Below are positions 1-55,148 of a stretch of 55,148 nucleotides of DNA, piece after piece. The notes under the pieces are model-generated. The model saw only the letters and a program-made list of their open reading frames with translations, was not told the origin of the DNA and searched no databases. The DNA is from an uncultured Lachnoclostridium sp. (GTDB lineage Bacteria > Bacillota > Clostridia > Lachnospirales > Lachnospiraceae). The translations under genes and the position numbers were made by a program. The stretch spans positions 1-55,148 of the forward strand of contig CAMKRZ010000021.1 in the NCBI GenBank assembly GCA_946415315.1, given 5' to 3'. The stretch's first letter is position 1. Each line of letters opens with the position of its first letter.

Positions 1-53
1 AGAGCATCCGGCTGTTAACCGGAGTGTCGTAGGTTCGAGTCCTACTCGGGGAG
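1..53 (+). tRNA. tRNA-Asn (GTT), 5' part missing
   Basis: The window opens inside the D arm of a tRNA. The anticodon stem-loop carries GTT, and the T arm GTAGG-TTCGAGT-CCTAC and the 3' acceptor strand TCGGGGA with discriminator G are complete. No CCA is encoded. A terminator follows directly, so this is the last tRNA of a cluster that begins upstream of the window. Confidence 0.9.
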
Positions 54-56
54 TTC

Positions 57-94
57 GGGCTATGCAGGCAATGTCTGCATAGTCCTTGTTTTTT
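57..94 (+). terminator. Rho-independent terminator of the upstream tRNA transcript
   Basis: An 11-bp stem (57-67 with 75-85, one G-T pair) and a 7-base loop are followed by a T-rich tract at 86-94. It starts 3 bases after tRNA-Asn and ends before the mntP ribosome binding site. Confidence 0.85.
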
Positions 95-112
95 CCATGA
101 GGAGGAACAACG

Positions 113-727
113 ATGGGATGGGGCATAGCCTTCTTTGTGAACAGCGTGTTGCTGGGGATCGGACTTGCGATGGACGCATTTTCCGTATCACTGGCGAATG
201 GTTTGCGGGAACCGTCAATGCGCCGTCGGAAAATGGCAGGAATCGCCGGTGTCTTTGCCGGATTCCAAGCAGCCATGCCATTGATCGGGTGGATCTGCGT
301 TCGCACGATCGCGCAGAAGTTTCACGTCTTTGAGAAGTTTATCCCCTGGATCGCGTTGGCCCTTCTGGGTTTCATCGGCGTCAGCATGCTCCTTGGCGGA
401 ATACGCGGGGAGAAGGATGACAAGGACAGTGCGGAGCCGGATAACATTTCGGAAACAGTACGGAAAACCGGTCTTTGGGCGCTCCTTGTACAGGGTGTGG
501 CCACGTCCATCGATGCGCTCTCCGTCGGCTTTACCATCGCGGACTACGGTTTGGTGCAGGCTGTTGTGTGCGCGTTGATCATAGCGGTGCTGACATTTGC
601 CATATGCATAGCCGGGCTGTTGCTCGGGCGGAGGATCGGCACGAGGATCGGCGGTAAGGCAGAGATACTCGGCGGAATGATACTGATCGCCATCGGGCTC
701 GAGATTTTCATCACCCACGTTTTCTGA
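113..727 (+). CDS. mntP: Putative manganese efflux pump MntP
   Basis: A 204-residue polytopic membrane protein of the MntP (DUF204) family, known to export Mn(II) and so limit manganese toxicity. The family's two internally repeated motifs are visible: AMDAFSVSLANG near residue 19, with Asp21 inside the first membrane helix, and SIDALSVGFT near residue 130. These acidic residues are thought to bind metal. A charged loop, roughly residues 98-115, separates the two halves. The start follows GGAGG at 101-105 with 7 intervening bases. It is a single gene between tRNA clusters. No Mn riboswitch-like structure is seen in front of it, because a tRNA terminator fills that space; its promoter is not obvious. 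Confidence 0.9.
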   Translation: MGWGIAFFVNSVLLGIGLAMDAFSVSLANGLREPSMRRRKMAGIAGVFAGFQAAMPLIGWICVRTIAQKFHVFEKFIPWIALALLGFIGVSMLLGGIRGEKDDKDSAEPDNISETVRKTGLWALLVQGVATSIDALSVGFTIADYGLVQAVVCALIIAVLTFAICIAGLLLGRRIGTRIGGKAEILGGMILIAIGLEIFITHVF

Positions 728-818
728 AGAAAACGAAACTTTGCGGACGCTTTTTCCGTTCGTAAGGGTTGTTTTCGTAAAATGTGCGTCTTCTCTTCGG
801 AAACGTGTGATTTTACTA

Positions 819-847
819 TTGACGAGGACGCGATTTTCTATTATAAT
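819..847 (+). promoter_or_regulatory. Sigma-A promoter of the Glu-Thr-Met-Asp-Leu tRNA cluster
   Basis: TTGACG at 819-824 and TATAAT at 842-847 are separated by 17 bases. The first tRNA begins 14 bases downstream. Confidence 0.9.
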
Positions 848-860
848 CATCAAGTGTTGC

Positions 861-932
861 GGCTCCATGGTCAAGCGGTTAAGACACCGCCCTTTCACGG
901 CGGTAACAGGGGTCCGAATCCCCTTGGAGTCA
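861..932 (+). tRNA. tRNA-Glu (TTC)
   Basis: A complete cloverleaf: acceptor GGCTCCA with TGGAGTC, anticodon loop CTTTCAC inside a CCGCC/GGCGG stem, and a GGTCCGAATCC T arm. The discriminator is A and no CCA is encoded. First gene of a five-tRNA transcript. Confidence 0.95.
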
Positions 933-950
933 TTGTACGAAAGTACGCGT

Positions 951-1023
951 GCCGATGTGGCTCAATTGGCAGAGCAGCTGACTTGTAATCAGCAGGTTAT
1001 CGGTTCAAGTCCGATCATCGGCT
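951..1023 (+). tRNA. tRNA-Thr (TGT)
   Basis: Acceptor GCCGATG pairs with CATCGGC, and the anticodon loop CTTGTAA sits in a CTGA/TCAG-type stem. The discriminator is T. No CCA is encoded. Confidence 0.95.
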
Positions 1024-1051
1024 TATCGGCACACGGATTGCCGAAATGTGC

Positions 1052-1125
1052 GGACCATTAGCTCAGTTGGTTAGAGCAGTCGGCTCATAACCGATCGGTC
1101 CTGGGTTCGAGTCCCCGATGGTCCA
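1052..1125 (+). tRNA. tRNA-Met (CAT), probably elongator
   Basis: Acceptor GGACCAT pairs with ATGGTCC; the anticodon loop is CTCATAA. The first acceptor pair G1-C72 excludes an initiator tRNA. A tRNA-Ile2 whose C34 is modified to lysidine would also read CAT in DNA and is not excluded. No CCA is encoded. Confidence 0.9.
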
Positions 1126-1162
1126 TCCTTGAGGACCCGCCCTCAAGTACAAGTTCATATCC

Positions 1163-1236
1163 GGCCCGGTGGCTCAGTTGGTTAGAGCGCCGCCCTGTCA
1201 CGGCGGAGGTCATGGGTTCGAGCCCCATTCGGGTCG
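1163..1236 (+). tRNA. tRNA-Asp (GTC)
   Basis: Acceptor GGCCCGG pairs with TCGGGTC, the anticodon loop CTGTCAC is in a CCGCC/GGCGG stem, and the T arm is complete. The discriminator is G. Confidence 0.95.
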
Positions 1237-1238
1237 TC

Positions 1239-1262
1239 GGGATTGTCTTTTCAGACAATCCC
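1239..1262 (+). terminator. Perfect 10-bp hairpin between tRNA-Asp and tRNA-Leu
   Basis: GGGATTGTCT at 1239-1248 pairs with 1253-1262 around a 4-base loop. Only a mixed T/A tract follows, so it may be a weak terminator or an RNA-processing signal inside the tRNA transcript. Confidence 0.5.
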
Positions 1263-1302
1263 GTTATTATTATCTTTATGCCATTGGCACAGGATTTTCC
1301 GT

Positions 1303-1388
1303 GTCGGCGTGGTGGAACTGGCAGACACACAGGACTTAAAATCCTGCGGGCTTAATCTCCCGTACGGGTTCGATCCCCGTCGCCGGCA
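1303..1388 (+). tRNA. tRNA-Leu (TAA)
   Basis: A long class II tRNA (86 nt) with acceptor GTCGGCG/CGCCGGC, anticodon loop CTTAAAA and a long variable arm. The discriminator is A. Last gene of this tRNA cluster. Confidence 0.95.
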
Positions 1389-1395
1389 ATATCGG

Positions 1396-1440
1396 AAACG
1401 GGCAGCGGATCGCGATGCGGTCTGCTGCCCGTTTTGTCTT
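1396..1440 (+). terminator. Terminator of the five-tRNA transcript
   Basis: An 11-bp stem (1396-1406 with 1424-1434) is followed by TTTTGTCTT. Confidence 0.8.
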
Positions 1441-1553
1441 ATGTGTGTCGTGAACCGGTTCGGCATTGAAGCGTGCAAAGCGTCAGACAAGCGCTGTGTG
1501 CGGCGTATCGTGCGTCGTGACAGCTACGTAATACTCAGGAGGAAAAGAACAGT

Positions 1554-2780
1554 ATGTCGGAAGTAGTAGATCGTTTTTTAACATATGTGGGATTTGACAC
1601 GCAGTCCTCGGAGACGTCGGAGGAGTCACCGACTACCGCGAAGCAGCATGCGCTCGCAAAGCAGCTTGCGGAGGAGTTGCGGCAGATGGGAGCGTCCGAC
1701 GTGCGGTACGATGATACGCATTGCTATGTCTATGCGAAGATCCCTGCGACGGACGGCGGCGCGCAGACGAAGACGCTTGGCTTTCTGGCGCACATGGACA
1801 CGTCGCCGGAAGTGAGCGACACCGATGTGAAGGCGCGCATCGTGGCGTACGAAGGCGGTGACATCGTGCTGAACGAGGACGGGCCGATCGCTCTTAAGGA
1901 GAAGGATTTTCCGGAGCTTGCGAACTATGTCGGCAAATCGCTGATCGTGACGGACGGCACGACGCTTCTCGGCGCCGATGACAAGGCCGGCGTGGCGGAG
2001 ATCATGACGATGGCGAGCTATCTTCTGAAGCATCCGGAGATCGCGCACGGACCGATCGCGGTAGCGTTTACTCCGGACGAGGAAGTCGGAGCAGGCGTCG
2101 ATTACATCGATCTGGAGGCATTTGGCGCGGACTACGCATACACGGTGGACGGCGGACGGCTCGGCGAGCTGGAGTATGAGTGCTTCAACGCGGCAGCCGC
2201 GACGATCACGATCATGGGCCGCAGCGTGCACCCGGGAACCGCGAAAGGGAAAATGATCAATGCCATCCGTGTGGCGATGGAGCTCGATTCCATGATCCCG
2301 GCGACGGAACGGCCGGAGACGACGGAGAAATACGAAGGCTTCTTCCACGCGACGAGGATCGCGGGAGAGACGGAGGGGGCGGTGATCTCATACATCATCC
2401 GTGACCACGACCGTGCGGCATTTGAGGAGAAGAAGGAACGTCTGACGGGCCTTGTGGCAGCGATCAACGAGAAATACGGCGCGGAGATCGCAAGTCTGAC
2501 GATGAAGGATCAGTACTATAACATGCGTGAGGTGATCGAGCAGGGCAATCAGTTCCTGGTCGATGATGCGATCACCGCGATGAAATCGCTCGGGATCACA
2601 CCGATCGTTCAGCCGATCCGCGGCGGCACGGACGGTTCGCGGCTCTCGTACATGGGCGTTCCGTGTCCGAACCTCTGCACCGGCGGAGAGAATTTCCACT
2701 CGCGCTATGAGTATGCGTGCGTGGAGTCGATGGAGCAGATCGTACAGCTGCTGATCACGCTGGCGGTTGGAGTGCGCTAG
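1554..2780 (+). CDS. pepT: Peptidase T (tripeptide aminopeptidase)
   Basis: A 408-residue M20B metallopeptidase that removes the N-terminal residue of tripeptides in the cytoplasm, the last stage of peptide use. The di-zinc site is readable: H80-M-D82, the bridging Asp142 in LLGADDKAG, catalytic Glu176 and metal-binding Glu177 in TPDEEVG, Asp199 in TVDGG, and the late His of ENFHSRYE. The RGGTDGSRLS segment of the family is also present. The length is normal for PepT. The ATG follows AGGAGG with about 9 bases. The next gene begins 16 bases after the stop, so the two are probably cotranscribed. Confidence 0.96.
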   Translation: MSEVVDRFLTYVGFDTQSSETSEESPTTAKQHALAKQLAEELRQMGASDVRYDDTHCYVYAKIPATDGGAQTKTLGFLAHMDTSPEVSDTDVKARIVAYEGGDIVLNEDGPIALKEKDFPELANYVGKSLIVTDGTTLLGADDKAGVAEIMTMASYLLKHPEIAHGPIAVAFTPDEEVGAGVDYIDLEAFGADYAYTVDGGRLGELEYECFNAAAATITIMGRSVHPGTAKGKMINAIRVAMELDSMIPATERPETTEKYEGFFHATRIAGETEGAVISYIIRDHDRAAFEEKKERLTGLVAAINEKYGAEIASLTMKDQYYNMREVIEQGNQFLVDDAITAMKSLGITPIVQPIRGGTDGSRLSYMGVPCPNLCTGGENFHSRYEYACVESMEQIVQLLITLAVGVR

Positions 2781-2796
2781 CAGTTGGGAGGAAACG

Positions 2797-3213
2797 ATGG
2801 TTTGTACAATCGTGAAGGATGCAATGTTTCTGGCAATGAAGTCGGAGCCGGCGAAGGATTGCCCGGAGGACCGGAAGACAGTGAAGGATCTGTGTGACAC
2901 GCTGAAGGCGCACGGCGGCGTCTGCGTCGGCATGGCAGCCAACATGATCGGAGTGCGCAAGCAGATCATTGCGGTTACGATGGGGTTCTTTCAGGTACCG
3001 ATGATCAATCCGGTGATCGTTGCCAGGGAGGATCCGTATGAGACGGAGGAGGGATGCCTTTCGCTGACCGGAGTTCGACCGACGAAACGGTATCGGAAGA
3101 TTACGGTGGAGTATCTGGATGCGGAGTTTCGGCCGCACAGGGATACATTTTCCGACAGAACCGCACAGATCATACAGCACGAGTACGATCACACGAGGGG
3201 GATTGTTATCTGA
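2797..3213 (+). CDS. Peptide deformylase-like protein with a changed first motif
   Basis: A 138-residue protein of the peptide deformylase fold. The second and third motifs are intact: EGCLS (residues 85-89, metal-binding Cys87) and HEYDH (128-132, with both His ligands and catalytic Glu129). The first motif, normally GxGxAAxQ, reads CVGMAANM at 43-50, so the glutamine that helps form the oxyanion hole is replaced by Met50. Short deformylase paralogues with this AANMIG form occur in Clostridia and enterococci. Activity on formyl-Met proteins is therefore uncertain. I chose the ATG at 2797, preceded by GGGAGG, over an in-frame TTG at 2767 that overlaps pepT. Confidence 0.85.
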   Translation: MVCTIVKDAMFLAMKSEPAKDCPEDRKTVKDLCDTLKAHGGVCVGMAANMIGVRKQIIAVTMGFFQVPMINPVIVAREDPYETEEGCLSLTGVRPTKRYRKITVEYLDAEFRPHRDTFSDRTAQIIQHEYDHTRGIVI

Positions 3214-3276
3214 GTCTGTGAAACCAGCCTGTGAGGCCGGAACGAGACAGTTTTCTTTGTTTTGGGGGAAAGAATT

Positions 3277-4854
3277 ATGCGAAAGAGAATCATTGCTATT
3301 GTATTAGTCCTTGTATTGATTATTGCAACAACAGCTTGCGGGAAAGAGGAAGAGACGAAGAAACCTGCCGGAAAACCATCCGGCTATCGGAGGTATGTAT
3401 GTGAATTGGATTCCAGCGGGAATGCTGTGGGTGAAAGAATGCTCAGAGAAGAAATGGAGGATATGGTTTCGGAGCGCACATATATCGAATATTATGCCGA
3501 AGAACAACAGCCCAGCGAGATAGTCAAATGGTACTTTGATGACTCCGGGGAACATCTGCTGAAGACGGTTAAGTGGTCGTTCAGTACGTATTATCCTACG
3601 GAATCCTACGAATACGATTGGCAGGAACGTTTGATCCGGCATTCGCAGAAATACGAAGGTGACAATCTCGATTATTATGAGGGTGAGCTTGATAATTTGA
3701 AGATTCCTTCCGAGGCCTTGAGTTACCAGAAAAAAACAAACATAAATCCAAGAACGGAAGATTACGATCTGCATGTGAAGGCCCGGGAACTGATTACAGA
3801 GTACACGTACAAAGGGGACTCGGATCAATTAGCGACCATGCGAACGGTTACGGAAGACGGGACGGAAGTATTTCGGCTGGAACTCGGAGAAGGAGATATT
3901 GTTCTTTCTGCTGTTCTGTCCGGATCAAATACCAGCTCCTATGAAGAAACGTATATTCCGGAGGAACAGCGAAGTATTTGGACCTATCGCACATTTGCAT
4001 ATACATATGATGACAACGGGATTGAACATGAAACGCCTGAGTTATACAGCGGAGAGAGGGAGTACGATAAATCCGGACGTTGTACGTGTTCACGGGAATA
4101 CCGGGGGGAAAACGAAGAGCGGGAATTGTGCAAGGAAGTTGAATTCACCTACAACGAGGATGGAATGGTTGAAGTGGTTGAATACGAGGGCTGGGGTGAT
4201 ACCAGATATACAAGGTGGTATGATCCGGACTGTAAGATGCTTCGCGAAGAAGCGGAATACATACCTTATTATGAACAGCCATATATCCGCTATATTGAAA
4301 CCTACACATATCATTCCAACGGGGAACTTGCAACCGATACGTATTATCAAAGAGATTACGATACGGGGGAGATGGAGGTGGATTCAGAACGTGAATATAA
4401 TGAAAACGGTGAACTCGTAGTTCGGAGGGACTATAGTGGAAAAAATTTGTGTTACGAGGAGTTAATGAACTATATCAAAGTGCCTGGTGTTGCCAATACG
4501 GTCCGACACACGATCACTCGTTTTTACGCTGCCGGAATTAATTACAGTACCGAAGAGACATACGAGGTGTGCACGATCGATGGCTCTGAGAAAGAATGGA
4601 TCACATATTATAATGAGTATTCTTACAAAAATCCTGATGATACTTCGTCGTCACCGCCGGATGTCACGGTAACTGACAAGGGAGTTTTCGATTCGGACGG
4701 CCACCTGCTCAAAATTGTAAGCGAGAATGAGTACCGCAATTATACGTATGAATATGACAGTCAGGGGCGTCTGTGCCGGGAAATCAACATATGGCAGGAT
4801 GACGGTGGATATGAATATACCTTCGAGTACTGGGAGGGAGAAAGGCCGCAGTAA
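3277..4854 (+). CDS. Predicted lipoprotein with YD-like beta repeats
   Basis: A 525-residue exported protein of unknown function. The N-terminus is a lipoprotein signal: Arg/Lys, a hydrophobic run (residues 5-16) and ATTAC with Cys21 as the likely lipid-anchored residue. The rest is rich in Tyr, Glu, Asp and Gly and repeats short strand-turn units such as YTYDDNG, REYDKSG, REYNENG and YEYDSQGRL, which resemble the YD repeats of Rhs/wall-associated proteins. No nuclease or toxin domain is seen at the C-terminus. The DNA is clearly richer in A and T than its neighbours, suggesting transfer or relaxed constraint. The ATG at 3277 follows GGGGGAA; an in-frame TTG lies 15 bases upstream. Confidence 0.8.
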   Translation: MRKRIIAIVLVLVLIIATTACGKEEETKKPAGKPSGYRRYVCELDSSGNAVGERMLREEMEDMVSERTYIEYYAEEQQPSEIVKWYFDDSGEHLLKTVKWSFSTYYPTESYEYDWQERLIRHSQKYEGDNLDYYEGELDNLKIPSEALSYQKKTNINPRTEDYDLHVKARELITEYTYKGDSDQLATMRTVTEDGTEVFRLELGEGDIVLSAVLSGSNTSSYEETYIPEEQRSIWTYRTFAYTYDDNGIEHETPELYSGEREYDKSGRCTCSREYRGENEERELCKEVEFTYNEDGMVEVVEYEGWGDTRYTRWYDPDCKMLREEAEYIPYYEQPYIRYIETYTYHSNGELATDTYYQRDYDTGEMEVDSEREYNENGELVVRRDYSGKNLCYEELMNYIKVPGVANTVRHTITRFYAAGINYSTEETYEVCTIDGSEKEWITYYNEYSYKNPDDTSSSPPDVTVTDKGVFDSDGHLLKIVSENEYRNYTYEYDSQGRLCREINIWQDDGGYEYTFEYWEGERPQ

Positions 4855-4981
4855 TCCCGATTCGGTTCCGTTCAACGGTGTGGGAGAAAAGTTCATTTTG
4901 ACAACTCCGCTGAACAGTCAATGATGCAATCGGAAGCGTCGCCAACCATTTCGAAACAATAACACTTTTTGAAAAAACTGC

Positions 4982-5010
4982 TTGACATTCCCGCATCAGG
5001 GCTGTACAAT
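4982..5010 (+). promoter_or_regulatory. Sigma-A promoter of tRNA-Arg
   Basis: TTGACA at 4982-4987 and TACAAT at 5005-5010 are separated by 17 bases. The tRNA starts 21 bases downstream. Confidence 0.9.
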
Positions 5011-5030
5011 AGCCATTGTCGTCAAGACGT

Positions 5031-5104
5031 GTGCGTGTAGCTCAGCTGGATAGAGCACTTGGCTACGGACCAAGGTGTCGGGAGTTCGAATCTTCTCACG
5101 CACG
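5031..5104 (+). tRNA. tRNA-Arg (ACG)
   Basis: Acceptor GTGCGTG pairs with CACGCAC, and anticodon loop CTACGGA lies in a CTTGG/CCAAG stem. The A34 is expected to be edited to inosine. Single-gene transcript with its own promoter and terminator. No CCA is encoded. Confidence 0.95.
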
Positions 5105-5108
5105 GAAC

Positions 5109-5135
5109 GGGGGATCGCTGCAGCGGTCCCCTTTA
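5109..5135 (+). terminator. Terminator of tRNA-Arg
   Basis: A GGGG...CCCC stem (5110-5118 with 5123-5131) is followed by TTTAT. Confidence 0.7.
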
Positions 5136-5279
5136 TCGTTGTCAGCGCGGTCGCAAGAGGGCATATACTGCTCAGCGGAGATGGCGGTCTGAGAATCATG
5201 CAGGGAAAATGATGTAGCGGAGATGGTGTCGAAAGCGTCTTTGCGCGAGAGTGCAGCAGGGTTACGGAGAGTATTGAAA

Positions 5280-6455
5280 ATGGGAATATACGAGTTTATA
5301 GCGCCGTGTCATTTCGGGCTGGAGGCGGTGCTGAAAGCGGAGATCACGAAACTCGGTTACGAGATCGTGAAGGTCGAGGATGGAAAAGTCACCTTCGCAG
5401 GGGACGAGAGCGCGTTTGCGAGAGCCAACATATTCCTGCGGACTGCAGAGCGTGTGCTTTGGAAAATCGGAGAGTTCACGGCGGAGACGTTTGAGGAACT
5501 GTTTGAGAGGACTGCGGAGCTGCCGTGGGAGGAATATATTCCTGCCGACGGAAAATTCTGGGTTACCAAGGCGACGTCCGTGAAGAGCAAGCTGTTCAGC
5601 ACCTCGGATATTCAGTCAATCATGAAGAAAGCAATCGTAGAGAGGCTGAAGAGAAAGTATAAGATCACGTGGTTTCCGGAGACCGGCAACGAGTATCCGA
5701 TCCGCGTGTCGGTCATCAAGGATGTTTTTTTGCTTGGGATTGACTCTTCCGGTGAGTCTTTGCACAAGCGCGGCTACCGCAAACTGGTTGGCAAAGCGCC
5801 GATCAGCGAGACGCTGGCGGCTGCCCTGATCAGCCTGACACCGTGGAATGAGAGCCGTATTCTGGTCGATCCGTTCTGCGGCAGCGGCACGATCCCCATC
5901 GAGGCCGCGATGATCGGACGGAATATCGCGCCGGGAGCAAAGCGAGCTTTTCGCGCGGAACAGTATCGGGAGCGCCTTCCGGAGCAGCTGTGGAAAGCTG
6001 CGCGCGAGGAGGCGGAAGACGGAGTGCGCCGCGACGGAGCATTGTCAATTCAGGGGTACGACATCGACCGTGACGCCATCTCCATCGCCCGACAGAACGC
6101 GGCGGCGGCCGGCGTAGCGGACGATATTCATTTTCAGGTGCGCGCGATGAAGGAACTGCATCACCCGAAGAAGTTCGGTTTTCTGATCACCAATCCGCCG
6201 TACGGTGAGAGACTGGAGGACCGGAAGGATCTGCCGGAGCTGTACCGCCAGATCGGCGAGGCGTACCGTGGGCTTGACTCGTGGTCGATGTTCCTGATCA
6301 CCTCGTATGAAGACGCGGAGCGGTATCTCGGGCGCAAGGCGGACCGGAACCGCAAGATTTACAACGGCATGATCAAGACATATTTCTACCAGTTCCTCGG
6401 GCCGAAGCCGCCGAAGGCGGCGCCTGCGGACAAAGGAGGTACCGCAAATGTCTGA
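5280..6455 (+). CDS. THUMP-domain class I RNA methyltransferase (RlmL/YpsC family)
   Basis: A 391-residue SAM-dependent N2-guanine RNA methyltransferase of the UPF0020/RlmL-N type, probably acting on 23S rRNA. Residues 1-60 are the N-terminal ferredoxin-like part, about 65-160 a THUMP RNA-binding domain, and about 165-391 the Rossmann methyltransferase. The SAM motif DPFCGSGT (197-204) and the catalytic NPPYGE (305-310) are intact. I start at the ATG at 5280, where the family's MGIYEFIAPC begins; an upstream in-frame start at 5223 would add 19 unconserved residues. The stop overlaps the rdgB start by 8 bases, so the genes are translationally coupled. Confidence 0.92.
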   Translation: MGIYEFIAPCHFGLEAVLKAEITKLGYEIVKVEDGKVTFAGDESAFARANIFLRTAERVLWKIGEFTAETFEELFERTAELPWEEYIPADGKFWVTKATSVKSKLFSTSDIQSIMKKAIVERLKRKYKITWFPETGNEYPIRVSVIKDVFLLGIDSSGESLHKRGYRKLVGKAPISETLAAALISLTPWNESRILVDPFCGSGTIPIEAAMIGRNIAPGAKRAFRAEQYRERLPEQLWKAAREEAEDGVRRDGALSIQGYDIDRDAISIARQNAAAAGVADDIHFQVRAMKELHHPKKFGFLITNPPYGERLEDRKDLPELYRQIGEAYRGLDSWSMFLITSYEDAERYLGRKADRNRKIYNGMIKTYFYQFLGPKPPKAAPADKGGTANV

Positions 6456-7068
6456 TGAGAGAGAGCGGATCGTATTTGCCACCGGCAACGCTCACAAAAT
6501 GGTTGAGATCCGCGCAATCCTCGGTGACCGCTACGATGTCGTCTCCATGAAGGAGGCGGGGATTTCAGCGGATATCGTGGAGGATGGGGCGACATTTGAA
6601 GCCAACGCGCTGATCAAGGCGCGCGCAGTCAGCAGGATCGCGGGCTGCATGGCGATGGCTGACGACTCCGGGCTGGAGGTGGATTACCTCGGCGGAATGC
6701 CGGGAATTTACTCGGCGCGTTTCCTGGGCGAAAACACAAGTTACGATATCAAGAACCGGGTGATCATCGACATGGTCGCGAAGGCAAAGCCGGAGGAGCG
6801 CACCGCGCGCTTTGTGTGTGCGATCGCCTGCGCATGGCCGGACGGCCGGTCGGAGGTCGTGAGGGGTACGTTCGAGGGAGAGATCGCGAAGGCGCCGGCA
6901 GGACCGAACGGCTTCGGGTATGATCCCATTTTCCTTGTGCCGGAACTCGGCAAAACGAGCGCGGAGATCGCGCCGGAAGAGAAGAATGCGATCAGCCACC
7001 GCGGAAACGCGCTGCGGCTGATGCGCGCGAGATTGGAGCAGATTCATGAAAATCCTGGTAATCAGTGA
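6448..7068 (+). CDS. rdgB: dITP/XTP pyrophosphatase (RdgB/HAM1)
   Basis: A 206-residue house-cleaning enzyme that hydrolyses dITP, ITP and XTP to monophosphates, keeping deaminated purines out of DNA and RNA. Family motifs are present: FATGNAHKMVEI at 10-21, MADDSGLEVDYLGGMPGIYSAR with the metal-binding acidic residues, GPNGFGYDPIF, and KNAISHRGNAL near the end. Its first 8 bases overlap the methyltransferase gene and its last 23 overlap the phosphodiesterase gene, so the three form one tight operon. A GGAGG lies just before the ATG, inside the upstream gene. Confidence 0.95.
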   Translation: MSDERERIVFATGNAHKMVEIRAILGDRYDVVSMKEAGISADIVEDGATFEANALIKARAVSRIAGCMAMADDSGLEVDYLGGMPGIYSARFLGENTSYDIKNRVIIDMVAKAKPEERTARFVCAIACAWPDGRSEVVRGTFEGEIAKAPAGPNGFGYDPIFLVPELGKTSAEIAPEEKNAISHRGNALRLMRARLEQIHENPGNQ

Positions 7069-7534
7069 TACCCATGACCGCAGAGAGCCGATGGAACTGC
7101 TGCTCTCAACGAAGGATGCGAAGGATGCGGACTGGATCATCCACTGCGGAGATATCGGCTACGACGATGACTGGTTGCGCAACGCGTTTCACGGCGCGGT
7201 TACGATCGTGTCCGGGAACTGTGATTTTGGCTCGGATCTGCCGAGAGAAACCGTCGTGGAGAGGGACGGAACGCAGTTTTTCATCACGCACGGACACCGC
7301 TACCTGATGGGCGGTCTGGACCGCCTCGGCTACCGCGCGGAGGAGCTTGGGTGCAGCGTCGTGCTGTTCGGGCACACGCATTCGCCCCTCGTCACGGAAG
7401 AGGGCGGGATCCTTTTCGTCAACCCGGGAAGCCTGGCGCTTCCGAGACAGGCGAACCGCCGGAAAACGTATGCGGTGATCACGGGTGAGACGGACAACTG
7501 GAGGGCGGTCATAAGGGAGCTTCCGGAAGCGTGA
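7046..7534 (+). CDS. YfcE/MJ0936-type metallophosphodiesterase
   Basis: A 162-residue calcineurin-like phosphoesterase. The di-metal motifs are all present: D8-x-H10, GD36, GNCD (Asn58), GH82 and GHTH (His110, His112). Family members hydrolyse artificial phosphodiesters, and the natural substrate is unknown. The N-terminus starts directly with the catalytic strand (MKILVISDTH), which fixes the start. It overlaps rdgB by 23 bases, a pairing common in Firmicutes. Confidence 0.92.
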   Translation: MKILVISDTHDRREPMELLLSTKDAKDADWIIHCGDIGYDDDWLRNAFHGAVTIVSGNCDFGSDLPRETVVERDGTQFFITHGHRYLMGGLDRLGYRAEELGCSVVLFGHTHSPLVTEEGGILFVNPGSLALPRQANRRKTYAVITGETDNWRAVIRELPEA

Positions 7535-7640
7535 GAGCAGACATTTTCGGAGGGCGTCGACATCGCCGGAAGAGCGATGAGAACGTACCGGCAATGGCCT
7601 GTTGTCAGAGAATGAATGAACAAACACATAGTGAAGCAAA

Positions 7641-7674
7641 AACAACTCCGGGAGGCTCGCCTTCCGGAGTTGTT
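7641..7674 (-). terminator. Terminator of the membrane protein gene, between convergent genes
   Basis: A long inverted repeat (about 15 bp, imperfect). Read on the minus strand it is followed by TTTTT. It may also stop the plus-strand operon, although that side has only a short T tract. Confidence 0.7.
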
Positions 7675-7718
7675 GGTTAATCAGATTCGGTTGGTCAAGA
7701 TCCTGTTATGCACAGGTA

Positions 7719-8498
7719 TCATTTTGCGCCTTCCTCGGCCTTGGATTTCTCAAATTTTTCTTTGCATGTCTTGCAGACGTCGTTGCAGCCGTTCTCAAAC
7801 GCGATATCTACGCAAGGCTTGCCTTCATTTTCTTCGGCATTTTTCTTTACAACATAGACTTTATTGCTGTTGTTGATGTGCTGGCAGTTTTCATAAAGAT
7901 GATACTTCTTGCCGAATTCCGTGAAGTAAACTGCCTCCTCGGGAAGGGAAGCATCTGCATAGATGCCTTCCTGCTCAGCTTTCTGCTCCTCGGAGAGCGG
8001 ATTCCACTCGATACCGACGAGACCGCCGATCAGAAGTGCGATGACACCGACTACAGTTGCGACGATCTTCGTCTTCTTGTCGGCATTCTTGTTGGTCAGC
8101 GTCAGGATGATGAACGGAAGGAACGCGGCAACGGTAACGATCAGACCCATGTTGTTCCAGATCCAGAACAGTGTTTTGTTCTTCTCGGAAGCGGGATCAA
8201 TGTGGTTAGCCTGCTTCCACAGCAGGGAACCTGCAATTACGCAGATCAGATCGAGCACGAGCAGGATGCAGATCGCGACGAGGGTGTTCATGAAGGTGAT
8301 CTCAATCTTCGCGAACAGAAGAAGAAGCGCAAGGATCTCAAATGCAATTGCGAAAACCCAGAGGATAATGGCGCCGACGCGTCTTCCGGTCGCATTGCCT
8401 TTGCTCTGTGCAGCTACGTACGTTTTCCCGCTTTCAGTGGTCGAGGCTTTTTTCTTTCTCGTCGACTCGGAAGCGGAGACAGTTTTCTTTTCAGCCAT
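7719..8498 (-). CDS. Unknown membrane protein with a C-terminal Cys/His cluster
   Basis: A 259-residue protein I do not recognise as a named family. Residues 1-38 are a Lys/Ser/Thr-rich cytosolic tail. About four hydrophobic segments follow (near 41-62, 68-90, 110-132 and 143-162). The C-terminal part, about 185-259, holds KKYHLYENCQHI and later CNDVCKTC. This spacing resembles the small metal-binding motif KYHxxxCxxL...CxxC found in nuclease and Ada-type domains, so it may bind zinc. The ATG is preceded by AAAGGAG. It has its own promoter and a terminator and is a single gene. Function unknown. Confidence 0.8.
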   Translation of the reverse strand: MAEKKTVSASESTRKKKASTTESGKTYVAAQSKGNATGRRVGAIILWVFAIAFEILALLLLFAKIEITFMNTLVAICILLVLDLICVIAGSLLWKQANHIDPASEKNKTLFWIWNNMGLIVTVAAFLPFIILTLTNKNADKKTKIVATVVGVIALLIGGLVGIEWNPLSEEQKAEQEGIYADASLPEEAVYFTEFGKKYHLYENCQHINNSNKVYVVKKNAEENEGKPCVDIAFENGCNDVCKTCKEKFEKSKAEEGAK

Positions 8499-8607
8499 GT
8501 GGATACACTCCTTTTCACTGTTGTTTGGGCAACGGGGCGGGAAAACCGTGTCCGGCGCGATGCGCTGCCGGGCGGAAGGGTACGCCGTTCGGGTTGCCTA
8601 TGAAAAT

Positions 8608-8636
8608 ATTATAAACGAATTTGAAAGCATTTTCAA
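8608..8636 (-). promoter_or_regulatory. Promoter of the membrane protein gene
   Basis: On the minus strand TTGAAA and TATAAT are separated by 17 bases, about 110 bases before the start codon. The remaining sequence 8499-8738 shows no gene; it is GC-rich near the gene and AT-rich around 8600-8660. Confidence 0.75.
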
Positions 8637-8738
8637 TTGAAAATCGGTGCATTTCGGACGGTTTTTTCGGCAAATGAAGGCGGGATGGTTTCCCGGCGAA
8701 AAACCTCGCAATCCTGCGTTATTTACGAAAAATAGGTG

Positions 8739-8767
8739 TTGACTTTTCCGTGTATTTATGGTATTTT
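8739..8767 (+). promoter_or_regulatory. Promoter of the Pro-Gly-Arg-His-Gln tRNA cluster
   Basis: TTGACT at 8739-8744, 17 bases, then TATTTT at 8762-8767. The first tRNA begins 18 bases later. Confidence 0.75.
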
Positions 8768-8784
8768 GATTATCGTTTCTGATA

Positions 8785-8859
<75 letters not shown>

Positions 8860-8885
8860 TCCTAATACAAACCCTGTGTAACCGT

Positions 8886-8956
8886 GCGGGTGTAGTTCAA
8901 TGGTAGAACACTAGCCTTCCAAGCTAGACACGTGGGTTCGATTCCCATCACCCGCT
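8886..8956 (+). tRNA. tRNA-Gly (TCC)
   Basis: Acceptor GCGGGTG pairs with CACCCGC; the anticodon loop CTTCCAA is in a CTAGC/GCTAG stem. The discriminator is T. Confidence 0.95.
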
Positions 8957-8998
8957 TTGTGCGAGCGGTGCAGGCACTGCTCGTATGTTTTTGCCTGT

Positions 8999-9072
8999 GT
9001 GCCAGTAGCTCAGCTGGATAGAGCAACGGCCTTCTAAGCCGTGTGTCGGGGGTTCGAATCCCTTCTGGCACA
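8999..9072 (+). tRNA. tRNA-Arg (TCT)
   Basis: Acceptor GTGCCAG pairs with CTGGCAC; the anticodon loop CTTCTAA is in an ACGGC/GCCGT stem. The discriminator is A. Confidence 0.95.
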
Positions 9073-9097
9073 TTTCCGGTTAAGGAAAAGTTTATAT

Positions 9098-9172
9098 GGT
9101 GGGTATAGCGCAGCTGGTTAGCGCGCCAGATTGTGGCTCTGGAGGCCTTGGGTTCGAATCCCAATATCCACC
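9098..9172 (+). tRNA. tRNA-His (GTG)
   Basis: Acceptor GTGGGTA pairs with TATCCAC. An encoded G at -1 (9098) stands opposite discriminator C73, the histidine identity pair. The anticodon loop TTGTGGC is in a CCAGA/TCTGG stem. Confidence 0.95.
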
Positions 9173-9218
9173 CTGCGGAAGCCTTTCGGGAGACCGACGG
9201 GCTTTTCGTTTTTCTTTC

Positions 9219-9240
9219 GGAAAATGTTCCTGCATTTTCC
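9219..9240 (+). repeat. Inverted pair of the dispersed GGAAAATG octamer
   Basis: GGAAAATG at 9219-9226 and its exact reverse complement at 9233-9240 are separated by 6 bases, making an 8-bp hairpin between tRNA-His and tRNA-Gln. There is no T tract after it. It is the only place in the window where two copies of the over-represented octamer face each other. Confidence 0.85.
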
Positions 9241-9266
9241 ACGGTCGGCGCAAGCCGGCGGCATCC

Positions 9267-9338
9267 TGGGCCATCGCCAAGCGGTAAGGCACAGGGTTTT
9301 GATCCCTGCATCCGCTGGTTCGAATCCAGCTGGCCCAG
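9267..9338 (+). tRNA. tRNA-Gln (TTG)
   Basis: Acceptor TGGGCCA pairs with TGGCCCA; the anticodon loop TTTTGAT is in a CAGGG/CCCTG stem. The discriminator is G. Last gene of the cluster. Confidence 0.95.
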
Positions 9339-9345
9339 CGATCGA

Positions 9346-9380
9346 GGAGCGTCTCACGTTAACGTGGGGCGCTCCTTTTG
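9346..9380 (+). terminator. Terminator of the second tRNA cluster
   Basis: An inverted repeat at 9346-9375 with only G-T wobbles is followed by TTTTG. Confidence 0.85.
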
Positions 9381-9441
9381 TCAGTTTGCGAAAAAAAGAA
9401 TGAAAAAAAGTGAAAATAGTAGTGCATTTTGCGGCTGAGTG

Positions 9442-9450
9442 TGGTATGAT
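9442..9450 (+). promoter_or_regulatory. Extended -10 promoter of the SPFH gene
   Basis: TGG directly precedes TATGAT (9445-9450). No good -35 box is seen 17 bases upstream, as is usual for extended -10 promoters. The transcript would have a leader of about 75 bases. Confidence 0.5.
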
Positions 9451-9529
9451 ATGCCATGGAATGTAATTCGTATTTACATTTTCCGCACGAAAACCGTGTG
9501 GGCAAATAAAGATAAAGGAGAAAAAGAGT

Positions 9530-10825
9530 ATGGGACTTATCAGCGCACTTGTTGGTTCTGCCGGCGGCGTACTGGCGGATCAGTGGAAGGAATTCTTCTA
9601 TTGTGAGGCAATGCCTTTCGACGTATTGATGAAGAAGGGCGAGAAGGTTGTCGGAGGCCGCAGCTCCAACACCAAGGGTTCGGACAACATTATTTCGGCT
9701 GGTTCGAAGATCGCGGTGGCTGACGGCCAGTGTATGATCATCGTAGAGCAGGGCAAGATCGTTGAGGTCTGTGCAGAGCCCGGTGAGTTCATTTATGATA
9801 CCTCGAGCGAGCCCAGCATTTTCTACGGCGGTCTCGGCAAGGGCATTCTGAATACCTTCAAGCAGATCGGTAAGCGTTTCACGTTCGGCGGTGACACCGG
9901 CAAGGATCAGAGAGTTTACTATTTCAATACCAAGGAATTGATGGACAACAAGTTCGGTACGAACAACCCGATTCCGTTCCGCGTATGCGACGCGCGTGTC
10001 AACCTTGACATCGACGTTGACCTTCGCCTGAACGGTGTGTATTCCTACCGTATCGCGGACCCGCTTCTGTTCTACACGAACGTTTGCGCGAATGTTCCGA
10101 ACGAGTTCCGTCGTTCCGAGATCGATATGCAGCTCAAGACCGAGTTCGTGAGCGCTCTTCAGCCCGCACTTGCGAAGCTGTCCGCGCTTCAGATGCGTCC
10201 GAGCGACATCCCTGCTCATGCTGAGGAACTGTCCGAGGCGATGAACGAAGTACTCTCGAAGAAGTGGGGCGAGATCCGCGGTCTTGCAGTCGTCAATGTT
10301 GCCATGAACCCGATCACGCTGACTCCCGAGGATGCTGCAATGATCAAGGCTGCTCAGAAGACGGCTATGTACATGGATCCTTCCATCGCGATCGCTTCGC
10401 GTGTTGAGGCTACGAACACCGCTATGGTTGATGCTGCGAACAACGCCGGCGGCGCTGCTGTCGGTATGGTCGGCGTCGGCATGGTGAACCAGATGGGCGG
10501 CAACGATATCGCCAACCTGACGGCTCTGAACGCACAGAAGGCAGCTGCGGCTCCCGCAGCGACCTGGACTTGCTCGAACTGCGGCAACAAGGTTGATGAG
10601 AAGTTCGGTTTCTGCCCGCAGTGCGGCAACAAGAAGCCCGCTCCAGCCGGCACCTGGACCTGCAGCAACTGCGGCAATGCGGTAGACGGCAACTTCGCTT
10701 TCTGCCCGAACTGCGGTAACAAGAAGCCTGCTCCGGCTGCATGCGCAAACTGCGGCGCTCCGGCTCCGGACCCGGCTAACCCTCCGAAGTTCTGCCCGAA
10801 CTGCGGCAAGCCGTTCTTTGGCTGA
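9530..10825 (+). CDS. SPFH-domain protein with three C-terminal zinc ribbons (YdjI-like)
   Basis: A 431-residue protein with an SPFH/virion-core-like domain (about 20-290), an Ala-rich linker with small residues (about 295-345), and three short double-CxxC zinc ribbons to the end (CSNCG...CPQCG, CSNCG...CPNCG, CANCG...CPNCG). In Bacillus subtilis the homologue YdjI links the phage-shock protein PspA to the membrane together with YdjG and YdjH. Here genes for YdjG-like and YdjH-like proteins follow, and a PspA gene is 17 kb away. The ATG follows AAAGGAG. The ribbons may bind the partner proteins; that is inference. Confidence 0.9.
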   Translation: MGLISALVGSAGGVLADQWKEFFYCEAMPFDVLMKKGEKVVGGRSSNTKGSDNIISAGSKIAVADGQCMIIVEQGKIVEVCAEPGEFIYDTSSEPSIFYGGLGKGILNTFKQIGKRFTFGGDTGKDQRVYYFNTKELMDNKFGTNNPIPFRVCDARVNLDIDVDLRLNGVYSYRIADPLLFYTNVCANVPNEFRRSEIDMQLKTEFVSALQPALAKLSALQMRPSDIPAHAEELSEAMNEVLSKKWGEIRGLAVVNVAMNPITLTPEDAAMIKAAQKTAMYMDPSIAIASRVEATNTAMVDAANNAGGAAVGMVGVGMVNQMGGNDIANLTALNAQKAAAAPAATWTCSNCGNKVDEKFGFCPQCGNKKPAPAGTWTCSNCGNAVDGNFAFCPNCGNKKPAPAACANCGAPAPDPANPPKFCPNCGKPFFG

Positions 10826-10919
10826 TCACGGAGAAAGCAAAGTGTCGATGATCTTCCGTGACGGAGACATGGACACGGCATGCTTTCTGTGCAATGCTTG
10901 AGAAATGATTAACTGATCT

Positions 10920-10952
10920 TGCGGAAGCATCGATTGTTTCGGTGCTTCCGCA
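10920..10952 (+). terminator. Hairpin after the SPFH gene
   Basis: TGCGGAAGCA at the left arm pairs with TGCTTCCGCA at the right arm, with partial pairing further in. No T tract follows, so termination is not certain. Confidence 0.5.
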
Positions 10953-10966
10953 GATGTTTGAAAGAA

Positions 10967-11003
10967 TTACAACGAACGTCAAAAAAATTGACGTTCGTTG
11001 TAA
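10967..11003 (+). repeat. Perfect 16-bp hairpin with an A5 loop
   Basis: Bases 10967-10982 pair perfectly with 10988-11003 around five A residues. The gene-free stretch 10826-11140 consists mainly of this hairpin, its partial second copy and a GC-rich spacer. Part of it, 10974-11011, is repeated at 11088-11125. Confidence 0.9.
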
Positions 11004-11125
11004 AAGATGATGCACACTCGCGCGCGAGGAAGACGGCTGCGCCGCTCGCGCTCGGCGCATAGTAAACTCACTTTGTTCGTTTACTATGAACGTCAAAAAA
11101 AACGACGTTCGTTGTAAAAGATGAT
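10974..11125 (+). repeat. Direct repeat of 38 bases in two copies, 114 bases apart
   Basis: Copy 1 (10974-11011) and copy 2 (11088-11125) differ at 2 of 38 positions, and their last 22 bases are identical. Between them lie a GC-rich segment and a 10-bp hairpin (11058-11067 with 11079-11088). Copy 2 ends 5 bases before the GGAGG of the next gene, so it lies in that gene's leader. Confidence 0.9.
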
Positions 11126-11140
11126 AACCCGGAGGAAAAT

Positions 11141-12226
11141 ATGGACAACGTTCAGGGCTATAAATGCCTGTGCTGCGGATCGCCTCTTGTCTGGAATGCG
11201 GGGGAACAGATCTGGAAATGCACGTCCTGCGACAACACCTACAGCCTTGATACGCTGCAGGCGGCACAGCAGTCGCAGCAGTTTGCGGACGCACCGGTCG
11301 ATAATATTAACTGGAACGAATACAACGTCAGCGAGACGATCAGTGATATGGTTTCCTACACGTGTCCTTCGTGCGGAGCCGAGATTGTCGTAGACGGTAC
11401 GGTGGCGGCAAGCCGATGCCCGTACTGCGATAACGTAGCGATCATGCAGCCTCAGGTTACCGGCATGATCAAGCCTGACTACATCATTCCCTTCAGCAAG
11501 ACGAAAGAGGATGCAAAGAAGGCGCTTCTGAAATTTTACGAGGGAAAGAAACTGCTTCCGGACCGGTTCTCCGAGGCAAACCATATGGATGAGATCACCG
11601 GCATTTACGTGCCGTTCTGGCTGTTCGACTGCGAGACCAGCGCGGATCTCACATTTGACGCCACAAATATTACAAAATGGCGTGATTCCTCATACGACAA
11701 CACGAAGACCGACCACTATCTTCTGCAGAGAAGCGGAACGCTTCGCTTTGAGAAGGTTCCCGTGGACGGTTCCGTTCGCATGGATGATGCGTTTATGGAT
11801 GCGATCGAGCCGTTTGACTACTCGGGACTGGTGCCGTTTAACCAGGCGTACCTTTCCGGCTTTGTGGCCAACAAGCCCGACGTCGATGTGAAGACCAGTC
11901 TGCCGCGTGCCAATGAGCGCGTGATCAACAGCACGGTGACGGCATTCCAGAGCACAGTCAACGGTTATGCAACGGTTCTTCCGAAGTCCCGCAGGGTTGA
12001 GGCGCATGAGGGAACCATCAAGTACGCGATGTTCCCGGTATGGCTTCTTACGACACGGTATCTCGACAAGGTGTACACCTTCGCGATGAACGGACAGACC
12101 GGCAAACTTGTCGGCACGCTTCCGGTCGATGAGGGCAAGTATAAGAAGTATATGTACACGCGTGCGGGAATCATCGCTGCGATCGTCATCGTTCTGACGG
12201 CGTTGATCGGAGGTGTGTTCCGATGA
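11141..12226 (+). CDS. Zinc-ribbon membrane protein (YdjG-like)
   Basis: A 361-residue protein with two N-terminal zinc ribbons (Cys9/12/27/30 and Cys75/78/93/96), a long soluble beta-rich region (about 105-335) and one C-terminal membrane helix (about 339-358). This is the plan of Bacillus subtilis YdjG, the membrane partner of YdjH and YdjI in the PspA system. The ATG at 11141 follows GGAGG. Its stop overlaps the next start (ATGA), so both are translated together. A repeat-rich leader separates it from the SPFH gene, which suggests separate transcription control. Confidence 0.88.
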   Translation: MDNVQGYKCLCCGSPLVWNAGEQIWKCTSCDNTYSLDTLQAAQQSQQFADAPVDNINWNEYNVSETISDMVSYTCPSCGAEIVVDGTVAASRCPYCDNVAIMQPQVTGMIKPDYIIPFSKTKEDAKKALLKFYEGKKLLPDRFSEANHMDEITGIYVPFWLFDCETSADLTFDATNITKWRDSSYDNTKTDHYLLQRSGTLRFEKVPVDGSVRMDDAFMDAIEPFDYSGLVPFNQAYLSGFVANKPDVDVKTSLPRANERVINSTVTAFQSTVNGYATVLPKSRRVEAHEGTIKYAMFPVWLLTTRYLDKVYTFAMNGQTGKLVGTLPVDEGKYKKYMYTRAGIIAAIVIVLTALIGGVFR

Positions 12227-13086
12227 AGAAGAGAGTACTTGTAATTCTGTTATGCCTGATTACTGCGGTATTGATGACTTCATGGGTATCCGCCGATGAA
12301 AGTGATGCCAACTGCCGTGTGTTTGACGAGGCGAACAGACTGAATGATTCTGACGAATCGAAACTTCAGGAGCGGATTGAGGCGATTCGCGAAAAATACG
12401 GAATGGATGTTGTAATCCGTATTATCAACATGCCGGATCTTGCCTACGAATCCTTAGAGGCGTATACCGACGATTATTATAACATCGGGATTACCGGGAA
12501 ATACCGGTTCGGTCAGGACGGCCTGCTTATTTTCATGAACATTGTGGCAGATGACGGTTCGCTTGATTATTGGTTTAACGGCTGTGACAAAGGTGCGGAG
12601 ATATTTGATACATACTTTATCGAGTATGTAAAGGAACGTACGAATTTTGTAAGCGAGCTCCGTAAACACACGAACGAAGACAGTTACAAAGCTTTGGATA
12701 TAGCTCTTGATAATGTCGAAAAATTCCTTGAACAGGCTGCAACCGGGGAGCCTTACAGTTATAACAACCCGGTTCCCAAGGAGCCTATGTCAAAGTTGAA
12801 ATTCGTGATCCTTTCGGCGATTGAAGCCGGTATCGCACTGCTGTTCGGAAAGGGTTATGCAAGCAGACTCCGCGCCAGCATGAATACGGCGGTGAAGCGC
12901 ACGGAGGCAACGGAGTATATTGACAAGGACAGTTTCTGCTTAACGAATTCCTCAGATATGTTCCTCTACTCCAACGTGACGAGAACGCCGATTCCGACAG
13001 AAACTTCCCGATCCTCGGGAGGCGGCGGGAGCAGTATTCACATGTCCGGCGGCCATTATCACAGCGGAGGCGGCGGACACGCATAA
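12223..13086 (+). CDS. TPM-domain protein with signal sequence (YdjH/YgcG-like)
   Basis: A 287-residue protein: signal peptide (1-24, cleavage near VSA-DE), a TPM domain (about 30-175; VFDEANRLN and GQDGLLIFMN are typical), a likely membrane segment (about 195-215) and a Gly/His-rich tail ending SGGGGHA. TPM domains act outside the membrane; some relatives have phosphatase activity and others support assembly of membrane complexes. It overlaps the YdjG-like gene by 4 bases. The pair corresponds to YdjG-YdjH of Bacillus. Its DNA is somewhat richer in A and T than the preceding gene. Confidence 0.88.
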   Translation: MKKRVLVILLCLITAVLMTSWVSADESDANCRVFDEANRLNDSDESKLQERIEAIREKYGMDVVIRIINMPDLAYESLEAYTDDYYNIGITGKYRFGQDGLLIFMNIVADDGSLDYWFNGCDKGAEIFDTYFIEYVKERTNFVSELRKHTNEDSYKALDIALDNVEKFLEQAATGEPYSYNNPVPKEPMSKLKFVILSAIEAGIALLFGKGYASRLRASMNTAVKRTEATEYIDKDSFCLTNSSDMFLYSNVTRTPIPTETSRSSGGGGSSIHMSGGHYHSGGGGHA

Positions 13087-13120
13087 ACGGCTGCTTTCGA
13101 GTTGTTTTTTACAAGACAGA

Positions 13121-13160
13121 AAGCGCAGGCTGTCAAGTTTCGACTTGATAACCTGCGCTT
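13121..13160. terminator. Bidirectional terminator between the TPM gene and tRNA-Leu
   Basis: AAGCGCAGG pairs with CCTGCGCTT, with inner pairing of TCAAGT and ACTTGA. T-rich tracts lie on both sides in the respective directions. Confidence 0.7.
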
Positions 13161-13192
13161 GTTTGTTCATTTTGCGATTGTCCGGAAAATAC

Positions 13193-13272
13193 TGCACCTG
13201 ACAGGACTTGAACCTGCACCCTCGCGGACTGGAACCTAAATCCAGCGTGTCTGCCAATTCCACCACAGGTGC
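13193..13272 (-). tRNA. tRNA-Leu (TAG)
   Basis: On the minus strand acceptor GCACCTG pairs with CAGGTGC. The anticodon loop TTTAGGT is in a CTGGA/TCCAG stem and there is a short class II variable arm. The discriminator is A. It is a single-gene transcript and the only tRNA on the minus strand here. Confidence 0.93.
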
Positions 13273-13298
13273 GAAACTGCCGCAAATGCGGCTTCGAT

Positions 13299-13327
13299 AT
13301 TGTAGCATGTTGCCCGTGGAAAGTCAA
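13299..13327 (-). promoter_or_regulatory. Promoter of tRNA-Leu (TAG)
   Basis: On the minus strand TTGACT, 17 bases, then TACAAT; the tRNA starts 27 bases downstream. Confidence 0.85.
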
Positions 13328-13333
13328 TTTTCC

Positions 13334-13363
13334 TTGACACGGATTGTCGTCGTATTGTATCAT
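13334..13363 (+). promoter_or_regulatory. Promoter of the citrate synthase gene
   Basis: TTGACA at 13334-13339 and TATCAT at 13358-13363 with 18 bases between. It lies 6 bases from the -35 box of the divergent tRNA promoter. Confidence 0.65.
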
Positions 13364-13517
13364 AGTTACATATCTTTTGCTTCCGGCGCGGTCTGCAGTG
13401 TTTCCTGCAGCGAGAGACAAGCGGAATTGGGGACGCTTGTTTTCGGGATTGCGCAGGAATTTCTTAACGCCGCTGTGCGGCGGTTCTCGTGGAAAGTGTC
13501 AGTGGAGGAGGTAGTTT

Positions 13518-14888
13518 ATGGCGGGAAAGAAGATTGATTATTCGGCAATTACAAAAGAGATCACAGCGTATTCCGAACTGTGCGAGAATAACAGCAATAT
13601 CGATCCTGCGCTGTACGAGCGCTATGACGTGAAGAGGGGACTTCGCGATCTAAACGGAAAGGGCGTGCTGACTGGACTTACGGAGATTTCGGAAATCCGC
13701 GCGACGGAGACCGTGGACGGGGAGAGCGTTCCCTGCCGAGGGTCTTTATTTTACAGAGGGTATAACGTGGAGGAACTGATCGGCGGCGCGAGAGCCGACG
13801 GACGATTCGGCTTCGAGGAGGTCGTGTACCTGTTATTGTTCGGCGAGCTTCCGAACCGCAGGGAACTCGATGAATTCTGCAAGGTCCTTGCAAAGTACCG
13901 TTCGCTTCCGTCGTCCTTCGTGCGCGACGTCATCATGAAGAAGCCGAGCTCGGACATGATGAACATGCTGTCGAAATGCGTCCTGACGCTGTATTCCTAC
14001 GACACGAACGCGGACGATACGTCGCTCCCGAACGTGTTGCGGCAGTGCCTGCAGCTGATCTCCATGTTCCCTATGATCTCGGTTTACGGCTACATGGCGT
14101 ATCAGTACTACAACAAGACAGGCGACCTGGTGATCCACAAGCCGAAGGCGAATCTTTCGATGGCGGAAAATATCCTCCACATGCTGCGTACGGACAGTAA
14201 GTACACGGAGCTGGAGGCGAAGGTTCTGGACGCGGCGCTCATTTTGCACGCGGAGCACGGCGGCGGCAACAACTCGACATTTACCACACATGTGGTCACC
14301 TCGTCCGGCACGGACACGTACTCGGCAGTGGCTGCGGCGCTCGGCTCGCTGAAGGGACCGAAGCACGGCGGCGCCAACCGTAAGGTCGTGCAGATGTTTG
14401 CCGACATGAAGGAGAAGGTGAACGACTGGACGGACGACAAGGAAGTCAGCGCATACCTGAAGGCGCTGCTTCACAAGGAAGCGTTTGACGGAGCGGGATT
14501 GATCTACGGCATCGGACACGCGATCTATTCAGTCTCCGATCCGCGCGCGGTGCTGTTCCGCACGTTCGTGGAGAAGCTTTCTGTGGAGAAGGGGAGAGAG
14601 GAAGAGTTCGCCTTGTATGCGAAGGTTGAGGAGCTTGCGCCGAAAATCATTGCCGAGGAGCGGAAAATGTACAAGGGCGTCAGTGCCAACGTGGATTTCT
14701 TCAGCGGCTTTGCCTACGACATGCTGAATCTGCCGCAGGATCTGTACACGCCGATCTTTGCGATTGCGCGAATCGCCGGCTGGAGCGCGCATCGCATGGA
14801 GGAGCTGATCAACACGAGCAAGATCATCCGCCCGGCGTACAAGAGCGTGTCGGCGGAGCGCGAGTACGTGCCGATGAGCGCGCGGTGA
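13518..14888 (+). CDS. gltA: Citrate synthase
   Basis: A 456-residue cytosolic enzyme that condenses acetyl-CoA and oxaloacetate to citrate. Active-site motifs are readable: LHAEHGGGNNS (His244, His247), GPKHGGAN (His283), GIGHAIYSVSDPR (His334, with DPR for substrate binding) and NVDFFSG (Asp393). The first 40 residues are an N-terminal extension common in clostridial forms. The ATG follows GGAGGAGG. There are no aconitase or isocitrate dehydrogenase genes beside it, so it stands alone in this window; it probably serves glutamate synthesis through an incomplete TCA route, which is inference. Confidence 0.95.
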   Translation: MAGKKIDYSAITKEITAYSELCENNSNIDPALYERYDVKRGLRDLNGKGVLTGLTEISEIRATETVDGESVPCRGSLFYRGYNVEELIGGARADGRFGFEEVVYLLLFGELPNRRELDEFCKVLAKYRSLPSSFVRDVIMKKPSSDMMNMLSKCVLTLYSYDTNADDTSLPNVLRQCLQLISMFPMISVYGYMAYQYYNKTGDLVIHKPKANLSMAENILHMLRTDSKYTELEAKVLDAALILHAEHGGGNNSTFTTHVVTSSGTDTYSAVAAALGSLKGPKHGGANRKVVQMFADMKEKVNDWTDDKEVSAYLKALLHKEAFDGAGLIYGIGHAIYSVSDPRAVLFRTFVEKLSVEKGREEEFALYAKVEELAPKIIAEERKMYKGVSANVDFFSGFAYDMLNLPQDLYTPIFAIARIAGWSAHRMEELINTSKIIRPAYKSVSAEREYVPMSAR

Positions 14889-14925
14889 AAAGGCTGCCCG
14901 GTGAAGCGATAATTCGAAAAGGATC

Positions 14926-14999
14926 AAAAAAGGGGTTGTGCGAAAGACCGGATTGTTTTATAATGGACAATCGGTGATGAAATCGACAGCCCCTTTTTT
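14926..14999 (+). terminator. 14-bp terminator hairpin enclosing a promoter
   Basis: Bases 14926-14939 pair with 14986-14999 (one G-T pair), ending in T6. The 46-base loop contains most of the promoter of the next gene. It is well placed to end the citrate synthase transcript, but the large loop is unusual. Confidence 0.5.
14936..14964 (+). promoter_or_regulatory. Promoter of the glycosyltransferase gene
   Basis: TTGTGC at 14936-14941, 17 bases, then TATAAT at 14959-14964. The -35 box overlaps the left arm of the terminator hairpin and the -10 lies in its loop. Confidence 0.65.
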
Positions 15000-15076
15000 A
15001 CGGATTGTTCGAGGGCCGCAGCCGATAAGAGCGGGACAGACCGTGTCATTTACATTTTTCGGAGGAATCAAACCGA

Positions 15077-16132
15077 ATGGATAGCAACAGCCTGATCAGC
15101 GTTATCATTCCTGTATATAACGTGAAGCCGTATCTGGCGGAGGCGCTGGACAGCGTTCTGGAACAGACATACAGGAATCTTGAGATCATAGTCGTGGAAA
15201 ACGGTTCCGATGATGGTTCGGAGAAAATGTGTGATGACTACGGAAACAGGGATCCGCGTGTAAAAGTAATTCATCTGAGCAGCCGGGGATTGAGCCGAGC
15301 GAGAAACACCGGGCTCGATGCCGTAACCGGAGAGGCGGTTGCGTTTCTCGATTCGGATGACGCATATTATCCGGAGTACATCAGCGAGATGGTACAGGCG
15401 ATGGTACGCACAAACGCGGATATAGTTATCTGTAAATCCAGGACGTACCACACGGACGGGAAAATGCTGGTGTCAACGCAAAAGCACGAGCCTTTGTACT
15501 TAAAGCCCGGCGTTTATACGAGAGAGGAAGCGCTCAATGCATTACTACTCGACGGTGAGATACGGCATGGGGTATGGAATAAACTGTATAAGAGGGAACT
15601 ATGGGAGACTGTCCGTTTTCCGGAGGGAAGAGTGTACGAGGATGTGGCAACCACTTACCGCATTCTCGATAAATGCAACTCGGTCTGCCATTTGGACCTG
15701 GCGCTGTACAAGTACAGAAGGCGAAACGGGAGCATTACGTTCAGCAGTTCGTGGCAGTACTATGAAGACTTGCTGGAGGCGCACGCCGGCATAGAAGCGT
15801 ACATTCTATCGAATGTACCGGAACTGTTCAGTGAAAGCCGGCTGATCAAATGGCGACGCTCGTATATCTCGGTTTTGATATCATTTTACGTCAAATGGTC
15901 GAGAAAAAAAGGGAAAACTGACAAAGCCCGATGCGAGAAGATCCGACGGAATATTATCGAAACCGGAAAAAAATACGGTGTGAAGGGAATCGGTTTTCGC
16001 ACCCGGACAGCGTACTATATGTTGCGCTTCTGTCCGTGGTTATTCCACGTTGTCTATCCGTTATACAGGGCAGTCGTCTCAGTGAAAAAACGGATAATGA
16101 AAAAGCAGGCCGGAAAAAAGATTCCTGAATAA
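15077..16132 (+). CDS. Family 2 glycosyltransferase
   Basis: A 351-residue GT-A fold glycosyltransferase. Residues 5-110 hold the nucleotide-sugar domain: SVIIPVYNVKPYL, ENGSDDGS and the metal-binding DSDD (92-95). Later GVWNKLYKRE and YEDVATTY are typical of GT2 enzymes that build surface polysaccharide or teichoic acid side chains. The C-terminus (about 240-351) is basic and hydrophobic and may sit on the membrane. The ATG follows GGAGG. There is no polysaccharide cluster around it, so donor and acceptor cannot be told. Slightly richer in A and T than neighbours. Confidence 0.88.
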   Translation: MDSNSLISVIIPVYNVKPYLAEALDSVLEQTYRNLEIIVVENGSDDGSEKMCDDYGNRDPRVKVIHLSSRGLSRARNTGLDAVTGEAVAFLDSDDAYYPEYISEMVQAMVRTNADIVICKSRTYHTDGKMLVSTQKHEPLYLKPGVYTREEALNALLLDGEIRHGVWNKLYKRELWETVRFPEGRVYEDVATTYRILDKCNSVCHLDLALYKYRRRNGSITFSSSWQYYEDLLEAHAGIEAYILSNVPELFSESRLIKWRRSYISVLISFYVKWSRKKGKTDKARCEKIRRNIIETGKKYGVKGIGFRTRTAYYMLRFCPWLFHVVYPLYRAVVSVKKRIMKKQAGKKIPE

Positions 16133-16144
16133 CCGGCATACGGA

Positions 16145-16474
16145 TTACCAGCGTTTCGGCAGATCCGGGCAGCTGTTGCGCGCAGTCGCTGCGCGGTAGA
16201 GCACAAAGCATCCGCACAGCCTGCACATTCCGCCGGACAGCTGAGGGCAGGTTTCGCAGACGGAAAGACGGTCCCGGTACACGTCGTCGGGCGTGCGGCG
16301 GGACGGTTCAATGGCGTCGATATACTCCTGAAGTTTTGCCATGACCTCTGCCTCGTTGAGACCTTCGATCAGGCATTTGCGGCAGGGAATCCGCGGAACG
16401 GAAGAGTTGCCTCCTGCGGGGGAACCATCGTTGATGTCACCGGCAGGAGAGAAGTCGGAATGTGGTGTTTTCAT
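16145..16474 (-). CDS. Small Cys-rich DUF6171 family protein
   Basis: A 109-residue protein of unknown function. It has eight cysteines in the pattern C31-x2-C34, C73-x2-C76, C84-x2-C87-x-C89 and C102, within PCRKC...CETCPQL...GMCRLCGCFV...SCPD. This matches my recollection of the DUF6171 family in Lachnospiraceae and suggests metal binding. The first 28 residues are a loose Gly/Pro/Ser-rich extension, so the start may be later. It lies downstream of the arabinofuranosidase gene on the same strand, separated by a terminator, and converges with the glycosyltransferase gene. Confidence 0.75.
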   Translation of the reverse strand: MKTPHSDFSPAGDINDGSPAGGNSSVPRIPCRKCLIEGLNEAEVMAKLQEYIDAIEPSRRTPDDVYRDRLSVCETCPQLSGGMCRLCGCFVLYRAATARNSCPDLPKRW

Positions 16475-16524
16475 ACTCGGGGTGTTGCCTCATTTTCCGA
16501 AGAATTACAGATTGTCTGAAAATG

Positions 16525-16557
16525 ATTGCCGCCGGCAGGAGTCCCTGCCGACGGCAT
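16525..16557 (-). terminator. Terminator of the arabinofuranosidase gene
   Basis: A GC-rich stem of about 14 bp (16525-16539 with 16544-16557). Read on the minus strand it is followed by a T-rich tract. Confidence 0.75.
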
Positions 16558-16568
16558 TGCTGTTTGTT

Positions 16569-18050
16569 TTACTTTGTGAAGGTCAGTACGACGACGCTGC
16601 ACGGCGGCAGTGTGATCGTGCACTTCTTGCCGTCGAGCACGCAGTCCTTGTAAACCGTGTCTGCGACCTCGTCCGGATTCTCGAAGGAGTTGAACGCGCG
16701 CACATTGTCGGTCAGGATGCGGCCGGTCCAGCATTTGTAGGTCTTGTCGAAGTCCGTGTCGAGGCGGTACTTGTTCGTGAGACTTGCATTGGCGAGCGTC
16801 AATGTGAGGGAATCATCCTTGACGGAAGCGGAAACGCTGACCTCGGAGAAATCGCCGCCTTCGTGCTTGACGAAGGTGTCCTCAAGCTTGCTTTCTACAA
16901 GAGTAGAACCATGGTGAGGCTTGAACATGGAGAAGACGTAGTAGGTCGGCGTCTTGATCATTTTCGCGCCTTCCGTGAGCACTACGGACTGCAGAACGTT
17001 GACCACCTGCGCGATGTTGGCCATCGGGATGCGGTCCGCGCGGTTGTTGAAAATGTTGAGGTTGAGAGCGGCTACGATGGCGTCACGCATCGTGTTCTGC
17101 TGGTAGAGGAAGCCCGGATTGCTGCCCGGCTCAACATTGTACCAGCAGCCCCACTCGTCCACGACGAGACCGATCTTGTGCTCCGGATCATACTTGTCCA
17201 TGATCGCAAGGTGCTTGTCGATGATGCCCTCGATGCGCAGCGTGTGGAAGATCGTCGAGCAGTAGTCCTCGTTCGTGAAGCCCGTCGCCGGTCCTTTGTT
17301 GTTCCAGTCACCATGGCAGATCGTGTAGTAATGCAGGGCGATGGCGTTGGTCAAGAACGGGTTCAGCATCTGCATGAACTTCTCGGTCCAGTTGTAGTCG
17401 TCGCCGTTCGGACCGCAGGCGATGCGGTAAAGGCGGTTGTCACCGTAGTTCTTCGCGAAGGAAGAGTAGCGGCGGTATTCGCTCGCATAGTACTCCGGTG
17501 TCATGTTGCCGCCGCAGCCCCAGTTCTCATTGCCGATGCCGAGATACTTCAGCTTCCAGGGCTCCTCACGGCCGTTTTTCTTTCGAAGGTCGGTCATCGG
17601 GGACACGTTCGAGGAGGTCATGTACTCAACCCACTCGGAGAGCTCACGCACCGTGCCGCTTCCGACGTTGCCGCAGATGTACGGCTCGCACTCGAGCTGA
17701 CGGCAGAGCTCCATGAATTCATGCGTACCGAAACTGTTGTCCTCGGTCACGCCGCCCCAGTTTGTGTTGATCATCGTCGCGCGCTCGTCCTTCGCGCCGA
17801 TGCCGTTCTTCCAGTGGTATTCGTCGGCAAAGCATCCGCCCGGCCAGCGCAGCACCGGGATTCCCATCTCCTTCAGCGCCGACACGACATCGTCCCGCAT
17901 GCCCTCATGGTTCGGGATCGGCGAGTCCTTTGAGACGAACAGGCCGTTGTAGATGCAGCGTCCCAGATGCTCTGAAAAATGACCGTAAATCTCCTTGTTG
18001 ATCACGGCCCCCTGTTTCTTTGTACGGATCGATAATTTCTTGTGTATCAC
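16569..18050 (-). CDS. abfA: Alpha-L-arabinofuranosidase, GH51
   Basis: A 493-residue retaining glycosidase that releases terminal arabinofuranose from arabinoxylan or arabinan oligomers. The (beta/alpha)8 barrel carries the acid/base Glu175 in [11 protein letters not shown] and the nucleophile Glu299 in VVDEWGCWY; substrate-site segments [14 protein letters not shown] and [13 protein letters not shown] are typical of GH51. A beta-sandwich follows from about residue 390. There is no signal peptide, so it acts on imported oligosaccharides. I chose the GTG at 18050, 7 bases after AAAGGAGG; the TTG at 18074 would include the ribosome binding site. Single gene with its own promoter; no transporter beside it. 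Confidence 0.94.
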
Positions 18051-18077
18051 GCGTTTTCCTCCTTTGTTTAGCAAAGT

Positions 18078-18120
18078 GAACGGAAGGGAGTCTTGCAGAA
18101 TACTTCCGTTCCCGTACGGG
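18078..18120 (-). promoter_or_regulatory. Inverted repeat and palindrome in the abfA leader
   Basis: GAACGGAAG (18078-18086) and CTTCCGTTC (18103-18111) form a 9-bp inverted repeat, and CCCGTACGGG (18111-18120) is a perfect palindrome. Both lie between the abfA promoter and ribosome binding site. They may be an operator for sugar control or an RNA hairpin; neither is shown. Confidence 0.4.
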
Positions 18121-18138
18121 CCAATCCCGTCTCCTTAC

Positions 18139-18167
18139 AGAATACCGTATTCGACGGAAAATGACAA
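18139..18167 (-). promoter_or_regulatory. Promoter of abfA
   Basis: On the minus strand TTGTCA, 17 bases, then TATTCT, about 90 bases before the start. The space 18051-18430 between abfA and the DJ-1 gene holds only the two divergent promoters, the abfA leader repeats and two GGAAAATG octamers (18156 and 18274). Confidence 0.65.
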
Positions 18168-18301
18168 TTGATTTTTCATCATTTTTCGCGTCGGAGCATG
18201 GGTTATTTTGGCTTTTGCAAGGCGCGGAAATGACAGCTTATCCGACGCCGTCGAAAAGTTGCGAAAATGTGTCGGAAAATGTGGAAAAACGCTATGTTCG
18301 G

Positions 18302-18330
18302 TTGTTTTTTCTCCCTGATTATGCTATAAT
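18302..18330 (+). promoter_or_regulatory. Promoter of the DJ-1/PfpI gene
   Basis: TTGTTT at 18302-18307, 17 bases, then TATAAT at 18325-18330, preceded by TGC (extended -10). Confidence 0.85.
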
Positions 18331-18430
18331 TTTCGAACAATGACGGAATCGGAAAAACGTCTTGTGCGGCGCTGCGGAACGCGGACATTCGAAGCGGACC
18401 GAAGCGGCGGAGAGTTTCGGGAGGTGCGAC

Positions 18431-18979
18431 ATGGCATTGGTGTACGTAATGTTTGCAGACGGTGTGGAGGAGATAGAGGCACTGACGGCTGTCGATGTGC
18501 TCCGCAGAGGCGGACAGGACGTAGTGATGGTGTCGGTGACGGGAAGACGGCTGATCTACGGCTCCCACGGAATCGAATTCGCGACGGACCGGCACTTTGA
18601 GGAGTGCGATTTCTCGCAGGGAGACATGCTTGTGCTGCCGGGCGGCGGCAAGGGAACGCAGATGCTTCTGGCGCACGACGGTCTGCGGGAACTCCTTCGG
18701 GAGTATGCGGCGGAGGACCGCTACATCGGGGCAATCTGCGCGGCACCGAGCGTGCTCGGGCAGAACGGGCTTCTGAACGGACGGCGGGCGACCTGCTATC
18801 CGGGATTCGAGGAGAAACTCGAGGGCGCGACCGTGACCGGAGAATCCGTTACGGTGGACGGAAAGATCATCACCGGCAAGGGGATGGGCGTGTCGAACGA
18901 ATTCGCGATCGAACTTCTGCGGGCGCTGAACCCGGAGGAGGCCGACAGAGTGGCAAGGACGATCCAGATGCCGGTCTGA
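18431..18979 (+). CDS. DJ-1/PfpI (ThiJ/YajL) family protein
   Basis: A 182-residue cytosolic protein of the DJ-1 superfamily. The nucleophile elbow AICAAPS places Cys103, and Glu16 of GVEEIE is the conserved residue that keeps the Cys reactive. LVLPGGGKGT and TCYPGFEEKLEGA are typical of the YajL/DJ-1 subgroup, whose members act in oxidative and carbonyl stress; glyoxalase or deglycase roles are debated. I start at the ATG at 18431 after GGGAGG, where homologues begin; an earlier in-frame start at 18362 would add 23 unconserved residues. Confidence 0.9.
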   Translation: MALVYVMFADGVEEIEALTAVDVLRRGGQDVVMVSVTGRRLIYGSHGIEFATDRHFEECDFSQGDMLVLPGGGKGTQMLLAHDGLRELLREYAAEDRYIGAICAAPSVLGQNGLLNGRRATCYPGFEEKLEGATVTGESVTVDGKIITGKGMGVSNEFAIELLRALNPEEADRVARTIQMPV

Positions 18980-19095
18980 ACGGCTGCGGCATCAACGGAA
19001 GAGCCGGAAGGATCGGAAGACAGACATTTTCAGAGAGACGTGCCGTAAGGGGTTGCGGTACGGGCGGCGAGGAAACGCCGGAGAGAGATTTGCAG

Positions 19096-19117
19096 GCCGT
19101 CTGCGCGGACGGCTTTT
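19096..19117 (+). terminator. Terminator of the DJ-1/PfpI gene
   Basis: GCCGTC (19096-19101) pairs with GACGGC (19108-19113), followed by TTTTGAT. Confidence 0.65.
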
Positions 19118-19155
19118 GATAAAAGAGAACGCCGTGAGGCGGCCGGGAGGAAGGT

Positions 19156-22100
19156 ATGGAAGATAACAGAGGAACGGGGAGAACGGATCAGGAGAGAATA
19201 CGGGAACTGGAGCAGGAGCTGGAGCAGCAGAAGGCCAAGTACCGCATCATCAGCGGTATGGTGCAGTGCGGCCTGTGGGAGTACGGCCTTTCGACGGGAG
19301 AGCTCGTGCAGAGCCGTCGTGTCGAGGGGATGGCGCCGAGCGATCGCCTGCGCATCCCGGATTTCCGGCATACGATGAGCGAGAGCGGGCTGATCGCGAA
19401 GGAGGACATGGAGGTGTTCTCCGCGCTGTGCGACAGCATGGAGCACGGTGACGAGGCATTTTCCTATGATCTGCGCGCGTATGTCGACGAGAAGACGCGC
19501 ATCTGGCTCCGCTACGAGGGCTACACGGTTTACGCCGACAACGGCGCGCCGGTGAAGGTGATCGGGCGCACGCTCAACGTGAGCGACGAGAAGGAAGAGG
19601 AAAATGTCGTCATCCGGGAGTCGGAGACCGATCCCGTGACAGGACTTTATACGCAGATGTCCCTGCAGGAGGTGCTGGAGGACATCATCCGCACGAGCGG
19701 GGAGAAGGAGCGGTTTGCGCTGTTCGTGCTGGACATCGATGATTTTACGTCGATCACGGGCGAGTGGGGACACGCGTACGGCGATTACGTGCTGGAGAAA
19801 CTGGCGAAGGGCATGCTGTCCGTGTTCATGGACAGCGATGCGATGGCGAGGATCGAGGACGATCTGTTCGTCATGATCAAGACCGGCGTCAAGGGACCGG
19901 CCGATGTGTATTCCGTGGCGCGCGCGGTCGCGAAGGCGGCGGAGCGGATTGACCTGAAGAAGGGCAATACGCTCAAGGTGAGCATGGGCGTGTCGATCTT
20001 CCCGCTGGACGGACGCGATTACACGAGTCTGTACCGCAAGGCCGTCATAGCGATGGAGGAGACGAAGAAGAATCCGGCGTCCGTGTGCACGATGTACGAG
20101 GAGGCGCTGAGCATTCACCAGCAGTACCGCCCGAAGAGAGAGGCGGCGCCGCAGCCGCAGCGGACGGAGGCGCAGAAGGTTGTTGCCGCGCAGCAGAGTT
20201 CGAAGTACGGCCCTGTCGAGAAATACATCGTCAACAAGACGTTCGATATGCTTGCCGGCAGCGGCACGGGAGCCGAGGAGGTCGTGCAGATCTTCGAGGA
20301 GATCGGCAAGTATTACAAGTACCGCCGCATCTACACGATCCAGTACGATGTTCGCAAGCAGCTTGCCAAAGTGCGCTACGACTGGGAGTCGGAGAAAAAC
20401 CCGTTCTACCCACAGTTCGATCGCGCCGTTAGGGAGAACTATGACTCCATCCGCGCGCGGTTTGCCAACGATCGTCTGTTCCTGTCTCTGAACACGGCGC
20501 AGCTCGGGATCGTGATGCCGGAGGAGATCCGGAGCCTGTATGGCAATTCCTCGCTGTTCCAGTATGTGATCATCGACAACGACGAGACATTTGCCTGCAT
20601 CTGCTTCGAGAAGGAGGCGGACCGCAGCTGGAGCAAGGAGGAGCAGGACGTCCTGATCAACCTCTCCAAACTTCTTGCCATCTACATCGAGCGGGCGCGC
20701 ACGAAGGAGATGCTCGCCGATGAACTGAAATATACGCACGCCATCATCGAGAACCAGCAGATCACCAGCTACGCGGTGATCCCGGAGACGATGGAGCTGG
20801 TGTACGTCGGCGATTATACCGGACGCCAGTATCCGCTCGCGCATTCCGGCGAGCACTGCTACTCGGCGATCATGGGACGCAGCTCGATCTGCCAGAACTG
20901 TCCGGTTGCCGCTCTCGGTGAGCGAGACAAGGTGCACACGACCGAGACGTACTACACGAAGCAGAAGCGCTGGATCAGCACGACAGCGTCGCGCGTGACC
21001 GGCGAGGACGGCGAGAAACAGTGCCTTGTGTGCTGGTCTGACGTCACGGAGTTCGTGGAGCGCGTGCGCTCGAAGGATGCGCTCACGGGACAGCTTACAG
21101 CCGAGAAATTCGAGTCGGATGCGATCCGCTACATCTCGGAGCATCCCCGCGCAAGCCGTTGCATGGCGTACTTCAGCTTCCCGCAGTTCCACGATCTGAA
21201 CGAGGTTTGGGGCTACCAGGTCTGCAATGAGCTGCTTCGCGTTTTCGCGACGACGGTTTCCGCCATGCTTCGGACGGACGAACTTCTTGCTCGTATCAGC
21301 GGCGCGGACTTCGTCATGATGATGGACTACGAGGATCGCGAGCGCACGCAGGCGCGTGTCGAGATGATCCTGCAGAGCGCGCACACCTCGGTGCTCCGTC
21401 TGTACCCCGATCTGCAGCTCAACGTGTGGTGCGGTCTGTATCGCTTCCAGAACAAGGAGGATACGGTGCCTGCAGCGGTCGAGAAGGCCAACCGCGCGCG
21501 CAAGGCGATCGGCAGCATGAACAGCATCGCGACGATCGCGGTCAACTACGAGGCGGGCGATACGGAGCAGAAGAACAGTTTCCGCGCATTTGTCGAGAAC
21601 TCGATGCGCGACGCTCTCACGAACCGCGAGTTCAAGGTGTTCTTCCAGCCGAAGCGCGATCCCGCGACGGACAAGGTCATCGGAGCGGAGGCGCTGGTGC
21701 GCTGGATTACCTCCGAGGGACAGGTGCTCGAGCCCGGCTCGTTCATGCCGATCTTCGAGGAGAACGGCTTCGTAACGGAGCTGGATTACTACGTGCACAA
21801 GGAGACGTTCCGCCTCGTCCGCGAGTGGCTGGAGAACGGTGTCAATCCGCCGGTCATTTCGCTCGGAAGTTCGTGGCAGTACATGTTCAGCGCGGACTTT
21901 GTGAACCGTATCAACTTCCTTCTGCAGCGCTACAACGTGCCGGCTGACCGGATCGAGCTGGTGATCCCGGACGGCATGAGCGAGGCAAACATGAATTCCG
22001 TCATGGAGGTTCTGACGGAGCTGCAGGGCATCGGGTTCGTCGTGGATATCGACAGCTATCTCGCAAAATGCTCACTGCAGTCGCGCAAGAGCGAGCTGCC

Positions 22101-22212
22101 GGCGAACTACATCAAGCAGAATCCGGAGCTTGCGAGCCGGATTGCCGCGCTCGAGCGTAAGCGCCTGAGCGGACCGATGGCGCCGGAGGATTTCACTAAC
22201 CTGATCTCCTGA
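19156..22212 (+). CDS. Degenerate PAS-GGDEF-GAF-PAS-GGDEF-EAL signalling protein
   Basis: A 1018-residue soluble protein without membrane helices. Order: short coiled coil (10-30), PAS (about 30-150), GGDEF-like (157-310), charged linker, GAF-like (about 355-515), PAS-like with Cys568, 579, 582, 623 and 626 (about 525-635), GGDEF-like (637-795) and EAL-like (about 813-1005). None of the catalytic signatures is intact: the GGDEF positions read RIEDD (232-236) and SGADF (715-719). In the EAL part EALVRW is kept, but the later metal ligands read ELVIPDG and VVDIDSYL, and the domain ends early. It is probably a sensor or receptor, not a cyclase or phosphodiesterase. The ATG follows GGAGGAAGG. Confidence 0.88.
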   Translation: MEDNRGTGRTDQERIRELEQELEQQKAKYRIISGMVQCGLWEYGLSTGELVQSRRVEGMAPSDRLRIPDFRHTMSESGLIAKEDMEVFSALCDSMEHGDEAFSYDLRAYVDEKTRIWLRYEGYTVYADNGAPVKVIGRTLNVSDEKEEENVVIRESETDPVTGLYTQMSLQEVLEDIIRTSGEKERFALFVLDIDDFTSITGEWGHAYGDYVLEKLAKGMLSVFMDSDAMARIEDDLFVMIKTGVKGPADVYSVARAVAKAAERIDLKKGNTLKVSMGVSIFPLDGRDYTSLYRKAVIAMEETKKNPASVCTMYEEALSIHQQYRPKREAAPQPQRTEAQKVVAAQQSSKYGPVEKYIVNKTFDMLAGSGTGAEEVVQIFEEIGKYYKYRRIYTIQYDVRKQLAKVRYDWESEKNPFYPQFDRAVRENYDSIRARFANDRLFLSLNTAQLGIVMPEEIRSLYGNSSLFQYVIIDNDETFACICFEKEADRSWSKEEQDVLINLSKLLAIYIERARTKEMLADELKYTHAIIENQQITSYAVIPETMELVYVGDYTGRQYPLAHSGEHCYSAIMGRSSICQNCPVAALGERDKVHTTETYYTKQKRWISTTASRVTGEDGEKQCLVCWSDVTEFVERVRSKDALTGQLTAEKFESDAIRYISEHPRASRCMAYFSFPQFHDLNEVWGYQVCNELLRVFATTVSAMLRTDELLARISGADFVMMMDYEDRERTQARVEMILQSAHTSVLRLYPDLQLNVWCGLYRFQNKEDTVPAAVEKANRARKAIGSMNSIATIAVNYEAGDTEQKNSFRAFVENSMRDALTNREFKVFFQPKRDPATDKVIGAEALVRWITSEGQVLEPGSFMPIFEENGFVTELDYYVHKETFRLVREWLENGVNPPVISLGSSWQYMFSADFVNRINFLLQRYNVPADRIELVIPDGMSEANMNSVMEVLTELQGIGFVVDIDSYLAKCSLQSRKSELPANYIKQNPELASRIAALERKRLSGPMAPEDFTNLIS

Positions 22213-22338
22213 TCGTTTTGCGGTATGATACGTGTTCTTTGCATGACCGTGCAAATGCGGGAGAATCTGCGGATAGCACCGGGATTTTCCGCTTAAATGC
22301 ATTTTTCGCGCAAATAAAGCACTTTCTTCAAGAATTCC

Positions 22339-22367
22339 TTGATTTGCATATAAGGTTGTGTTATACT
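22339..22367 (+). promoter_or_regulatory. Promoter of the tig-clpP-clpX-lon-engB cluster
   Basis: TTGATT at 22339-22344, 17 bases, then TATACT at 22362-22367, preceded by TGT (extended -10). No CtsR- or CIRCE-type inverted repeat was seen near it. Confidence 0.85.
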
Positions 22368-22431
22368 ATACACTCGTTGAATTTCGTAGATTTTTAACAG
22401 GATGAACCGATACTAAGGAGGAAATACCGCA

Positions 22432-23718
22432 ATGGGTTTTCAGGTTGAAGATTTGGGCAAGAATATGATGAAGCTCGTGATCGAGTCGACTCCGGAGGAG
22501 TTCGAGGCGGCCGTGAAGAAGGCTTACGAGAAGAACAAGAATAAGCTGAACATTCAGGGCTTCCGCAAGGGCAAGGCGCCGTATGCCATCGTAGTGAAGA
22601 TGTACGGCAAGGAGATCTTCTACGAGGATGCCGCGAACATCATCATCCCCGATGCGTATGAGGCAGCTGCGAAGGAGTGCGGCTTTGAGATCGTTTCGAG
22701 ACCGGAGATCGACGTGACGCAGATCGGCGGCGACCAGCCGTTCGTATTTACCGCGACGGTTGCCAAGAAGCCGGAAGTTACGCTCGGCGAGTACAAGGGC
22801 CTTGAGGTAGCGAAGACGGAGATCGCTGCTACCGACGAGGAGATCGACGCTGAGATCAAGAAGGAGCAGGAGAAGAACGCGAAGGAGATCAACATCGAGG
22901 ATCGCGCGATCGAGGAAGGCGACACCGCCACTATCGATTACGAGGGCTTCGTGGACGGCGTTGCGTTCGAGGGCGGCAAGGGTGAGAACCATCCGCTTGT
23001 GATCGGCTCCCACAGCTTTATCCCGGGCTTTGAGGAAGGTTTGATCGGAAAGAAACTCGGCGAGGAGTGCGATGTCGAGGTAACGTTCCCTGAGGAGTAC
23101 CACGCAGCGGAGCTTGCAGGCAAGGCTGCAGTGTTCAAATGCAAGGTCAACAAGATCACGGCGAAGGAGCTTCCGGAGATCGATGACGAGTTCGCATCCG
23201 AGGTTTCCGATTACGATACGCTTGCAGAGTACCGCGAGAGCATCGCGAAGACGATCTGCGAGAAGAAGGAAGCCGACGCGAAGACCGAGCGCGAGAATGA
23301 GCTTGTGAAGAAGGCGATCGAGAATGCGACGATGGAGATTCCGGATGCCATGATCGATGCATCGGCACGTCAGATGGGCGAGGAGTTCGCACAGCGGCTG
23401 CAGATGCAGGGCATGAACATCGGACAGTATTTCCAGTACACCGGCCTTACCGCTGAGAAGTACCTGGAGACGCTGAAGCCGCAGGCGAAGAACCGCATCG
23501 AGACGAGACTTGTCCTTGAGGCGATCGCAAAGGCAGAGAACCTTGAGATCTCCGAGGAGGAAGTCGATGCCGAGATGCAGAAGATGGCTGACCAGTATTC
23601 GATGGAGCTTGCCAAGGTTAAGGAGATCTTCGGTGATGAGGAACTCGAGCAGCTGAAGCAGGATCTCGCCGTTCAGAAGGCGATCACGGTGCTGGTTGAC
23701 AACGCGAAGGAAGTCTGA
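22432..23718 (+). CDS. tig: Trigger factor
   Basis: A 428-residue ribosome-bound chaperone and peptidyl-prolyl isomerase. The N-terminal ribosome-binding domain includes GFRKGKAP (residues 43-50), the L23-docking signature. The FKBP-type domain (about 160-245) has [14 protein letters not shown] and [11 protein letters not shown], and the helical C-terminal arms follow. Length is normal. It heads the protein quality-control cluster, an order (tig-clpP-clpX-lon-engB) that is widely conserved in Firmicutes. The ATG follows AAGGAGG. Confidence 0.97.
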
Positions 23719-23759
23719 TCCCGTTCCTGAGCGGAGTTCGAGAACTATACAGAGATTTC

Positions 23760-23785
23760 GATGGCCCGATCCCGGTCGGGCCATC
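23760..23785 (+). terminator. Hairpin between tig and clpP
   Basis: GATGGCCCGA pairs perfectly with TCGGGCCATC around a 6-base loop. There is no T tract, so it is more likely a partial attenuator or a processing or stability element that sets the tig:clpP ratio. Confidence 0.5.
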
Positions 23786-23804
23786 ATTGAAAGAGAGGGT
23801 AATT

Positions 23805-24386
23805 ATGAGTTTGGTACCGTATGTCATTGAACAGTCCAGCAGGGGTGAGCGTTCGTATGATATCTATTCGCGTCTTTTGAAGGACCGCATCATTTTCCTC
23901 GGGGAGGAAGTCAATGAGGTGACGGCAAGCCTTGTCGTCGCGCAGCTTCTCTTCCTGGAGTCGGAAGATCCGAGCAAGGATATCTGCCTCTACATCAACA
24001 GCCCCGGCGGTTCGGTTACCGCAGGCCTCGCGATCTATGACACGATGCGCTACATCAAGTGCGATGTCTCGACGATCTGCATCGGCATGGCGGCCAGCAT
24101 GGGAGCATTCCTTCTGGCAGGCGGCACGAAGGGCAAGAGATATGCGCTTCCCAACGCGGAGATCATGATCCATCAGCCTCTCGGCGGGGTGCAGGGTCAG
24201 GCCACGGAGATCGAGATTGCGGCCAAACACATTTTGCAGACGAAAGAGAAGCTCAACCGCATGCTTGCCGAGAACTGCGACAAGCCGTTTGAGACGGTTG
24301 CGGCGGACACTGACCGTGACAACTGGATGACGGCGGAGGAAGCGAAAGATTACGGCCTGATCGATAAGGTCATTGTCAGCCGATAA
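23805..24386 (+). CDS. clpP: ATP-dependent Clp protease proteolytic subunit
   Basis: A 193-residue serine peptidase that assembles as a double heptamer. The catalytic triad is visible with Ser98 in GMAASMG, His123 in MIHQPLGG and a late Asp near residue 172. The N-terminal [25 protein letters not shown] is standard for ClpP. I start at the ATG at 23805 after AAGAGAGGG; a TTG at 23787 overlaps that site. clpX follows 12 bases after the stop, so the peptidase and its unfoldase are made together. Confidence 0.98.
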
Positions 24387-24398
24387 ACGGAGGATATC

Positions 24399-25715
24399 AT
24401 GGCGAGAACCACAGGAACCAGACTTCACCACTGTTCCTTCTGCGGACGGTCGGAGAGGGATGTGAGCAAGCTGATCGGCGGTACGGTCGGCGATGTGTAT
24501 ATCTGTGACCGATGCATCGACCAATGCTATGAGATCATGTACGACACCGCATCGAGTGAGGATGAAGAGCTTCGAGCTCTCGCGGAGACTCGCGCGGGTA
24601 TCAACCTCGTCACTCCGAAGGAGATGAAGGAGTTCCTTGACGAGTACGTCGTGGGGCAGGACGAGGCGAAGCGCATGCTTTCGGTTGCCGTGTACAACCA
24701 TTACAAACGAATACTGGCAGGCAAGGATTCGGAAGTCGATATTCAGAAGAGCAACATTCTGATGATCGGACCGACCGGTTCCGGCAAGACGTATCTCGCG
24801 CAGAATCTCGCGAAGAAACTGAGCGTGCCGTTCGCGATCGCGGACGCCACGACGCTCACCGAGGCCGGATATGTCGGTGAGGATGTCGAGAACATCCTTC
24901 TGAAACTGATCATTGCCGCGGATTACGATATCGAACGTGCCAAGTACGGCATCGTCTATCTCGATGAGATCGACAAGATCTCGAAGAAGTCGGAAAATGT
25001 GTCCATCACCCGCGACGTGTCCGGTGAGGGTGTGCAGCAGGCGCTTCTCAAGATTGTGGAAGGCACTGAGGCCAGCGTACCTCCGCAGGGCGGACGGAAA
25101 CATCCGCAGCAGGAGATGTACCACATTGACACGACGAACATTCTGTTTATCTGCGGCGGTGCCTTTGACGGGCTCGAGAAGATCATTGAGAACCGCATCG
25201 GCCAGAAGCAGATCGGATTTAACGCCGAGCTGGCGGCCACGCCGGAGGAGCAGAACATCGGTGAGATTTTCCGCCAGGTGCTTCCGCAGGACCTCGTCAA
25301 ATTCGGCCTGATCCCGGAGTTCGTCGGACGTGTACCGGTGACGGTGTCGCTCGACCTGCTGACGGAAGATGATCTTGTCCGGATCCTGAGTGAGCCGAAG
25401 AATTCGCTCACGAAGCAGTACGGCAAGTTGTTTGAACTCGACGGTGTCGCTCTGGAGTTCGAGGATGAGGCGCTTCGCGTGATCGCGAAGAAGTCCGAGG
25501 AGCGCAAGACCGGTGCCCGTGGACTTCGTTCCATCATGGAGTCCATCATGATGAACACGATGTACCGTATTCCTTCCGAGAAGGACGTTGTGCGCTGCAT
25601 CATCACGAAGGAAGCCGCGATGGGCGAGGAAGAGCCCGTGCTGATCCGCGACGAGAGTTTTGCCGGCGAAGTTGCCGAGACGCTGACCGGGGAAGAGCAC
25701 AATCAGGGTGCTTAA
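24399..25715 (+). CDS. clpX: Clp protease ATP-binding subunit ClpX
   Basis: A 438-residue AAA+ unfoldase that feeds substrates to ClpP. The N-terminal zinc-binding domain has Cys12, Cys15, Cys36 and Cys39. Walker A is GPTGSGKT (124-131), Walker B is VYLDEIDK, and the IGF loop that docks on ClpP is present as [19 protein letters not shown] in the small domain is typical. The ATG follows ACGGAGG. It is followed by lon after 62 bases. Confidence 0.97.
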
Positions 25716-25777
25716 ATACGATATTTTCATGGCGGGGAGCGATGCTGCCCGCCGATTTTTCCTATTTGGGAGGGGTT

Positions 25778-28210
25778 ATGCCGAACAATGAGAAGAACGA
25801 TGCGAAGCCGATTCGCGTGAGGGACAATGAGGACGATATGTTTGATATGCTGCAGGATTCTTTCGATGAGAGAGAGCAGACGGAATCGCTGCGCATGATC
25901 GTGATCCCGCAGAACAATAAAGTCATTTTCAACGAGATGGTCGCGGCGATCGAACTGCCCGAGGGCCCTGTCGTCGATGCGGTCAAGGATGCGATGCTGA
26001 AGCACGAGCGGCTGTTCCTGGTGCTCCGCGTTGATCTGCAGGACGAGACGATGTCGACCAATCTGTCCGAGTACCACGAGATGGGCAGCATTGTGGATAT
26101 CCGCCAGATCATGAAATCGCCGAGCGGCGCCATGCGAGCGTTTGTGTGCGGAATGAACCGCGGTTCGCTGACGGCGATCCGCAAGATCGGCGGCGTGCTG
26201 TACGGCGATGTCGAGGAGATGCCGATGGAGGTCATCCCGATGCGCCGCGTGGAGCAGGAGGCGCTGCATCGCGCGCTGCAGGACCTGATCGAGAGATTTT
26301 TCGAAGTCGCCGACAAGAGAATACCCGAGGAAGTGTTCAAGCGGCTGCAGGGAATCCGTGACCTCGACCGGCTCGTGAACCAGACGATGATCCTGATGCC
26401 GATCCCGGTGGAACTGCGGCAGGCGCTTTTAGAGGCGAAAAATAACATCGAGCAGTACCAGACGCTTTCCCACATTCTGGCCAACGAGACGGAGGTCATG
26501 CGGATCCGCCGCCAACTGAAGGAGAAGGTGCAGGAGGAACTCGACAAGAACCAGAGAGACTACATTTTACGCGAGCAGATGAAAGTGATCCGCTCGGAAC
26601 TCGGCGAGAACAGCGACCGCGACGGGTCGGAGTTTCTGGAACGTCTGGAGGCCCTGGAGGCGTCCGAGACCGTGAAGGAAGCGATCCGCAAGGAGATCAA
26701 GCGGTTCTCGATGCTCGGCAGCAACACGAGCGAGAGCGCGACGAGCCGCGATTATATTGAGACACTTCTCACGGTGCCGTGGGATCATGTGAGCGAGGAC
26801 AACGAAAACCTGCTGTCCGCGAAGGAAATCCTGGAGCGTGACCATTACGGACTCAAGGACGTGAAGGAGCGCGTGACGGAGTTTTTGGCCGTGCACATGC
26901 ACGCGAAGCAGGCAGACTCGCCGATCCTGTGTCTGGTGGGACCTCCCGGAACCGGCAAGACATCGATCGCGAAAAGCATTGCGGAGGCCATGAACCGCCA
27001 GTATGTGCGCGTCTGCCTCGGCGGCGTGAGCGATGAGGCGGAGATCCGCGGTCACCGCAGGACGTACGTCGCATCCCTGCCGGGACGCATCATTCAGGCG
27101 ATGATCCAGGCGGGAACAGCCAATCCGCTGATGCTTCTCGATGAGGTGGACAAGCTCGGTAGCGACTACAAGGGCGACCCGTCCTCGGCGCTTCTGGAGG
27201 TGCTGGACAGCGCGCAGAACAACCGCTTTGTCGATCATTATATCGAGATCCCGGTCGATATGAGCCGCGTGATGTTCATCGCGACGGCCAACACGACCGA
27301 GACGATCCCGCGACCGCTTCTGGACCGTATGGAGATCATTGAGATCAACAGCTACTTAAAGACCGAGAAGCATCATATCGCGAAGGAGCATCTGATCCCG
27401 AAGCAGATGAAGCGTCACAGCCTGACGGGCGGACAGATCGGCTGGAGCGACAAGGCGATCGACGATATCATCGAGTTTTACACGAGGGAAGCCGGCGTAC
27501 GCGAGCTGGAGCGCATGATTGGCAAGATCTGCCGCAAGGTGGTTCTGGCGATCACCGAGGCGGAGTCGGAGGGCAGAAAGCCCGCCAAAGCGAGCATCAC
27601 CGGGCGGAACCTCACCGACTATCTCGGAAGACACCGTTTCCTTCCGGAGGACAAGGTCGGCAAGGCAACCGTTGGCGTCGTGCGCGGTCTCGCGTGGACG
27701 GCGGTCGGCGGTGCTACGATGGAGATCGAAGTCAACATCCTGCCGGGCGGCGGCAAGCTGGAGCTTACCGGCAACATCGGCAATGTCATGAGGGAGTCCG
27801 CCATCGCCGGCATCAACTACATCCGGTCTCTGATCGGCAGCAAGCTGGCGGAAGGATTTTTCGATAAGAACAGTATTCACATTCACATCCCCGAGGGTGC
27901 GGTGCCGAAGGACGGTCCGTCTGCCGGCATCACGATGGCGACCGCGGTGTACTCCGCGATCACGGGCAAACCGGTCGCCGCCGACGTGGCCATGACAGGC
28001 GAGATCACGCTCCGCGGACGCGTGCTTCCGATCGGCGGTCTGCGCGAGAAGCTGCTCGCGGCGAAGAGCGTTGGCGTGCACAAGGTGCTGATCCCTTTTG
28101 CCAACAAGGAATCGCTGTCGGAGATCCCTGAGGAAGTGACGGAGGGCATGGAGATCTGCCCGGTGAAGACTATGGAGGACGTGCTCCGGGAGGCGATAGT
28201 AACGAAGTGA
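25778..28210 (+). CDS. lon: ATP-dependent protease Lon
   Basis: An 810-residue soluble Lon (LonA). It has an N-terminal substrate-binding domain (about 35-240), a coiled-coil linker, an AAA+ module with Walker A GPPGTGKT (388-395) and LLDEVDK, and a C-terminal protease domain with the Ser715-Lys758 dyad (PKDGPSAG and GGLREK). It degrades damaged and regulatory proteins. The ATG at 25778 follows GGGAGGGG; the in-frame start at 25742 lacks a binding site. Its TGA overlaps the engB GTG, so engB translation depends on ribosomes finishing lon. Confidence 0.97.
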   Translation: MPNNEKNDAKPIRVRDNEDDMFDMLQDSFDEREQTESLRMIVIPQNNKVIFNEMVAAIELPEGPVVDAVKDAMLKHERLFLVLRVDLQDETMSTNLSEYHEMGSIVDIRQIMKSPSGAMRAFVCGMNRGSLTAIRKIGGVLYGDVEEMPMEVIPMRRVEQEALHRALQDLIERFFEVADKRIPEEVFKRLQGIRDLDRLVNQTMILMPIPVELRQALLEAKNNIEQYQTLSHILANETEVMRIRRQLKEKVQEELDKNQRDYILREQMKVIRSELGENSDRDGSEFLERLEALEASETVKEAIRKEIKRFSMLGSNTSESATSRDYIETLLTVPWDHVSEDNENLLSAKEILERDHYGLKDVKERVTEFLAVHMHAKQADSPILCLVGPPGTGKTSIAKSIAEAMNRQYVRVCLGGVSDEAEIRGHRRTYVASLPGRIIQAMIQAGTANPLMLLDEVDKLGSDYKGDPSSALLEVLDSAQNNRFVDHYIEIPVDMSRVMFIATANTTETIPRPLLDRMEIIEINSYLKTEKHHIAKEHLIPKQMKRHSLTGGQIGWSDKAIDDIIEFYTREAGVRELERMIGKICRKVVLAITEAESEGRKPAKASITGRNLTDYLGRHRFLPEDKVGKATVGVVRGLAWTAVGGATMEIEVNILPGGGKLELTGNIGNVMRESAIAGINYIRSLIGSKLAEGFFDKNSIHIHIPEGAVPKDGPSAGITMATAVYSAITGKPVAADVAMTGEITLRGRVLPIGGLREKLLAAKSVGVHKVLIPFANKESLSEIPEEVTEGMEICPVKTMEDVLREAIVTK

Positions 28211-28803
28211 ACATCAACAAAGCGGAGCTGCAGACGGTGTGCGGGATCACGAGCAAACTGCCGGTGAACGCACTCCCGGAATTCGCCTTTGCGGGGCGTT
28301 CCAACGTCGGCAAATCCTCTCTGATCAATGCGCTTGTCAACCGCAAGGCACTCGCGAGGACCTCCTCGCAGCCCGGCAAGACGCAGACCATCAATTTCTA
28401 TCTCCTGAACGACGCGCTGTACTTCGTCGACCTGCCCGGCTACGGGTACGCCAAGGTGACGAAGGAGCTTGTCGCAAAATGGGGCCGCATGATCGAGCGG
28501 TATCTGATCACGAGCAAACAGCTGCGCAGGATTTTCCTGCTTGTCGATATCCGCCATGAGCCGACCGACAACGACAAGGCGATGTACGCCTGGATTGTTG
28601 ACCGGGGGATTCAGCCGGTGGTGATCGCCACGAAGCTCGACAAGATCAACCGCAGTCAGCGTGACCGGCAGCTCGCGATGATCCGCAGGACGCTTGGCAT
28701 GGCGCAGGAGGATGTGCTCATCCCGTGTTCCGCTCTGTCGAAGCAGGGGATCGAAGAGCTGTGGGGAATCATGGAAGAGTGTCTGTCAACCGAACAGGAA
28801 TAA
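28207..28803 (+). CDS. engB: Ribosome biogenesis GTPase YsxC/EngB
   Basis: A 198-residue TrmE-Era-type GTPase needed for late 50S subunit assembly. G1 is GRSNVGKSS (30-38), G3 is DLPGYG, G4 is TKLDK and G5 is SALSKQG. The start is a GTG whose last two bases are part of the lon stop codon (GTGA), and it is the only in-frame start that keeps the family's N-terminus. The lon-engB pairing is conserved in Firmicutes. A strong terminator follows directly. Confidence 0.96.
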   Translation: MNINKAELQTVCGITSKLPVNALPEFAFAGRSNVGKSSLINALVNRKALARTSSQPGKTQTINFYLLNDALYFVDLPGYGYAKVTKELVAKWGRMIERYLITSKQLRRIFLLVDIRHEPTDNDKAMYAWIVDRGIQPVVIATKLDKINRSQRDRQLAMIRRTLGMAQEDVLIPCSALSKQGIEELWGIMEECLSTEQE

Positions 28804-28836
28804 AAAAATCGCCGCTTTCATGCGGCGATTTTTATA
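28804..28836. terminator. Terminator shared by engB and the DUF4364 gene
   Basis: AAAAATCGCCGC pairs with GCGGCGATTTTT around a 6-base loop, with A/T tracts on both sides, so it can work in both directions between convergent genes. Confidence 0.9.
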
Positions 28837-29407
28837 TCGGTTTGTATTCGTCCGGCTGTGTCTGCTCGGTCGGCGCGGCCTCCTCGTTATCCCCGAGGAG
28901 AGAGTTGAGAATGTACGCGTACACGTCCGCGTTGTTCTTGCGCCAGTTGCGGCAGATCGTCTCCGCGTTCTCGCGGGAGGGCACGGTGAGGTGGATCTCA
29001 ATCACCGTCGCGTCGCGCTCCAGCACTTTCAATTCGACGCTGTACTCGCCCTTGCGCGCCTCATAGTAGTCGGCTACGTTCGAGGATTCCTCGCGCAGCG
29101 CGTACTGCTGTTCGCTTAAGTACATGTCGATGTCATCGCGGATATTGCGGGAAATGTTCTTGTAGAAGAAGGAGAGTGCCTCATGCCCATCCGGCGTGAT
29201 CCGGTAGAACGCGGCGTTGCGCTTCTGCTCAAGCAAAATGTAACCGTCATCGACCAGTTCGGCGAGCACCTGCTGTACGGTAAAGTAGTTCGCGTACTCC
29301 CGCTCGGTGATGATGGAGACAACCTGCGTGTTCGTCATCGGAAAATCCACTCGATCGAGGATGTACAAGACGATCAGTTTGTAGAGCATCAATGTTTCGG
29401 GGGGCAT
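28832..29407 (-). CDS. DUF4364 family winged-helix protein
   Basis: A 191-residue protein of the DUF4364 family found in Clostridia. Residues 1-85 look like a winged helix (LMLYKLIVLYILDRV, TNTQVVSIITEREYANYFTVQQVLAELVDDGYIL, then a beta hairpin with FYRITPDGHEAL), which suggests a transcription regulator. The middle part may dimerise. The C-terminal 20 residues are acidic and loose. I start at the ATG at 29407, which follows AAAGGAA; the upstream in-frame start would run through the pspA terminator. Targets are unknown. Confidence 0.85.
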   Translation of the reverse strand: MPPETLMLYKLIVLYILDRVDFPMTNTQVVSIITEREYANYFTVQQVLAELVDDGYILLEQKRNAAFYRITPDGHEALSFFYKNISRNIRDDIDMYLSEQQYALREESSNVADYYEARKGEYSVELKVLERDATVIEIHLTVPSRENAETICRNWRKNNADVYAYILNSLLGDNEEAAPTEQTQPDEYKPI

Positions 29408-29423
29408 GGAGATTCCTTTCGAT

Positions 29424-29453
29424 AAAAAGCGGTGTGGCAAACCACACCGCTTT
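29424..29453 (-). terminator. Terminator of pspA
   Basis: A perfect 12-bp stem AAAGCGGTGTGG/CCACACCGCTTT with a CAAA loop at 29426-29453. On the minus strand it is followed by TTTATC. It separates pspA from the DUF4364 gene. Confidence 0.85.
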
Positions 29454-29566
29454 ATCATGGTCAGTCTGTTCGGTCGTTCTCGCGGGTTTCTGTCACTTCG
29501 CTGTTGCGGCATGACCGCAGCGGTTGTGATCCGCAAGTCGGACAATGTTCACTGCGGCAGACGGGA

Positions 29567-30274
29567 TTACTCGGTAGCGGAAGGAGTGGGCGCTGCGGTC
29601 GTCATGCCGAGGCTTGCCTTGAGGGCTTCCAGTTCCTTGTCGACATCCGGGTTCTGCTCGTACTTGGCAGTGAGATCGCGGATCGTGCTGCCCGGGCGCT
29701 GAGCGTTGAGCTCTGCCTCAGCCTGAGCCTTGTCGAGCTTCTTGTTCGCAAGAGCCTCAAGACGCTCGAAGCTTGCGATGGAGTCGTTCGCACCGGACAC
29801 ATCGGAGGTCATCTTGTTGATCTTCTCCTGAGCGTTTGCAACGGCGATCTTCGACTTGATGGTCTCGCGGCGGCTCTCCAGCTCCTCGATGTCGTGCGTC
29901 AGCTTCGCATGCATGTCGCGCATCTTCTGAGCGTTGTCGGCAGCAACCGTGTAATTATCCTGAAGACCTGCGAGCTTCGCAGTCAACTTAGCCTTCTCAG
30001 CGAGGAACTTCTTCGCATCTTCCTCGTTGCCGGCCTCAAGAGCCTTGATGGCATAGTTCTGCATCTTCGCAATGTCGTTCTCACATGCTGTCAGGTCGCG
30101 CTTGCAGGATTTCTCCTGAGCCATAACGCCGGCTGTCTCAGACTTAACTTTCGCAAGGTCAGCGTTGAGGTTGCGCAGGCACTGGTCAATCATCTTCTCC
30201 GGATCTTCCATCTTATCCAACATGGCATTGATGTTGGATGCCATGATATCCTTGAATCTGGTCAGAATACCCAT
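29567..30274 (-). CDS. pspA: Phage shock protein A (PspA/IM30 family)
   Basis: A 235-residue, almost wholly coiled-coil protein of the PspA/IM30/Vipp1 family. It binds the inner face of the membrane and forms ESCRT-III-like assemblies that protect a leaky membrane. The N-terminal amphipathic helix MGILTRFKDIMASNINAMLDK is typical, followed by heptad-rich helices (about 25-200). I start at the ATG at 30274 after GGAGG. It has its own promoter. In Bacillus subtilis pspA sits in an operon with ydjG, ydjH and ydjI; here those homologues are 17-20 kb away at 9530-13086. Confidence 0.93.
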   Translation of the reverse strand: MGILTRFKDIMASNINAMLDKMEDPEKMIDQCLRNLNADLAKVKSETAGVMAQEKSCKRDLTACENDIAKMQNYAIKALEAGNEEDAKKFLAEKAKLTAKLAGLQDNYTVAADNAQKMRDMHAKLTHDIEELESRRETIKSKIAVANAQEKINKMTSDVSGANDSIASFERLEALANKKLDKAQAEAELNAQRPGSTIRDLTAKYEQNPDVDKELEALKASLGMTTAAPTPSATE

Positions 30275-30334
30275 TTCTAAATCCTCCATATGATTATTCG
30301 GAAAATGTGCGCGGCTATACGCGCCTACAAAGGC

Positions 30335-30363
30335 ATTCTATTACATTTCCGTGACTTCGTCAA
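30335..30363 (-). promoter_or_regulatory. Promoter of pspA
   Basis: On the minus strand TTGACG, 17 bases, then TAGAAT. It looks like an ordinary sigma-A promoter; no sigma-54 or ECF-type -24/-12 or -35 pattern is seen. Confidence 0.85.
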
Positions 30364-30370
30364 GAAAATA

Positions 30371-30399
30371 TTGCGGCTGTGCGACTTATGAATTATAAT
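30371..30399 (+). promoter_or_regulatory. Promoter of the methyltransferase gene
   Basis: TTGCGG at 30371-30376, 17 bases, then TATAAT at 30394-30399. Its -35 box lies 7 bases from that of the divergent pspA promoter. Confidence 0.8.
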
Positions 30400-30438
30400 G
30401 AAACAGCGCGTAAAATCAATCGATTGGAAGGAACGACT

Positions 30439-31314
30439 ATGTGGATTGCCGATGGCTGGACCGATTATGAGGTCCTCGATGCAAGTGACCGCGAAAAATT
30501 AGAGCGATGGGGCAAATTTATCCTTGTTCGCCCGGATCCGCAGGTGCTGTGGAAGACGGAGCGGACAAACCCGGGCTGGAAGAGGCCGAACGCCCATTAT
30601 CACCGCAGCCGGAGCGGCGGCGGAGAGTGGGAGTTTTTCGACCTTCCGCAGGTGTGGCAGATCGGATACAAGGGGCTTTCGTTCCGCTTGCAGCCGTTCG
30701 CGTTCAAGCACACCGGACTGTTCCCGGAGCAGGCGGTCAATTGGGACTGGTTCTCCGGGCTGATCCGCGCGAGACGGGCTCAGCAGCCCGACCGGCCGGT
30801 GCGCGTTCTCAATCTCTTCGCGTACACGGGCGGCGCGACGCTCGCGGCGGCGCAGGCGGGAGCGCAGGTGACCCACGTGGATGCCTCGAAGGGCATGGTG
30901 ACCTGGGCGAAGGAAAATGCCGCAGCCAGCGGGCTTGCGGATGCTCCGATCCGGTGGCTTGTCGATGACTGCCGCAAGTTCGTCGAGCGGGAGCTACGAC
31001 GCGGCAGCCGCTACGACGCGGTCATCATGGATCCGCCTTCCTACGGGAGAGGCCCGAAGGGGGAGACCTGGGTCATAGAGGACTCCATCTATGATTTTGT
31101 GAAACTGACAGCCGAGGTTCTTTCGGACGATCCGCTGTTCTTCCTGGTGAATTCCTATACAACCGGCCTTCAGCCGGCGATGATGGCGTATATTCTCGGT
31201 ACCGTGCTGACGCCGAAACTCGGCGGGAACGTACACGCCGACGAGATCGGACTTCCGGTGACGCAGAGCGGCCTTGTGCTGCCGTGCGGCGCCGCCGCGA
31301 GATGGCAGAGATGA
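30439..31314 (+). CDS. Class I SAM-dependent methyltransferase (COG1092/RlmI-like)
   Basis: A 291-residue methyltransferase. The SAM-binding motif LNLFAYTGG (124-132), the acidic HVDAS after strand 2 and the catalytic-site DPPSYGRG (198-205) are those of the COG1092 rRNA cytosine methyltransferase group, though the PUA domain of RlmI is replaced by a short N-terminal beta region (1-95). Probably an rRNA or tRNA modifying enzyme. I start at the ATG at 30439 after GGAAGGAA. The gene's last codons and the 90 bases after the stop contain three decayed copies of the same sequence. Confidence 0.87.
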   Translation: MWIADGWTDYEVLDASDREKLERWGKFILVRPDPQVLWKTERTNPGWKRPNAHYHRSRSGGGEWEFFDLPQVWQIGYKGLSFRLQPFAFKHTGLFPEQAVNWDWFSGLIRARRAQQPDRPVRVLNLFAYTGGATLAAAQAGAQVTHVDASKGMVTWAKENAAASGLADAPIRWLVDDCRKFVERELRRGSRYDAVIMDPPSYGRGPKGETWVIEDSIYDFVKLTAEVLSDDPLFFLVNSYTTGLQPAMMAYILGTVLTPKLGGNVHADEIGLPVTQSGLVLPCGAAARWQR

Positions 31315-31400
31315 TGCAGCCGCAGAGCGGACCTGCGCTGCCGCGGAAGGCAGGGTGATGCGGGCGCAGAGCGGACCGGCGTCGCCGCGAGATCGCAGTA
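31262..31400 (+). repeat. Three imperfect repeats of the methyltransferase 3' end
   Basis: The decamer CGCAGAGCGG occurs exactly at 31262, 31321 and 31365. CGCCGCGAGAT occurs at 31293 and 31383. Translated in the matching frames, each copy reads like QSG-x-x-x-P and runs to a stop, the first being the real C-terminus of the methyltransferase and the others lying in the untranslated region. Confidence 0.7.
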
Positions 31401-31438
31401 ACGACACGGCAGAAGCCATGATAAGGAGGAGTCAGTAG

Positions 31439-32179
31439 TTGAACAGAACGATGCTACGGCTGATGCCGTATTTTGTGCTGGTGCTGTGCCTGGCGGCGAT
31501 CGGCATTTTCCTCTTCTCGAGAGGCAATAATACCGGCGGGAAGGCGAAATATACATCGGGCGTCACGGATCTGGAGCTCGACGGAACCGCATACACGATG
31601 GTCAACGATATCCTTGCGGAGTCGTATGTCGGCTCGAAGGTGAAATCCGTGGTGGGCGCGCAATCCGGAAAACAGGCCGGCGTCATCAAAACGATGGCCG
31701 TGTTCACGGTTGCGAAACTGTTCCGCGTTGAGGGCGACGAGAACGGACGCTATCTGATTGACAATCTCGGGCGTCTGTACGCGCGTTCGGACATCGCCGA
31801 AGAGTTGAAGCGCAGGCTTGCGACGGACGACGGTCTGCCTGTGAGAAAGATTGTCACGTCGGCTCACAGCCCGCTGTCGGCCCGTGACCTTTCGGCGGAG
31901 GAGATCGGAATGCTGACCGAACTGCAGAAAAACGGCGGCGAGGAGACGACGATCAAAGACGTTTCCTTTGTCACGGACTATTCCAACCGGCGTGAGATCT
32001 TCGCATTCACGGAGGACGGTCTTCTTTATAAGGTAGTGACGGAGCTGTTTCTGTATCGGGGGAGCGTGTATCTGACGACCGGATTCGAGGGAGACAAGAA
32101 CACTGCGAAGGAGCAGAAACTGACCGGAGTGAAGCTTCCGGAGGAGTGGCAGTCCCATTTTGCGGAGTACTGGAAGTGA
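31439..32179 (+). CDS. Membrane-anchored protein of unknown function
   Basis: A 246-residue protein I do not recognise. One N-terminal membrane segment (about residues 10-27) anchors an extracellular alpha/beta domain with charged helices (SDIAEELKRRLATDD, SAEEIGMLTELQKN) and beta strands near the end (LLYKVVTELFLYRGSVYLTTGF). There are no cysteines in the outer domain. The TTG at 31439 is the likely start, 8 bases after AAGGAGGA; the ATG at 31451 is too far from it. wecB starts 34 bases after the stop, so the two may be cotranscribed, which would hint at an envelope role. Confidence 0.75.
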   Translation: MNRTMLRLMPYFVLVLCLAAIGIFLFSRGNNTGGKAKYTSGVTDLELDGTAYTMVNDILAESYVGSKVKSVVGAQSGKQAGVIKTMAVFTVAKLFRVEGDENGRYLIDNLGRLYARSDIAEELKRRLATDDGLPVRKIVTSAHSPLSARDLSAEEIGMLTELQKNGGEETTIKDVSFVTDYSNRREIFAFTEDGLLYKVVTELFLYRGSVYLTTGFEGDKNTAKEQKLTGVKLPEEWQSHFAEYWK

Positions 32180-32213
32180 TACAAAATATATCAGTAAAAT
32201 AATAGAGGAGAGT

Positions 32214-33332
32214 ATGAAAAATATCATGTGTGTCTTCGGAACCCGTCCGGAGGCGATTAAAGTCTGCCCTTTGATCCTCGAGTTGAAGAAGAGAGAGGGC
32301 CTTCATGTTACGGTATGTGTGACGGCTCAGCATCGACAGATGCTGGACCAGGTTCTTGATACATTTCAGATCGTTCCCGATTATGATCTCAATATCATGC
32401 AGGAGCGTCAGACACTCTTTGATATCACCCAATCAATCCTGACATTGTTACGCGGCGTTCTGGAGAAGGAAAAACCGGACGTCGTTTTAGTGCATGGCGA
32501 TACCAGCACGGCATTTGCGGCTGCGCTCGCCTGCTTCTATATGCAGATTCCCGTAGGACACGTGGAGGCCGGACTCCGGACCTATGACATTTACAGTCCG
32601 TTTCCCGAGGAGTTTAACCGGGAGGCGGTCGGCATCATAGCCCGGTATAATTTTGCTCCGACAACGCGTAGCCGGGACAATCTCCTTCGGGAGGGCAAGA
32701 AGGCAGAGACGATCTTCGTGACCGGCAACACGGTGATCGATGCCATGCGTCACACCGTGCGGGAGGATTATACCCACCCTGAACTGGACTGGGTGGGAGA
32801 CAGCAAACTGATCTTTATCACGGCGCACCGGAGGGAAAACCTCGGCGAACCGATGCACCACATGTTTCGCGCGATCCGGAGGGTTCTGGAGGAGCATCCG
32901 GACTGCAAGGCAATCTACCCGATCCACATGAATCCGGCCGTTCGCCGCGTGGCGGAGGAGGAGCTGGCCGGATGTGACCGGATCCATATCATCGAACCGA
33001 TCGAAGTGTTTGACTGCCACAACTTTGAGGCACGCTCCTACCTGTGCCTCACCGACTCCGGCGGAATTCAGGAGGAATGTCCGAGCTACGGAGTGCCGGT
33101 CCTGGTGATGCGTGACACGACGGAGAGACCGGAGGGACTGGATGCAGGTACACTGAGACTGGTAGGAACAGACGAAGCGCGTATTTACAATACATTTAAA
33201 CTGCTCCTGGAGGACAGGGAAGAGTACAAGAGCATGTCCAACGCCTGCAATCCGTACGGCGACGGTCATGCGTGCGAAAGGATTGCCGACATCCTGGAGG
33301 GGAAGGAATTTACCCCCTGGATCGCGGGGTGA
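32214..33332 (+). CDS. wecB: UDP-N-acetylglucosamine 2-epimerase (non-hydrolysing)
   Basis: A 372-residue cytosolic enzyme of the GT-B fold that interconverts UDP-GlcNAc and UDP-ManNAc, the donor for teichoic acid linkage units and capsules. Motifs: GTRPEAIK (9-16), AQHRQMLDQ, HGDTSTAFAAALACFY, HVEAGLRTYD, PFPEEFNRE, TAHRRENLG and TDSGGIQEE. Length is standard. The ATG at 32214 follows GAGGAG; the upstream in-frame start at 32160 lies inside the preceding gene. No ManNAc-using transferase gene is adjacent. Confidence 0.95.
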   Translation: MKNIMCVFGTRPEAIKVCPLILELKKREGLHVTVCVTAQHRQMLDQVLDTFQIVPDYDLNIMQERQTLFDITQSILTLLRGVLEKEKPDVVLVHGDTSTAFAAALACFYMQIPVGHVEAGLRTYDIYSPFPEEFNREAVGIIARYNFAPTTRSRDNLLREGKKAETIFVTGNTVIDAMRHTVREDYTHPELDWVGDSKLIFITAHRRENLGEPMHHMFRAIRRVLEEHPDCKAIYPIHMNPAVRRVAEEELAGCDRIHIIEPIEVFDCHNFEARSYLCLTDSGGIQEECPSYGVPVLVMRDTTERPEGLDAGTLRLVGTDEARIYNTFKLLLEDREEYKSMSNACNPYGDGHACERIADILEGKEFTPWIAG

Positions 33333-33359
33333 CGGGAAATTCAGCTGGGGAGCAGTAAT

Positions 33360-33642
33360 ATGAGGAAAGAGAATACACCGACCAAAAAGCTTACCATATG
33401 GTATGCGAGAACTTACCGTAAACTGAATAATGAAGTGTTTATGATCCACGATGCGGATGTGCTTTCTACATATGCATATATGGAACTGGGTTGAAAACTG
33501 AAACTCACCGAATGGGACTTCAACAACGGCCTTGACAACTACCGGTGGTTTGCAGATGACTACGAGCAGTTCCGGGGCGCTCACGACGAGAATTGATTTT
33601 CCGGATGAACACATAACGGACCTCTACGACTACTGCAAGTGA
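33360..33642 (+). pseudogene. Broken small gene: in-frame TGA and a frameshift
   Basis: An ATG at 33360 opens MRKENTPTKKLTIWYARTYR and runs to a TGA at 33492. The same frame continues sensibly as KLKLTEWDFNNGLDNYRWFADDYEQFRGAHDEN up to 33594. The next frame then takes over with IDFPDEHITDLYDYCK and stops at 33640. Read together this is one acidic protein of about 93 residues with a nonsense codon and a 1- or 2-base shift near 33592. A terminator follows the restored end at once, as expected for a real gene end. I do not recognise the family. Readthrough or a selenocysteine is possible but the frameshift argues for decay or sequence error. Confidence 0.6.
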
Positions 33643-33650
33643 GATCCTTG

Positions 33651-33672
33651 CGGGCCGCAGAGGCCCGTTTTT
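33651..33672 (+). terminator. Terminator before the S10 operon
   Basis: CGGGCC pairs with GGCCCG around a 5-base loop, followed by TTTTT. Confidence 0.85.
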
Positions 33673-33734
33673 CTCGGAAAATGCAGGCTTTTCCGGGGTT
33701 TCGCAAATATTTTGAAAAATCTGAAAATTTCTTC

Positions 33735-33763
33735 TTGATTTTTGATCGCACATGATGTAATAT
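33735..33763 (+). promoter_or_regulatory. Promoter of the S10-spc ribosomal operon
   Basis: TTGATT at 33735-33740, 17 bases, then TAATAT at 33758-33763. Transcription would begin near 33770, giving a leader of about 275 bases. Confidence 0.75.
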
Positions 33764-33770
33764 TATCCAC

Positions 33771-34045
33771 GTTGTGACTATGATAGCGTTGAAGCGTGAG
33801 GTTGCTGCCCTCGTGGCAGGTTATTCCGTGGAGCGAATGTCAAGTTATGAAACTGGCGACAAGTCACTGTACCAAGGAAGTTCTGCCTCAGGCAGAGAAC
33901 ACGTGCGCAACAGCGCCGATTTGGTAACAGTAGCCAAGCAGTTTTGCTTGGCTGTTTTTACCGGATGGCAGGAAACACACGGAAGCGTGTACAGTAACCG
34001 CTTGTCGCACTGTAAAATTAGTGCGAAAGGAAGGCGGCTATTTTT
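33771..34045 (+). promoter_or_regulatory. Structured leader of the S10 operon
   Basis: GCGACAAG (33856-33863) pairs with CTTGTCGC (34001-34008), and ACTGTAC (33866-33872) with GTACAGT (33989-33995). Together they are a 15-bp helix with one internal loop that closes the region. Inside lie a hairpin GTTCTGCC/GGCAGAGAAC (about 33880-33900), the intrinsic terminator at 33928-33960 and ACAC/GTGT. The arrangement suggests feedback attenuation by a ribosomal protein of the operon, as L4 does in E. coli. I know no named leader with this shape. Confidence 0.6.
33928..33960 (+). terminator. Intrinsic terminator inside the rpsJ leader
   Basis: CAG-T-AGCCAAGC (33928-33939) pairs with GCTTGGCTG (33946-33954) and is followed by TTTTT. 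It lies before the first gene and so would act as an attenuator. Confidence 0.75.
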
Positions 34046-34363
34046 ATGGCAACAAAAGTAATGAGAATCACCCTGAAGGCTTACGAACATCAACTGATCG
34101 ATGCTTCCGCAGCCAAGATCGTGGACACGGCGAAGAAAACCGGCAGCAAGGTCAGCGGACCTGTGCCGTTGCCGACGAAGAAGGAAATCATCACGATCCT
34201 GAGAGCTACTCACAAGTATAAGGATTCGCGTGAGCAGTTCGAGCAGAGAACTCACAAGAGACTGATCGACATCATTGCACCGGCACAGAAGACGGTAGAT
34301 GCTCTTTCGAGTCTTGAGATGCCGGCCGGTGTGTACATCGGCATCAAGATGATCGACAAATAA
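34046..34363 (+). CDS. rpsJ: Ribosomal protein S10
   Basis: A 105-residue 30S head protein, also the transcription antitermination factor NusE. The beginning [28 protein letters not shown] and the [17 protein letters not shown] stretch are diagnostic. First gene of the S10 operon, 275 bases after the probable transcription start. The ATG follows AAAGGAAGG. Unlike many Firmicutes, no rpsL-rpsG-fusA-tuf block lies just upstream; wecB and a broken gene do. Confidence 0.98.
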
Positions 34364-34430
34364 ATCATCTTGTTATTTTAGAATGACCCTCTCGGGGGTC
34401 CGCTGTAGATGAAACAGGAGGTATTTACAG

Positions 34431-35066
34431 ATGAAGAAGGCTATTTTAGCTAAGAAAGTCGGAATGACGCAGATCTTCGATGAGAACGGCGCGTTTGTTC
34501 CGGTAACTGTGCTTCAGGCCGGTCCCTGCACGGTAGTTCAGAAGAAGACCGTGGATAAGGAAGGCTATGATGCGATCCAGGTTGGCTTCGGCGATATTCG
34601 CGAGAAGCTGGTCAACAAGCCGGTGAAGGGACATTTTGCCAAGGCCGGTGTTGCAGTTAAGAAGTATCTCAAGGAGTTCCGTTTTGAGGACGCTGCTTCC
34701 TATGAAGTAGGTCAGGAGATCAAGGCGGACATCTTCGCAAACGGTGATAAGGTTGATGCCGTCGGTATCAGCAAGGGTAAAGGTTACCAGGGCGCGATCA
34801 AGCGTTTCGGCCTCTCCCGCGGACCGATGAAGCACGGCTCCAAGTATCACAGACACGCAGGTTCCAACGGTTCGAGCGCTTCGCCGTCCCGCGTATTCAA
34901 GGGCAAGCATATGCCCGGCCAGATGGGCCATGTACGCGTGACTGTTCAGAATCTCGAGATCGTACGCGTGGATGCTGAGAACAACATGATCCTTGTCAAG
35001 GGTGCAGTACCCGGCGCTAAGAAGGGCCTGATCATCCTCAAGGAAACCGTTAAGATCGCGAAGTAA
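34431..35066 (+). CDS. rplC: Ribosomal protein L3
   Basis: A 211-residue 50S protein that starts assembly at the 3' end of 23S rRNA and reaches the peptidyl transferase centre. [14 protein letters not shown] at the N-terminus and [30 protein letters not shown] in the loop extension are diagnostic; the Gln modified by PrmB in some bacteria lies in GQMG. The ATG follows ACAGGAGG. It is 67 bases from rpsJ, a gap holding a small GACCC/GGGTC hairpin. Confidence 0.98.
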
Positions 35067-35090
35067 TCTTGAGAAAGGAGGAACAACATC

Positions 35091-35711
35091 ATGGCAGAAG
35101 TTAAAGTTTACAATAAAGAAGGCGCTGCGGTAGGCTCGCTCGAACTCGCTGACAGCGTGTTCGGTGTCGAGATCAACGAGCACCTGATGCACCTTGCGGT
35201 TGTTGCGCAGCTCGCCAACAAGCGCCAGGGTACGCAGAGCGCGCTGACGCGTGCAGAAGTCCGCGGCGGCGGTATCAAGCCCTGGAGACAGAAGGGTACC
35301 GGTCATGCAAGACAGGGTTCCATCCGTGCTCCTCAGTGGACCGGCGGCGGCGTTGTGTTCGCTCCGAAGCCCCGTGACTATTCCGTAAAGATGAACAAGA
35401 AAGAGAAGGCCGGTGCCATCAGGTCCGCGCTTTCCTCCAGAGTTGCCGAGGAGAAGATCTTTGTTATGGAGGATCTTGCATTCGACAGCATCAAGACGAA
35501 GCAGATCAAGGCTGTTCTGGACGGCCTGAAGCTTGACAGGGCGCTGATCGTGACCGCCGACAAGGATGAGAACGTCATTCTTTCCGCAAGAAACATCGCG
35601 GACGTACGCACGGTGACATCGAACGCCATCAACGTTTACGACATCCTCAAGTATAACAACCTTGTTATCACGAAGGACGCCGTTGCGAAGATCGAGGAGG
35701 TGTACGCATAA
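35091..35711 (+). CDS. rplD: Ribosomal protein L4
   Basis: A 206-residue 50S protein whose long loop lines the exit tunnel (RGGGIKPWRQKGTGHARQGSIRAPQW, about residues 60-87). In E. coli L4 represses its own operon through the S10 leader; a structured leader with a terminator is present here too, so L4 is the first candidate for binding it. The ATG follows AAAGGAGG. Its stop overlaps the rplW start by one base (TAATG). Confidence 0.98.
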   Translation: MAEVKVYNKEGAAVGSLELADSVFGVEINEHLMHLAVVAQLANKRQGTQSALTRAEVRGGGIKPWRQKGTGHARQGSIRAPQWTGGGVVFAPKPRDYSVKMNKKEKAGAIRSALSSRVAEEKIFVMEDLAFDSIKTKQIKAVLDGLKLDRALIVTADKDENVILSARNIADVRTVTSNAINVYDILKYNNLVITKDAVAKIEEVYA

Positions 35712-36022
35712 TGGCTGATTTGAAATACTACGACGTCATTCTCCGCCCGGTAGTAACCGAGAAGAGCATGAACGCGATGGCTGACAAGAAGTATGCATTT
35801 TACGTAAATCCCGATGCCACGAAGAGCCAGATCAAGGAAGCGGTTGAGAAGATGTTCGCGGGAACGAAGGTTGCCTCCGTCAACACGATGAACATCGTCG
35901 GCAAGACCCGCAGACGTAACGCGAACGGCGGCATCGTATCCGGCAAGACCGCCGAGCGCAAGAAGGCGATCGTACAGTTGACCGCAGACAGTGCAGAGAT
36001 CGAACTCTTCACAGGTCTGTAA
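35711..36022 (+). CDS. rplW: Ribosomal protein L23
   Basis: A 103-residue 50S protein at the tunnel exit, the docking site for trigger factor and [20 protein letters not shown] and [22 protein letters not shown] are typical. It shares one base with the rplD stop codon, so translation is coupled. Confidence 0.98.
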
Positions 36023-36048
36023 AAAGTGGAACGAAAGGAGTAAACAAA

Positions 36049-36897
36049 ATGGGAATTAAGAAATACACTCCGTACACACCTTCGAGAAGAAACATGACCT
36101 GCTCGGATTTCGCAGAGATCACCTGCAGCAAGCCGGAGAAGTCGCTGTGCGTTTCGCTGAAGAAGTCGGCAGGCCGCAACAGCCAGGGCAAGATCACCGT
36201 TCGTCACATCGGCGGCGGTTCCAGAAGACTGTACAGAGTAATCGATTTTAAGAGAAAGAAAGATGACGTACCGGCGGTTGTCAAGACCATCGAGTATGAT
36301 CCCAACAGAACGGCCAACATCGCTCTGATCTGCTACGCAGACGGCGAGAAGGCTTACATCCTCGCACCGAACGGCCTCAAGGTCGGCATGAAGATCATGA
36401 ACGGCGCCAACGCGGAAGTTCGTATCGGCAACTGCCTTCCTCTTGACAGAATCCCGATCGGTACGATGATCCACAACATCGAGCTTTATCCCGGCAAGGG
36501 CGGCCAGCTGGTCCGCGCAGCCGGCAACAGCGCTCAGTTGATGGCTAAGGAAGGCAAGTACGCTACGCTGCGTCTTCCGTCCGGCGAGATGCGCATGGTT
36601 CCGATCGTGTGCCGCGCAACCATCGGCCAGCTCGGCAACATCGACCACGAGCTGATCAACATCGGCAAGGCCGGTCGTAAGCGCCATATGGGTATCCGTC
36701 CTACCGTTCGCGGTTCCGTAATGAACCCGAATGACCATCCTCACGGCGGTGGCGAAGGCAAGTGCGGTATCGGTCGTCCCGGTCCGAGCACGCCTTGGGG
36801 CAAGCCTGCTCTCGGTCTTAAGACCCGCATCAAGAACAAGCAGTCCAACAAGCTGATCATCCGCAGACGTGACGGAAGCACCATCAAGAACAAATAG
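36049..36897 (+). CDS. rplB: Ribosomal protein L2
   Basis: A 282-residue 50S protein next to the peptidyl transferase centre and needed for subunit joining. [16 protein letters not shown] at the start, the [33 protein letters not shown] core and [35 protein letters not shown] with the conserved late His are diagnostic. The ATG follows AAAGGAG. rpsS follows 13 bases later. Confidence 0.98.
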
Positions 36898-36910
36898 GAG
36901 GTAAACCATA

Positions 36911-37186
36911 ATGGCACGTTCTTTGAAGAAGGGACCTTTCGCAGACCAGTATCTGCTTGACAAGGTCAACGACATGAATGAGAAGGGCGACAAGAGCGTC
37001 ATCAAGACGTGGTCCCGCCGCTCCACCATTTTCCCTGCCTTCGTAGGTCACACGATCGCCGTATATGACGGCAAGAAGCATGTTCCGGTATATGTGACTG
37101 AGGATATGGTTGGCCACAAGCTCGGCGAGTTCGTTGCGACGAGAAACTTCCGTGGACATGGCAAGGACGAGAAGAAGTCCAGGTAA
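36911..37186 (+). CDS. rpsS: Ribosomal protein S19
   Basis: A 91-residue 30S head protein that contacts the A-site finger of 23S r[21 protein letters not shown] and [36 protein letters not shown] are diagnostic. The ATG follows TAGGAGG, part of which overlaps the rplB stop. Confidence 0.98.
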
Positions 37187-37279
37187 TAACAAGAACCGTC
37201 CGGACAAATCCGGACACGCGTGAACTTTGCGCAGGAAGAATGAATAACGGAGAACCGTTAATTGAAAGGAGATCATCTC

Positions 37280-37666
37280 ATGGCTAAAGGACATAGATCC
37301 CAGATCAAGAGAGAGAGAAACGCCAATGCGGACACGAGACCTTCCGCGAAGCTTTCCTTCGCCCGCGTTTCGTCCCAGAAGGCCTGCTTCGTACTTGACG
37401 CGATCCGCGGCAAGGATGTGCAGACGGCATTGGGTATTTTGGCATACAATCCCAGATACGCTTCGACGGTGATTGAGAAGCTTCTGAAGTCGGCAATCGC
37501 CAACGCCGAGAACAACAACGGCATGGATGTCAACAAGCTTTATATCGCCGAGTGCTACGCTAACAACGCTCCTACGATGAAGAGAATTCAGCCCAGAGCT
37601 CAGGGTCGTGCATACCACATCCTGAAGAGAATGAGCCACATCACCGTAGTACTGGATGAGAGATAA
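37280..37666 (+). CDS. rplV: Ribosomal protein L22
   Basis: A 128-residue 50S protein that forms part of the exit tunnel; its beta hairpin meets macrolides. The C-terminal [33 protein letters not shown] is diagnostic. I start at the ATG at 37280 ([10 protein letters not shown]), 8 bases after AAAGGAG; the in-frame start at 37262 includes that site. The gap from rpsS is 93 bases and contains no clear structure. Confidence 0.97.
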
Positions 37667-37677
37667 GGAGGTATCGC

Positions 37678-38334
37678 ATGGGACAGAAAGTTAATCCGCA
37701 TGGATTGAGAGTCGGCATCATCAGTGATTGGGACTCCAAATGGTATGCAGAAGCTGATTTTGCGGACAATCTTGTAGAGGATTACAAGATCCGTGAGTTT
37801 CTGAAGAAGAAGTTGTACAGCGCTGCGATCTCCAAGATCGACATCGAGCGCACGACGGATAAGATCAAGGTTTCGGTTTACACCGCTAAGCCCGGCGTTG
37901 TGATCGGCAAGGGCGGCACCGAGATCGAGAAACTGAAGGCTCAGGTACAGAAGTTTACGACGAAGAAGCTGAACCTTGAGATCCGCGAGATCAAGAGACC
38001 TGACAGCAACGCTCAGCTTGTTGCGGAGAACATCGCAGCTCAGCTTGAGAACCGTGTAAGCTTCCGTCGCGCCATGAAGTCCACGATGTCCCGCACGATG
38101 AAGAGCGGCGTTAAGGGTATCAAGACCTGCTGCGCCGGACGTCTCGGCGGTGCGGACATGGCACGTGTTGAGTACTACAGCGAGGGCACCATTCCGCTGC
38201 AGACGCTTCGCGCAAACATCGATTATGGTTTTGCTGAGGCGAACACAACGTACGGTAAAGTCGGTGTCAAGGTATGGATTTACCTTGGCGAGGTACTCCC
38301 TGCGAAGGGAAAAAAGGAAGGGAGCGATAAATAA
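37678..38334 (+). CDS. rpsC: Ribosomal protein S3
   Basis: A 218-residue 30S head protein at the mRNA entry, part of the ribosomal helicase. [13 protein letters not shown] at the N-terminus, the KH motif [17 protein letters not shown] and the C-terminal [45 protein letters not shown] are diagnostic. The ATG follows AAGGAGG. It ends directly before rplP (TAAATG). Confidence 0.98.
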
Positions 38335-38772
38335 ATGTTAATGCCTAAGAGAGTGAAACGGCGTAAGCAGTTTCGTGGAACGATGAGGGGTAAGGCGCTG
38401 CGCGGAAACACGATTTCCAACGGCGAGTACGGCATTGTCGCTACCGAGCCCTGCTGGATCAAGTCGAATCAGATTGAGGCAGCCCGTATCGCCATGACGC
38501 GTTACATCAAGCGTGGCGGTCAGGTTTGGATTAAGATTTTCCCGGATAAGCCTGTTACGGCGAAGCCTGCTGAGACCCGAATGGGTTCCGGAAAAGGCTC
38601 GACCGAGTTCTGGGTTGCTGTTGTTAAGCCCGGCCGTGTGATGTTTGAGATTGCCGGTGTTTCCGAGGAGATCGCAAGAGAGGCACTTCGTCTTGCAACG
38701 CACAAGCTGCCTTGCAAGTGCAAGATTGTTTCCCGCGAGGATTTGGAAGGAGGAATGGGCAGTGAAAACTAA
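38335..38772 (+). CDS. rplP: Ribosomal protein L16
   Basis: A 145-residue 50S protein that helps place A-site t[28 protein letters not shown] and [23 protein letters not shown] are diagnostic; the Arg hydroxylated by YcfD in some bacteria lies in this latter region. It starts right after the rpsC stop and overlaps rpmC by 11 bases. Confidence 0.98.
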
Positions 38773-38971
38773 GAAGTATCTCGACGACCTTAAGTCGAAG
38801 TCGGTTTCCGAGCTGAACGATGACCTGGTTGCCGCTAAGAAGGAGCTCTTCAACCTGCGCTTCCAGAATGCTACGAATCAGCTGAACAATACAAGCAGAA
38901 TCAAAGAGGTTAGACGCAACATCGCGCGCATTCAGACGCTTCTTTCCGAGAAGGAAGCGGCCCGGAACTAA
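38762..38971 (+). CDS. rpmC: Ribosomal protein L29
   Basis: A 69-residue, two-helix 50S protein near the tunnel exit. [60 protein letters not shown] fits L29 throughout. The start is a GTG at 38762, preceded by GGAGGAATGGGCA within the end of rplP; longer in-frame starts add unrelated residues from rplP's other frame. Translation is coupled to rplP. Confidence 0.95.
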
Positions 38972-38995
38972 CCTGGCTCGGAAAGGAGAATTCAA

Positions 38996-39250
38996 GTGGA
39001 AAGAAATTTGAGAAAAGTACGTACCGGCAAGGTCGTGAGCGATAAGATGGACAAAACCATCGTGGTTGCCGTTGTCGACAACGTCAAGCATCCTCTCTAC
39101 AACAAGATTGTGAAGAGAACCTACAAGCTGAAGGCGCATGACGAGAACAACGAGTGCAAGATCGGTGACCGTGTCAAGGTGATGGAGACGAGACCTCTCT
39201 CGAAGGATAAGAGATGGAGACTCGTTGAGATTGTAGAAAGAGCTAAGTAA
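38996..39250 (+). CDS. rpsQ: Ribosomal protein S17
   Basis: An 84-residue OB-fold 30S protein that binds 16S rRNA early in assembly. [24 protein letters not shown] and [36 protein letters not shown] are diagnostic. It starts with GTG, 7 bases after AAAGGAG. Confidence 0.97.
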
Positions 39251-39293
39251 TTCGCCGGCAAGCGTCGGATTACCATGAAAGGAGTTATGCGCT

Positions 39294-39662
39294 ATGATAC
39301 AAACAGAAACCAGACTGAAGGTTGCTGATAACACCGGTGCCAAGGAACTTCTCTGCATCCGTGTTATGGGCGGTTCTGTTAGAAGATATGCCGGCATCGG
39401 CGATATTATCATCGCATCTGTAAAGGACGCTACCCCCGGTGGCGTAGTAAAGAAGGGCGATGTAGTCAAGGCCGTCGTAGTTCGTACGGTCAAGAGCGTT
39501 CGCCGCAGAGACGGTTCCTACATCCGTTTCGACGAGAACGCAGCGGTGATTATTAAGGACGATTTGAACCCCAGAGGTACCCGTATCTTTGGACCGGTTG
39601 CGAGAGAGCTCCGTGACAAGAAGTTCACGAAGATCGTCTCCCTTGCTCCGGAAGTTCTGTAA
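39294..39662 (+). CDS. rplN: Ribosomal protein L14
   Basis: A 122-residue 50S interface protein, the docking site of the silencing factor Rsf[28 protein letters not shown] and the C-terminal [28 protein letters not shown] are diagnostic. The ATG follows AAAGGAG. rplX follows 12 bases after its stop. Confidence 0.98.
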
Positions 39663-39674
39663 GGAGGCGTCGAT

Positions 39675-39992
39675 ATGGCTATGACGAAAATCAAGAAGGG
39701 CGACACTGTCAAGATCATTACCGGCAAGGACAAGGGCAGCGAGGGCAAGGTTCTTCGCGTTGAGGACGGTAAGGTTTTAGTACAGGGTTGCAACATGGTG
39801 AAGAAGCACCAGAAGGCAACGCAGGCGAACCCTAAGGGCGGCATCGAGAACAGAGAAGCATTGATCGACATCTCCAACGTGATGCTCGTACACAACGGAA
39901 AGCCTACGAGAGTCGGTTTCAAGACGGTTGCGGACAAGGACAAGACGAAGAAGGTCCGTTTCGCAAAGTCGACCGGCGATGTGATTGACTGA
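39675..39992 (+). CDS. rplX: Ribosomal protein L24
   Basis: A 105-residue 50S assembly-initiating protein with the KOW motif [51 protein letters not shown] is typical. The ATG follows AAGGAGG located at the rplN stop. Confidence 0.97.
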
Positions 39993-40015
39993 TTCTGGAG
40001 AGGAGGCTAACTACG

Positions 40016-40555
40016 TTGACTAGATTAAAAGAAACTTATTTGAACGAGATCGCGGGAGCGATGCAGAAGAAGTTCGGTTACAAGAACGTGATGCAGATCC
40101 CGAAGCTCGATAAGATTGTGATCAACATGGGCGTGGGCGAGGCGAAGGAAAATGCCAAGGCTCTTGAGTCTGCCTGCAAGGATATGGAGATCATTGCCGG
40201 TCAGAAGCCCGTTATTACGAAGGCAAAGAAGTCCGTCGCGAACTTCAAGATCCGCGAGGGTGTTTCCATCGGCTGCAAGGTTACGCTCCGCGGCGACAAG
40301 ATGTATGAGTTTGCGGATCGTCTGATCAATCTTGCTCTGCCCCGCGTGCGTGACTTCCACGGTGTAAACCCGAATGCATTCGACGGCCGCGGCAACTACG
40401 CCGTAGGTATCAAGGAGCAGTTGATCTTTCCGGAGATCGAGTATGACAAGGTGGACAAGGTCCGCGGTATGGATGTCATTTTCGTAACGACGGCGAAGAC
40501 CGATGAGGAAGCTCGCGAGCTGCTGAGACTGTTCGGCATGCCGTTTGCCAAGTAA
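40016..40555 (+). CDS. rplE: Ribosomal protein L5
   Basis: A 179-residue 50S protein that binds 5S rRNA and contacts P-site t[49 protein letters not shown] and [25 protein letters not shown] are diagnostic. The start is a TTG at 40016, 9 bases after GGAGG. It matches the usual N-terminus (T-R-L-K-E-x-Y), and no ATG lies near enough to serve. Confidence 0.96.
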
Positions 40556-40573
40556 TAGGGAGGTACAGAATAC

Positions 40574-40759
40574 ATGGCTAAGTTATCGATGAAACTGAAG
40601 CAGCAGCGCACTCCGAAGTTCTCGACAAGAGCGTACACCCGTTGCAGACTTTGCGGACGTCCTCATGCGGTACTGAGAAAGTACGGCATCTGCCGCGTTT
40701 GCTTCCGCGAGCTGGCGTACAAGGGTCAGATCCCGGGTGTTAAGAAAGCAAGCTGGTAA
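40574..40759 (+). CDS. rpsZ: Ribosomal protein S14, zinc-binding type Z
   Basis: A 61-residue S14 of the short form. Its zinc ribbon is complete: CRLC near residue 24 and CRVC near residue 40, separated by 15 residues. [12 protein letters not shown]-like and [14 protein letters not shown] are diagnostic. A zinc-free S14 paralogue may exist elsewhere for zinc shortage but is not in this window. The ATG follows AGGGAGG. Confidence 0.97.
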
Positions 40760-40807
40760 GCGTTACGTTGCGAGTTTGCACATACGGATAATAGGAGGTT
40801 AAATCAT

Positions 40808-41209
40808 ATGACTATGAGTGATCCGATTGCAGATATGCTTACGAGAATCCGTAACGCCAATACTGCAAAGCACGATACGGTAGACGTTCCCGCTTCCAAG
40901 ATGAAGGTTGCTATTGCCGACATCCTGGTTAAGGAAGGCTTCATCAACGGTTATAAGATGGTTGATGTCGGGAACTTCAAGGACATTCAGATCTCGCTGA
41001 AGTACGGCAAGGACAAGAATGTCAAGGCAATCACCGGAATCAAGAGAATTTCGAAGCCCGGCCTTCGCGTTTACGCGAACAAGGAAGATCTTCCCCGCGT
41101 TCTCGGCGGACTCGGTGTTGCAATCATTTCCACCAACAAGGGTATCATCACGGACAAGGAAGCGCGTCAGCTCAATGTGGGCGGTGAAGTGCTTGCTTAC
41201 GTCTGGTAA
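40808..41209 (+). CDS. rpsH: Ribosomal protein S8
   Basis: A 133-residue 30S protein that binds the central 16S domain; in E. coli it represses the spc operon. [31 protein letters not shown] and [33 protein letters not shown] are diagnostic. The ATG follows AGGAGG. No S8-binding mimic was recognised near rplE here. Confidence 0.98.
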
Positions 41210-41230
41210 TCAGTCGAAGGAGGTACGGGC

Positions 41231-41773
41231 ATGTCACGTATAGGAAAAATGCCAATCGCCATTCCGGCCGGTGTCACGGTCGAGGTGGCAGAAAATAATA
41301 AAGTGACGGTTAAGGGACCTAAGGGCACCCTGGAGAGAGTACTCGCTCCCGAGCTTACCATCAAGATGGAAGACGGGCATATCGTTGTCGAGAGACCGAA
41401 CGATCTGAAGAGAATCAAGTCGCTGCATGGTCTCACGAGAACGCTTCTGAACAACATGGTTGTGGGCGTTACGAACGGTTATGAGAAGGTTCTTGAAGTG
41501 AACGGTGTCGGTTACCGTGCAGCTAAGCAGGGCAAAACGCTTGCGCTTACGCTCGGTTATTCGCATCCGGTCAACATGGAGGACCCGGACGGTATCGAGA
41601 CGGTTGTCGACGGTCAGAACAAGATCATCGTCAAGGGTATCGACAAGGAGAAAGTCGGACAGTACGCCGCTGAGATCAGAGACAAGAGAAGACCTGAGCC
41701 TTATAAGGGCAAGGGCATCAAGTACGCGGATGAGGTGATCCGTCGTAAGGTCGGCAAGACCGGTAAGAAGTAG
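41231..41773 (+). CDS. rplF: Ribosomal protein L6
   Basis: A 180-residue 50S protein near the factor-binding site. [19 protein letters not shown], the [28 protein letters not shown] core and [16 protein letters not shown]-type ending (here [28 protein letters not shown]) are diagnostic. The ATG follows AAGGAGG. Confidence 0.98.
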
Positions 41774-41787
41774 AAAGGAGAGTAAAA

Positions 41788-42156
41788 ATGGTTAGTAAAG
41801 AATGCAGATCAGAAGTACGTGCTAAAAAGCACATGAAGATTCGTAATCGTTTCTCCGGCACTGCTGAAAGACCGAGACTTGCTGTTTTCCGCAGCAACAA
41901 TCATATGTACTGCCAGGTCATCGATGACACGACGGGCAATACGCTGGTTGCAGCTTCCACTCTTGAGAAGGACGTGAAGGCACAGTGCGAGAAGACCAAC
42001 GATGTGGCTGCCGCGAAGATCCTCGGAACGGCAATCGCAAAGAAGGCTCTGGATAAGGGCATCGATACGGTTGTCTTTGACAGAGGCGGTTTCATATATG
42101 CAGGTAAGATTCAGGCTTTAGCAGACGCAGCACGCGAAGCCGGTCTGAACTTTTAA
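41788..42156 (+). CDS. rplR: Ribosomal protein L18
   Basis: A 122-residue 5S rRNA-binding 50S protein. [52 protein letters not shown] and [28 protein letters not shown] are diagnostic. The ATG follows GAAAGGAG. rpsE follows 14 bases later. Confidence 0.98.
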
Positions 42157-42170
42157 TCGAGGAGGAAACT

Positions 42171-42674
42171 ATGAAGCGTACAATCATTGATACGAACCAG
42201 ACAGAACTGGAAGACAAGGTTGTCGAGATCAAGCGCGTCACCAAGGTTGTAAAGGGCGGCCGTACCATGCGTATCAGCGCACTGGTGGTTGTCGGTGACA
42301 AGAAGGGTCATGTCGGCGCAGGACTCGGCAAGGCTGCCGAAGTTCCGGAGGCAATTCGCAAGGCAAAGGAAGATGCCATGAAACATATGCTTACCCTTGC
42401 GATTGACGACAACGGTTCCGTTCCTCACGATTTCATTGGTCAGTTCGGCAGCTCTGAGATCCTTCTCAAGAGAGCTTCCGAAGGTACCGGTATCATCGCG
42501 GGCGGTCCTGCCCGTATCGTGCTGGAGCTTGCCGGCTATAAGAACATCCGTACGAAGTCCCTCGGTTCGAACAACAAGCGCAATGTCGTACTTGCGACAC
42601 TGTCCGGACTCGGCGAGCTGAAGACTCCGGAGCAGGTTGCAGCACTTCGCGGCATTTCCGTGAGCGATCTGTAA
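42171..42674 (+). CDS. rpsE: Ribosomal protein S5
   Basis: A 167-residue 30S protein involved in decoding accuracy and mRNA unwinding. [53 protein letters not shown] and the C-terminal [21 protein letters not shown] are diagnostic. The ATG follows GAGGAGG. Confidence 0.98.
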
Positions 42675-42686
42675 GGAGGTAGCGAA

Positions 42687-42869
42687 ATGGCTGAGTTAAA
42701 AGTAACACTGGTGAAATCCACCATCGGTGCAATTCCGAAACATAAGAAAACCGTTGCTGCGCTTGGGCTTCACAAGCTTCACAGCAGCAACACGCTTCCG
42801 GACAATGAGGGAACCAGAGGCATGATCGCTCAGGTTCGTCATCTTGTCAAGGTTGAAGAGATTCAGTAA
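42687..42869 (+). CDS. rpmD: Ribosomal protein L30
   Basis: A 60-residue 50S protein. [56 protein letters not shown] is L30 from end to end. The ATG follows AAGGAGG placed at the rpsE stop. Confidence 0.97.
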
Positions 42870-42885
42870 CAAGGAGGTGCATACG

Positions 42886-43326
42886 ATGAATTTGGCAGAG
42901 TTAAGACCCGCTGAGGGTTCCAAGCACAGCGATAACTTCCGCCGCGGCCGCGGACACGGTTCGGGCAACGGCAAGACCGCAGGTAAGGGACACAAGGGTC
43001 AGAAGGCACGTTCCGGAGCTCCGAGAACGGGTTTCGAAGGCGGTCAGATGCCTTTGTACCGTCGCCTTCCGAAGAGAGGCTTCAAGAACATCAATTCCAA
43101 GAATATTGTGGCGATCAATGTCTCCATGTTGAACCGTTTTGAGGACGGCGCTTCGGTAACCGTGGAATCTCTGATGGAGATCGGTCTGGTGAGCAATCCC
43201 GGAGACGGTGTGAAGATCCTCGGAAACGGCGAGCTTACCAAGAAGCTGAACGTTGCGGTTGACGCCTACAGCGCATCTGCAATCGAGAAGATTCAGGCGC
43301 TTGGTGGAACTGCAGAGGTGAAGTAA
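42886..43326 (+). CDS. rplO: Ribosomal protein L15
   Basis: A 146-residue 50S protein that joins late in assembly. [44 protein letters not shown] at the N-terminus and [18 protein letters not shown] are diagnostic. I start at the ATG at 42886 after AAGGAGGTG; the in-frame start at 42844 lies within rpmD. secY starts 1 base after its stop codon. Confidence 0.97.
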
Positions 43327-43327
43327 A

Positions 43328-44662
43328 ATGTTAACAATGTTCATCAACACATTTAAGGTCAAGGATATCCGCAAAAAGCTGTTCTTTACCTTCCTGTGCT
43401 TGATCGTCATTCGTATCGGTTGCATGATCCAGTGCCCCGGCGTCACGAAAGAGGCGGCGGACTACATGAGAGGTCTCAGTGAGAATCTCGGATTCATCAG
43501 CGTGCTGACCGGCGGCTCCCTGGAGCAGTTGTCCATCTTCGCGCTGAACGTGTCTCCGTACATTACCTCGTCCATCATCATGCAGCTGCTGACGATTGCG
43601 ATTCCTGCGCTCGCAGAAATGCAGAAAGACGGCGAAACCGGACGCAAGAAGATTGCCGAGTACTCCCGTTATCTTACGGTTGTACTTGCCTTGATCGAAG
43701 GTACGGCGATTGCGATCGGCTTCAGCAATCGTGCCGGATATCTGGTTGACAACAAGTTCACGACGATTGCGATCATCGTGCTGGCGTTCACGGCCGGTTC
43801 CGCATTTCTTATGTGGCTCGGTGAGAACATTACGGAGCGGGGAGTCGGCAACGGCATCTCCATCATCCTGTTGATCAATATCGTGGCCGGTCTTCCGGCA
43901 TCGTTCACTGCGATCTTCACGAACTTTATTGACGGCAAGAAGGGTCAGCCGGTGAAGTTGACTCTCACGATCATCGCGATCATTCTTGTTATCATTGCTG
44001 TTCTTGTTCTGGTTATCCTTCTTCAGGATGCAGAGCGTAAGATTGCGGTACAGTACTCGAGAAAAATGCAGGGCAGAAGACTTGTCGGAGGAAACTCTTC
44101 GTTCATTCCGCTCAAGGTCAACACCGCAGGCGTTATCCCGGTTATCTTCGCAGGTTCGATCTTCTCGTTCCCGCAGATCATCTGCAGCTTCTTCGGCGTG
44201 CAGGGAAATGCGAACGGTTCGTTCGGTGAGAAGATGCTTTACGCGTGCAATCAGAACAACTGGTTCAACTTCACTTCGTTCAGACTGTTCTCGTACACGC
44301 TTGCAGCCTTGCTGTACATCGCGATGATCCTGTTCTTCGCATATTTCTACACAAGCGTAACGTTCAACCCGATCGAGGTTTCCAACAACATGAAGAAGGA
44401 CGGCGGCTTTATCCCCGGTATTCGTCCCGGTAAGCCTACGACCGATTATCTCGTGAAGGTTCTGAATTACATTGTGTTGATCGGTGCGATCGGTCTGGCG
44501 ATCGTTGCGATCATTCCGATCATCTTCAGCGGTGCGTTCAACATTCGTCTTGGTTTCGGCGGAACCTCGCTGATCATCGTGGTCGGTGTTATCCTCGAGA
44601 CGATGAAGCAGATCGAGTCGCAGCTGTTGGTACGTCATTATAAGGGATTCCTGAATGACTGA
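43328..44662 (+). CDS. secY: Protein translocase subunit SecY
   Basis: A 444-residue membrane protein, the channel of the SecYEG translocon. About ten membrane helices are visible, with the plug/helix 2a region ISVLTGGSLEQLSIFALNVSPYITSSIIMQLLTIAIP and the loops RYLTVVLALIEG and NITERGVGNGISIILL that are diagnostic. The large C-terminal loops that bind SecA and the ribosome hold YYTSVTFNPIEVSNNMKKDGGFIPGIRPGKPT (here beginning FYTS). It almost abuts rplO and is followed by a hairpin before adk. Confidence 0.98.
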   Translation: MLTMFINTFKVKDIRKKLFFTFLCLIVIRIGCMIQCPGVTKEAADYMRGLSENLGFISVLTGGSLEQLSIFALNVSPYITSSIIMQLLTIAIPALAEMQKDGETGRKKIAEYSRYLTVVLALIEGTAIAIGFSNRAGYLVDNKFTTIAIIVLAFTAGSAFLMWLGENITERGVGNGISIILLINIVAGLPASFTAIFTNFIDGKKGQPVKLTLTIIAIILVIIAVLVLVILLQDAERKIAVQYSRKMQGRRLVGGNSSFIPLKVNTAGVIPVIFAGSIFSFPQIICSFFGVQGNANGSFGEKMLYACNQNNWFNFTSFRLFSYTLAALLYIAMILFFAYFYTSVTFNPIEVSNNMKKDGGFIPGIRPGKPTTDYLVKVLNYIVLIGAIGLAIVAIIPIIFSGAFNIRLGFGGTSLIIVVGVILETMKQIESQLLVRHYKGFLND

Positions 44663-44674
44663 TGAATAATTAAC

Positions 44675-44698
44675 GGGCGGGACGGAATCGTTCCGCCC
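44675..44698 (+). terminator. Hairpin between secY and adk
   Basis: A 10-bp GC-rich stem (44675-44684 with 44689-44698, one G-T pair) and a 4-base loop are followed by TGTTTCC. It is a weak terminator or attenuator that could lower expression of adk and map relative to the ribosomal genes. Confidence 0.55.
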
Positions 44699-44724
44699 TG
44701 TTTCCATTCACTAGGGAGGTTGAC

Positions 44725-45366
44725 ATGAAGTTAGTTATGCTTGGTGCGCCGGGTGCCGGTAAGGGCACGCAGGCGAAAATGATTGCCGCAAAATACGGCA
44801 TTCCGCACATCTCCACGGGCGACATTTTCCGTGCTAATATCAAGAACGGCACGGAGCTCGGCGAGAAGGCAAAGAAGTACATGGACCAGGGACTTCTGGT
44901 TCCGGACGAGCTGACGCTCGCGCTGATCATGGATCGTTTCGCGCAGGATGACTGCAAGAACGGTTACGTGCTCGACGGTTTTCCGCGCACGATCGCGCAG
45001 GCTGAGGCACTGACGGCAAGCCTGAAGGAGAACGGCGAGGCGCTTGACATGGCAATCGACGTCGATGTTCCGGATGAGAACATCATCGAGCGCATGGGCG
45101 GACGCAGAGCCTGCGTATCCTGCGGCGGCACATATCATGTGCTGTACAATCCGCCGAAGGTGTCGGGAATCTGTGATCTGTGCGGCGGAGAGTTGAGCAT
45201 CCGTAAGGATGACCTGCCGGAGACCGTGAAGCGCCGCCTTACGGTGTACCACGAGCAGACGCAGCCGTTGATCGATTACTACACGGCGGAGGGGATCCTT
45301 CGCTCGGTCGACGGAACCAAAGATGTCAATGAAGTATTTGCAGCGATCACGGAGCTGCTTGCATAA
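44725..45366 (+). CDS. adk: Adenylate kinase
   Basis: A 213-residue enzyme that converts ATP and AMP into two ADP. The P-loop GAPGAGKGT (7-15), the AMP site [14 protein letters not shown] and DGFPRT (84-89) are present. The LID domain carries a complete zinc site: Cys130, Cys133, Cys150 and Cys153, as in many Gram-positive forms. The ATG follows AGGGAGG. The secY-adk-map order is widely conserved in bacteria. Confidence 0.98.
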
Positions 45367-45467
45367 GCCAAAGACTGTCGGACTATGCCGCAACCGGCGT
45401 TGTCCGAAGAGCCTGAGACTGGCGGGACGGGGAGATGCCCTGTCTCGTATGGAAGGAGAGGCATAAA

Positions 45468-46223
45468 ATGGCAATCACCATTAAATCCAAGAGTGAGATT
45501 GATAAGATGCGGGAGGCCGGACGGCTGCTTTCGCTCGTCCACGACGAGATGGCAAAGCATGTGCGCCCCGGGATCTCGACGATGGAACTGAACCGGATCG
45601 GGGAGGACATGATCCGCAGCTTCGGCTGTATTCCTTCGTTCCTCAATTACGAGGGGTATCCCGCATCAATCTGTATCTCGGTAAATGACCGCGTTGTTCA
45701 CGGCATTCCGAGCCGCCATGAGATTCTCAAGGAAGGCGACATCGTAAGCCTGGATGCCGGTCTGATCTATCAGGGGTATCATTCGGATGCGGCGCGCACG
45801 TGGGCGGTCGGAGAGATCACGCCGGAGGCGCGCAAACTGATCGATGTGACGCAGCAGAGTTTCTTCGAGGGAATCAAGCTGGCGAAGGCCGGCAACCACC
45901 TCTATGATATCTCGGCGGCGATCGAGGAGTATGTGAATCGCTTCGGGTTCACCTGTGTTCGCGATCTTGTCGGTCACGGCATCGGAACAAGCATGCACGA
46001 GGATCCGCAGATCCCGAATTTCCGGCAGCACCGCCGTGGCATCAAGCTCCAGGCGGGCATGACGCTTGCCATCGAACCGATGGTCAACGCCGGCAGCTGG
46101 GAGGTACGCGTACTCGATGACGACTGGACGGTCGTGACAGAGGACGGAAGCCTGTCGTCCCACTATGAGAACACAATCCTCATCACGGACGGCGAGCCGG
46201 AGATCCTGTCGCTGCCGCAGTAA
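45468..46223 (+). CDS. map: Methionine aminopeptidase, type I
   Basis: A 251-residue di-metal enzyme that removes the initiator methionine from new proteins after deformylation. The five metal ligands are visible at Asp96 (SLDAG), Asp107 (HSDAAR), His170 (GHGIG), Glu203 (AIEPM) and Glu234 (HYENT); substrate-binding His79 lies in VVHGIP. I start at the ATG at 45468 after GGAAGGAGAGG; the in-frame start at 45435 would include that site. No KOW-domain gene, frequent at this spot in relatives, lies between map and infA. Confidence 0.97.
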   Translation: MAITIKSKSEIDKMREAGRLLSLVHDEMAKHVRPGISTMELNRIGEDMIRSFGCIPSFLNYEGYPASICISVNDRVVHGIPSRHEILKEGDIVSLDAGLIYQGYHSDAARTWAVGEITPEARKLIDVTQQSFFEGIKLAKAGNHLYDISAAIEEYVNRFGFTCVRDLVGHGIGTSMHEDPQIPNFRQHRRGIKLQAGMTLAIEPMVNAGSWEVRVLDDDWTVVTEDGSLSSHYENTILITDGEPEILSLPQ

Positions 46224-46289
46224 GAGCTGCGAACAGAAGGGTCTGCTGTAAAACTGCGAGCGGGGATTAGTTGCTGCCGCAGGAAATAC

Positions 46290-46318
46290 TTGTACAGCCC
46301 CGACAAACGTGTTATAAT
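46290..46318 (+). promoter_or_regulatory. Promoter of infA
   Basis: TTGTAC at 46290-46295, 17 bases, then TATAAT at 46313-46318. Confidence 0.85.
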
Positions 46319-46322
46319 ATCC

Positions 46323-46427
46323 GCGGATCGGGATTTCTACGGAAATTTCGCGGTTCGCGAGGCGGACCGGACGGTTGCAGGGCGACCGTTGATCCGCAGT
46401 CAGGTTCATATTTTACGGAGGATGTGT
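46323..46427 (+). promoter_or_regulatory. Possible structured leader of infA
   Basis: GCGGATC (46323-46329) is complementary to GATCCGC (46391-46397), enclosing two hairpins, TCGCG-gtt-CGCGA (46348-46360) and ACGGT/ACCGT (46371-46375 with 46385-46389). The predicted transcription start is near 46325, so part of the outer helix may not be transcribed. Confidence 0.4.
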
Positions 46428-46646
46428 ATGTCGAAATCGGATGTTCTTGAGATGGAAGGTACCGTGTTGGAGAAGCTGCCGAACGCCATGTTCCAGGTTC
46501 AGCTGGAGAACGGCATGAAGGTGCTTGCTCACATCAGCGGTAAACTTCGCATGAACTACATCAAGATTGTTCCCGGAGACAAGGTTACGCTTGAGCTCTC
46601 ACCTTACGATCTGACCAAGGGCCGGATCATCTGGAGAGACAAGTAA
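46428..46646 (+). CDS. infA: Translation initiation factor IF-1
   Basis: A 72-residue OB-fold protein that binds the 30S A site during initiation; the length is exactly that of the family. [70 protein letters not shown] is IF-1 throughout. I start at the ATG at 46428, which follows ACGGAGG; the longer frame from 46290 is leader sequence. It has its own promoter and terminator, so it is not tied to map. Confidence 0.98.
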
Positions 46647-46702
46647 GGAGCATTACAGCCGCGAGAGCGGCCGGGCATTCCGAACAGAAACGGACCAGCA
46701 AA

Positions 46703-46736
46703 CGAGCCTTCCGCTGCGGCGGGAGGCTCGAATTTT
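46703..46736 (+). terminator. Terminator of infA
   Basis: A 12-bp stem (46703-46714 with 46719-46730, one wobble) with a TGCG loop, followed by AATTTT. The rest of 46647-46862 shows no gene, only an AT-rich run before the rpmJ promoter and one GGAAAATG octamer (complement, 46805). Confidence 0.85.
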
Positions 46737-46862
46737 CATCCTGAGGGCCGAAAAAAGCGTGCCGGGAGAGCGAAAATGACGGGTCGGATCCGCCGTGGGA
46801 GCATCATTTTCCGGGAATGTGAAAAAAACTTTGAAAACCGCGAAAAATCGTGAAAAAACAGG

Positions 46863-46890
46863 TTGCATTTTACAAAAGTAATGCTATAAT
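46863..46890 (+). promoter_or_regulatory. Promoter of rpmJ
   Basis: TTGCAT at 46863-46868, 16 bases, then TATAAT at 46885-46890, preceded by TGC (extended -10). Confidence 0.75.
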
Positions 46891-46926
46891 GTTAAACGGA
46901 CTTTTTTCGAAGAAAGGAGTGAAACC

Positions 46927-47040
46927 ATGAAAGTAAGATCTTCAGTAAAGCCCATTTGCGAGAAATGCAAAGTCATCAAAAGAAAAGGGAACATCATGAT
47001 CATTTGTGAGAACCCGAAGCACAAACAGAGACAAGGCTGA
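46927..47040 (+). CDS. rpmJ: Ribosomal protein L36 (zinc-binding form)
   Basis: A 37-residue 50S protein, [20 protein letters not shown] at the start and ending KHKQRQG. The zinc site is complete with Cys11, Cys14, Cys27 and His32 (C-x2-C-x12-C-x4-H). The ATG follows AAAGGAG with 6-7 bases. It is preceded by its own promoter and followed by an inverted repeat, so it may be expressed apart from rpsM, although both are on one strand. Confidence 0.95.
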
Positions 47041-47044
47041 TAAT

Positions 47045-47081
47045 CAACAATACTTGATTTCGTTTTTTGTGAGTATTGTTG
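47045..47081 (+). repeat. 10-bp inverted repeat after rpmJ
   Basis: CAACAATACT (47045-47054) pairs perfectly with AGTATTGTTG (47072-47081). The 17-base loop contains a run of six T. It could be a terminator-like or stability hairpin for the rpmJ message. Confidence 0.6.
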
Positions 47082-47112
47082 CTACTCATAAAGAAACAGC
47101 ACTTGCTTTTTG

Positions 47113-47121
47113 TGTTACAAT
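47113..47121 (+). promoter_or_regulatory. Possible extended -10 promoter of the alpha operon
   Basis: TGT directly precedes TACAAT (47116-47121). There is no clear -35. A start near 47128 would begin the structured rpsM leader. Confidence 0.45.
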
Positions 47122-47127
47122 CGTCGC

Positions 47128-47377
47128 CGGCCTTTAACCCGGGCAGGTGACACGTCAGACCGCAAAGCGGAATGACACCAAATTGTGATAGTGTGGGCAG
47201 GGAGCGTCATGCTGGGAAAGACGACTCTGCTTTAGCGGCGATGTCTGCCGCTTCCGGTTCCGAAGTAATCGGGCTGTCACACTTTAAAGCGGCTGAGCCG
47301 GCTCAAAACCGGCACAACGGACTGCGGTCCGGGGCAATCGTGCCCGAGTAATCAATCATTTTGGAGGTTCAAAGTAC
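47128..47377 (+). promoter_or_regulatory. Structured leader of rpsM and the alpha operon
   Basis: This 250-base gene-free stretch is GC-rich and full of pairing: GTCA-CCGC/GCGG-TGAC (47154-47176); AGTGTG and CAG (47190-47200) with CTG and CACACT (47274-47283), enclosing CGTC/GACG (47205-47223) and AGCGGC/GCCGCT (47234-47252); GCCGG/CCGGC (47297-47313); CGGAC/GTCCG; and GGGCA/TGCCC (47332-47345). GGGCA at 47141-47145 could pair instead with the last TGCCC, close to the ribosome binding site. S4, encoded in this operon, is the natural candidate regulator. Confidence 0.55.
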
Positions 47378-47746
47378 ATGGCTCGTATCAGTGGTGTAGA
47401 CTTACCGAGAGAGAAACGTGTCGAGATCGGACTTACGTACATCTACGGAATCGGTAGAGTAAGTTCGAACAACATTCTTGCCAAGGCTGAAGTCAATCCG
47501 GACACCCGTGTTCGTGATCTGACCGACGACGAAGTAAGAAGAATTGCTGCCGTGATCGACGAAGGTTACACGGTAGAGGGTGATCTCAGAAGAGATACCG
47601 CCCTGAACATCAAGAAGTTGCAGGAAATCGGATGCTATCGCGGGATCCGTCACAGAAAGGGACTCCCTGTTCGCGGTCAGAAGACCAAGACCAACGCAAG
47701 AACCCGCAAGGGACCGAAGCGTACGGTTGCGAACAAGAAGAAGTAA
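47378..47746 (+). CDS. rpsM: Ribosomal protein S13
   Basis: A 122-residue 30S head protein that touches the P-site tRNA and the 50S subunit. [25 protein letters not shown] and the C-terminal [36 protein letters not shown] are diagnostic. The ATG follows TTGGAGG. First gene of the alpha operon here, behind a 250-base structured leader. Confidence 0.98.
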
Positions 47747-47792
47747 TTGTCCTTTTCACACATTTTAACCAAATCTTTAAGGAGGTTTCGTG

Positions 47793-48194
47793 ATGGCTAA
47801 GAAATTAGTAGCAGCGAAAAAGGGAGCGAAGAAGCGTGTCAAGAAGAATATTGACCGCGGACAGGCACATATTCAGTCTTCCTTCAATAATACCATCGTT
47901 ACTCTCACTGATACTGAGGGTAATACCATTTCCTGGGCAAGCGCAGGTGGCCTCGGTTTCCGTGGCTCCAGAAAGTCGACCCCGTATGCTGCACAGATGG
48001 CAGCAGAGACCGCAGCAAAGGCTGCAGTTGTTCACGGTTTGAAGTCGGTTGACGTTATGGTTAAGGGACCCGGTACCGGCCGTGAGGCAGCGATCCGTGC
48101 CCTTCAGGCATGCGGCATCAATGTAACAAGCATCAAGGACGTAACGCCGGTTCCGCACAACGGATGCAGACCGCCGAAGCGTCGTAGAGTTTGA
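47793..48194 (+). CDS. rpsK: Ribosomal protein S11
   Basis: A 133-residue 30S platform protein. [54 protein letters not shown] and the C-terminal [18 protein letters not shown] are diagnostic. A GTG at 47790 precedes the ATG at 47793; the ATG is better spaced from AAGGAGG and gives the usual N-terminus. Confidence 0.98.
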
Positions 48195-48212
48195 TGAGGA
48201 GGATGAAATCGT

Positions 48213-48815
48213 ATGGCTAGAGAAATGGGTCCTGTTTTGAAGAGATGCCGTTCGCTTGGCATCGAGCCCGCAGTTTTGGGCATTGATAAGAAATCCAACC
48301 GCCACAGCCTCAGAGCCGGCAAGAAGGTAAGTGAGTACGGCATGCAGCTTCGCGAGAAGCAGAAGGCTAAGTTCATCTATGGCGTTCTGGAGAAGCCTTT
48401 CCGCAACAATTTCGAGAAGGCAAAGAAGATGAAGATCGGTACAACGGGTGAGAATCTGATGATCCTCCTCGAGACCAGACTTGACAATATCGTTTTCCGT
48501 CTTGGTTTTGCACGTACCCGTGTTGAGGCAAGACAGATTGTCGATCACAAGCACATTCTTGTCAACGGCAAGTGCGTGAACATTCCGTCTTATACCGTTA
48601 AGCCCGGTGACGTGATCAGCGTATGCGAGAGAGCGAAGAACAAGGCGGGTCAGAGATTCAAGGACATCCTTGAGGCGAACAACGGCAGAATGGTTCCGGC
48701 ATGGCTTGAGGCAGATGCAGAGAACCTGACCGGTACTGTGAAGGAATATCCCACGAGAGATCAGATCGATGTTCCGGTCAACGAAGTGCTTATCGTCGAG
48801 TTGTACTCCAAGTAA
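48213..48815 (+). CDS. rpsD: Ribosomal protein S4
   Basis: A 200-residue 30S protein that starts assembly and represses the alpha operon in E. coli. The S4 RNA-binding motif [50 protein letters not shown] is diagnostic. The N-terminus keeps only Cys12 of the four-Cys zinc site found in some S4 proteins, so this is the zinc-free type. In Bacillus rpsD is a separate gene; here it lies in the alpha operon. The ATG follows GAGGAGG. Confidence 0.98.
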
Positions 48816-48854
48816 TCGGAGGCAGGTTTTTGACGCCGAAAAGGAGGGTCGCGA

Positions 48855-49814
48855 ATGTTTGATTTTAAAACGCCGGGAATCACGATCGACGAGATTTCCG
48901 AGGACAAAAAATACGGACGCTTTGTCGTGGAGCCGCTTGAGCGGGGCTACGGCACGACTTTGGGCAATTCTCTTCGGAGAATCATGCTTTCTTCCTTGCC
49001 GGGCGCTGCAGTCAGTCAGGTGAAGATTGACGGTGTTGTTCATGAGCTCAGCACGATTCCCGGTGTCTTGGAAGACGTCACCGAGATTATCATGAATATC
49101 AAGAGCCTCGCGATTAAGGACACAAGCGACAGCGAAGAGCCTAAGAAAGCGTATATCGAGTTCAACGGCGAAGGTGTCGTAACCGCTGCGGACATTCATG
49201 TGGACAGCGATGTTGAGATCCTGAATAAGGATCAGGTCATCGCAACGCTGAACGGCGGCGCAGACAGCAGGCTGTATATGGAACTGACCATCACCAAGGG
49301 CAGAGGTTATGTGAGCTGCGATAAGAACCGCAGAGATGACCAGCCGATCGGAACAATCCCGGTTGACTCCATCTACACGCCGGTTGAGCGCGTGAACCTC
49401 ACGGTTACCAACACGCGTGTCGGTCAGGTTACCGATTATGACAAACTGATCCTTGACATTTATACGAACGGAACTCTTGCTCCCGACGATGCGGTAAGTC
49501 TTGCCGCTAAGGTTCTGAGCGAGCATCTGAATTCGTTCATCAATCTGTCGGAAAGCGCTCAGAAGGCAGAGATCATGGTTGAGACCGTGGTCAATGAGCA
49601 TGATCGCGTTCTCGAGATGAACATCGACGAACTGGAACTTTCCGTTCGTTCGTTCAACTGCCTTAAGAGAGCGGGCATCAATACCGTCGAGGAACTGACG
49701 AACAAGACGGCTGAGGATATGATGAAGGTTCGTAATCTCGGAAAGAAGTCTCTGGAAGAGGTTACTGCGAAGCTTCATGAGCTCGGTCTGGAATTCAAGA
49801 CCGCTGACGAGTAG
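48855..49814 (+). CDS. rpoA: RNA polymerase alpha subunit
   Basis: A 319-residue subunit that dimerises to start polymerase assembly. The N-terminal domain holds [23 protein letters not shown], and the alpha-CTD holds [44 protein letters not shown], which binds UP elements and activators. Length is normal. The ATG follows AAAGGAGGG. Confidence 0.98.
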
Positions 49815-49871
49815 GATGCGGCGAGATTACGATAGTATCGCCGCTGTCATGCGGCAGAGTGGAGGACATAT

Positions 49872-50405
49872 ATGGCAGGTTACAGAAAGCTTGGCAGAAC
49901 TTCCAGCCAGAGAAAAGCTCTGTTGAGAAACCAGGTTACCAACCTTCTGTTCAACGGTAAGATGGTAACGACGGAGCAGAAGGCGAAGGAAGTTCGCAGC
50001 ATTGCAGAGAAATTCATCACCATGGCTGTCAAGGAGAAGGACAACTACGAGACCGTTACGGTTAAGGCTAAGGTTGCCCGCAAGGACAAGGACGGCAAGA
50101 GAGTGAAGGAAGTTGTCGACGGCAAGAAGGTGACCGTATTTGACGAGGTCGAGAAGACCATCAAGAAGGATCATCCGTCCAGACTTCATGCGAGAAGACA
50201 GATGCTGGCATTTTTCTACCCGGTGAAGAAGTACGATTCTTCCCTCAAGGGCAGAAAGGCCGTTAAGGATTTTGATCTGATCGCGAAGATGTTCGACGAG
50301 ATCGCTCCGAAGTACGCTAAGCGCAAGGGCGGTTACACCAGAATTGTGAAGATCGGCCAGCGCAAGGGTGACGCAGCGATGGAAGTGCTGATCGAGCTGG
50401 TATAA
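49872..50405 (+). CDS. rplQ: Ribosomal protein L17, elongated form
   Basis: A 177-residue 50S protein near the tunnel exit. MAGYRKLGRTSSQRKALLRNQVTNLLFNGKMVTTEQKAKEVR and the C-terminal GGYTRIVKIGQRKGDAAMEVLIELV are diagnostic. Typical L17 has about 115-125 residues; here a charged, Lys-rich insertion of about 50-55 residues lies between about 56 and 125 (KDNYETVTVKAKVARKDKDG and following). Elongated L17 is, to my knowledge, usual in Lachnospiraceae. The ATG follows GGAGG. Last gene of the alpha operon. Confidence 0.96.
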   Translation: MAGYRKLGRTSSQRKALLRNQVTNLLFNGKMVTTEQKAKEVRSIAEKFITMAVKEKDNYETVTVKAKVARKDKDGKRVKEVVDGKKVTVFDEVEKTIKKDHPSRLHARRQMLAFFYPVKKYDSSLKGRKAVKDFDLIAKMFDEIAPKYAKRKGGYTRIVKIGQRKGDAAMEVLIELV

Positions 50406-50433
50406 GTCGATCGACGAAGAAGGAAACGATTCG

Positions 50434-50463
50434 GGCAGTGTGGCTCTCGGCCATACTGCCTTT
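50434..50463 (+). terminator. Terminator of the alpha operon
   Basis: An 11-bp stem (50434-50444 with 50450-50460, one G-T pair) is followed by TTTCGTGT. The T tract is short, so readthrough into the ECF genes is likely. Confidence 0.65.
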
Positions 50464-50550
50464 CGTGTATGATAACATCGGCAGCGCGACTTCATTTTCC
50501 GCACTGTCGGAGATTGTATTCCGGTCGGAATGACATGTCTGGAGGTTATC

Positions 50551-52371
50551 GTGGAACCTGTGAGGATCACCGGCCTGGTTCACGACTATGTGACCCGGGA
50601 TGAGGAGGGCAACAACACCGAGACGAAGCGGGCGCTCGACCACGTGGAACTGAACGTGGAAGAGGGTCAGTTTATTGCTGTCCTCGGAGCGAACGGCTCC
50701 GGCAAATCCACGCTCGCCAAGCACATCAATGCGCTTCTCCTCCCGACGCAGGGAAGGGTGCTCACGTGTGACATGGACACGGCGGACGACAGGTATCTCT
50801 GGGAGATCCGCAAGAGCGCCGGCATGGTGTTCCAGAATCCGGACAACCAGATCGTCGCCACGGTCGTGGAGGAAGATGTCGGTTTCGGTCCGGAAAATCT
50901 CGGCATTCCGACGGAGGAGATCGTTCAGCGTGTTACGGACAGTCTTGCAGCGGTCGGTATGACAAAATACGGGGAGAGTTCGCCAAACCGCCTCTCCGGA
51001 GGACAGAAACAGCGAGTGGCGATCGCGGGGATTCTTGCGATGGAGCCGAAGTGCATCCTGATGGACGAACCGACTGCGATGCTGGATCCGATCGGACGAC
51101 GTGAAGTGCTGGAGACCGTGCACCGCCTGAACCGCGAGAAGGGGATCACGGTCATTCTGATCACGCATTACATGGAGGAAGTCATTGACGCCGACCGGAT
51201 TTTCGTGATGGATGCCGGCAGGATCGCGATGCAGGGGACGCCGCGAGAGGTGTTCACCCGTATCGGGGATTTGCAGGAGCTGCGTCTCGAGGTGCCGCAG
51301 GTGACGGAACTTGCGCACCTGCTGTCGGAGAGGGGAATTCCCATGCCGCCTTCGGTACTCACTCCGGAGGAGTTTGTCACGGCATATAAAGAGGTAGCGG
51401 GCAATACTGAAGCGACGGCGCGCACGAATGTCGTCGGTCTTTTGGAAAATGAGCCCCCCAAGGCTGTAGGAAGACCGAACGCAGATGTGTCGGCAGCAGG
51501 ATCGCCGGACACTGAAGCGGAAGCGCCGGTTTTGTCCATGCGTGATGTACGGTTTGTCTACGGCGTCGGCACAGCGTTTGAGACGGTCGCTTTAGAGGAT
51601 GTGAATCTGGACATTTTCCAGGGAGAATACATCGGACTGATCGGGCATACCGGGTCAGGCAAATCCACGTTGATCCAACTGCTGAACGGTCTGGAGCGGG
51701 CGACTGCGGGAACGGTACGGTACCTGGGGGAGGACATTTTCGGAGAAGGGTTCAACCGCAGGCAGCTTCGCAGCAACGTCGGATTGGTATTCCAGTATCC
51801 GGATCACCAGCTGTTTGAGGCGACTGTGATCGGAGATGTGAGTTTCGGCCCGAAGAATCAGGGCCTTTCCGCTGAGGAAATCCGTGAGCGCGCAGAATGG
51901 GCGCTTACGCTGACAGGCGTTTCGCAAGATCGCTGGCAGTCGTCGCCTCTCGAGCTTTCGGGCGGACAGAAGAGGCGTGTTGCGATCGCCGGCGTGCTGG
52001 CGATGAAGCCGAAGGTGATCATTCTCGACGAGCCGACGGCGGGACTTGACCCGGCAGGGCGCGACGAGATCCTCGGGGAGATCGACCGGATCCGGAGAGA
52101 GACCGGTATGACAGTTATCTTGGTTTCACATCGAATGGAGGACGTGGCACGGTTTGCCGACCGGCTGGTTGTGATCAGCGACGGGCGCATCGTGTTTGCG
52201 GATCCGCCTCGTGATGTATTCCATCATCGTGAGAAACTGACGTCTATCGGACTCGAGGTGCCTCAGGTTACGCAGGTGATGCAGATGCTCTCAGCGGAGG
52301 GAATCCCGTGTCGTGAGGACGCGATAACCGTGGAAGAGGCGCTGGACGGATTCGGAGTCGCAGGGGCTTGA
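50551..52371 (+). CDS. ecfA: Fused ECF transporter ATPases EcfA1-EcfA2
   Basis: A 606-residue single chain holding both ATPases of the energy-coupling-factor vitamin/metal transporter. The first half (1-280) has Walker A GANGSGKS (46-53), Q loop FQNPDNQ, signature LSGGQ (148-152) and MDEPT. A linker of about 45 residues (285-328, rich in Ala, Thr, Pro and acidic residues) leads to the second half (329-606) with GHTGSGKS (365-372), FQYPDHQ, LSGGQ (469-473) and LDEPT. Each half is of full CbiO length. In most Firmicutes ecfA1 and ecfA2 are separate genes. I prefer the GTG at 50551, 5 bases after GGAGG, over the ATG at 50530, which would include that site. Confidence 0.93.
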   Translation: MEPVRITGLVHDYVTRDEEGNNTETKRALDHVELNVEEGQFIAVLGANGSGKSTLAKHINALLLPTQGRVLTCDMDTADDRYLWEIRKSAGMVFQNPDNQIVATVVEEDVGFGPENLGIPTEEIVQRVTDSLAAVGMTKYGESSPNRLSGGQKQRVAIAGILAMEPKCILMDEPTAMLDPIGRREVLETVHRLNREKGITVILITHYMEEVIDADRIFVMDAGRIAMQGTPREVFTRIGDLQELRLEVPQVTELAHLLSERGIPMPPSVLTPEEFVTAYKEVAGNTEATARTNVVGLLENEPPKAVGRPNADVSAAGSPDTEAEAPVLSMRDVRFVYGVGTAFETVALEDVNLDIFQGEYIGLIGHTGSGKSTLIQLLNGLERATAGTVRYLGEDIFGEGFNRRQLRSNVGLVFQYPDHQLFEATVIGDVSFGPKNQGLSAEEIRERAEWALTLTGVSQDRWQSSPLELSGGQKRRVAIAGVLAMKPKVIILDEPTAGLDPAGRDEILGEIDRIRRETGMTVILVSHRMEDVARFADRLVVISDGRIVFADPPRDVFHHREKLTSIGLEVPQVTQVMQMLSAEGIPCREDAITVEEALDGFGVAGA

Positions 52372-52481
52372 TAAGGCGGGCTTGATGAGACGGACTTGTA
52401 AGGCAGGGGAAGAACCGAAAAACCTGTGAACATAACGAAAAATCCCGGTTGCCAACGGCACCCGGGGAAAGGAGAAACGGA

Positions 52482-53288
52482 ATGCTTCGAGACATTACGA
52501 TCGGGCAATATTACCCGGCGAAATCCTGTATCCACCGGCTGGATCCGCGCACGAAGATCGTCGGAACACTGCTGTACATCGTCAGCTTGTTTCTGTTCCG
52601 GTCATTTTCGGGCTTTCTTGTCGTGGGCACGGCATTTGCCGGAGTATTGATTCTGTCCCGCGTTCCGTTTCGATACATGCTGCGGGGTCTGCGCCCGATC
52701 CTGATGCTGTTGCTGGTCACGGTGCTGTGCAATTTCTTCCTGACAAGCGGTGAGGTGCTGTGGCAGTGGAAGTTTCTGAAGATCACACGCGAGGGACTGG
52801 AGCGCGGCGCGTTCATGGGCGTCCGACTGATCCTGCTGATCTTCGGCACATCGATGATGACTTACACGACCACGCCGAATCAGCTGACGGACGGGCTGGA
52901 AAAACTGCTTTCCCCGCTTCGGGTGATCCATTTTCCAGCACATGAGATTGCGATGATGATGTCGATCGCGCTGCGGTTCATCCCGATCCTCACGGAGGAG
53001 GCGGAGCGCATCCGCAAGGCGCAGATGGCGCGCGGTGCGGACATGGAGAGCGGTGGTCCGATCAAACGCGCGAAGGCGATGATGCCGGTGTTTATCCCGC
53101 TGCTCGTGTCGGCGTTCCGGCGCGCGTTCGACCTCGCGATGGCGATGGAGGCGCGCTGCTACCACGGCGGCGAGGGGCGTACGAAAATGAGGCCCCTGCG
53201 GTACCGTTCCGCGGATCTGATCGGGTATATCTATCTGGCATGTTACATGGCGACGATCATCTCGCTTCGGATCTGGATGAAGATCTGA
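52482..53288 (+). CDS. ecfT: ECF transporter transmembrane subunit EcfT
   Basis: A 268-residue membrane protein that couples the ATPases to exchangeable substrate-binding S components. About 5-6 membrane helices are seen. The two coupling-helix signatures are ARG at 183-185 (QMARGADMESGG) and ARC at 224-226 (AMEARCYHGGEGRTKM); the second has Cys where many have Gly. I start at the ATG at 52482 after AAAGGAG. It follows the fused ATPase gene by 110 bases, and the ecfA-ecfT-truA order next to rplQ is conserved in Firmicutes. No S component is encoded nearby. Confidence 0.95.
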   Translation: MLRDITIGQYYPAKSCIHRLDPRTKIVGTLLYIVSLFLFRSFSGFLVVGTAFAGVLILSRVPFRYMLRGLRPILMLLLVTVLCNFFLTSGEVLWQWKFLKITREGLERGAFMGVRLILLIFGTSMMTYTTTPNQLTDGLEKLLSPLRVIHFPAHEIAMMMSIALRFIPILTEEAERIRKAQMARGADMESGGPIKRAKAMMPVFIPLLVSAFRRAFDLAMAMEARCYHGGEGRTKMRPLRYRSADLIGYIYLACYMATIISLRIWMKI

Positions 53289-53339
53289 CCCCGGAAAATG
53301 AACGAGTTCGGGCGGCATGCATCATAAGAGGAGCAAATC

Positions 53340-54077
53340 ATGCGACGTATCGTATTGACAATCGCATATGACGGAACCGCGTACAGCGGGTGGCAGGCAC
53401 AGGCCAATGCGGTGACGGTCGAGGGGACGCTCCGCGAGGCGATCCGCAGGCTGAGCGGCGAGGACGTTGTGACGATCGGCGCGAGCCGCACGGACGCGGG
53501 CGTACACGCATTAGGGAATGTGGTTGCCTTTGACACGGAATCGCCGATCCCGGCGGAAAACTGGAGACCGGCGCTCAATTCCTTCCTTCCGCAGGATATA
53601 CGCGTGATGAACTCGTGTGAGGCTGCGGCGGACTTCCACCCGCGGTTCGATGCGCACAGCAAGCGCTATGAGTACCGTATTGCCATGGGTCCGGTCGTGA
53701 ACCCGCTGCGGTGTCGCTATGTCTGTGGCGTGCACGAGGAACTTGACCTCGCGGCAATGCAGAAGGGGGCCGAGGCATTCGTCGGCGAGCACGATTTTTC
53801 CTCGTTCTGCAGCGCGGGTACGCAGACGGAGAGCAAGGTGCGCAACGTGACAAAGTGCGAGGTTTACCGCGATGGCGGGGAGATCGTGATCGGTGTTGAG
53901 GGCGGCGGTTTTCTGTACAATATGATCCGCATTCTGGCCGGAACGCTGATCGATATGGGGCGCGGCGCGAAGTCACCGGAGTCCATGGGAAGGATACTGG
54001 AATCCCGCGACCGCACGCAGGCCGGACCGACGGCACCGCCGGAAGGGTTGATATTGATAAAAATCTCGTATAAATAA
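53340..54077 (+). CDS. truA: tRNA pseudouridine synthase A
   Basis: A 245-residue enzyme that makes pseudouridine at positions 38-40 of tRNA anticodon arms. The catalytic Asp52 lies in GASRTDAGVHALG; YDGTAYSGWQ at the N-terminus, FHPRFDAHSKRYEYRI and GGGFLYNMIRILAGTLIDMGRG are typical. The ATG follows AAGAGGAG. It lies 51 bases after ecfT. Confidence 0.97.
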   Translation: MRRIVLTIAYDGTAYSGWQAQANAVTVEGTLREAIRRLSGEDVVTIGASRTDAGVHALGNVVAFDTESPIPAENWRPALNSFLPQDIRVMNSCEAAADFHPRFDAHSKRYEYRIAMGPVVNPLRCRYVCGVHEELDLAAMQKGAEAFVGEHDFSSFCSAGTQTESKVRNVTKCEVYRDGGEIVIGVEGGGFLYNMIRILAGTLIDMGRGAKSPESMGRILESRDRTQAGPTAPPEGLILIKISYK

Positions 54078-54130
54078 GCGAAATATCAAAATGAAAATGA
54101 CATTTTTCATGCTATAGAAAGAAAAAGTGA

Positions 54131-54159
54131 TTGACAGTCGGTAGGCCGGTGTGTATAAT
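54131..54159 (+). promoter_or_regulatory. Consensus promoter of rplM-rpsI
   Basis: A full consensus: TTGACA at 54131-54136, 17 bases, TATAAT at 54154-54159. The leader of about 45 bases is too short to hold the known L13 leader of other Firmicutes. Confidence 0.95.
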
Positions 54160-54212
54160 GCAGAAAGTGACGCGAAAAAGCGGAAACGAGAAAACAAGGA
54201 GGTAGAAATCCT

Positions 54213-54638
54213 ATGAAGAGCTACATGGCAACTGCAAACGTAGAGAGAAAATGGTACGTTGTTGATGCAGAGGGTCAGACATTGGGTCGTCTTGCTTCCC
54301 AGATCGCAATGGTTTTGCGTGGAAAGAACAAGCCGATCTTTACAACACATATCGATACCGGTGACTATGTCATCGTGATCAATGCGGAGAAGATTAAGGT
54401 TACCGGCAAGAAGCTGGATCAGAAGGTTTATTTCAGCCACTCCGATTATCCGGGCGGTGTTCGCGAGACGACGCTTCGCGAGATGCTTGCGAAGAAGCCG
54501 GAAAATGTTATCACCTTCGCGGTGAAGGGCATGCTTCCGAAGGGACCTCTCGGCCGTGAGATGCTTGACAAGCTGCATGTATATGCAGGAGCTGAGCATC
54601 CGCACGCGGCTCAGAAGCCGGAAGTACTGACGTTTTAA
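54213..54638 (+). CDS. rplM: Ribosomal protein L13
   Basis: A 141-residue 50S protein that acts early in assembly. [31 protein letters not shown] and [36 protein letters not shown] are diagnostic. The ATG follows AAGGAGG. First gene of a two-gene operon with its own strong promoter. Confidence 0.98.
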
Positions 54639-54663
54639 TCAATCGGAAAGGAGATAACGAATC

Positions 54664-55065
54664 ATGGCTAAAGCAGCAAAAGTAAAGTTCTACGGAACCG
54701 GAAGACGCAAGAGCAGTGTTGCCAGAGTATATCTGTTCCCCGGCAAGGGCACAATTACGATCAACAAGAGAGATATCGATGATTATTTCTGCATGGAGAC
54801 GCTGAAGACGATCGTTCGTCAGCCGCTTGCTCTTGTAGAGAGCACCGATAAGTTCGACGCTGTTATCACCGTTCGCGGTGGTGGTTTCTCCGGTCAGGCA
54901 GGCGCAATCCGCCACGGTATCGCGCGCGCACTGTGCAAGTCCGATATGGAGCTTCGTGCGGTTCTTAAGAAGGCAGGCTTCCTCACCAGAGATGCCCGCA
55001 TGAAGGAAAGAAAGAAGTACGGCTTGAAGAAGGCACGTCGTGCACCCCAGTTCAGCAAGAGATAA
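54664..55065 (+). CDS. rpsI: Ribosomal protein S9
   Basis: A 133-residue 30S head protein whose C-terminal tail reaches the P-site t[57 protein letters not shown] and the tail [28 protein letters not shown], with its invariant final Lys-Arg, are diagnostic. The ATG follows AAAGGAG. The remaining 83 bases of the window show no gene or clear terminator. Confidence 0.98.
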
Positions 55066-55148
55066 CATTCGAAACAAAAAGGTCCGCTTTGCGCCAATGT
55101 CATTAAGTTAAGATGACAGCATCTAGAGTTCTGTATCAGAGATGGTAC

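Follow-up and report, generated by a model that had tools for sequence, protein, structure and literature searches.

Is the short, non-palindromic word that recurs throughout this stretch of a Lachnospiraceae genome a by-product of composition, or is it read by some protein, and if so, for what? The window, the whole stretch of 55,148 nucleotides that was analyzed, contains 32 copies of the octamer GGAAAATG by direct count (17 on the plus strand and 15 on the minus strand), which agrees with the at least 31 copies (17 plus, 14 minus) of the preliminary description; no other octamer of the window is as frequent when complements are counted in. Independent bases predict 1.4 copies, in keeping with the more than twenty-fold excess over about 1.3 that had been claimed. 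Markov models of orders 1 to 3 predict 2.0 to 3.6 copies, and 100 dinucleotide shuffles of the window yielded a mean of 2.08 and a maximum of 6 against the 32 observed. Models of orders 4, 5 and 6, trained on the same 55 kb on which they were tested, predict 9.6, 16.8 and 29.7 copies and are weak nulls, since the motif's own inflated 5- to 7-mers carry it into the models. The fifth-order check proposed earlier, when confined to the window, accordingly retains the excess only at two-fold (32 vs 16.8). The previously noted preference for a leading G is evident: the core GAAAATG is preceded by G in 32 cases, compared with A in 4, C in 9 and T in 8. The over-representation of GGAAAATG is thus confirmed.

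The base immediately 5' of GGAAAATG is preferentially C (17 of the 32 window copies, and 57% in a 455-kb sample of the genome). As CGGAAAATG, the motif is located on the plus strand at 228..235, 9219..9226 (between tRNA genes), 14662..14669 (within the citrate synthase gene), 18156..18163, 18274..18281, 24992..24999, 30300..30307, 33676..33683 (upstream of the S10 leader), 53293..53300 and 54500..54507, and on the minus strand at 177..184, 3146..3153, 9477..9484, 16491..16498, 44823..44830 (downstream of secY), 46805..46812 and 50493..50500. As GGGAAAATG, it occurs at 2248..2255 (plus, within the peptidase T gene), 5204..5211 (plus), 15459..15466 (plus) and 37027..37034 (minus). The form AGGAAAATG is found at 6927..6934 (minus), 19457..19464 (minus) and 19599..19606 (plus), the latter two within a GGDEF/EAL gene, and at 23891..23898 (minus), 30912..30919 (plus), 31504..31511 (minus) and 40147..40154 (plus). 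The form TGGAAAATG is found at 9233..9240 (minus), at 51444..51451 (plus) and 51612..51619 (minus) within a fused ECF ATPase gene, and at 52929..52936 (minus). The copies at 9219 and 9233 constitute an inverted pair, with no T run following the second. Only 6 of the 32 copies (those starting at 177, 5204, 9477, 18156, 30300 and 53293) fall outside the called ORFs of at least 60 aa, and the earlier figure of at least 12 intergenic copies was not recovered. Some ORFs of this length are themselves doubtful, such as ORF 8862-9311, which runs antisense to tRNA genes. The ribosomal-protein stretch at 33700-46500 contains 3 sites, consistent with the lower density previously described for the ribosomal operons.

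The enrichment extends across the home genome (G000), a 2.93-Mb draft of 42 contigs whose SecY relatives place it in the Lachnospiraceae, in which GGAAAATG occurs 890 and 873 times on the two strands, 1,763 in total, compared with 18 and 17 copies (35) of the reversed word. This 50-fold ratio contrasts with two- to four-fold values typical of most of 200 family genomes, the reversed word being a lenient control that GGAAAATG exceeds in most of them. The best-enriched word is the nonamer CGGAAAATG, with 1,019 copies in 2.93 Mb. In a 475-kb sample, 294 copies of GGAAAATG were counted against 37.9 expected under an order-3 Markov model. Within coding sequence, 40 synonymous shuffles left 36.5 copies (sd 5.1, maximum 46) of the 245 observed, and a second run left 37.6 (sd 5.0); most coding copies therefore vanish on synonymous shuffling, which bears out the earlier view that codon bias is insufficient. 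The excess is independent of codon or amino-acid use.

These 245 coding copies are nearly balanced in orientation (118 along the gene, 127 opposite to it), and an origin in start codons or Shine-Dalgarno sequences was rejected based on balanced gene strands in G000, G073, G089 and G154. With leading and lagging strands assigned in 43 blocks (425 kb) of clear GC skew, 148 copies are leading and 118 lagging (56% leading), compared with 73% for other octamers of matching composition (3,673 copies). Both strands carry copies in all 21 home-genome stretches, with the greatest imbalance in L090 (8/2), L089 (7/2), L097 (13/5) and L105 (11/4); a one-stranded polarity of contig 1 beyond about 60 kb was ruled out by the 7 plus and 7 minus copies in L096 (C1:260-280 kb). 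Motif density is 1.02 per kb outside and 0.59 per kb inside ORFs of at least 100 aa in the 455-kb sample, where 51 of 289 sites are outside such ORFs. Gaps between neighbouring copies follow random spacing; terminator hairpins were rejected on this ground and for the scarcity of close pairs. The AAAT core is mostly intolerant of change, whereas the edges of the motif are tolerant, and the flanks show little conservation past one base on either side. Since they hold so little information, the motif is not part of a longer element, and a longer dispersed repeat was rejected.

Among relatives, enrichment is strongest in one clade of the home genus, to which G205, G209 and G211 belong, with G213 and G218 in a low clade; the 195 other genomes of the class reach at most 152 copies. 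Pairwise comparisons with relatives gave 7/7, 8/6, 8/6, 13/7, 7/11, 4/3 and 1/3 sites found only in G000 and only in the relative, respectively, showing that sites are gained and lost between species at constant density. Conservation of the sites (0.46) is not significantly higher than that of octamers of the same composition (0.415; p = 0.24). Individual octamers can be retained: those at 23891..23898 and 24992..24999 are kept in 10 of 10 aligned congeners, and that at 30912..30919 in 8 of 8. In each of 5 congener comparisons, made without a significance test, the flanks of the window sites show lower identity than background.

A GG..AATG core is common to the words of the home genus (g1) and of three other genera, represented by G089, G073 and G154. 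The G073 word is GGNCAATG (GGNNAATG 4,755 vs 648 reversed), that of G089 is GGRNAATG-like (5,201 vs 1,151 reversed), and that of G154 is GGGCAATG (GGNNAATG 1,932 vs 370 reversed); ratios of GGNNAATG to its reverse overstate enrichment, because they are also high in G126, G062 and G067, whose sequence samples yielded nothing. G139 was rejected as a firm dialect, as its gene strands are split 50 to 23 and its related words may be driven by gene strand. When SecY loci were scanned for GGNNAATG (65 of 80, those of at least 8 kb), even the highest scores beyond the genus were weak, with z of 4.7 in L018, 3.5 in L023 and 3.2 in L022. The genera bearing these words are far apart by SecY. The words in other genera resemble dialects of an uptake sequence, and we regard them as putative dialects.

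Based on these properties, we propose, with a probability of roughly 0.52, that CGGAAAATG and its core GGAAAATG serve as a genome-wide DNA uptake signal comparable to the Haemophilus USS or the Neisseria DUS. Of the uptake-like, methylation and nucleoid-protein sites suggested in the preliminary description, an uptake signal is the best supported. What we infer is uptake itself, together with its sequence bias, the protein that reads the word and the resulting drive. A sequence-reading component of the DNA-uptake machine would prefer DNA bearing the word, the most likely candidate being a minor pilin of the genome's own type IV pilus. Better-matching fragments would be taken up and recombined more often, and the word would build up on either strand, within and between genes, until gain equals mutational loss. 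Consistent with this model are a short non-palindromic word in 1,763 copies, far above background, enrichment without a codon cause, a strand bias that is almost nil, random spacing, an AAAT core with tolerant edges, turnover between species, confinement to one clade, and the related words of other genera. The lower density in ORFs and the lower flank conservation recall the USS, and pilus and ComEC genes are present in the home genome. The slight leading-strand excess (148 to 118) counts against it, as does the lack of significantly better conservation at the sites. Like the present word, USS and DUS lack strong replication-strand polarity.

Comparison with the established signals reveals both likenesses and differences. 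The accessible parts of the sources describe the USS as a 9-bp, non-palindromic, chromosome-wide word with a short essential core and dialects (PMC5031613, PMC12616744, PMC7811141), sparser in constrained coding DNA (PMC7811141). The word described here shares with the Pasteurellaceae USS, as portrayed there, its 9-bp non-palindromic form, many copies, sparseness in constrained coding DNA, short core and, putatively, dialects; it differs in its unrelated sequence, its monoderm host and the lack of any AT-rich extension found beside it. In USS and DUS, one orientation is commoner in reading frames, and Pasteurellaceae show a gene-end bias, according to the available text of PMC2346458. Inverted pairs that act as terminators are a further trait of USS and DUS. 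Unlike these signals, the present word shows no preferred reading-frame orientation (118 with vs 127 against the gene), nor are its inverted pairs in excess (12 neighbours lie within 50 bp vs 8.9 expected), and a gene-end bias is not proven (25 and 29 of 217 sites in the outer deciles; KS p = 0.44). The DUS occurs in hundreds to thousands of copies, with dialects that share an inner core within one family, as far as the accessible text of PMC5031613, PMC3630211 and PMC12616744 goes. Copy number here lies in that range and several putative dialects likewise share an inner core, whereas the sequence is unrelated, the length is 9 rather than about 12 bp, and the genera with the putative dialects are widely separated by SecY. 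The DUS reader in Neisseria is ComP; here a minor pilin is the candidate. Among Firmicutes, Veillonella parvula is transformed much better by genomic DNA than by a PCR product carrying the same mutation; in the available portion of that report, the authors found no word of at least 10 bp with at least 100 copies, left 9-mers open and named no uptake sequence (PMC5397411). It resembles the home organism in belonging to the Firmicutes and differs in that no uptake word was named there.

The home genome encodes a type IV pilus operon with a retraction ATPase in stretch L206, where a scan of ten proteins recognized PilB, PilT, PilC, a prepilin peptidase, a PilM-like protein and four prepilins. The putative prepilins, at L206 10856-11422, 11571-12017, 15723-16538 and 18755-19264, were recognized by their N-terminal motif alone. 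Across the genus, pilC is present in 17 of 22 genomes, including 13 of 13 near-complete ones (G000 among them). ComEC was found in all 22 chosen genomes, G000 included, and is uninformative as evidence because it occurs in every genome tested; of 200 family genomes, 197 have PF00482. Possession of pilus genes does not suffice for the motif: in 40- to 80-kb samples, nine pilus-bearing genomes (G055, G047, G099, G127, G116, G149, G213, G218 and G212) showed no such prominent word. The motif may also occur without them: G154 (87% complete), a possible exception, has the word, but the only matches found there were a single ATPase of the shorter, Tad-like type and weak ones to PF00482. Pilus scores and motif counts, compared by eye and in samples, showed no clear link, and pilus presence is therefore not used as strong evidence.

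The strongest competitor to an uptake signal is a site bound by a nucleoid-associated, segregation or DNA-modifying protein and selected for abundance rather than transfer, which we consider unlikely though deserving of serious attention. A non-palindromic and nearly non-polar word with degenerate edges, whose copies are randomly spaced and turn over while their density stays constant, fits such a site; clade-restricted dialects would suit a changing protein, and no connection to pilus genes is required. The same pattern could result from any abundant DNA-binding protein that is similarly tolerant. Against it, we know of no nucleoid protein that selects so specific a 9-mer at some 1,000 positions and has related words across genera, and methylation targets are usually not enriched.

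A Chi site of an AddAB/RecBCD-type recombinase is improbable. Chi of E. coli (GCTGGTGG) is likewise an abundant non-palindromic octamer, the present word differs between lineages, and the slight leading excess (148 to 118) would fit. Examined with the same script over 300 kb, and as a narrow yardstick of one Chi in one species, the E. coli octamer is far less enriched (2.0-fold over order 3 and 2.9-fold over synonymous shuffles, vs 7.8-fold and 6.5-fold here). It is also polar, with 61 leading and 20 lagging copies, 63 with and 18 against the gene, and 81 of 81 in ORFs; the corresponding values for the present motif are 148/118, 118/127 and 245 of 294, which do not show a leading-strand and coding-strand bias of the E. 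coli Chi type.

Far less probable still is a polar octamer that orients replication or segregation (KOPS, SRS or AIMS), with which the motif shares abundance and an eight-base length. AIMS are by definition biased to the leading strand, increasingly so near the terminus, according to the accessible text of PMC5993296. The motif instead occupies both strands in 21 of 21 stretches, is 56% leading (in a 42-contig draft whose terminus is not placed) and shows weaker polarity than octamers of matching composition (73%); this weak polarity upholds the earlier judgement that Chi and KOPS are unlikely. Finally, a by-product of composition, of the choice of codons or amino acids, or of dispersed repeats, for which one could cite the window-trained Markov models (16.8 copies at order 5, 29.7 at order 6), the uneven coding phases (counts of 9 to 73, the commonest being G-GAA-AAT-G, Glu-Asn) and a milder excess over the reversed word common in the family, is largely contradicted by shuffles that keep protein and codon use yet leave 36.5 of 245 copies, by the scant conserved flank, which excludes a longer repeat, and by the lack of GGAAAATG enrichment in E. 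coli (19 vs 16.1), and is hardly credible.

We know of no DNA uptake tag in a Gram-positive bacterium. Within the titles and opening lines of abstracts in the open-licence literature, no report of such a word in Lachnospiraceae or Clostridia was found, and none of the literature matches listed for the string GGAAAATG concerned such a signal. In 2020, strong preference for DNA with a short motif was recorded, among the bacteria tested, in species of two families, Pasteurellaceae and Neisseriaceae, according to the available part of PMC7811141. With slightly less confidence than is placed in the signal itself, we tentatively suggest that a DNA uptake signal, the first from a Gram-positive lineage, exists in rumen Lachnospiraceae in at least three dialects with a GG..AATG core. 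If true, the word would be the first known uptake tag in a Gram-positive bacterium and a third, monoderm case, implying that the trait evolves repeatedly and that self-recognition by a DNA word arose also outside Pasteurellaceae and Neisseriaceae. It would provide a fresh test system for the molecular-drive model, and tagging DNA with CGGAAAATG could make a group of gut bacteria easier to transform. Natural transformation would, furthermore, stand out as an active force among gut Firmicutes.

The octamer GGAAAATG, for which the preliminary description had claimed a marked excess from at least 31 copies, occurs 32 times in the window (plus strand 17, minus strand 15), and the claim withstands 100 dinucleotide shuffles of the same DNA, which yield a mean of 2.08 and a maximum of 6. 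Against Markov backgrounds the excess is large at orders 0 to 3, where 1.4 to 3.6 copies are expected, and shrinks at orders 5 and 6, where the expectation rises to 16.8 and 29.7 because these models, trained on the window itself, include the motif's own parts. The window corresponds to contig 21 of a draft genome of 2.93 Mb in 42 contigs (G000), in which GGAAAATG was counted 890 + 873 times, against 18 + 17 for its reversed word (the same letters backwards). Detailed counts cover 16% of this genome, and all assemblies are drafts. The top words of a 455-kb sample were GGAAAATG (289 observed, 36.9 expected at order 3), CGGAAAAT (291 against 50.8) and the nine-base form CGGAAAATG (164 against 15.2). 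In the window and the sampled home-genome stretches L089-L108, many next-ranked octamers hold GATC (GATCATCG, GGAGATCG, CGCGATCG), perhaps reflecting codon use or a Dam-type site.

Single changes within the inner AAAT mostly fall to or below the order-2 expectation, the exceptions being C at its first (15 against 6.2) and third position (13 against 8.8), whereas variants at bases 1-4 or at the last base all still exceed it. Outside the nine bases, only a faint upstream preference for T and a downstream shortage of G were found. The word is therefore a short site with degenerate edges rather than a piece of some longer repeat. As a separate observation on the assembly, the sequence at C2:1-55 of G000 has identical copies (100% over 53 to 55 bases) on five further contigs: three begin with it (C22:1-55, C7:1-55, C13:1-54), C4 ends with it (C4:221333-221385), and in C20 it lies at or near an end (C20:57556-57609); it is a repeat where the assembly breaks.

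Copies are sparser inside open reading frames (ORFs, called by length alone) of at least 100 aa (0.59 per kb, 238 sites) than outside (1.02 per kb, 51 sites). Gaps between neighbours match an exponential law (CV 0.95), and close pairs are few: 12 lie within 50 bp, where 8.9 would be expected. All three reading phases on both strands are occupied, unevenly (9 to 73 copies). Synonymous-codon shuffling, which leaves all proteins and the codon use of each gene intact, reduced the 245 coding copies to 36.5 (sd 5.1, maximum 46, 40 shuffles), in agreement with the earlier statement that codon bias alone cannot explain the word. Pasteurellaceae uptake sequences are biased to gene ends, and in the uptake signal sequence (USS) of that family and the DNA uptake sequence (DUS) of Neisseriaceae one orientation is commoner in reading frames (PMC2346458); for GGAAAATG, a gene-end bias did not reach significance (KS p = 0.44), and neither orientation is preferred, 118 copies lying with the gene and 127 against it. 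One window copy lies about 100 bases upstream of an S10-Clostridia ribosomal leader RNA (33781-33862, 90.8 bits), which precedes the ribosomal-protein operon.

By replication strand, assigned from GC skew, 148 copies are leading and 118 lagging, a slight leading-strand excess (p ~ 0.07; 43 blocks, 425 kb with clear skew). Same-composition octamers are 73% leading (2,668 to 1,005), and the purine-rich GGAAAATG is therefore less polar than its composition predicts. Escherichia coli Chi, analysed with the identical script in 300 kb of strain K-12, served as yardstick: it is polar (61 leading, 20 lagging; 63 against 18 by gene strand), enriched 2.0-fold over order 3 and 2.9-fold over synonymous shuffles, and lies in ORFs in 81 of 81 cases, in contrast to GGAAAATG, which is enriched 7.8-fold and 6.5-fold, with 49 of 294 copies outside ORFs. 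In the E. coli sample GGAAAATG itself was not enriched (19 against 16.1 expected). The strand evenness advanced earlier against Chi or KOPS is thus borne out; GGAAAATG behaves neither like Chi nor like AIMS, which are polar octamers (PMC5993296), and a Chi site is an improbable explanation.

SecY relatives at 82 to 86% identity come from three Lachnospiraceae assemblies, two of them labelled water-buffalo rumen or reticulum. Comparison with related genomes, which the preliminary description had proposed, places CGGAAAATG in all 22 genomes of the genus, the home genome included (63 to 1,060 copies; reversed word, 1 to 34). Ten carry 728 to 1,060 copies (G000, G189, G201, G205, G207, G208, G209, G211, G214, G216), and G215 was grouped with them although it has 453; low-count genomes still exceed the reversed word (G212, 212 to 17; G213, 73 to 15; G218, 63 to 23). 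Across the family (200 genomes), GGAAAATG outnumbers its reversed word by a factor of 50 in G000, 28 in G189, 20 in G089, 19 in G073, 8.7 in G139 and less in the rest; in a further 195 genomes of the class, the CGGAAAATG count peaks at 152 (G248; reversed, 17). For gap-free aligned octamers of the one window, paired with G000, the fraction of motif sites common to both partners was 0.41 to 0.75 (controls, 0.37 to 0.56), and site conservation did not differ significantly from same-composition octamers (0.46 against 0.415, p = 0.24). In a plain comparison of identities, surroundings of window sites were conserved below the window average in five of five congeners (in G189, 0.761 against 0.809). 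Sites private to G000 or to the relative are nearly equal (7/7, 8/6, 8/6, 13/7, 7/11, 4/3, 1/3), so individual sites appear and vanish while density stays; what is maintained thus seems to be the word wherever it lies, not particular positions.

Related words with a GG..AATG core, read from small DNA samples, are enriched in three other genera: GGGCAATG, GGTCAATG, GGCCAATG and GGACAATG in G073, GGAAAATG, GGGAAATG and others in G089, and GGGCAATG in G154. Whole-genome counts of GGNNAATG against the reversed pattern are 4,755 to 648, 5,201 to 1,151 and 1,932 to 370, respectively, and gene-strand splits of the related words are 72/96, 85/78 and 35/31. These words resemble the uptake-sequence dialects of Neisseriaceae and Pasteurellaceae, which have a common inner core (PMC12616744, PMC3630211), but span a wider tree, so they may have arisen independently. 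By SecY, which matched in 14 of 16 genomes (not in G126 or G089, the latter hence outside this placement), G073 and G154 both lie far from G000 (identity 0.50 and 0.51) and far from one another (0.45). Samples of G154 (L188, L189, L190) are also enriched in CGGCATTG/CAATGCCG (21 against 2.3) and in GGCATTGC (16 against 1.6), the latter a distinct word and no mere complement. In G139 (L121-L124), the strongly enriched GGCTACCA/TGGTAGCC, with 13 of 19 copies outside ORFs, looks like an intergenic repeat.

Contig 5 of the home genome carries a type IV pilus operon with a retraction ATPase (L206, 6757-19264), a single run encoding PilB, PilT, PilC, two prepilins, a prepilin peptidase, a PilM-like protein, a protein at PilO's place and further prepilins; the 20-kb stretch around it has the lowest motif density among 22 home-genome stretches sampled (5 copies). 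Within the genus, 17 of 22 genomes have PilC, including 13 of 13 near-complete ones; among the 11 high-CGGAAAATG genomes it was detected in 8 (self, or 85 to 92% identical) but not in G207, G208 and G216; ComEC was present in all 22 chosen genomes. A long PilB-type and a second, PilT-length ATPase occur in G189, G073, G089, G139, G055 and G047. Only shorter matches, interpreted as Tad-like from score and length, were obtained in G154, G111, G126, G062, G067 and G144, although G111, with a strong PilC-type match (2.0e-27), is placed here only tentatively. No such word appeared in 60-kb samples of seven genomes (G126, G062, G067, G035, G191, G185, G144) judged to lack the pilus from weak or no PF00482 matches, with PF00437 checked in four of the seven. 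Nine pilus bearers likewise showed none in 40 to 80 kb samples (G055, G047, G099, G127, G116, G149, G213, G218, G212), and G154 has the word without this pilus being found in its 87% complete assembly; a link between word and pilus is therefore just plausible. For Streptococcus pneumoniae, also a monoderm, a contribution of tip-located minor pilins to DNA binding is reported (PMC12040237).

A binding or modification role apart from uptake is the main rival explanation, though less likely than uptake. Biased uptake plus recombination would yield an abundant, non-palindromic, hardly polar, codon-independent and randomly spaced word, sparser in coding DNA, with tolerant edges and a strict core, turning over at constant density and forming clade-bound dialects. 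A study on the Firmicute Veillonella looked for such words and named none (PMC5397411); for the USS, molecular drive through a biased uptake machine may be enough (PMC7811141). As the combined pattern of abundance, low polarity, codon independence, turnover and dialects is the expected outcome of such a process, the word in these Lachnospiraceae may well be a DNA uptake signal produced by biased uptake and recombination, a reading to which we assign a probability of about 0.52.
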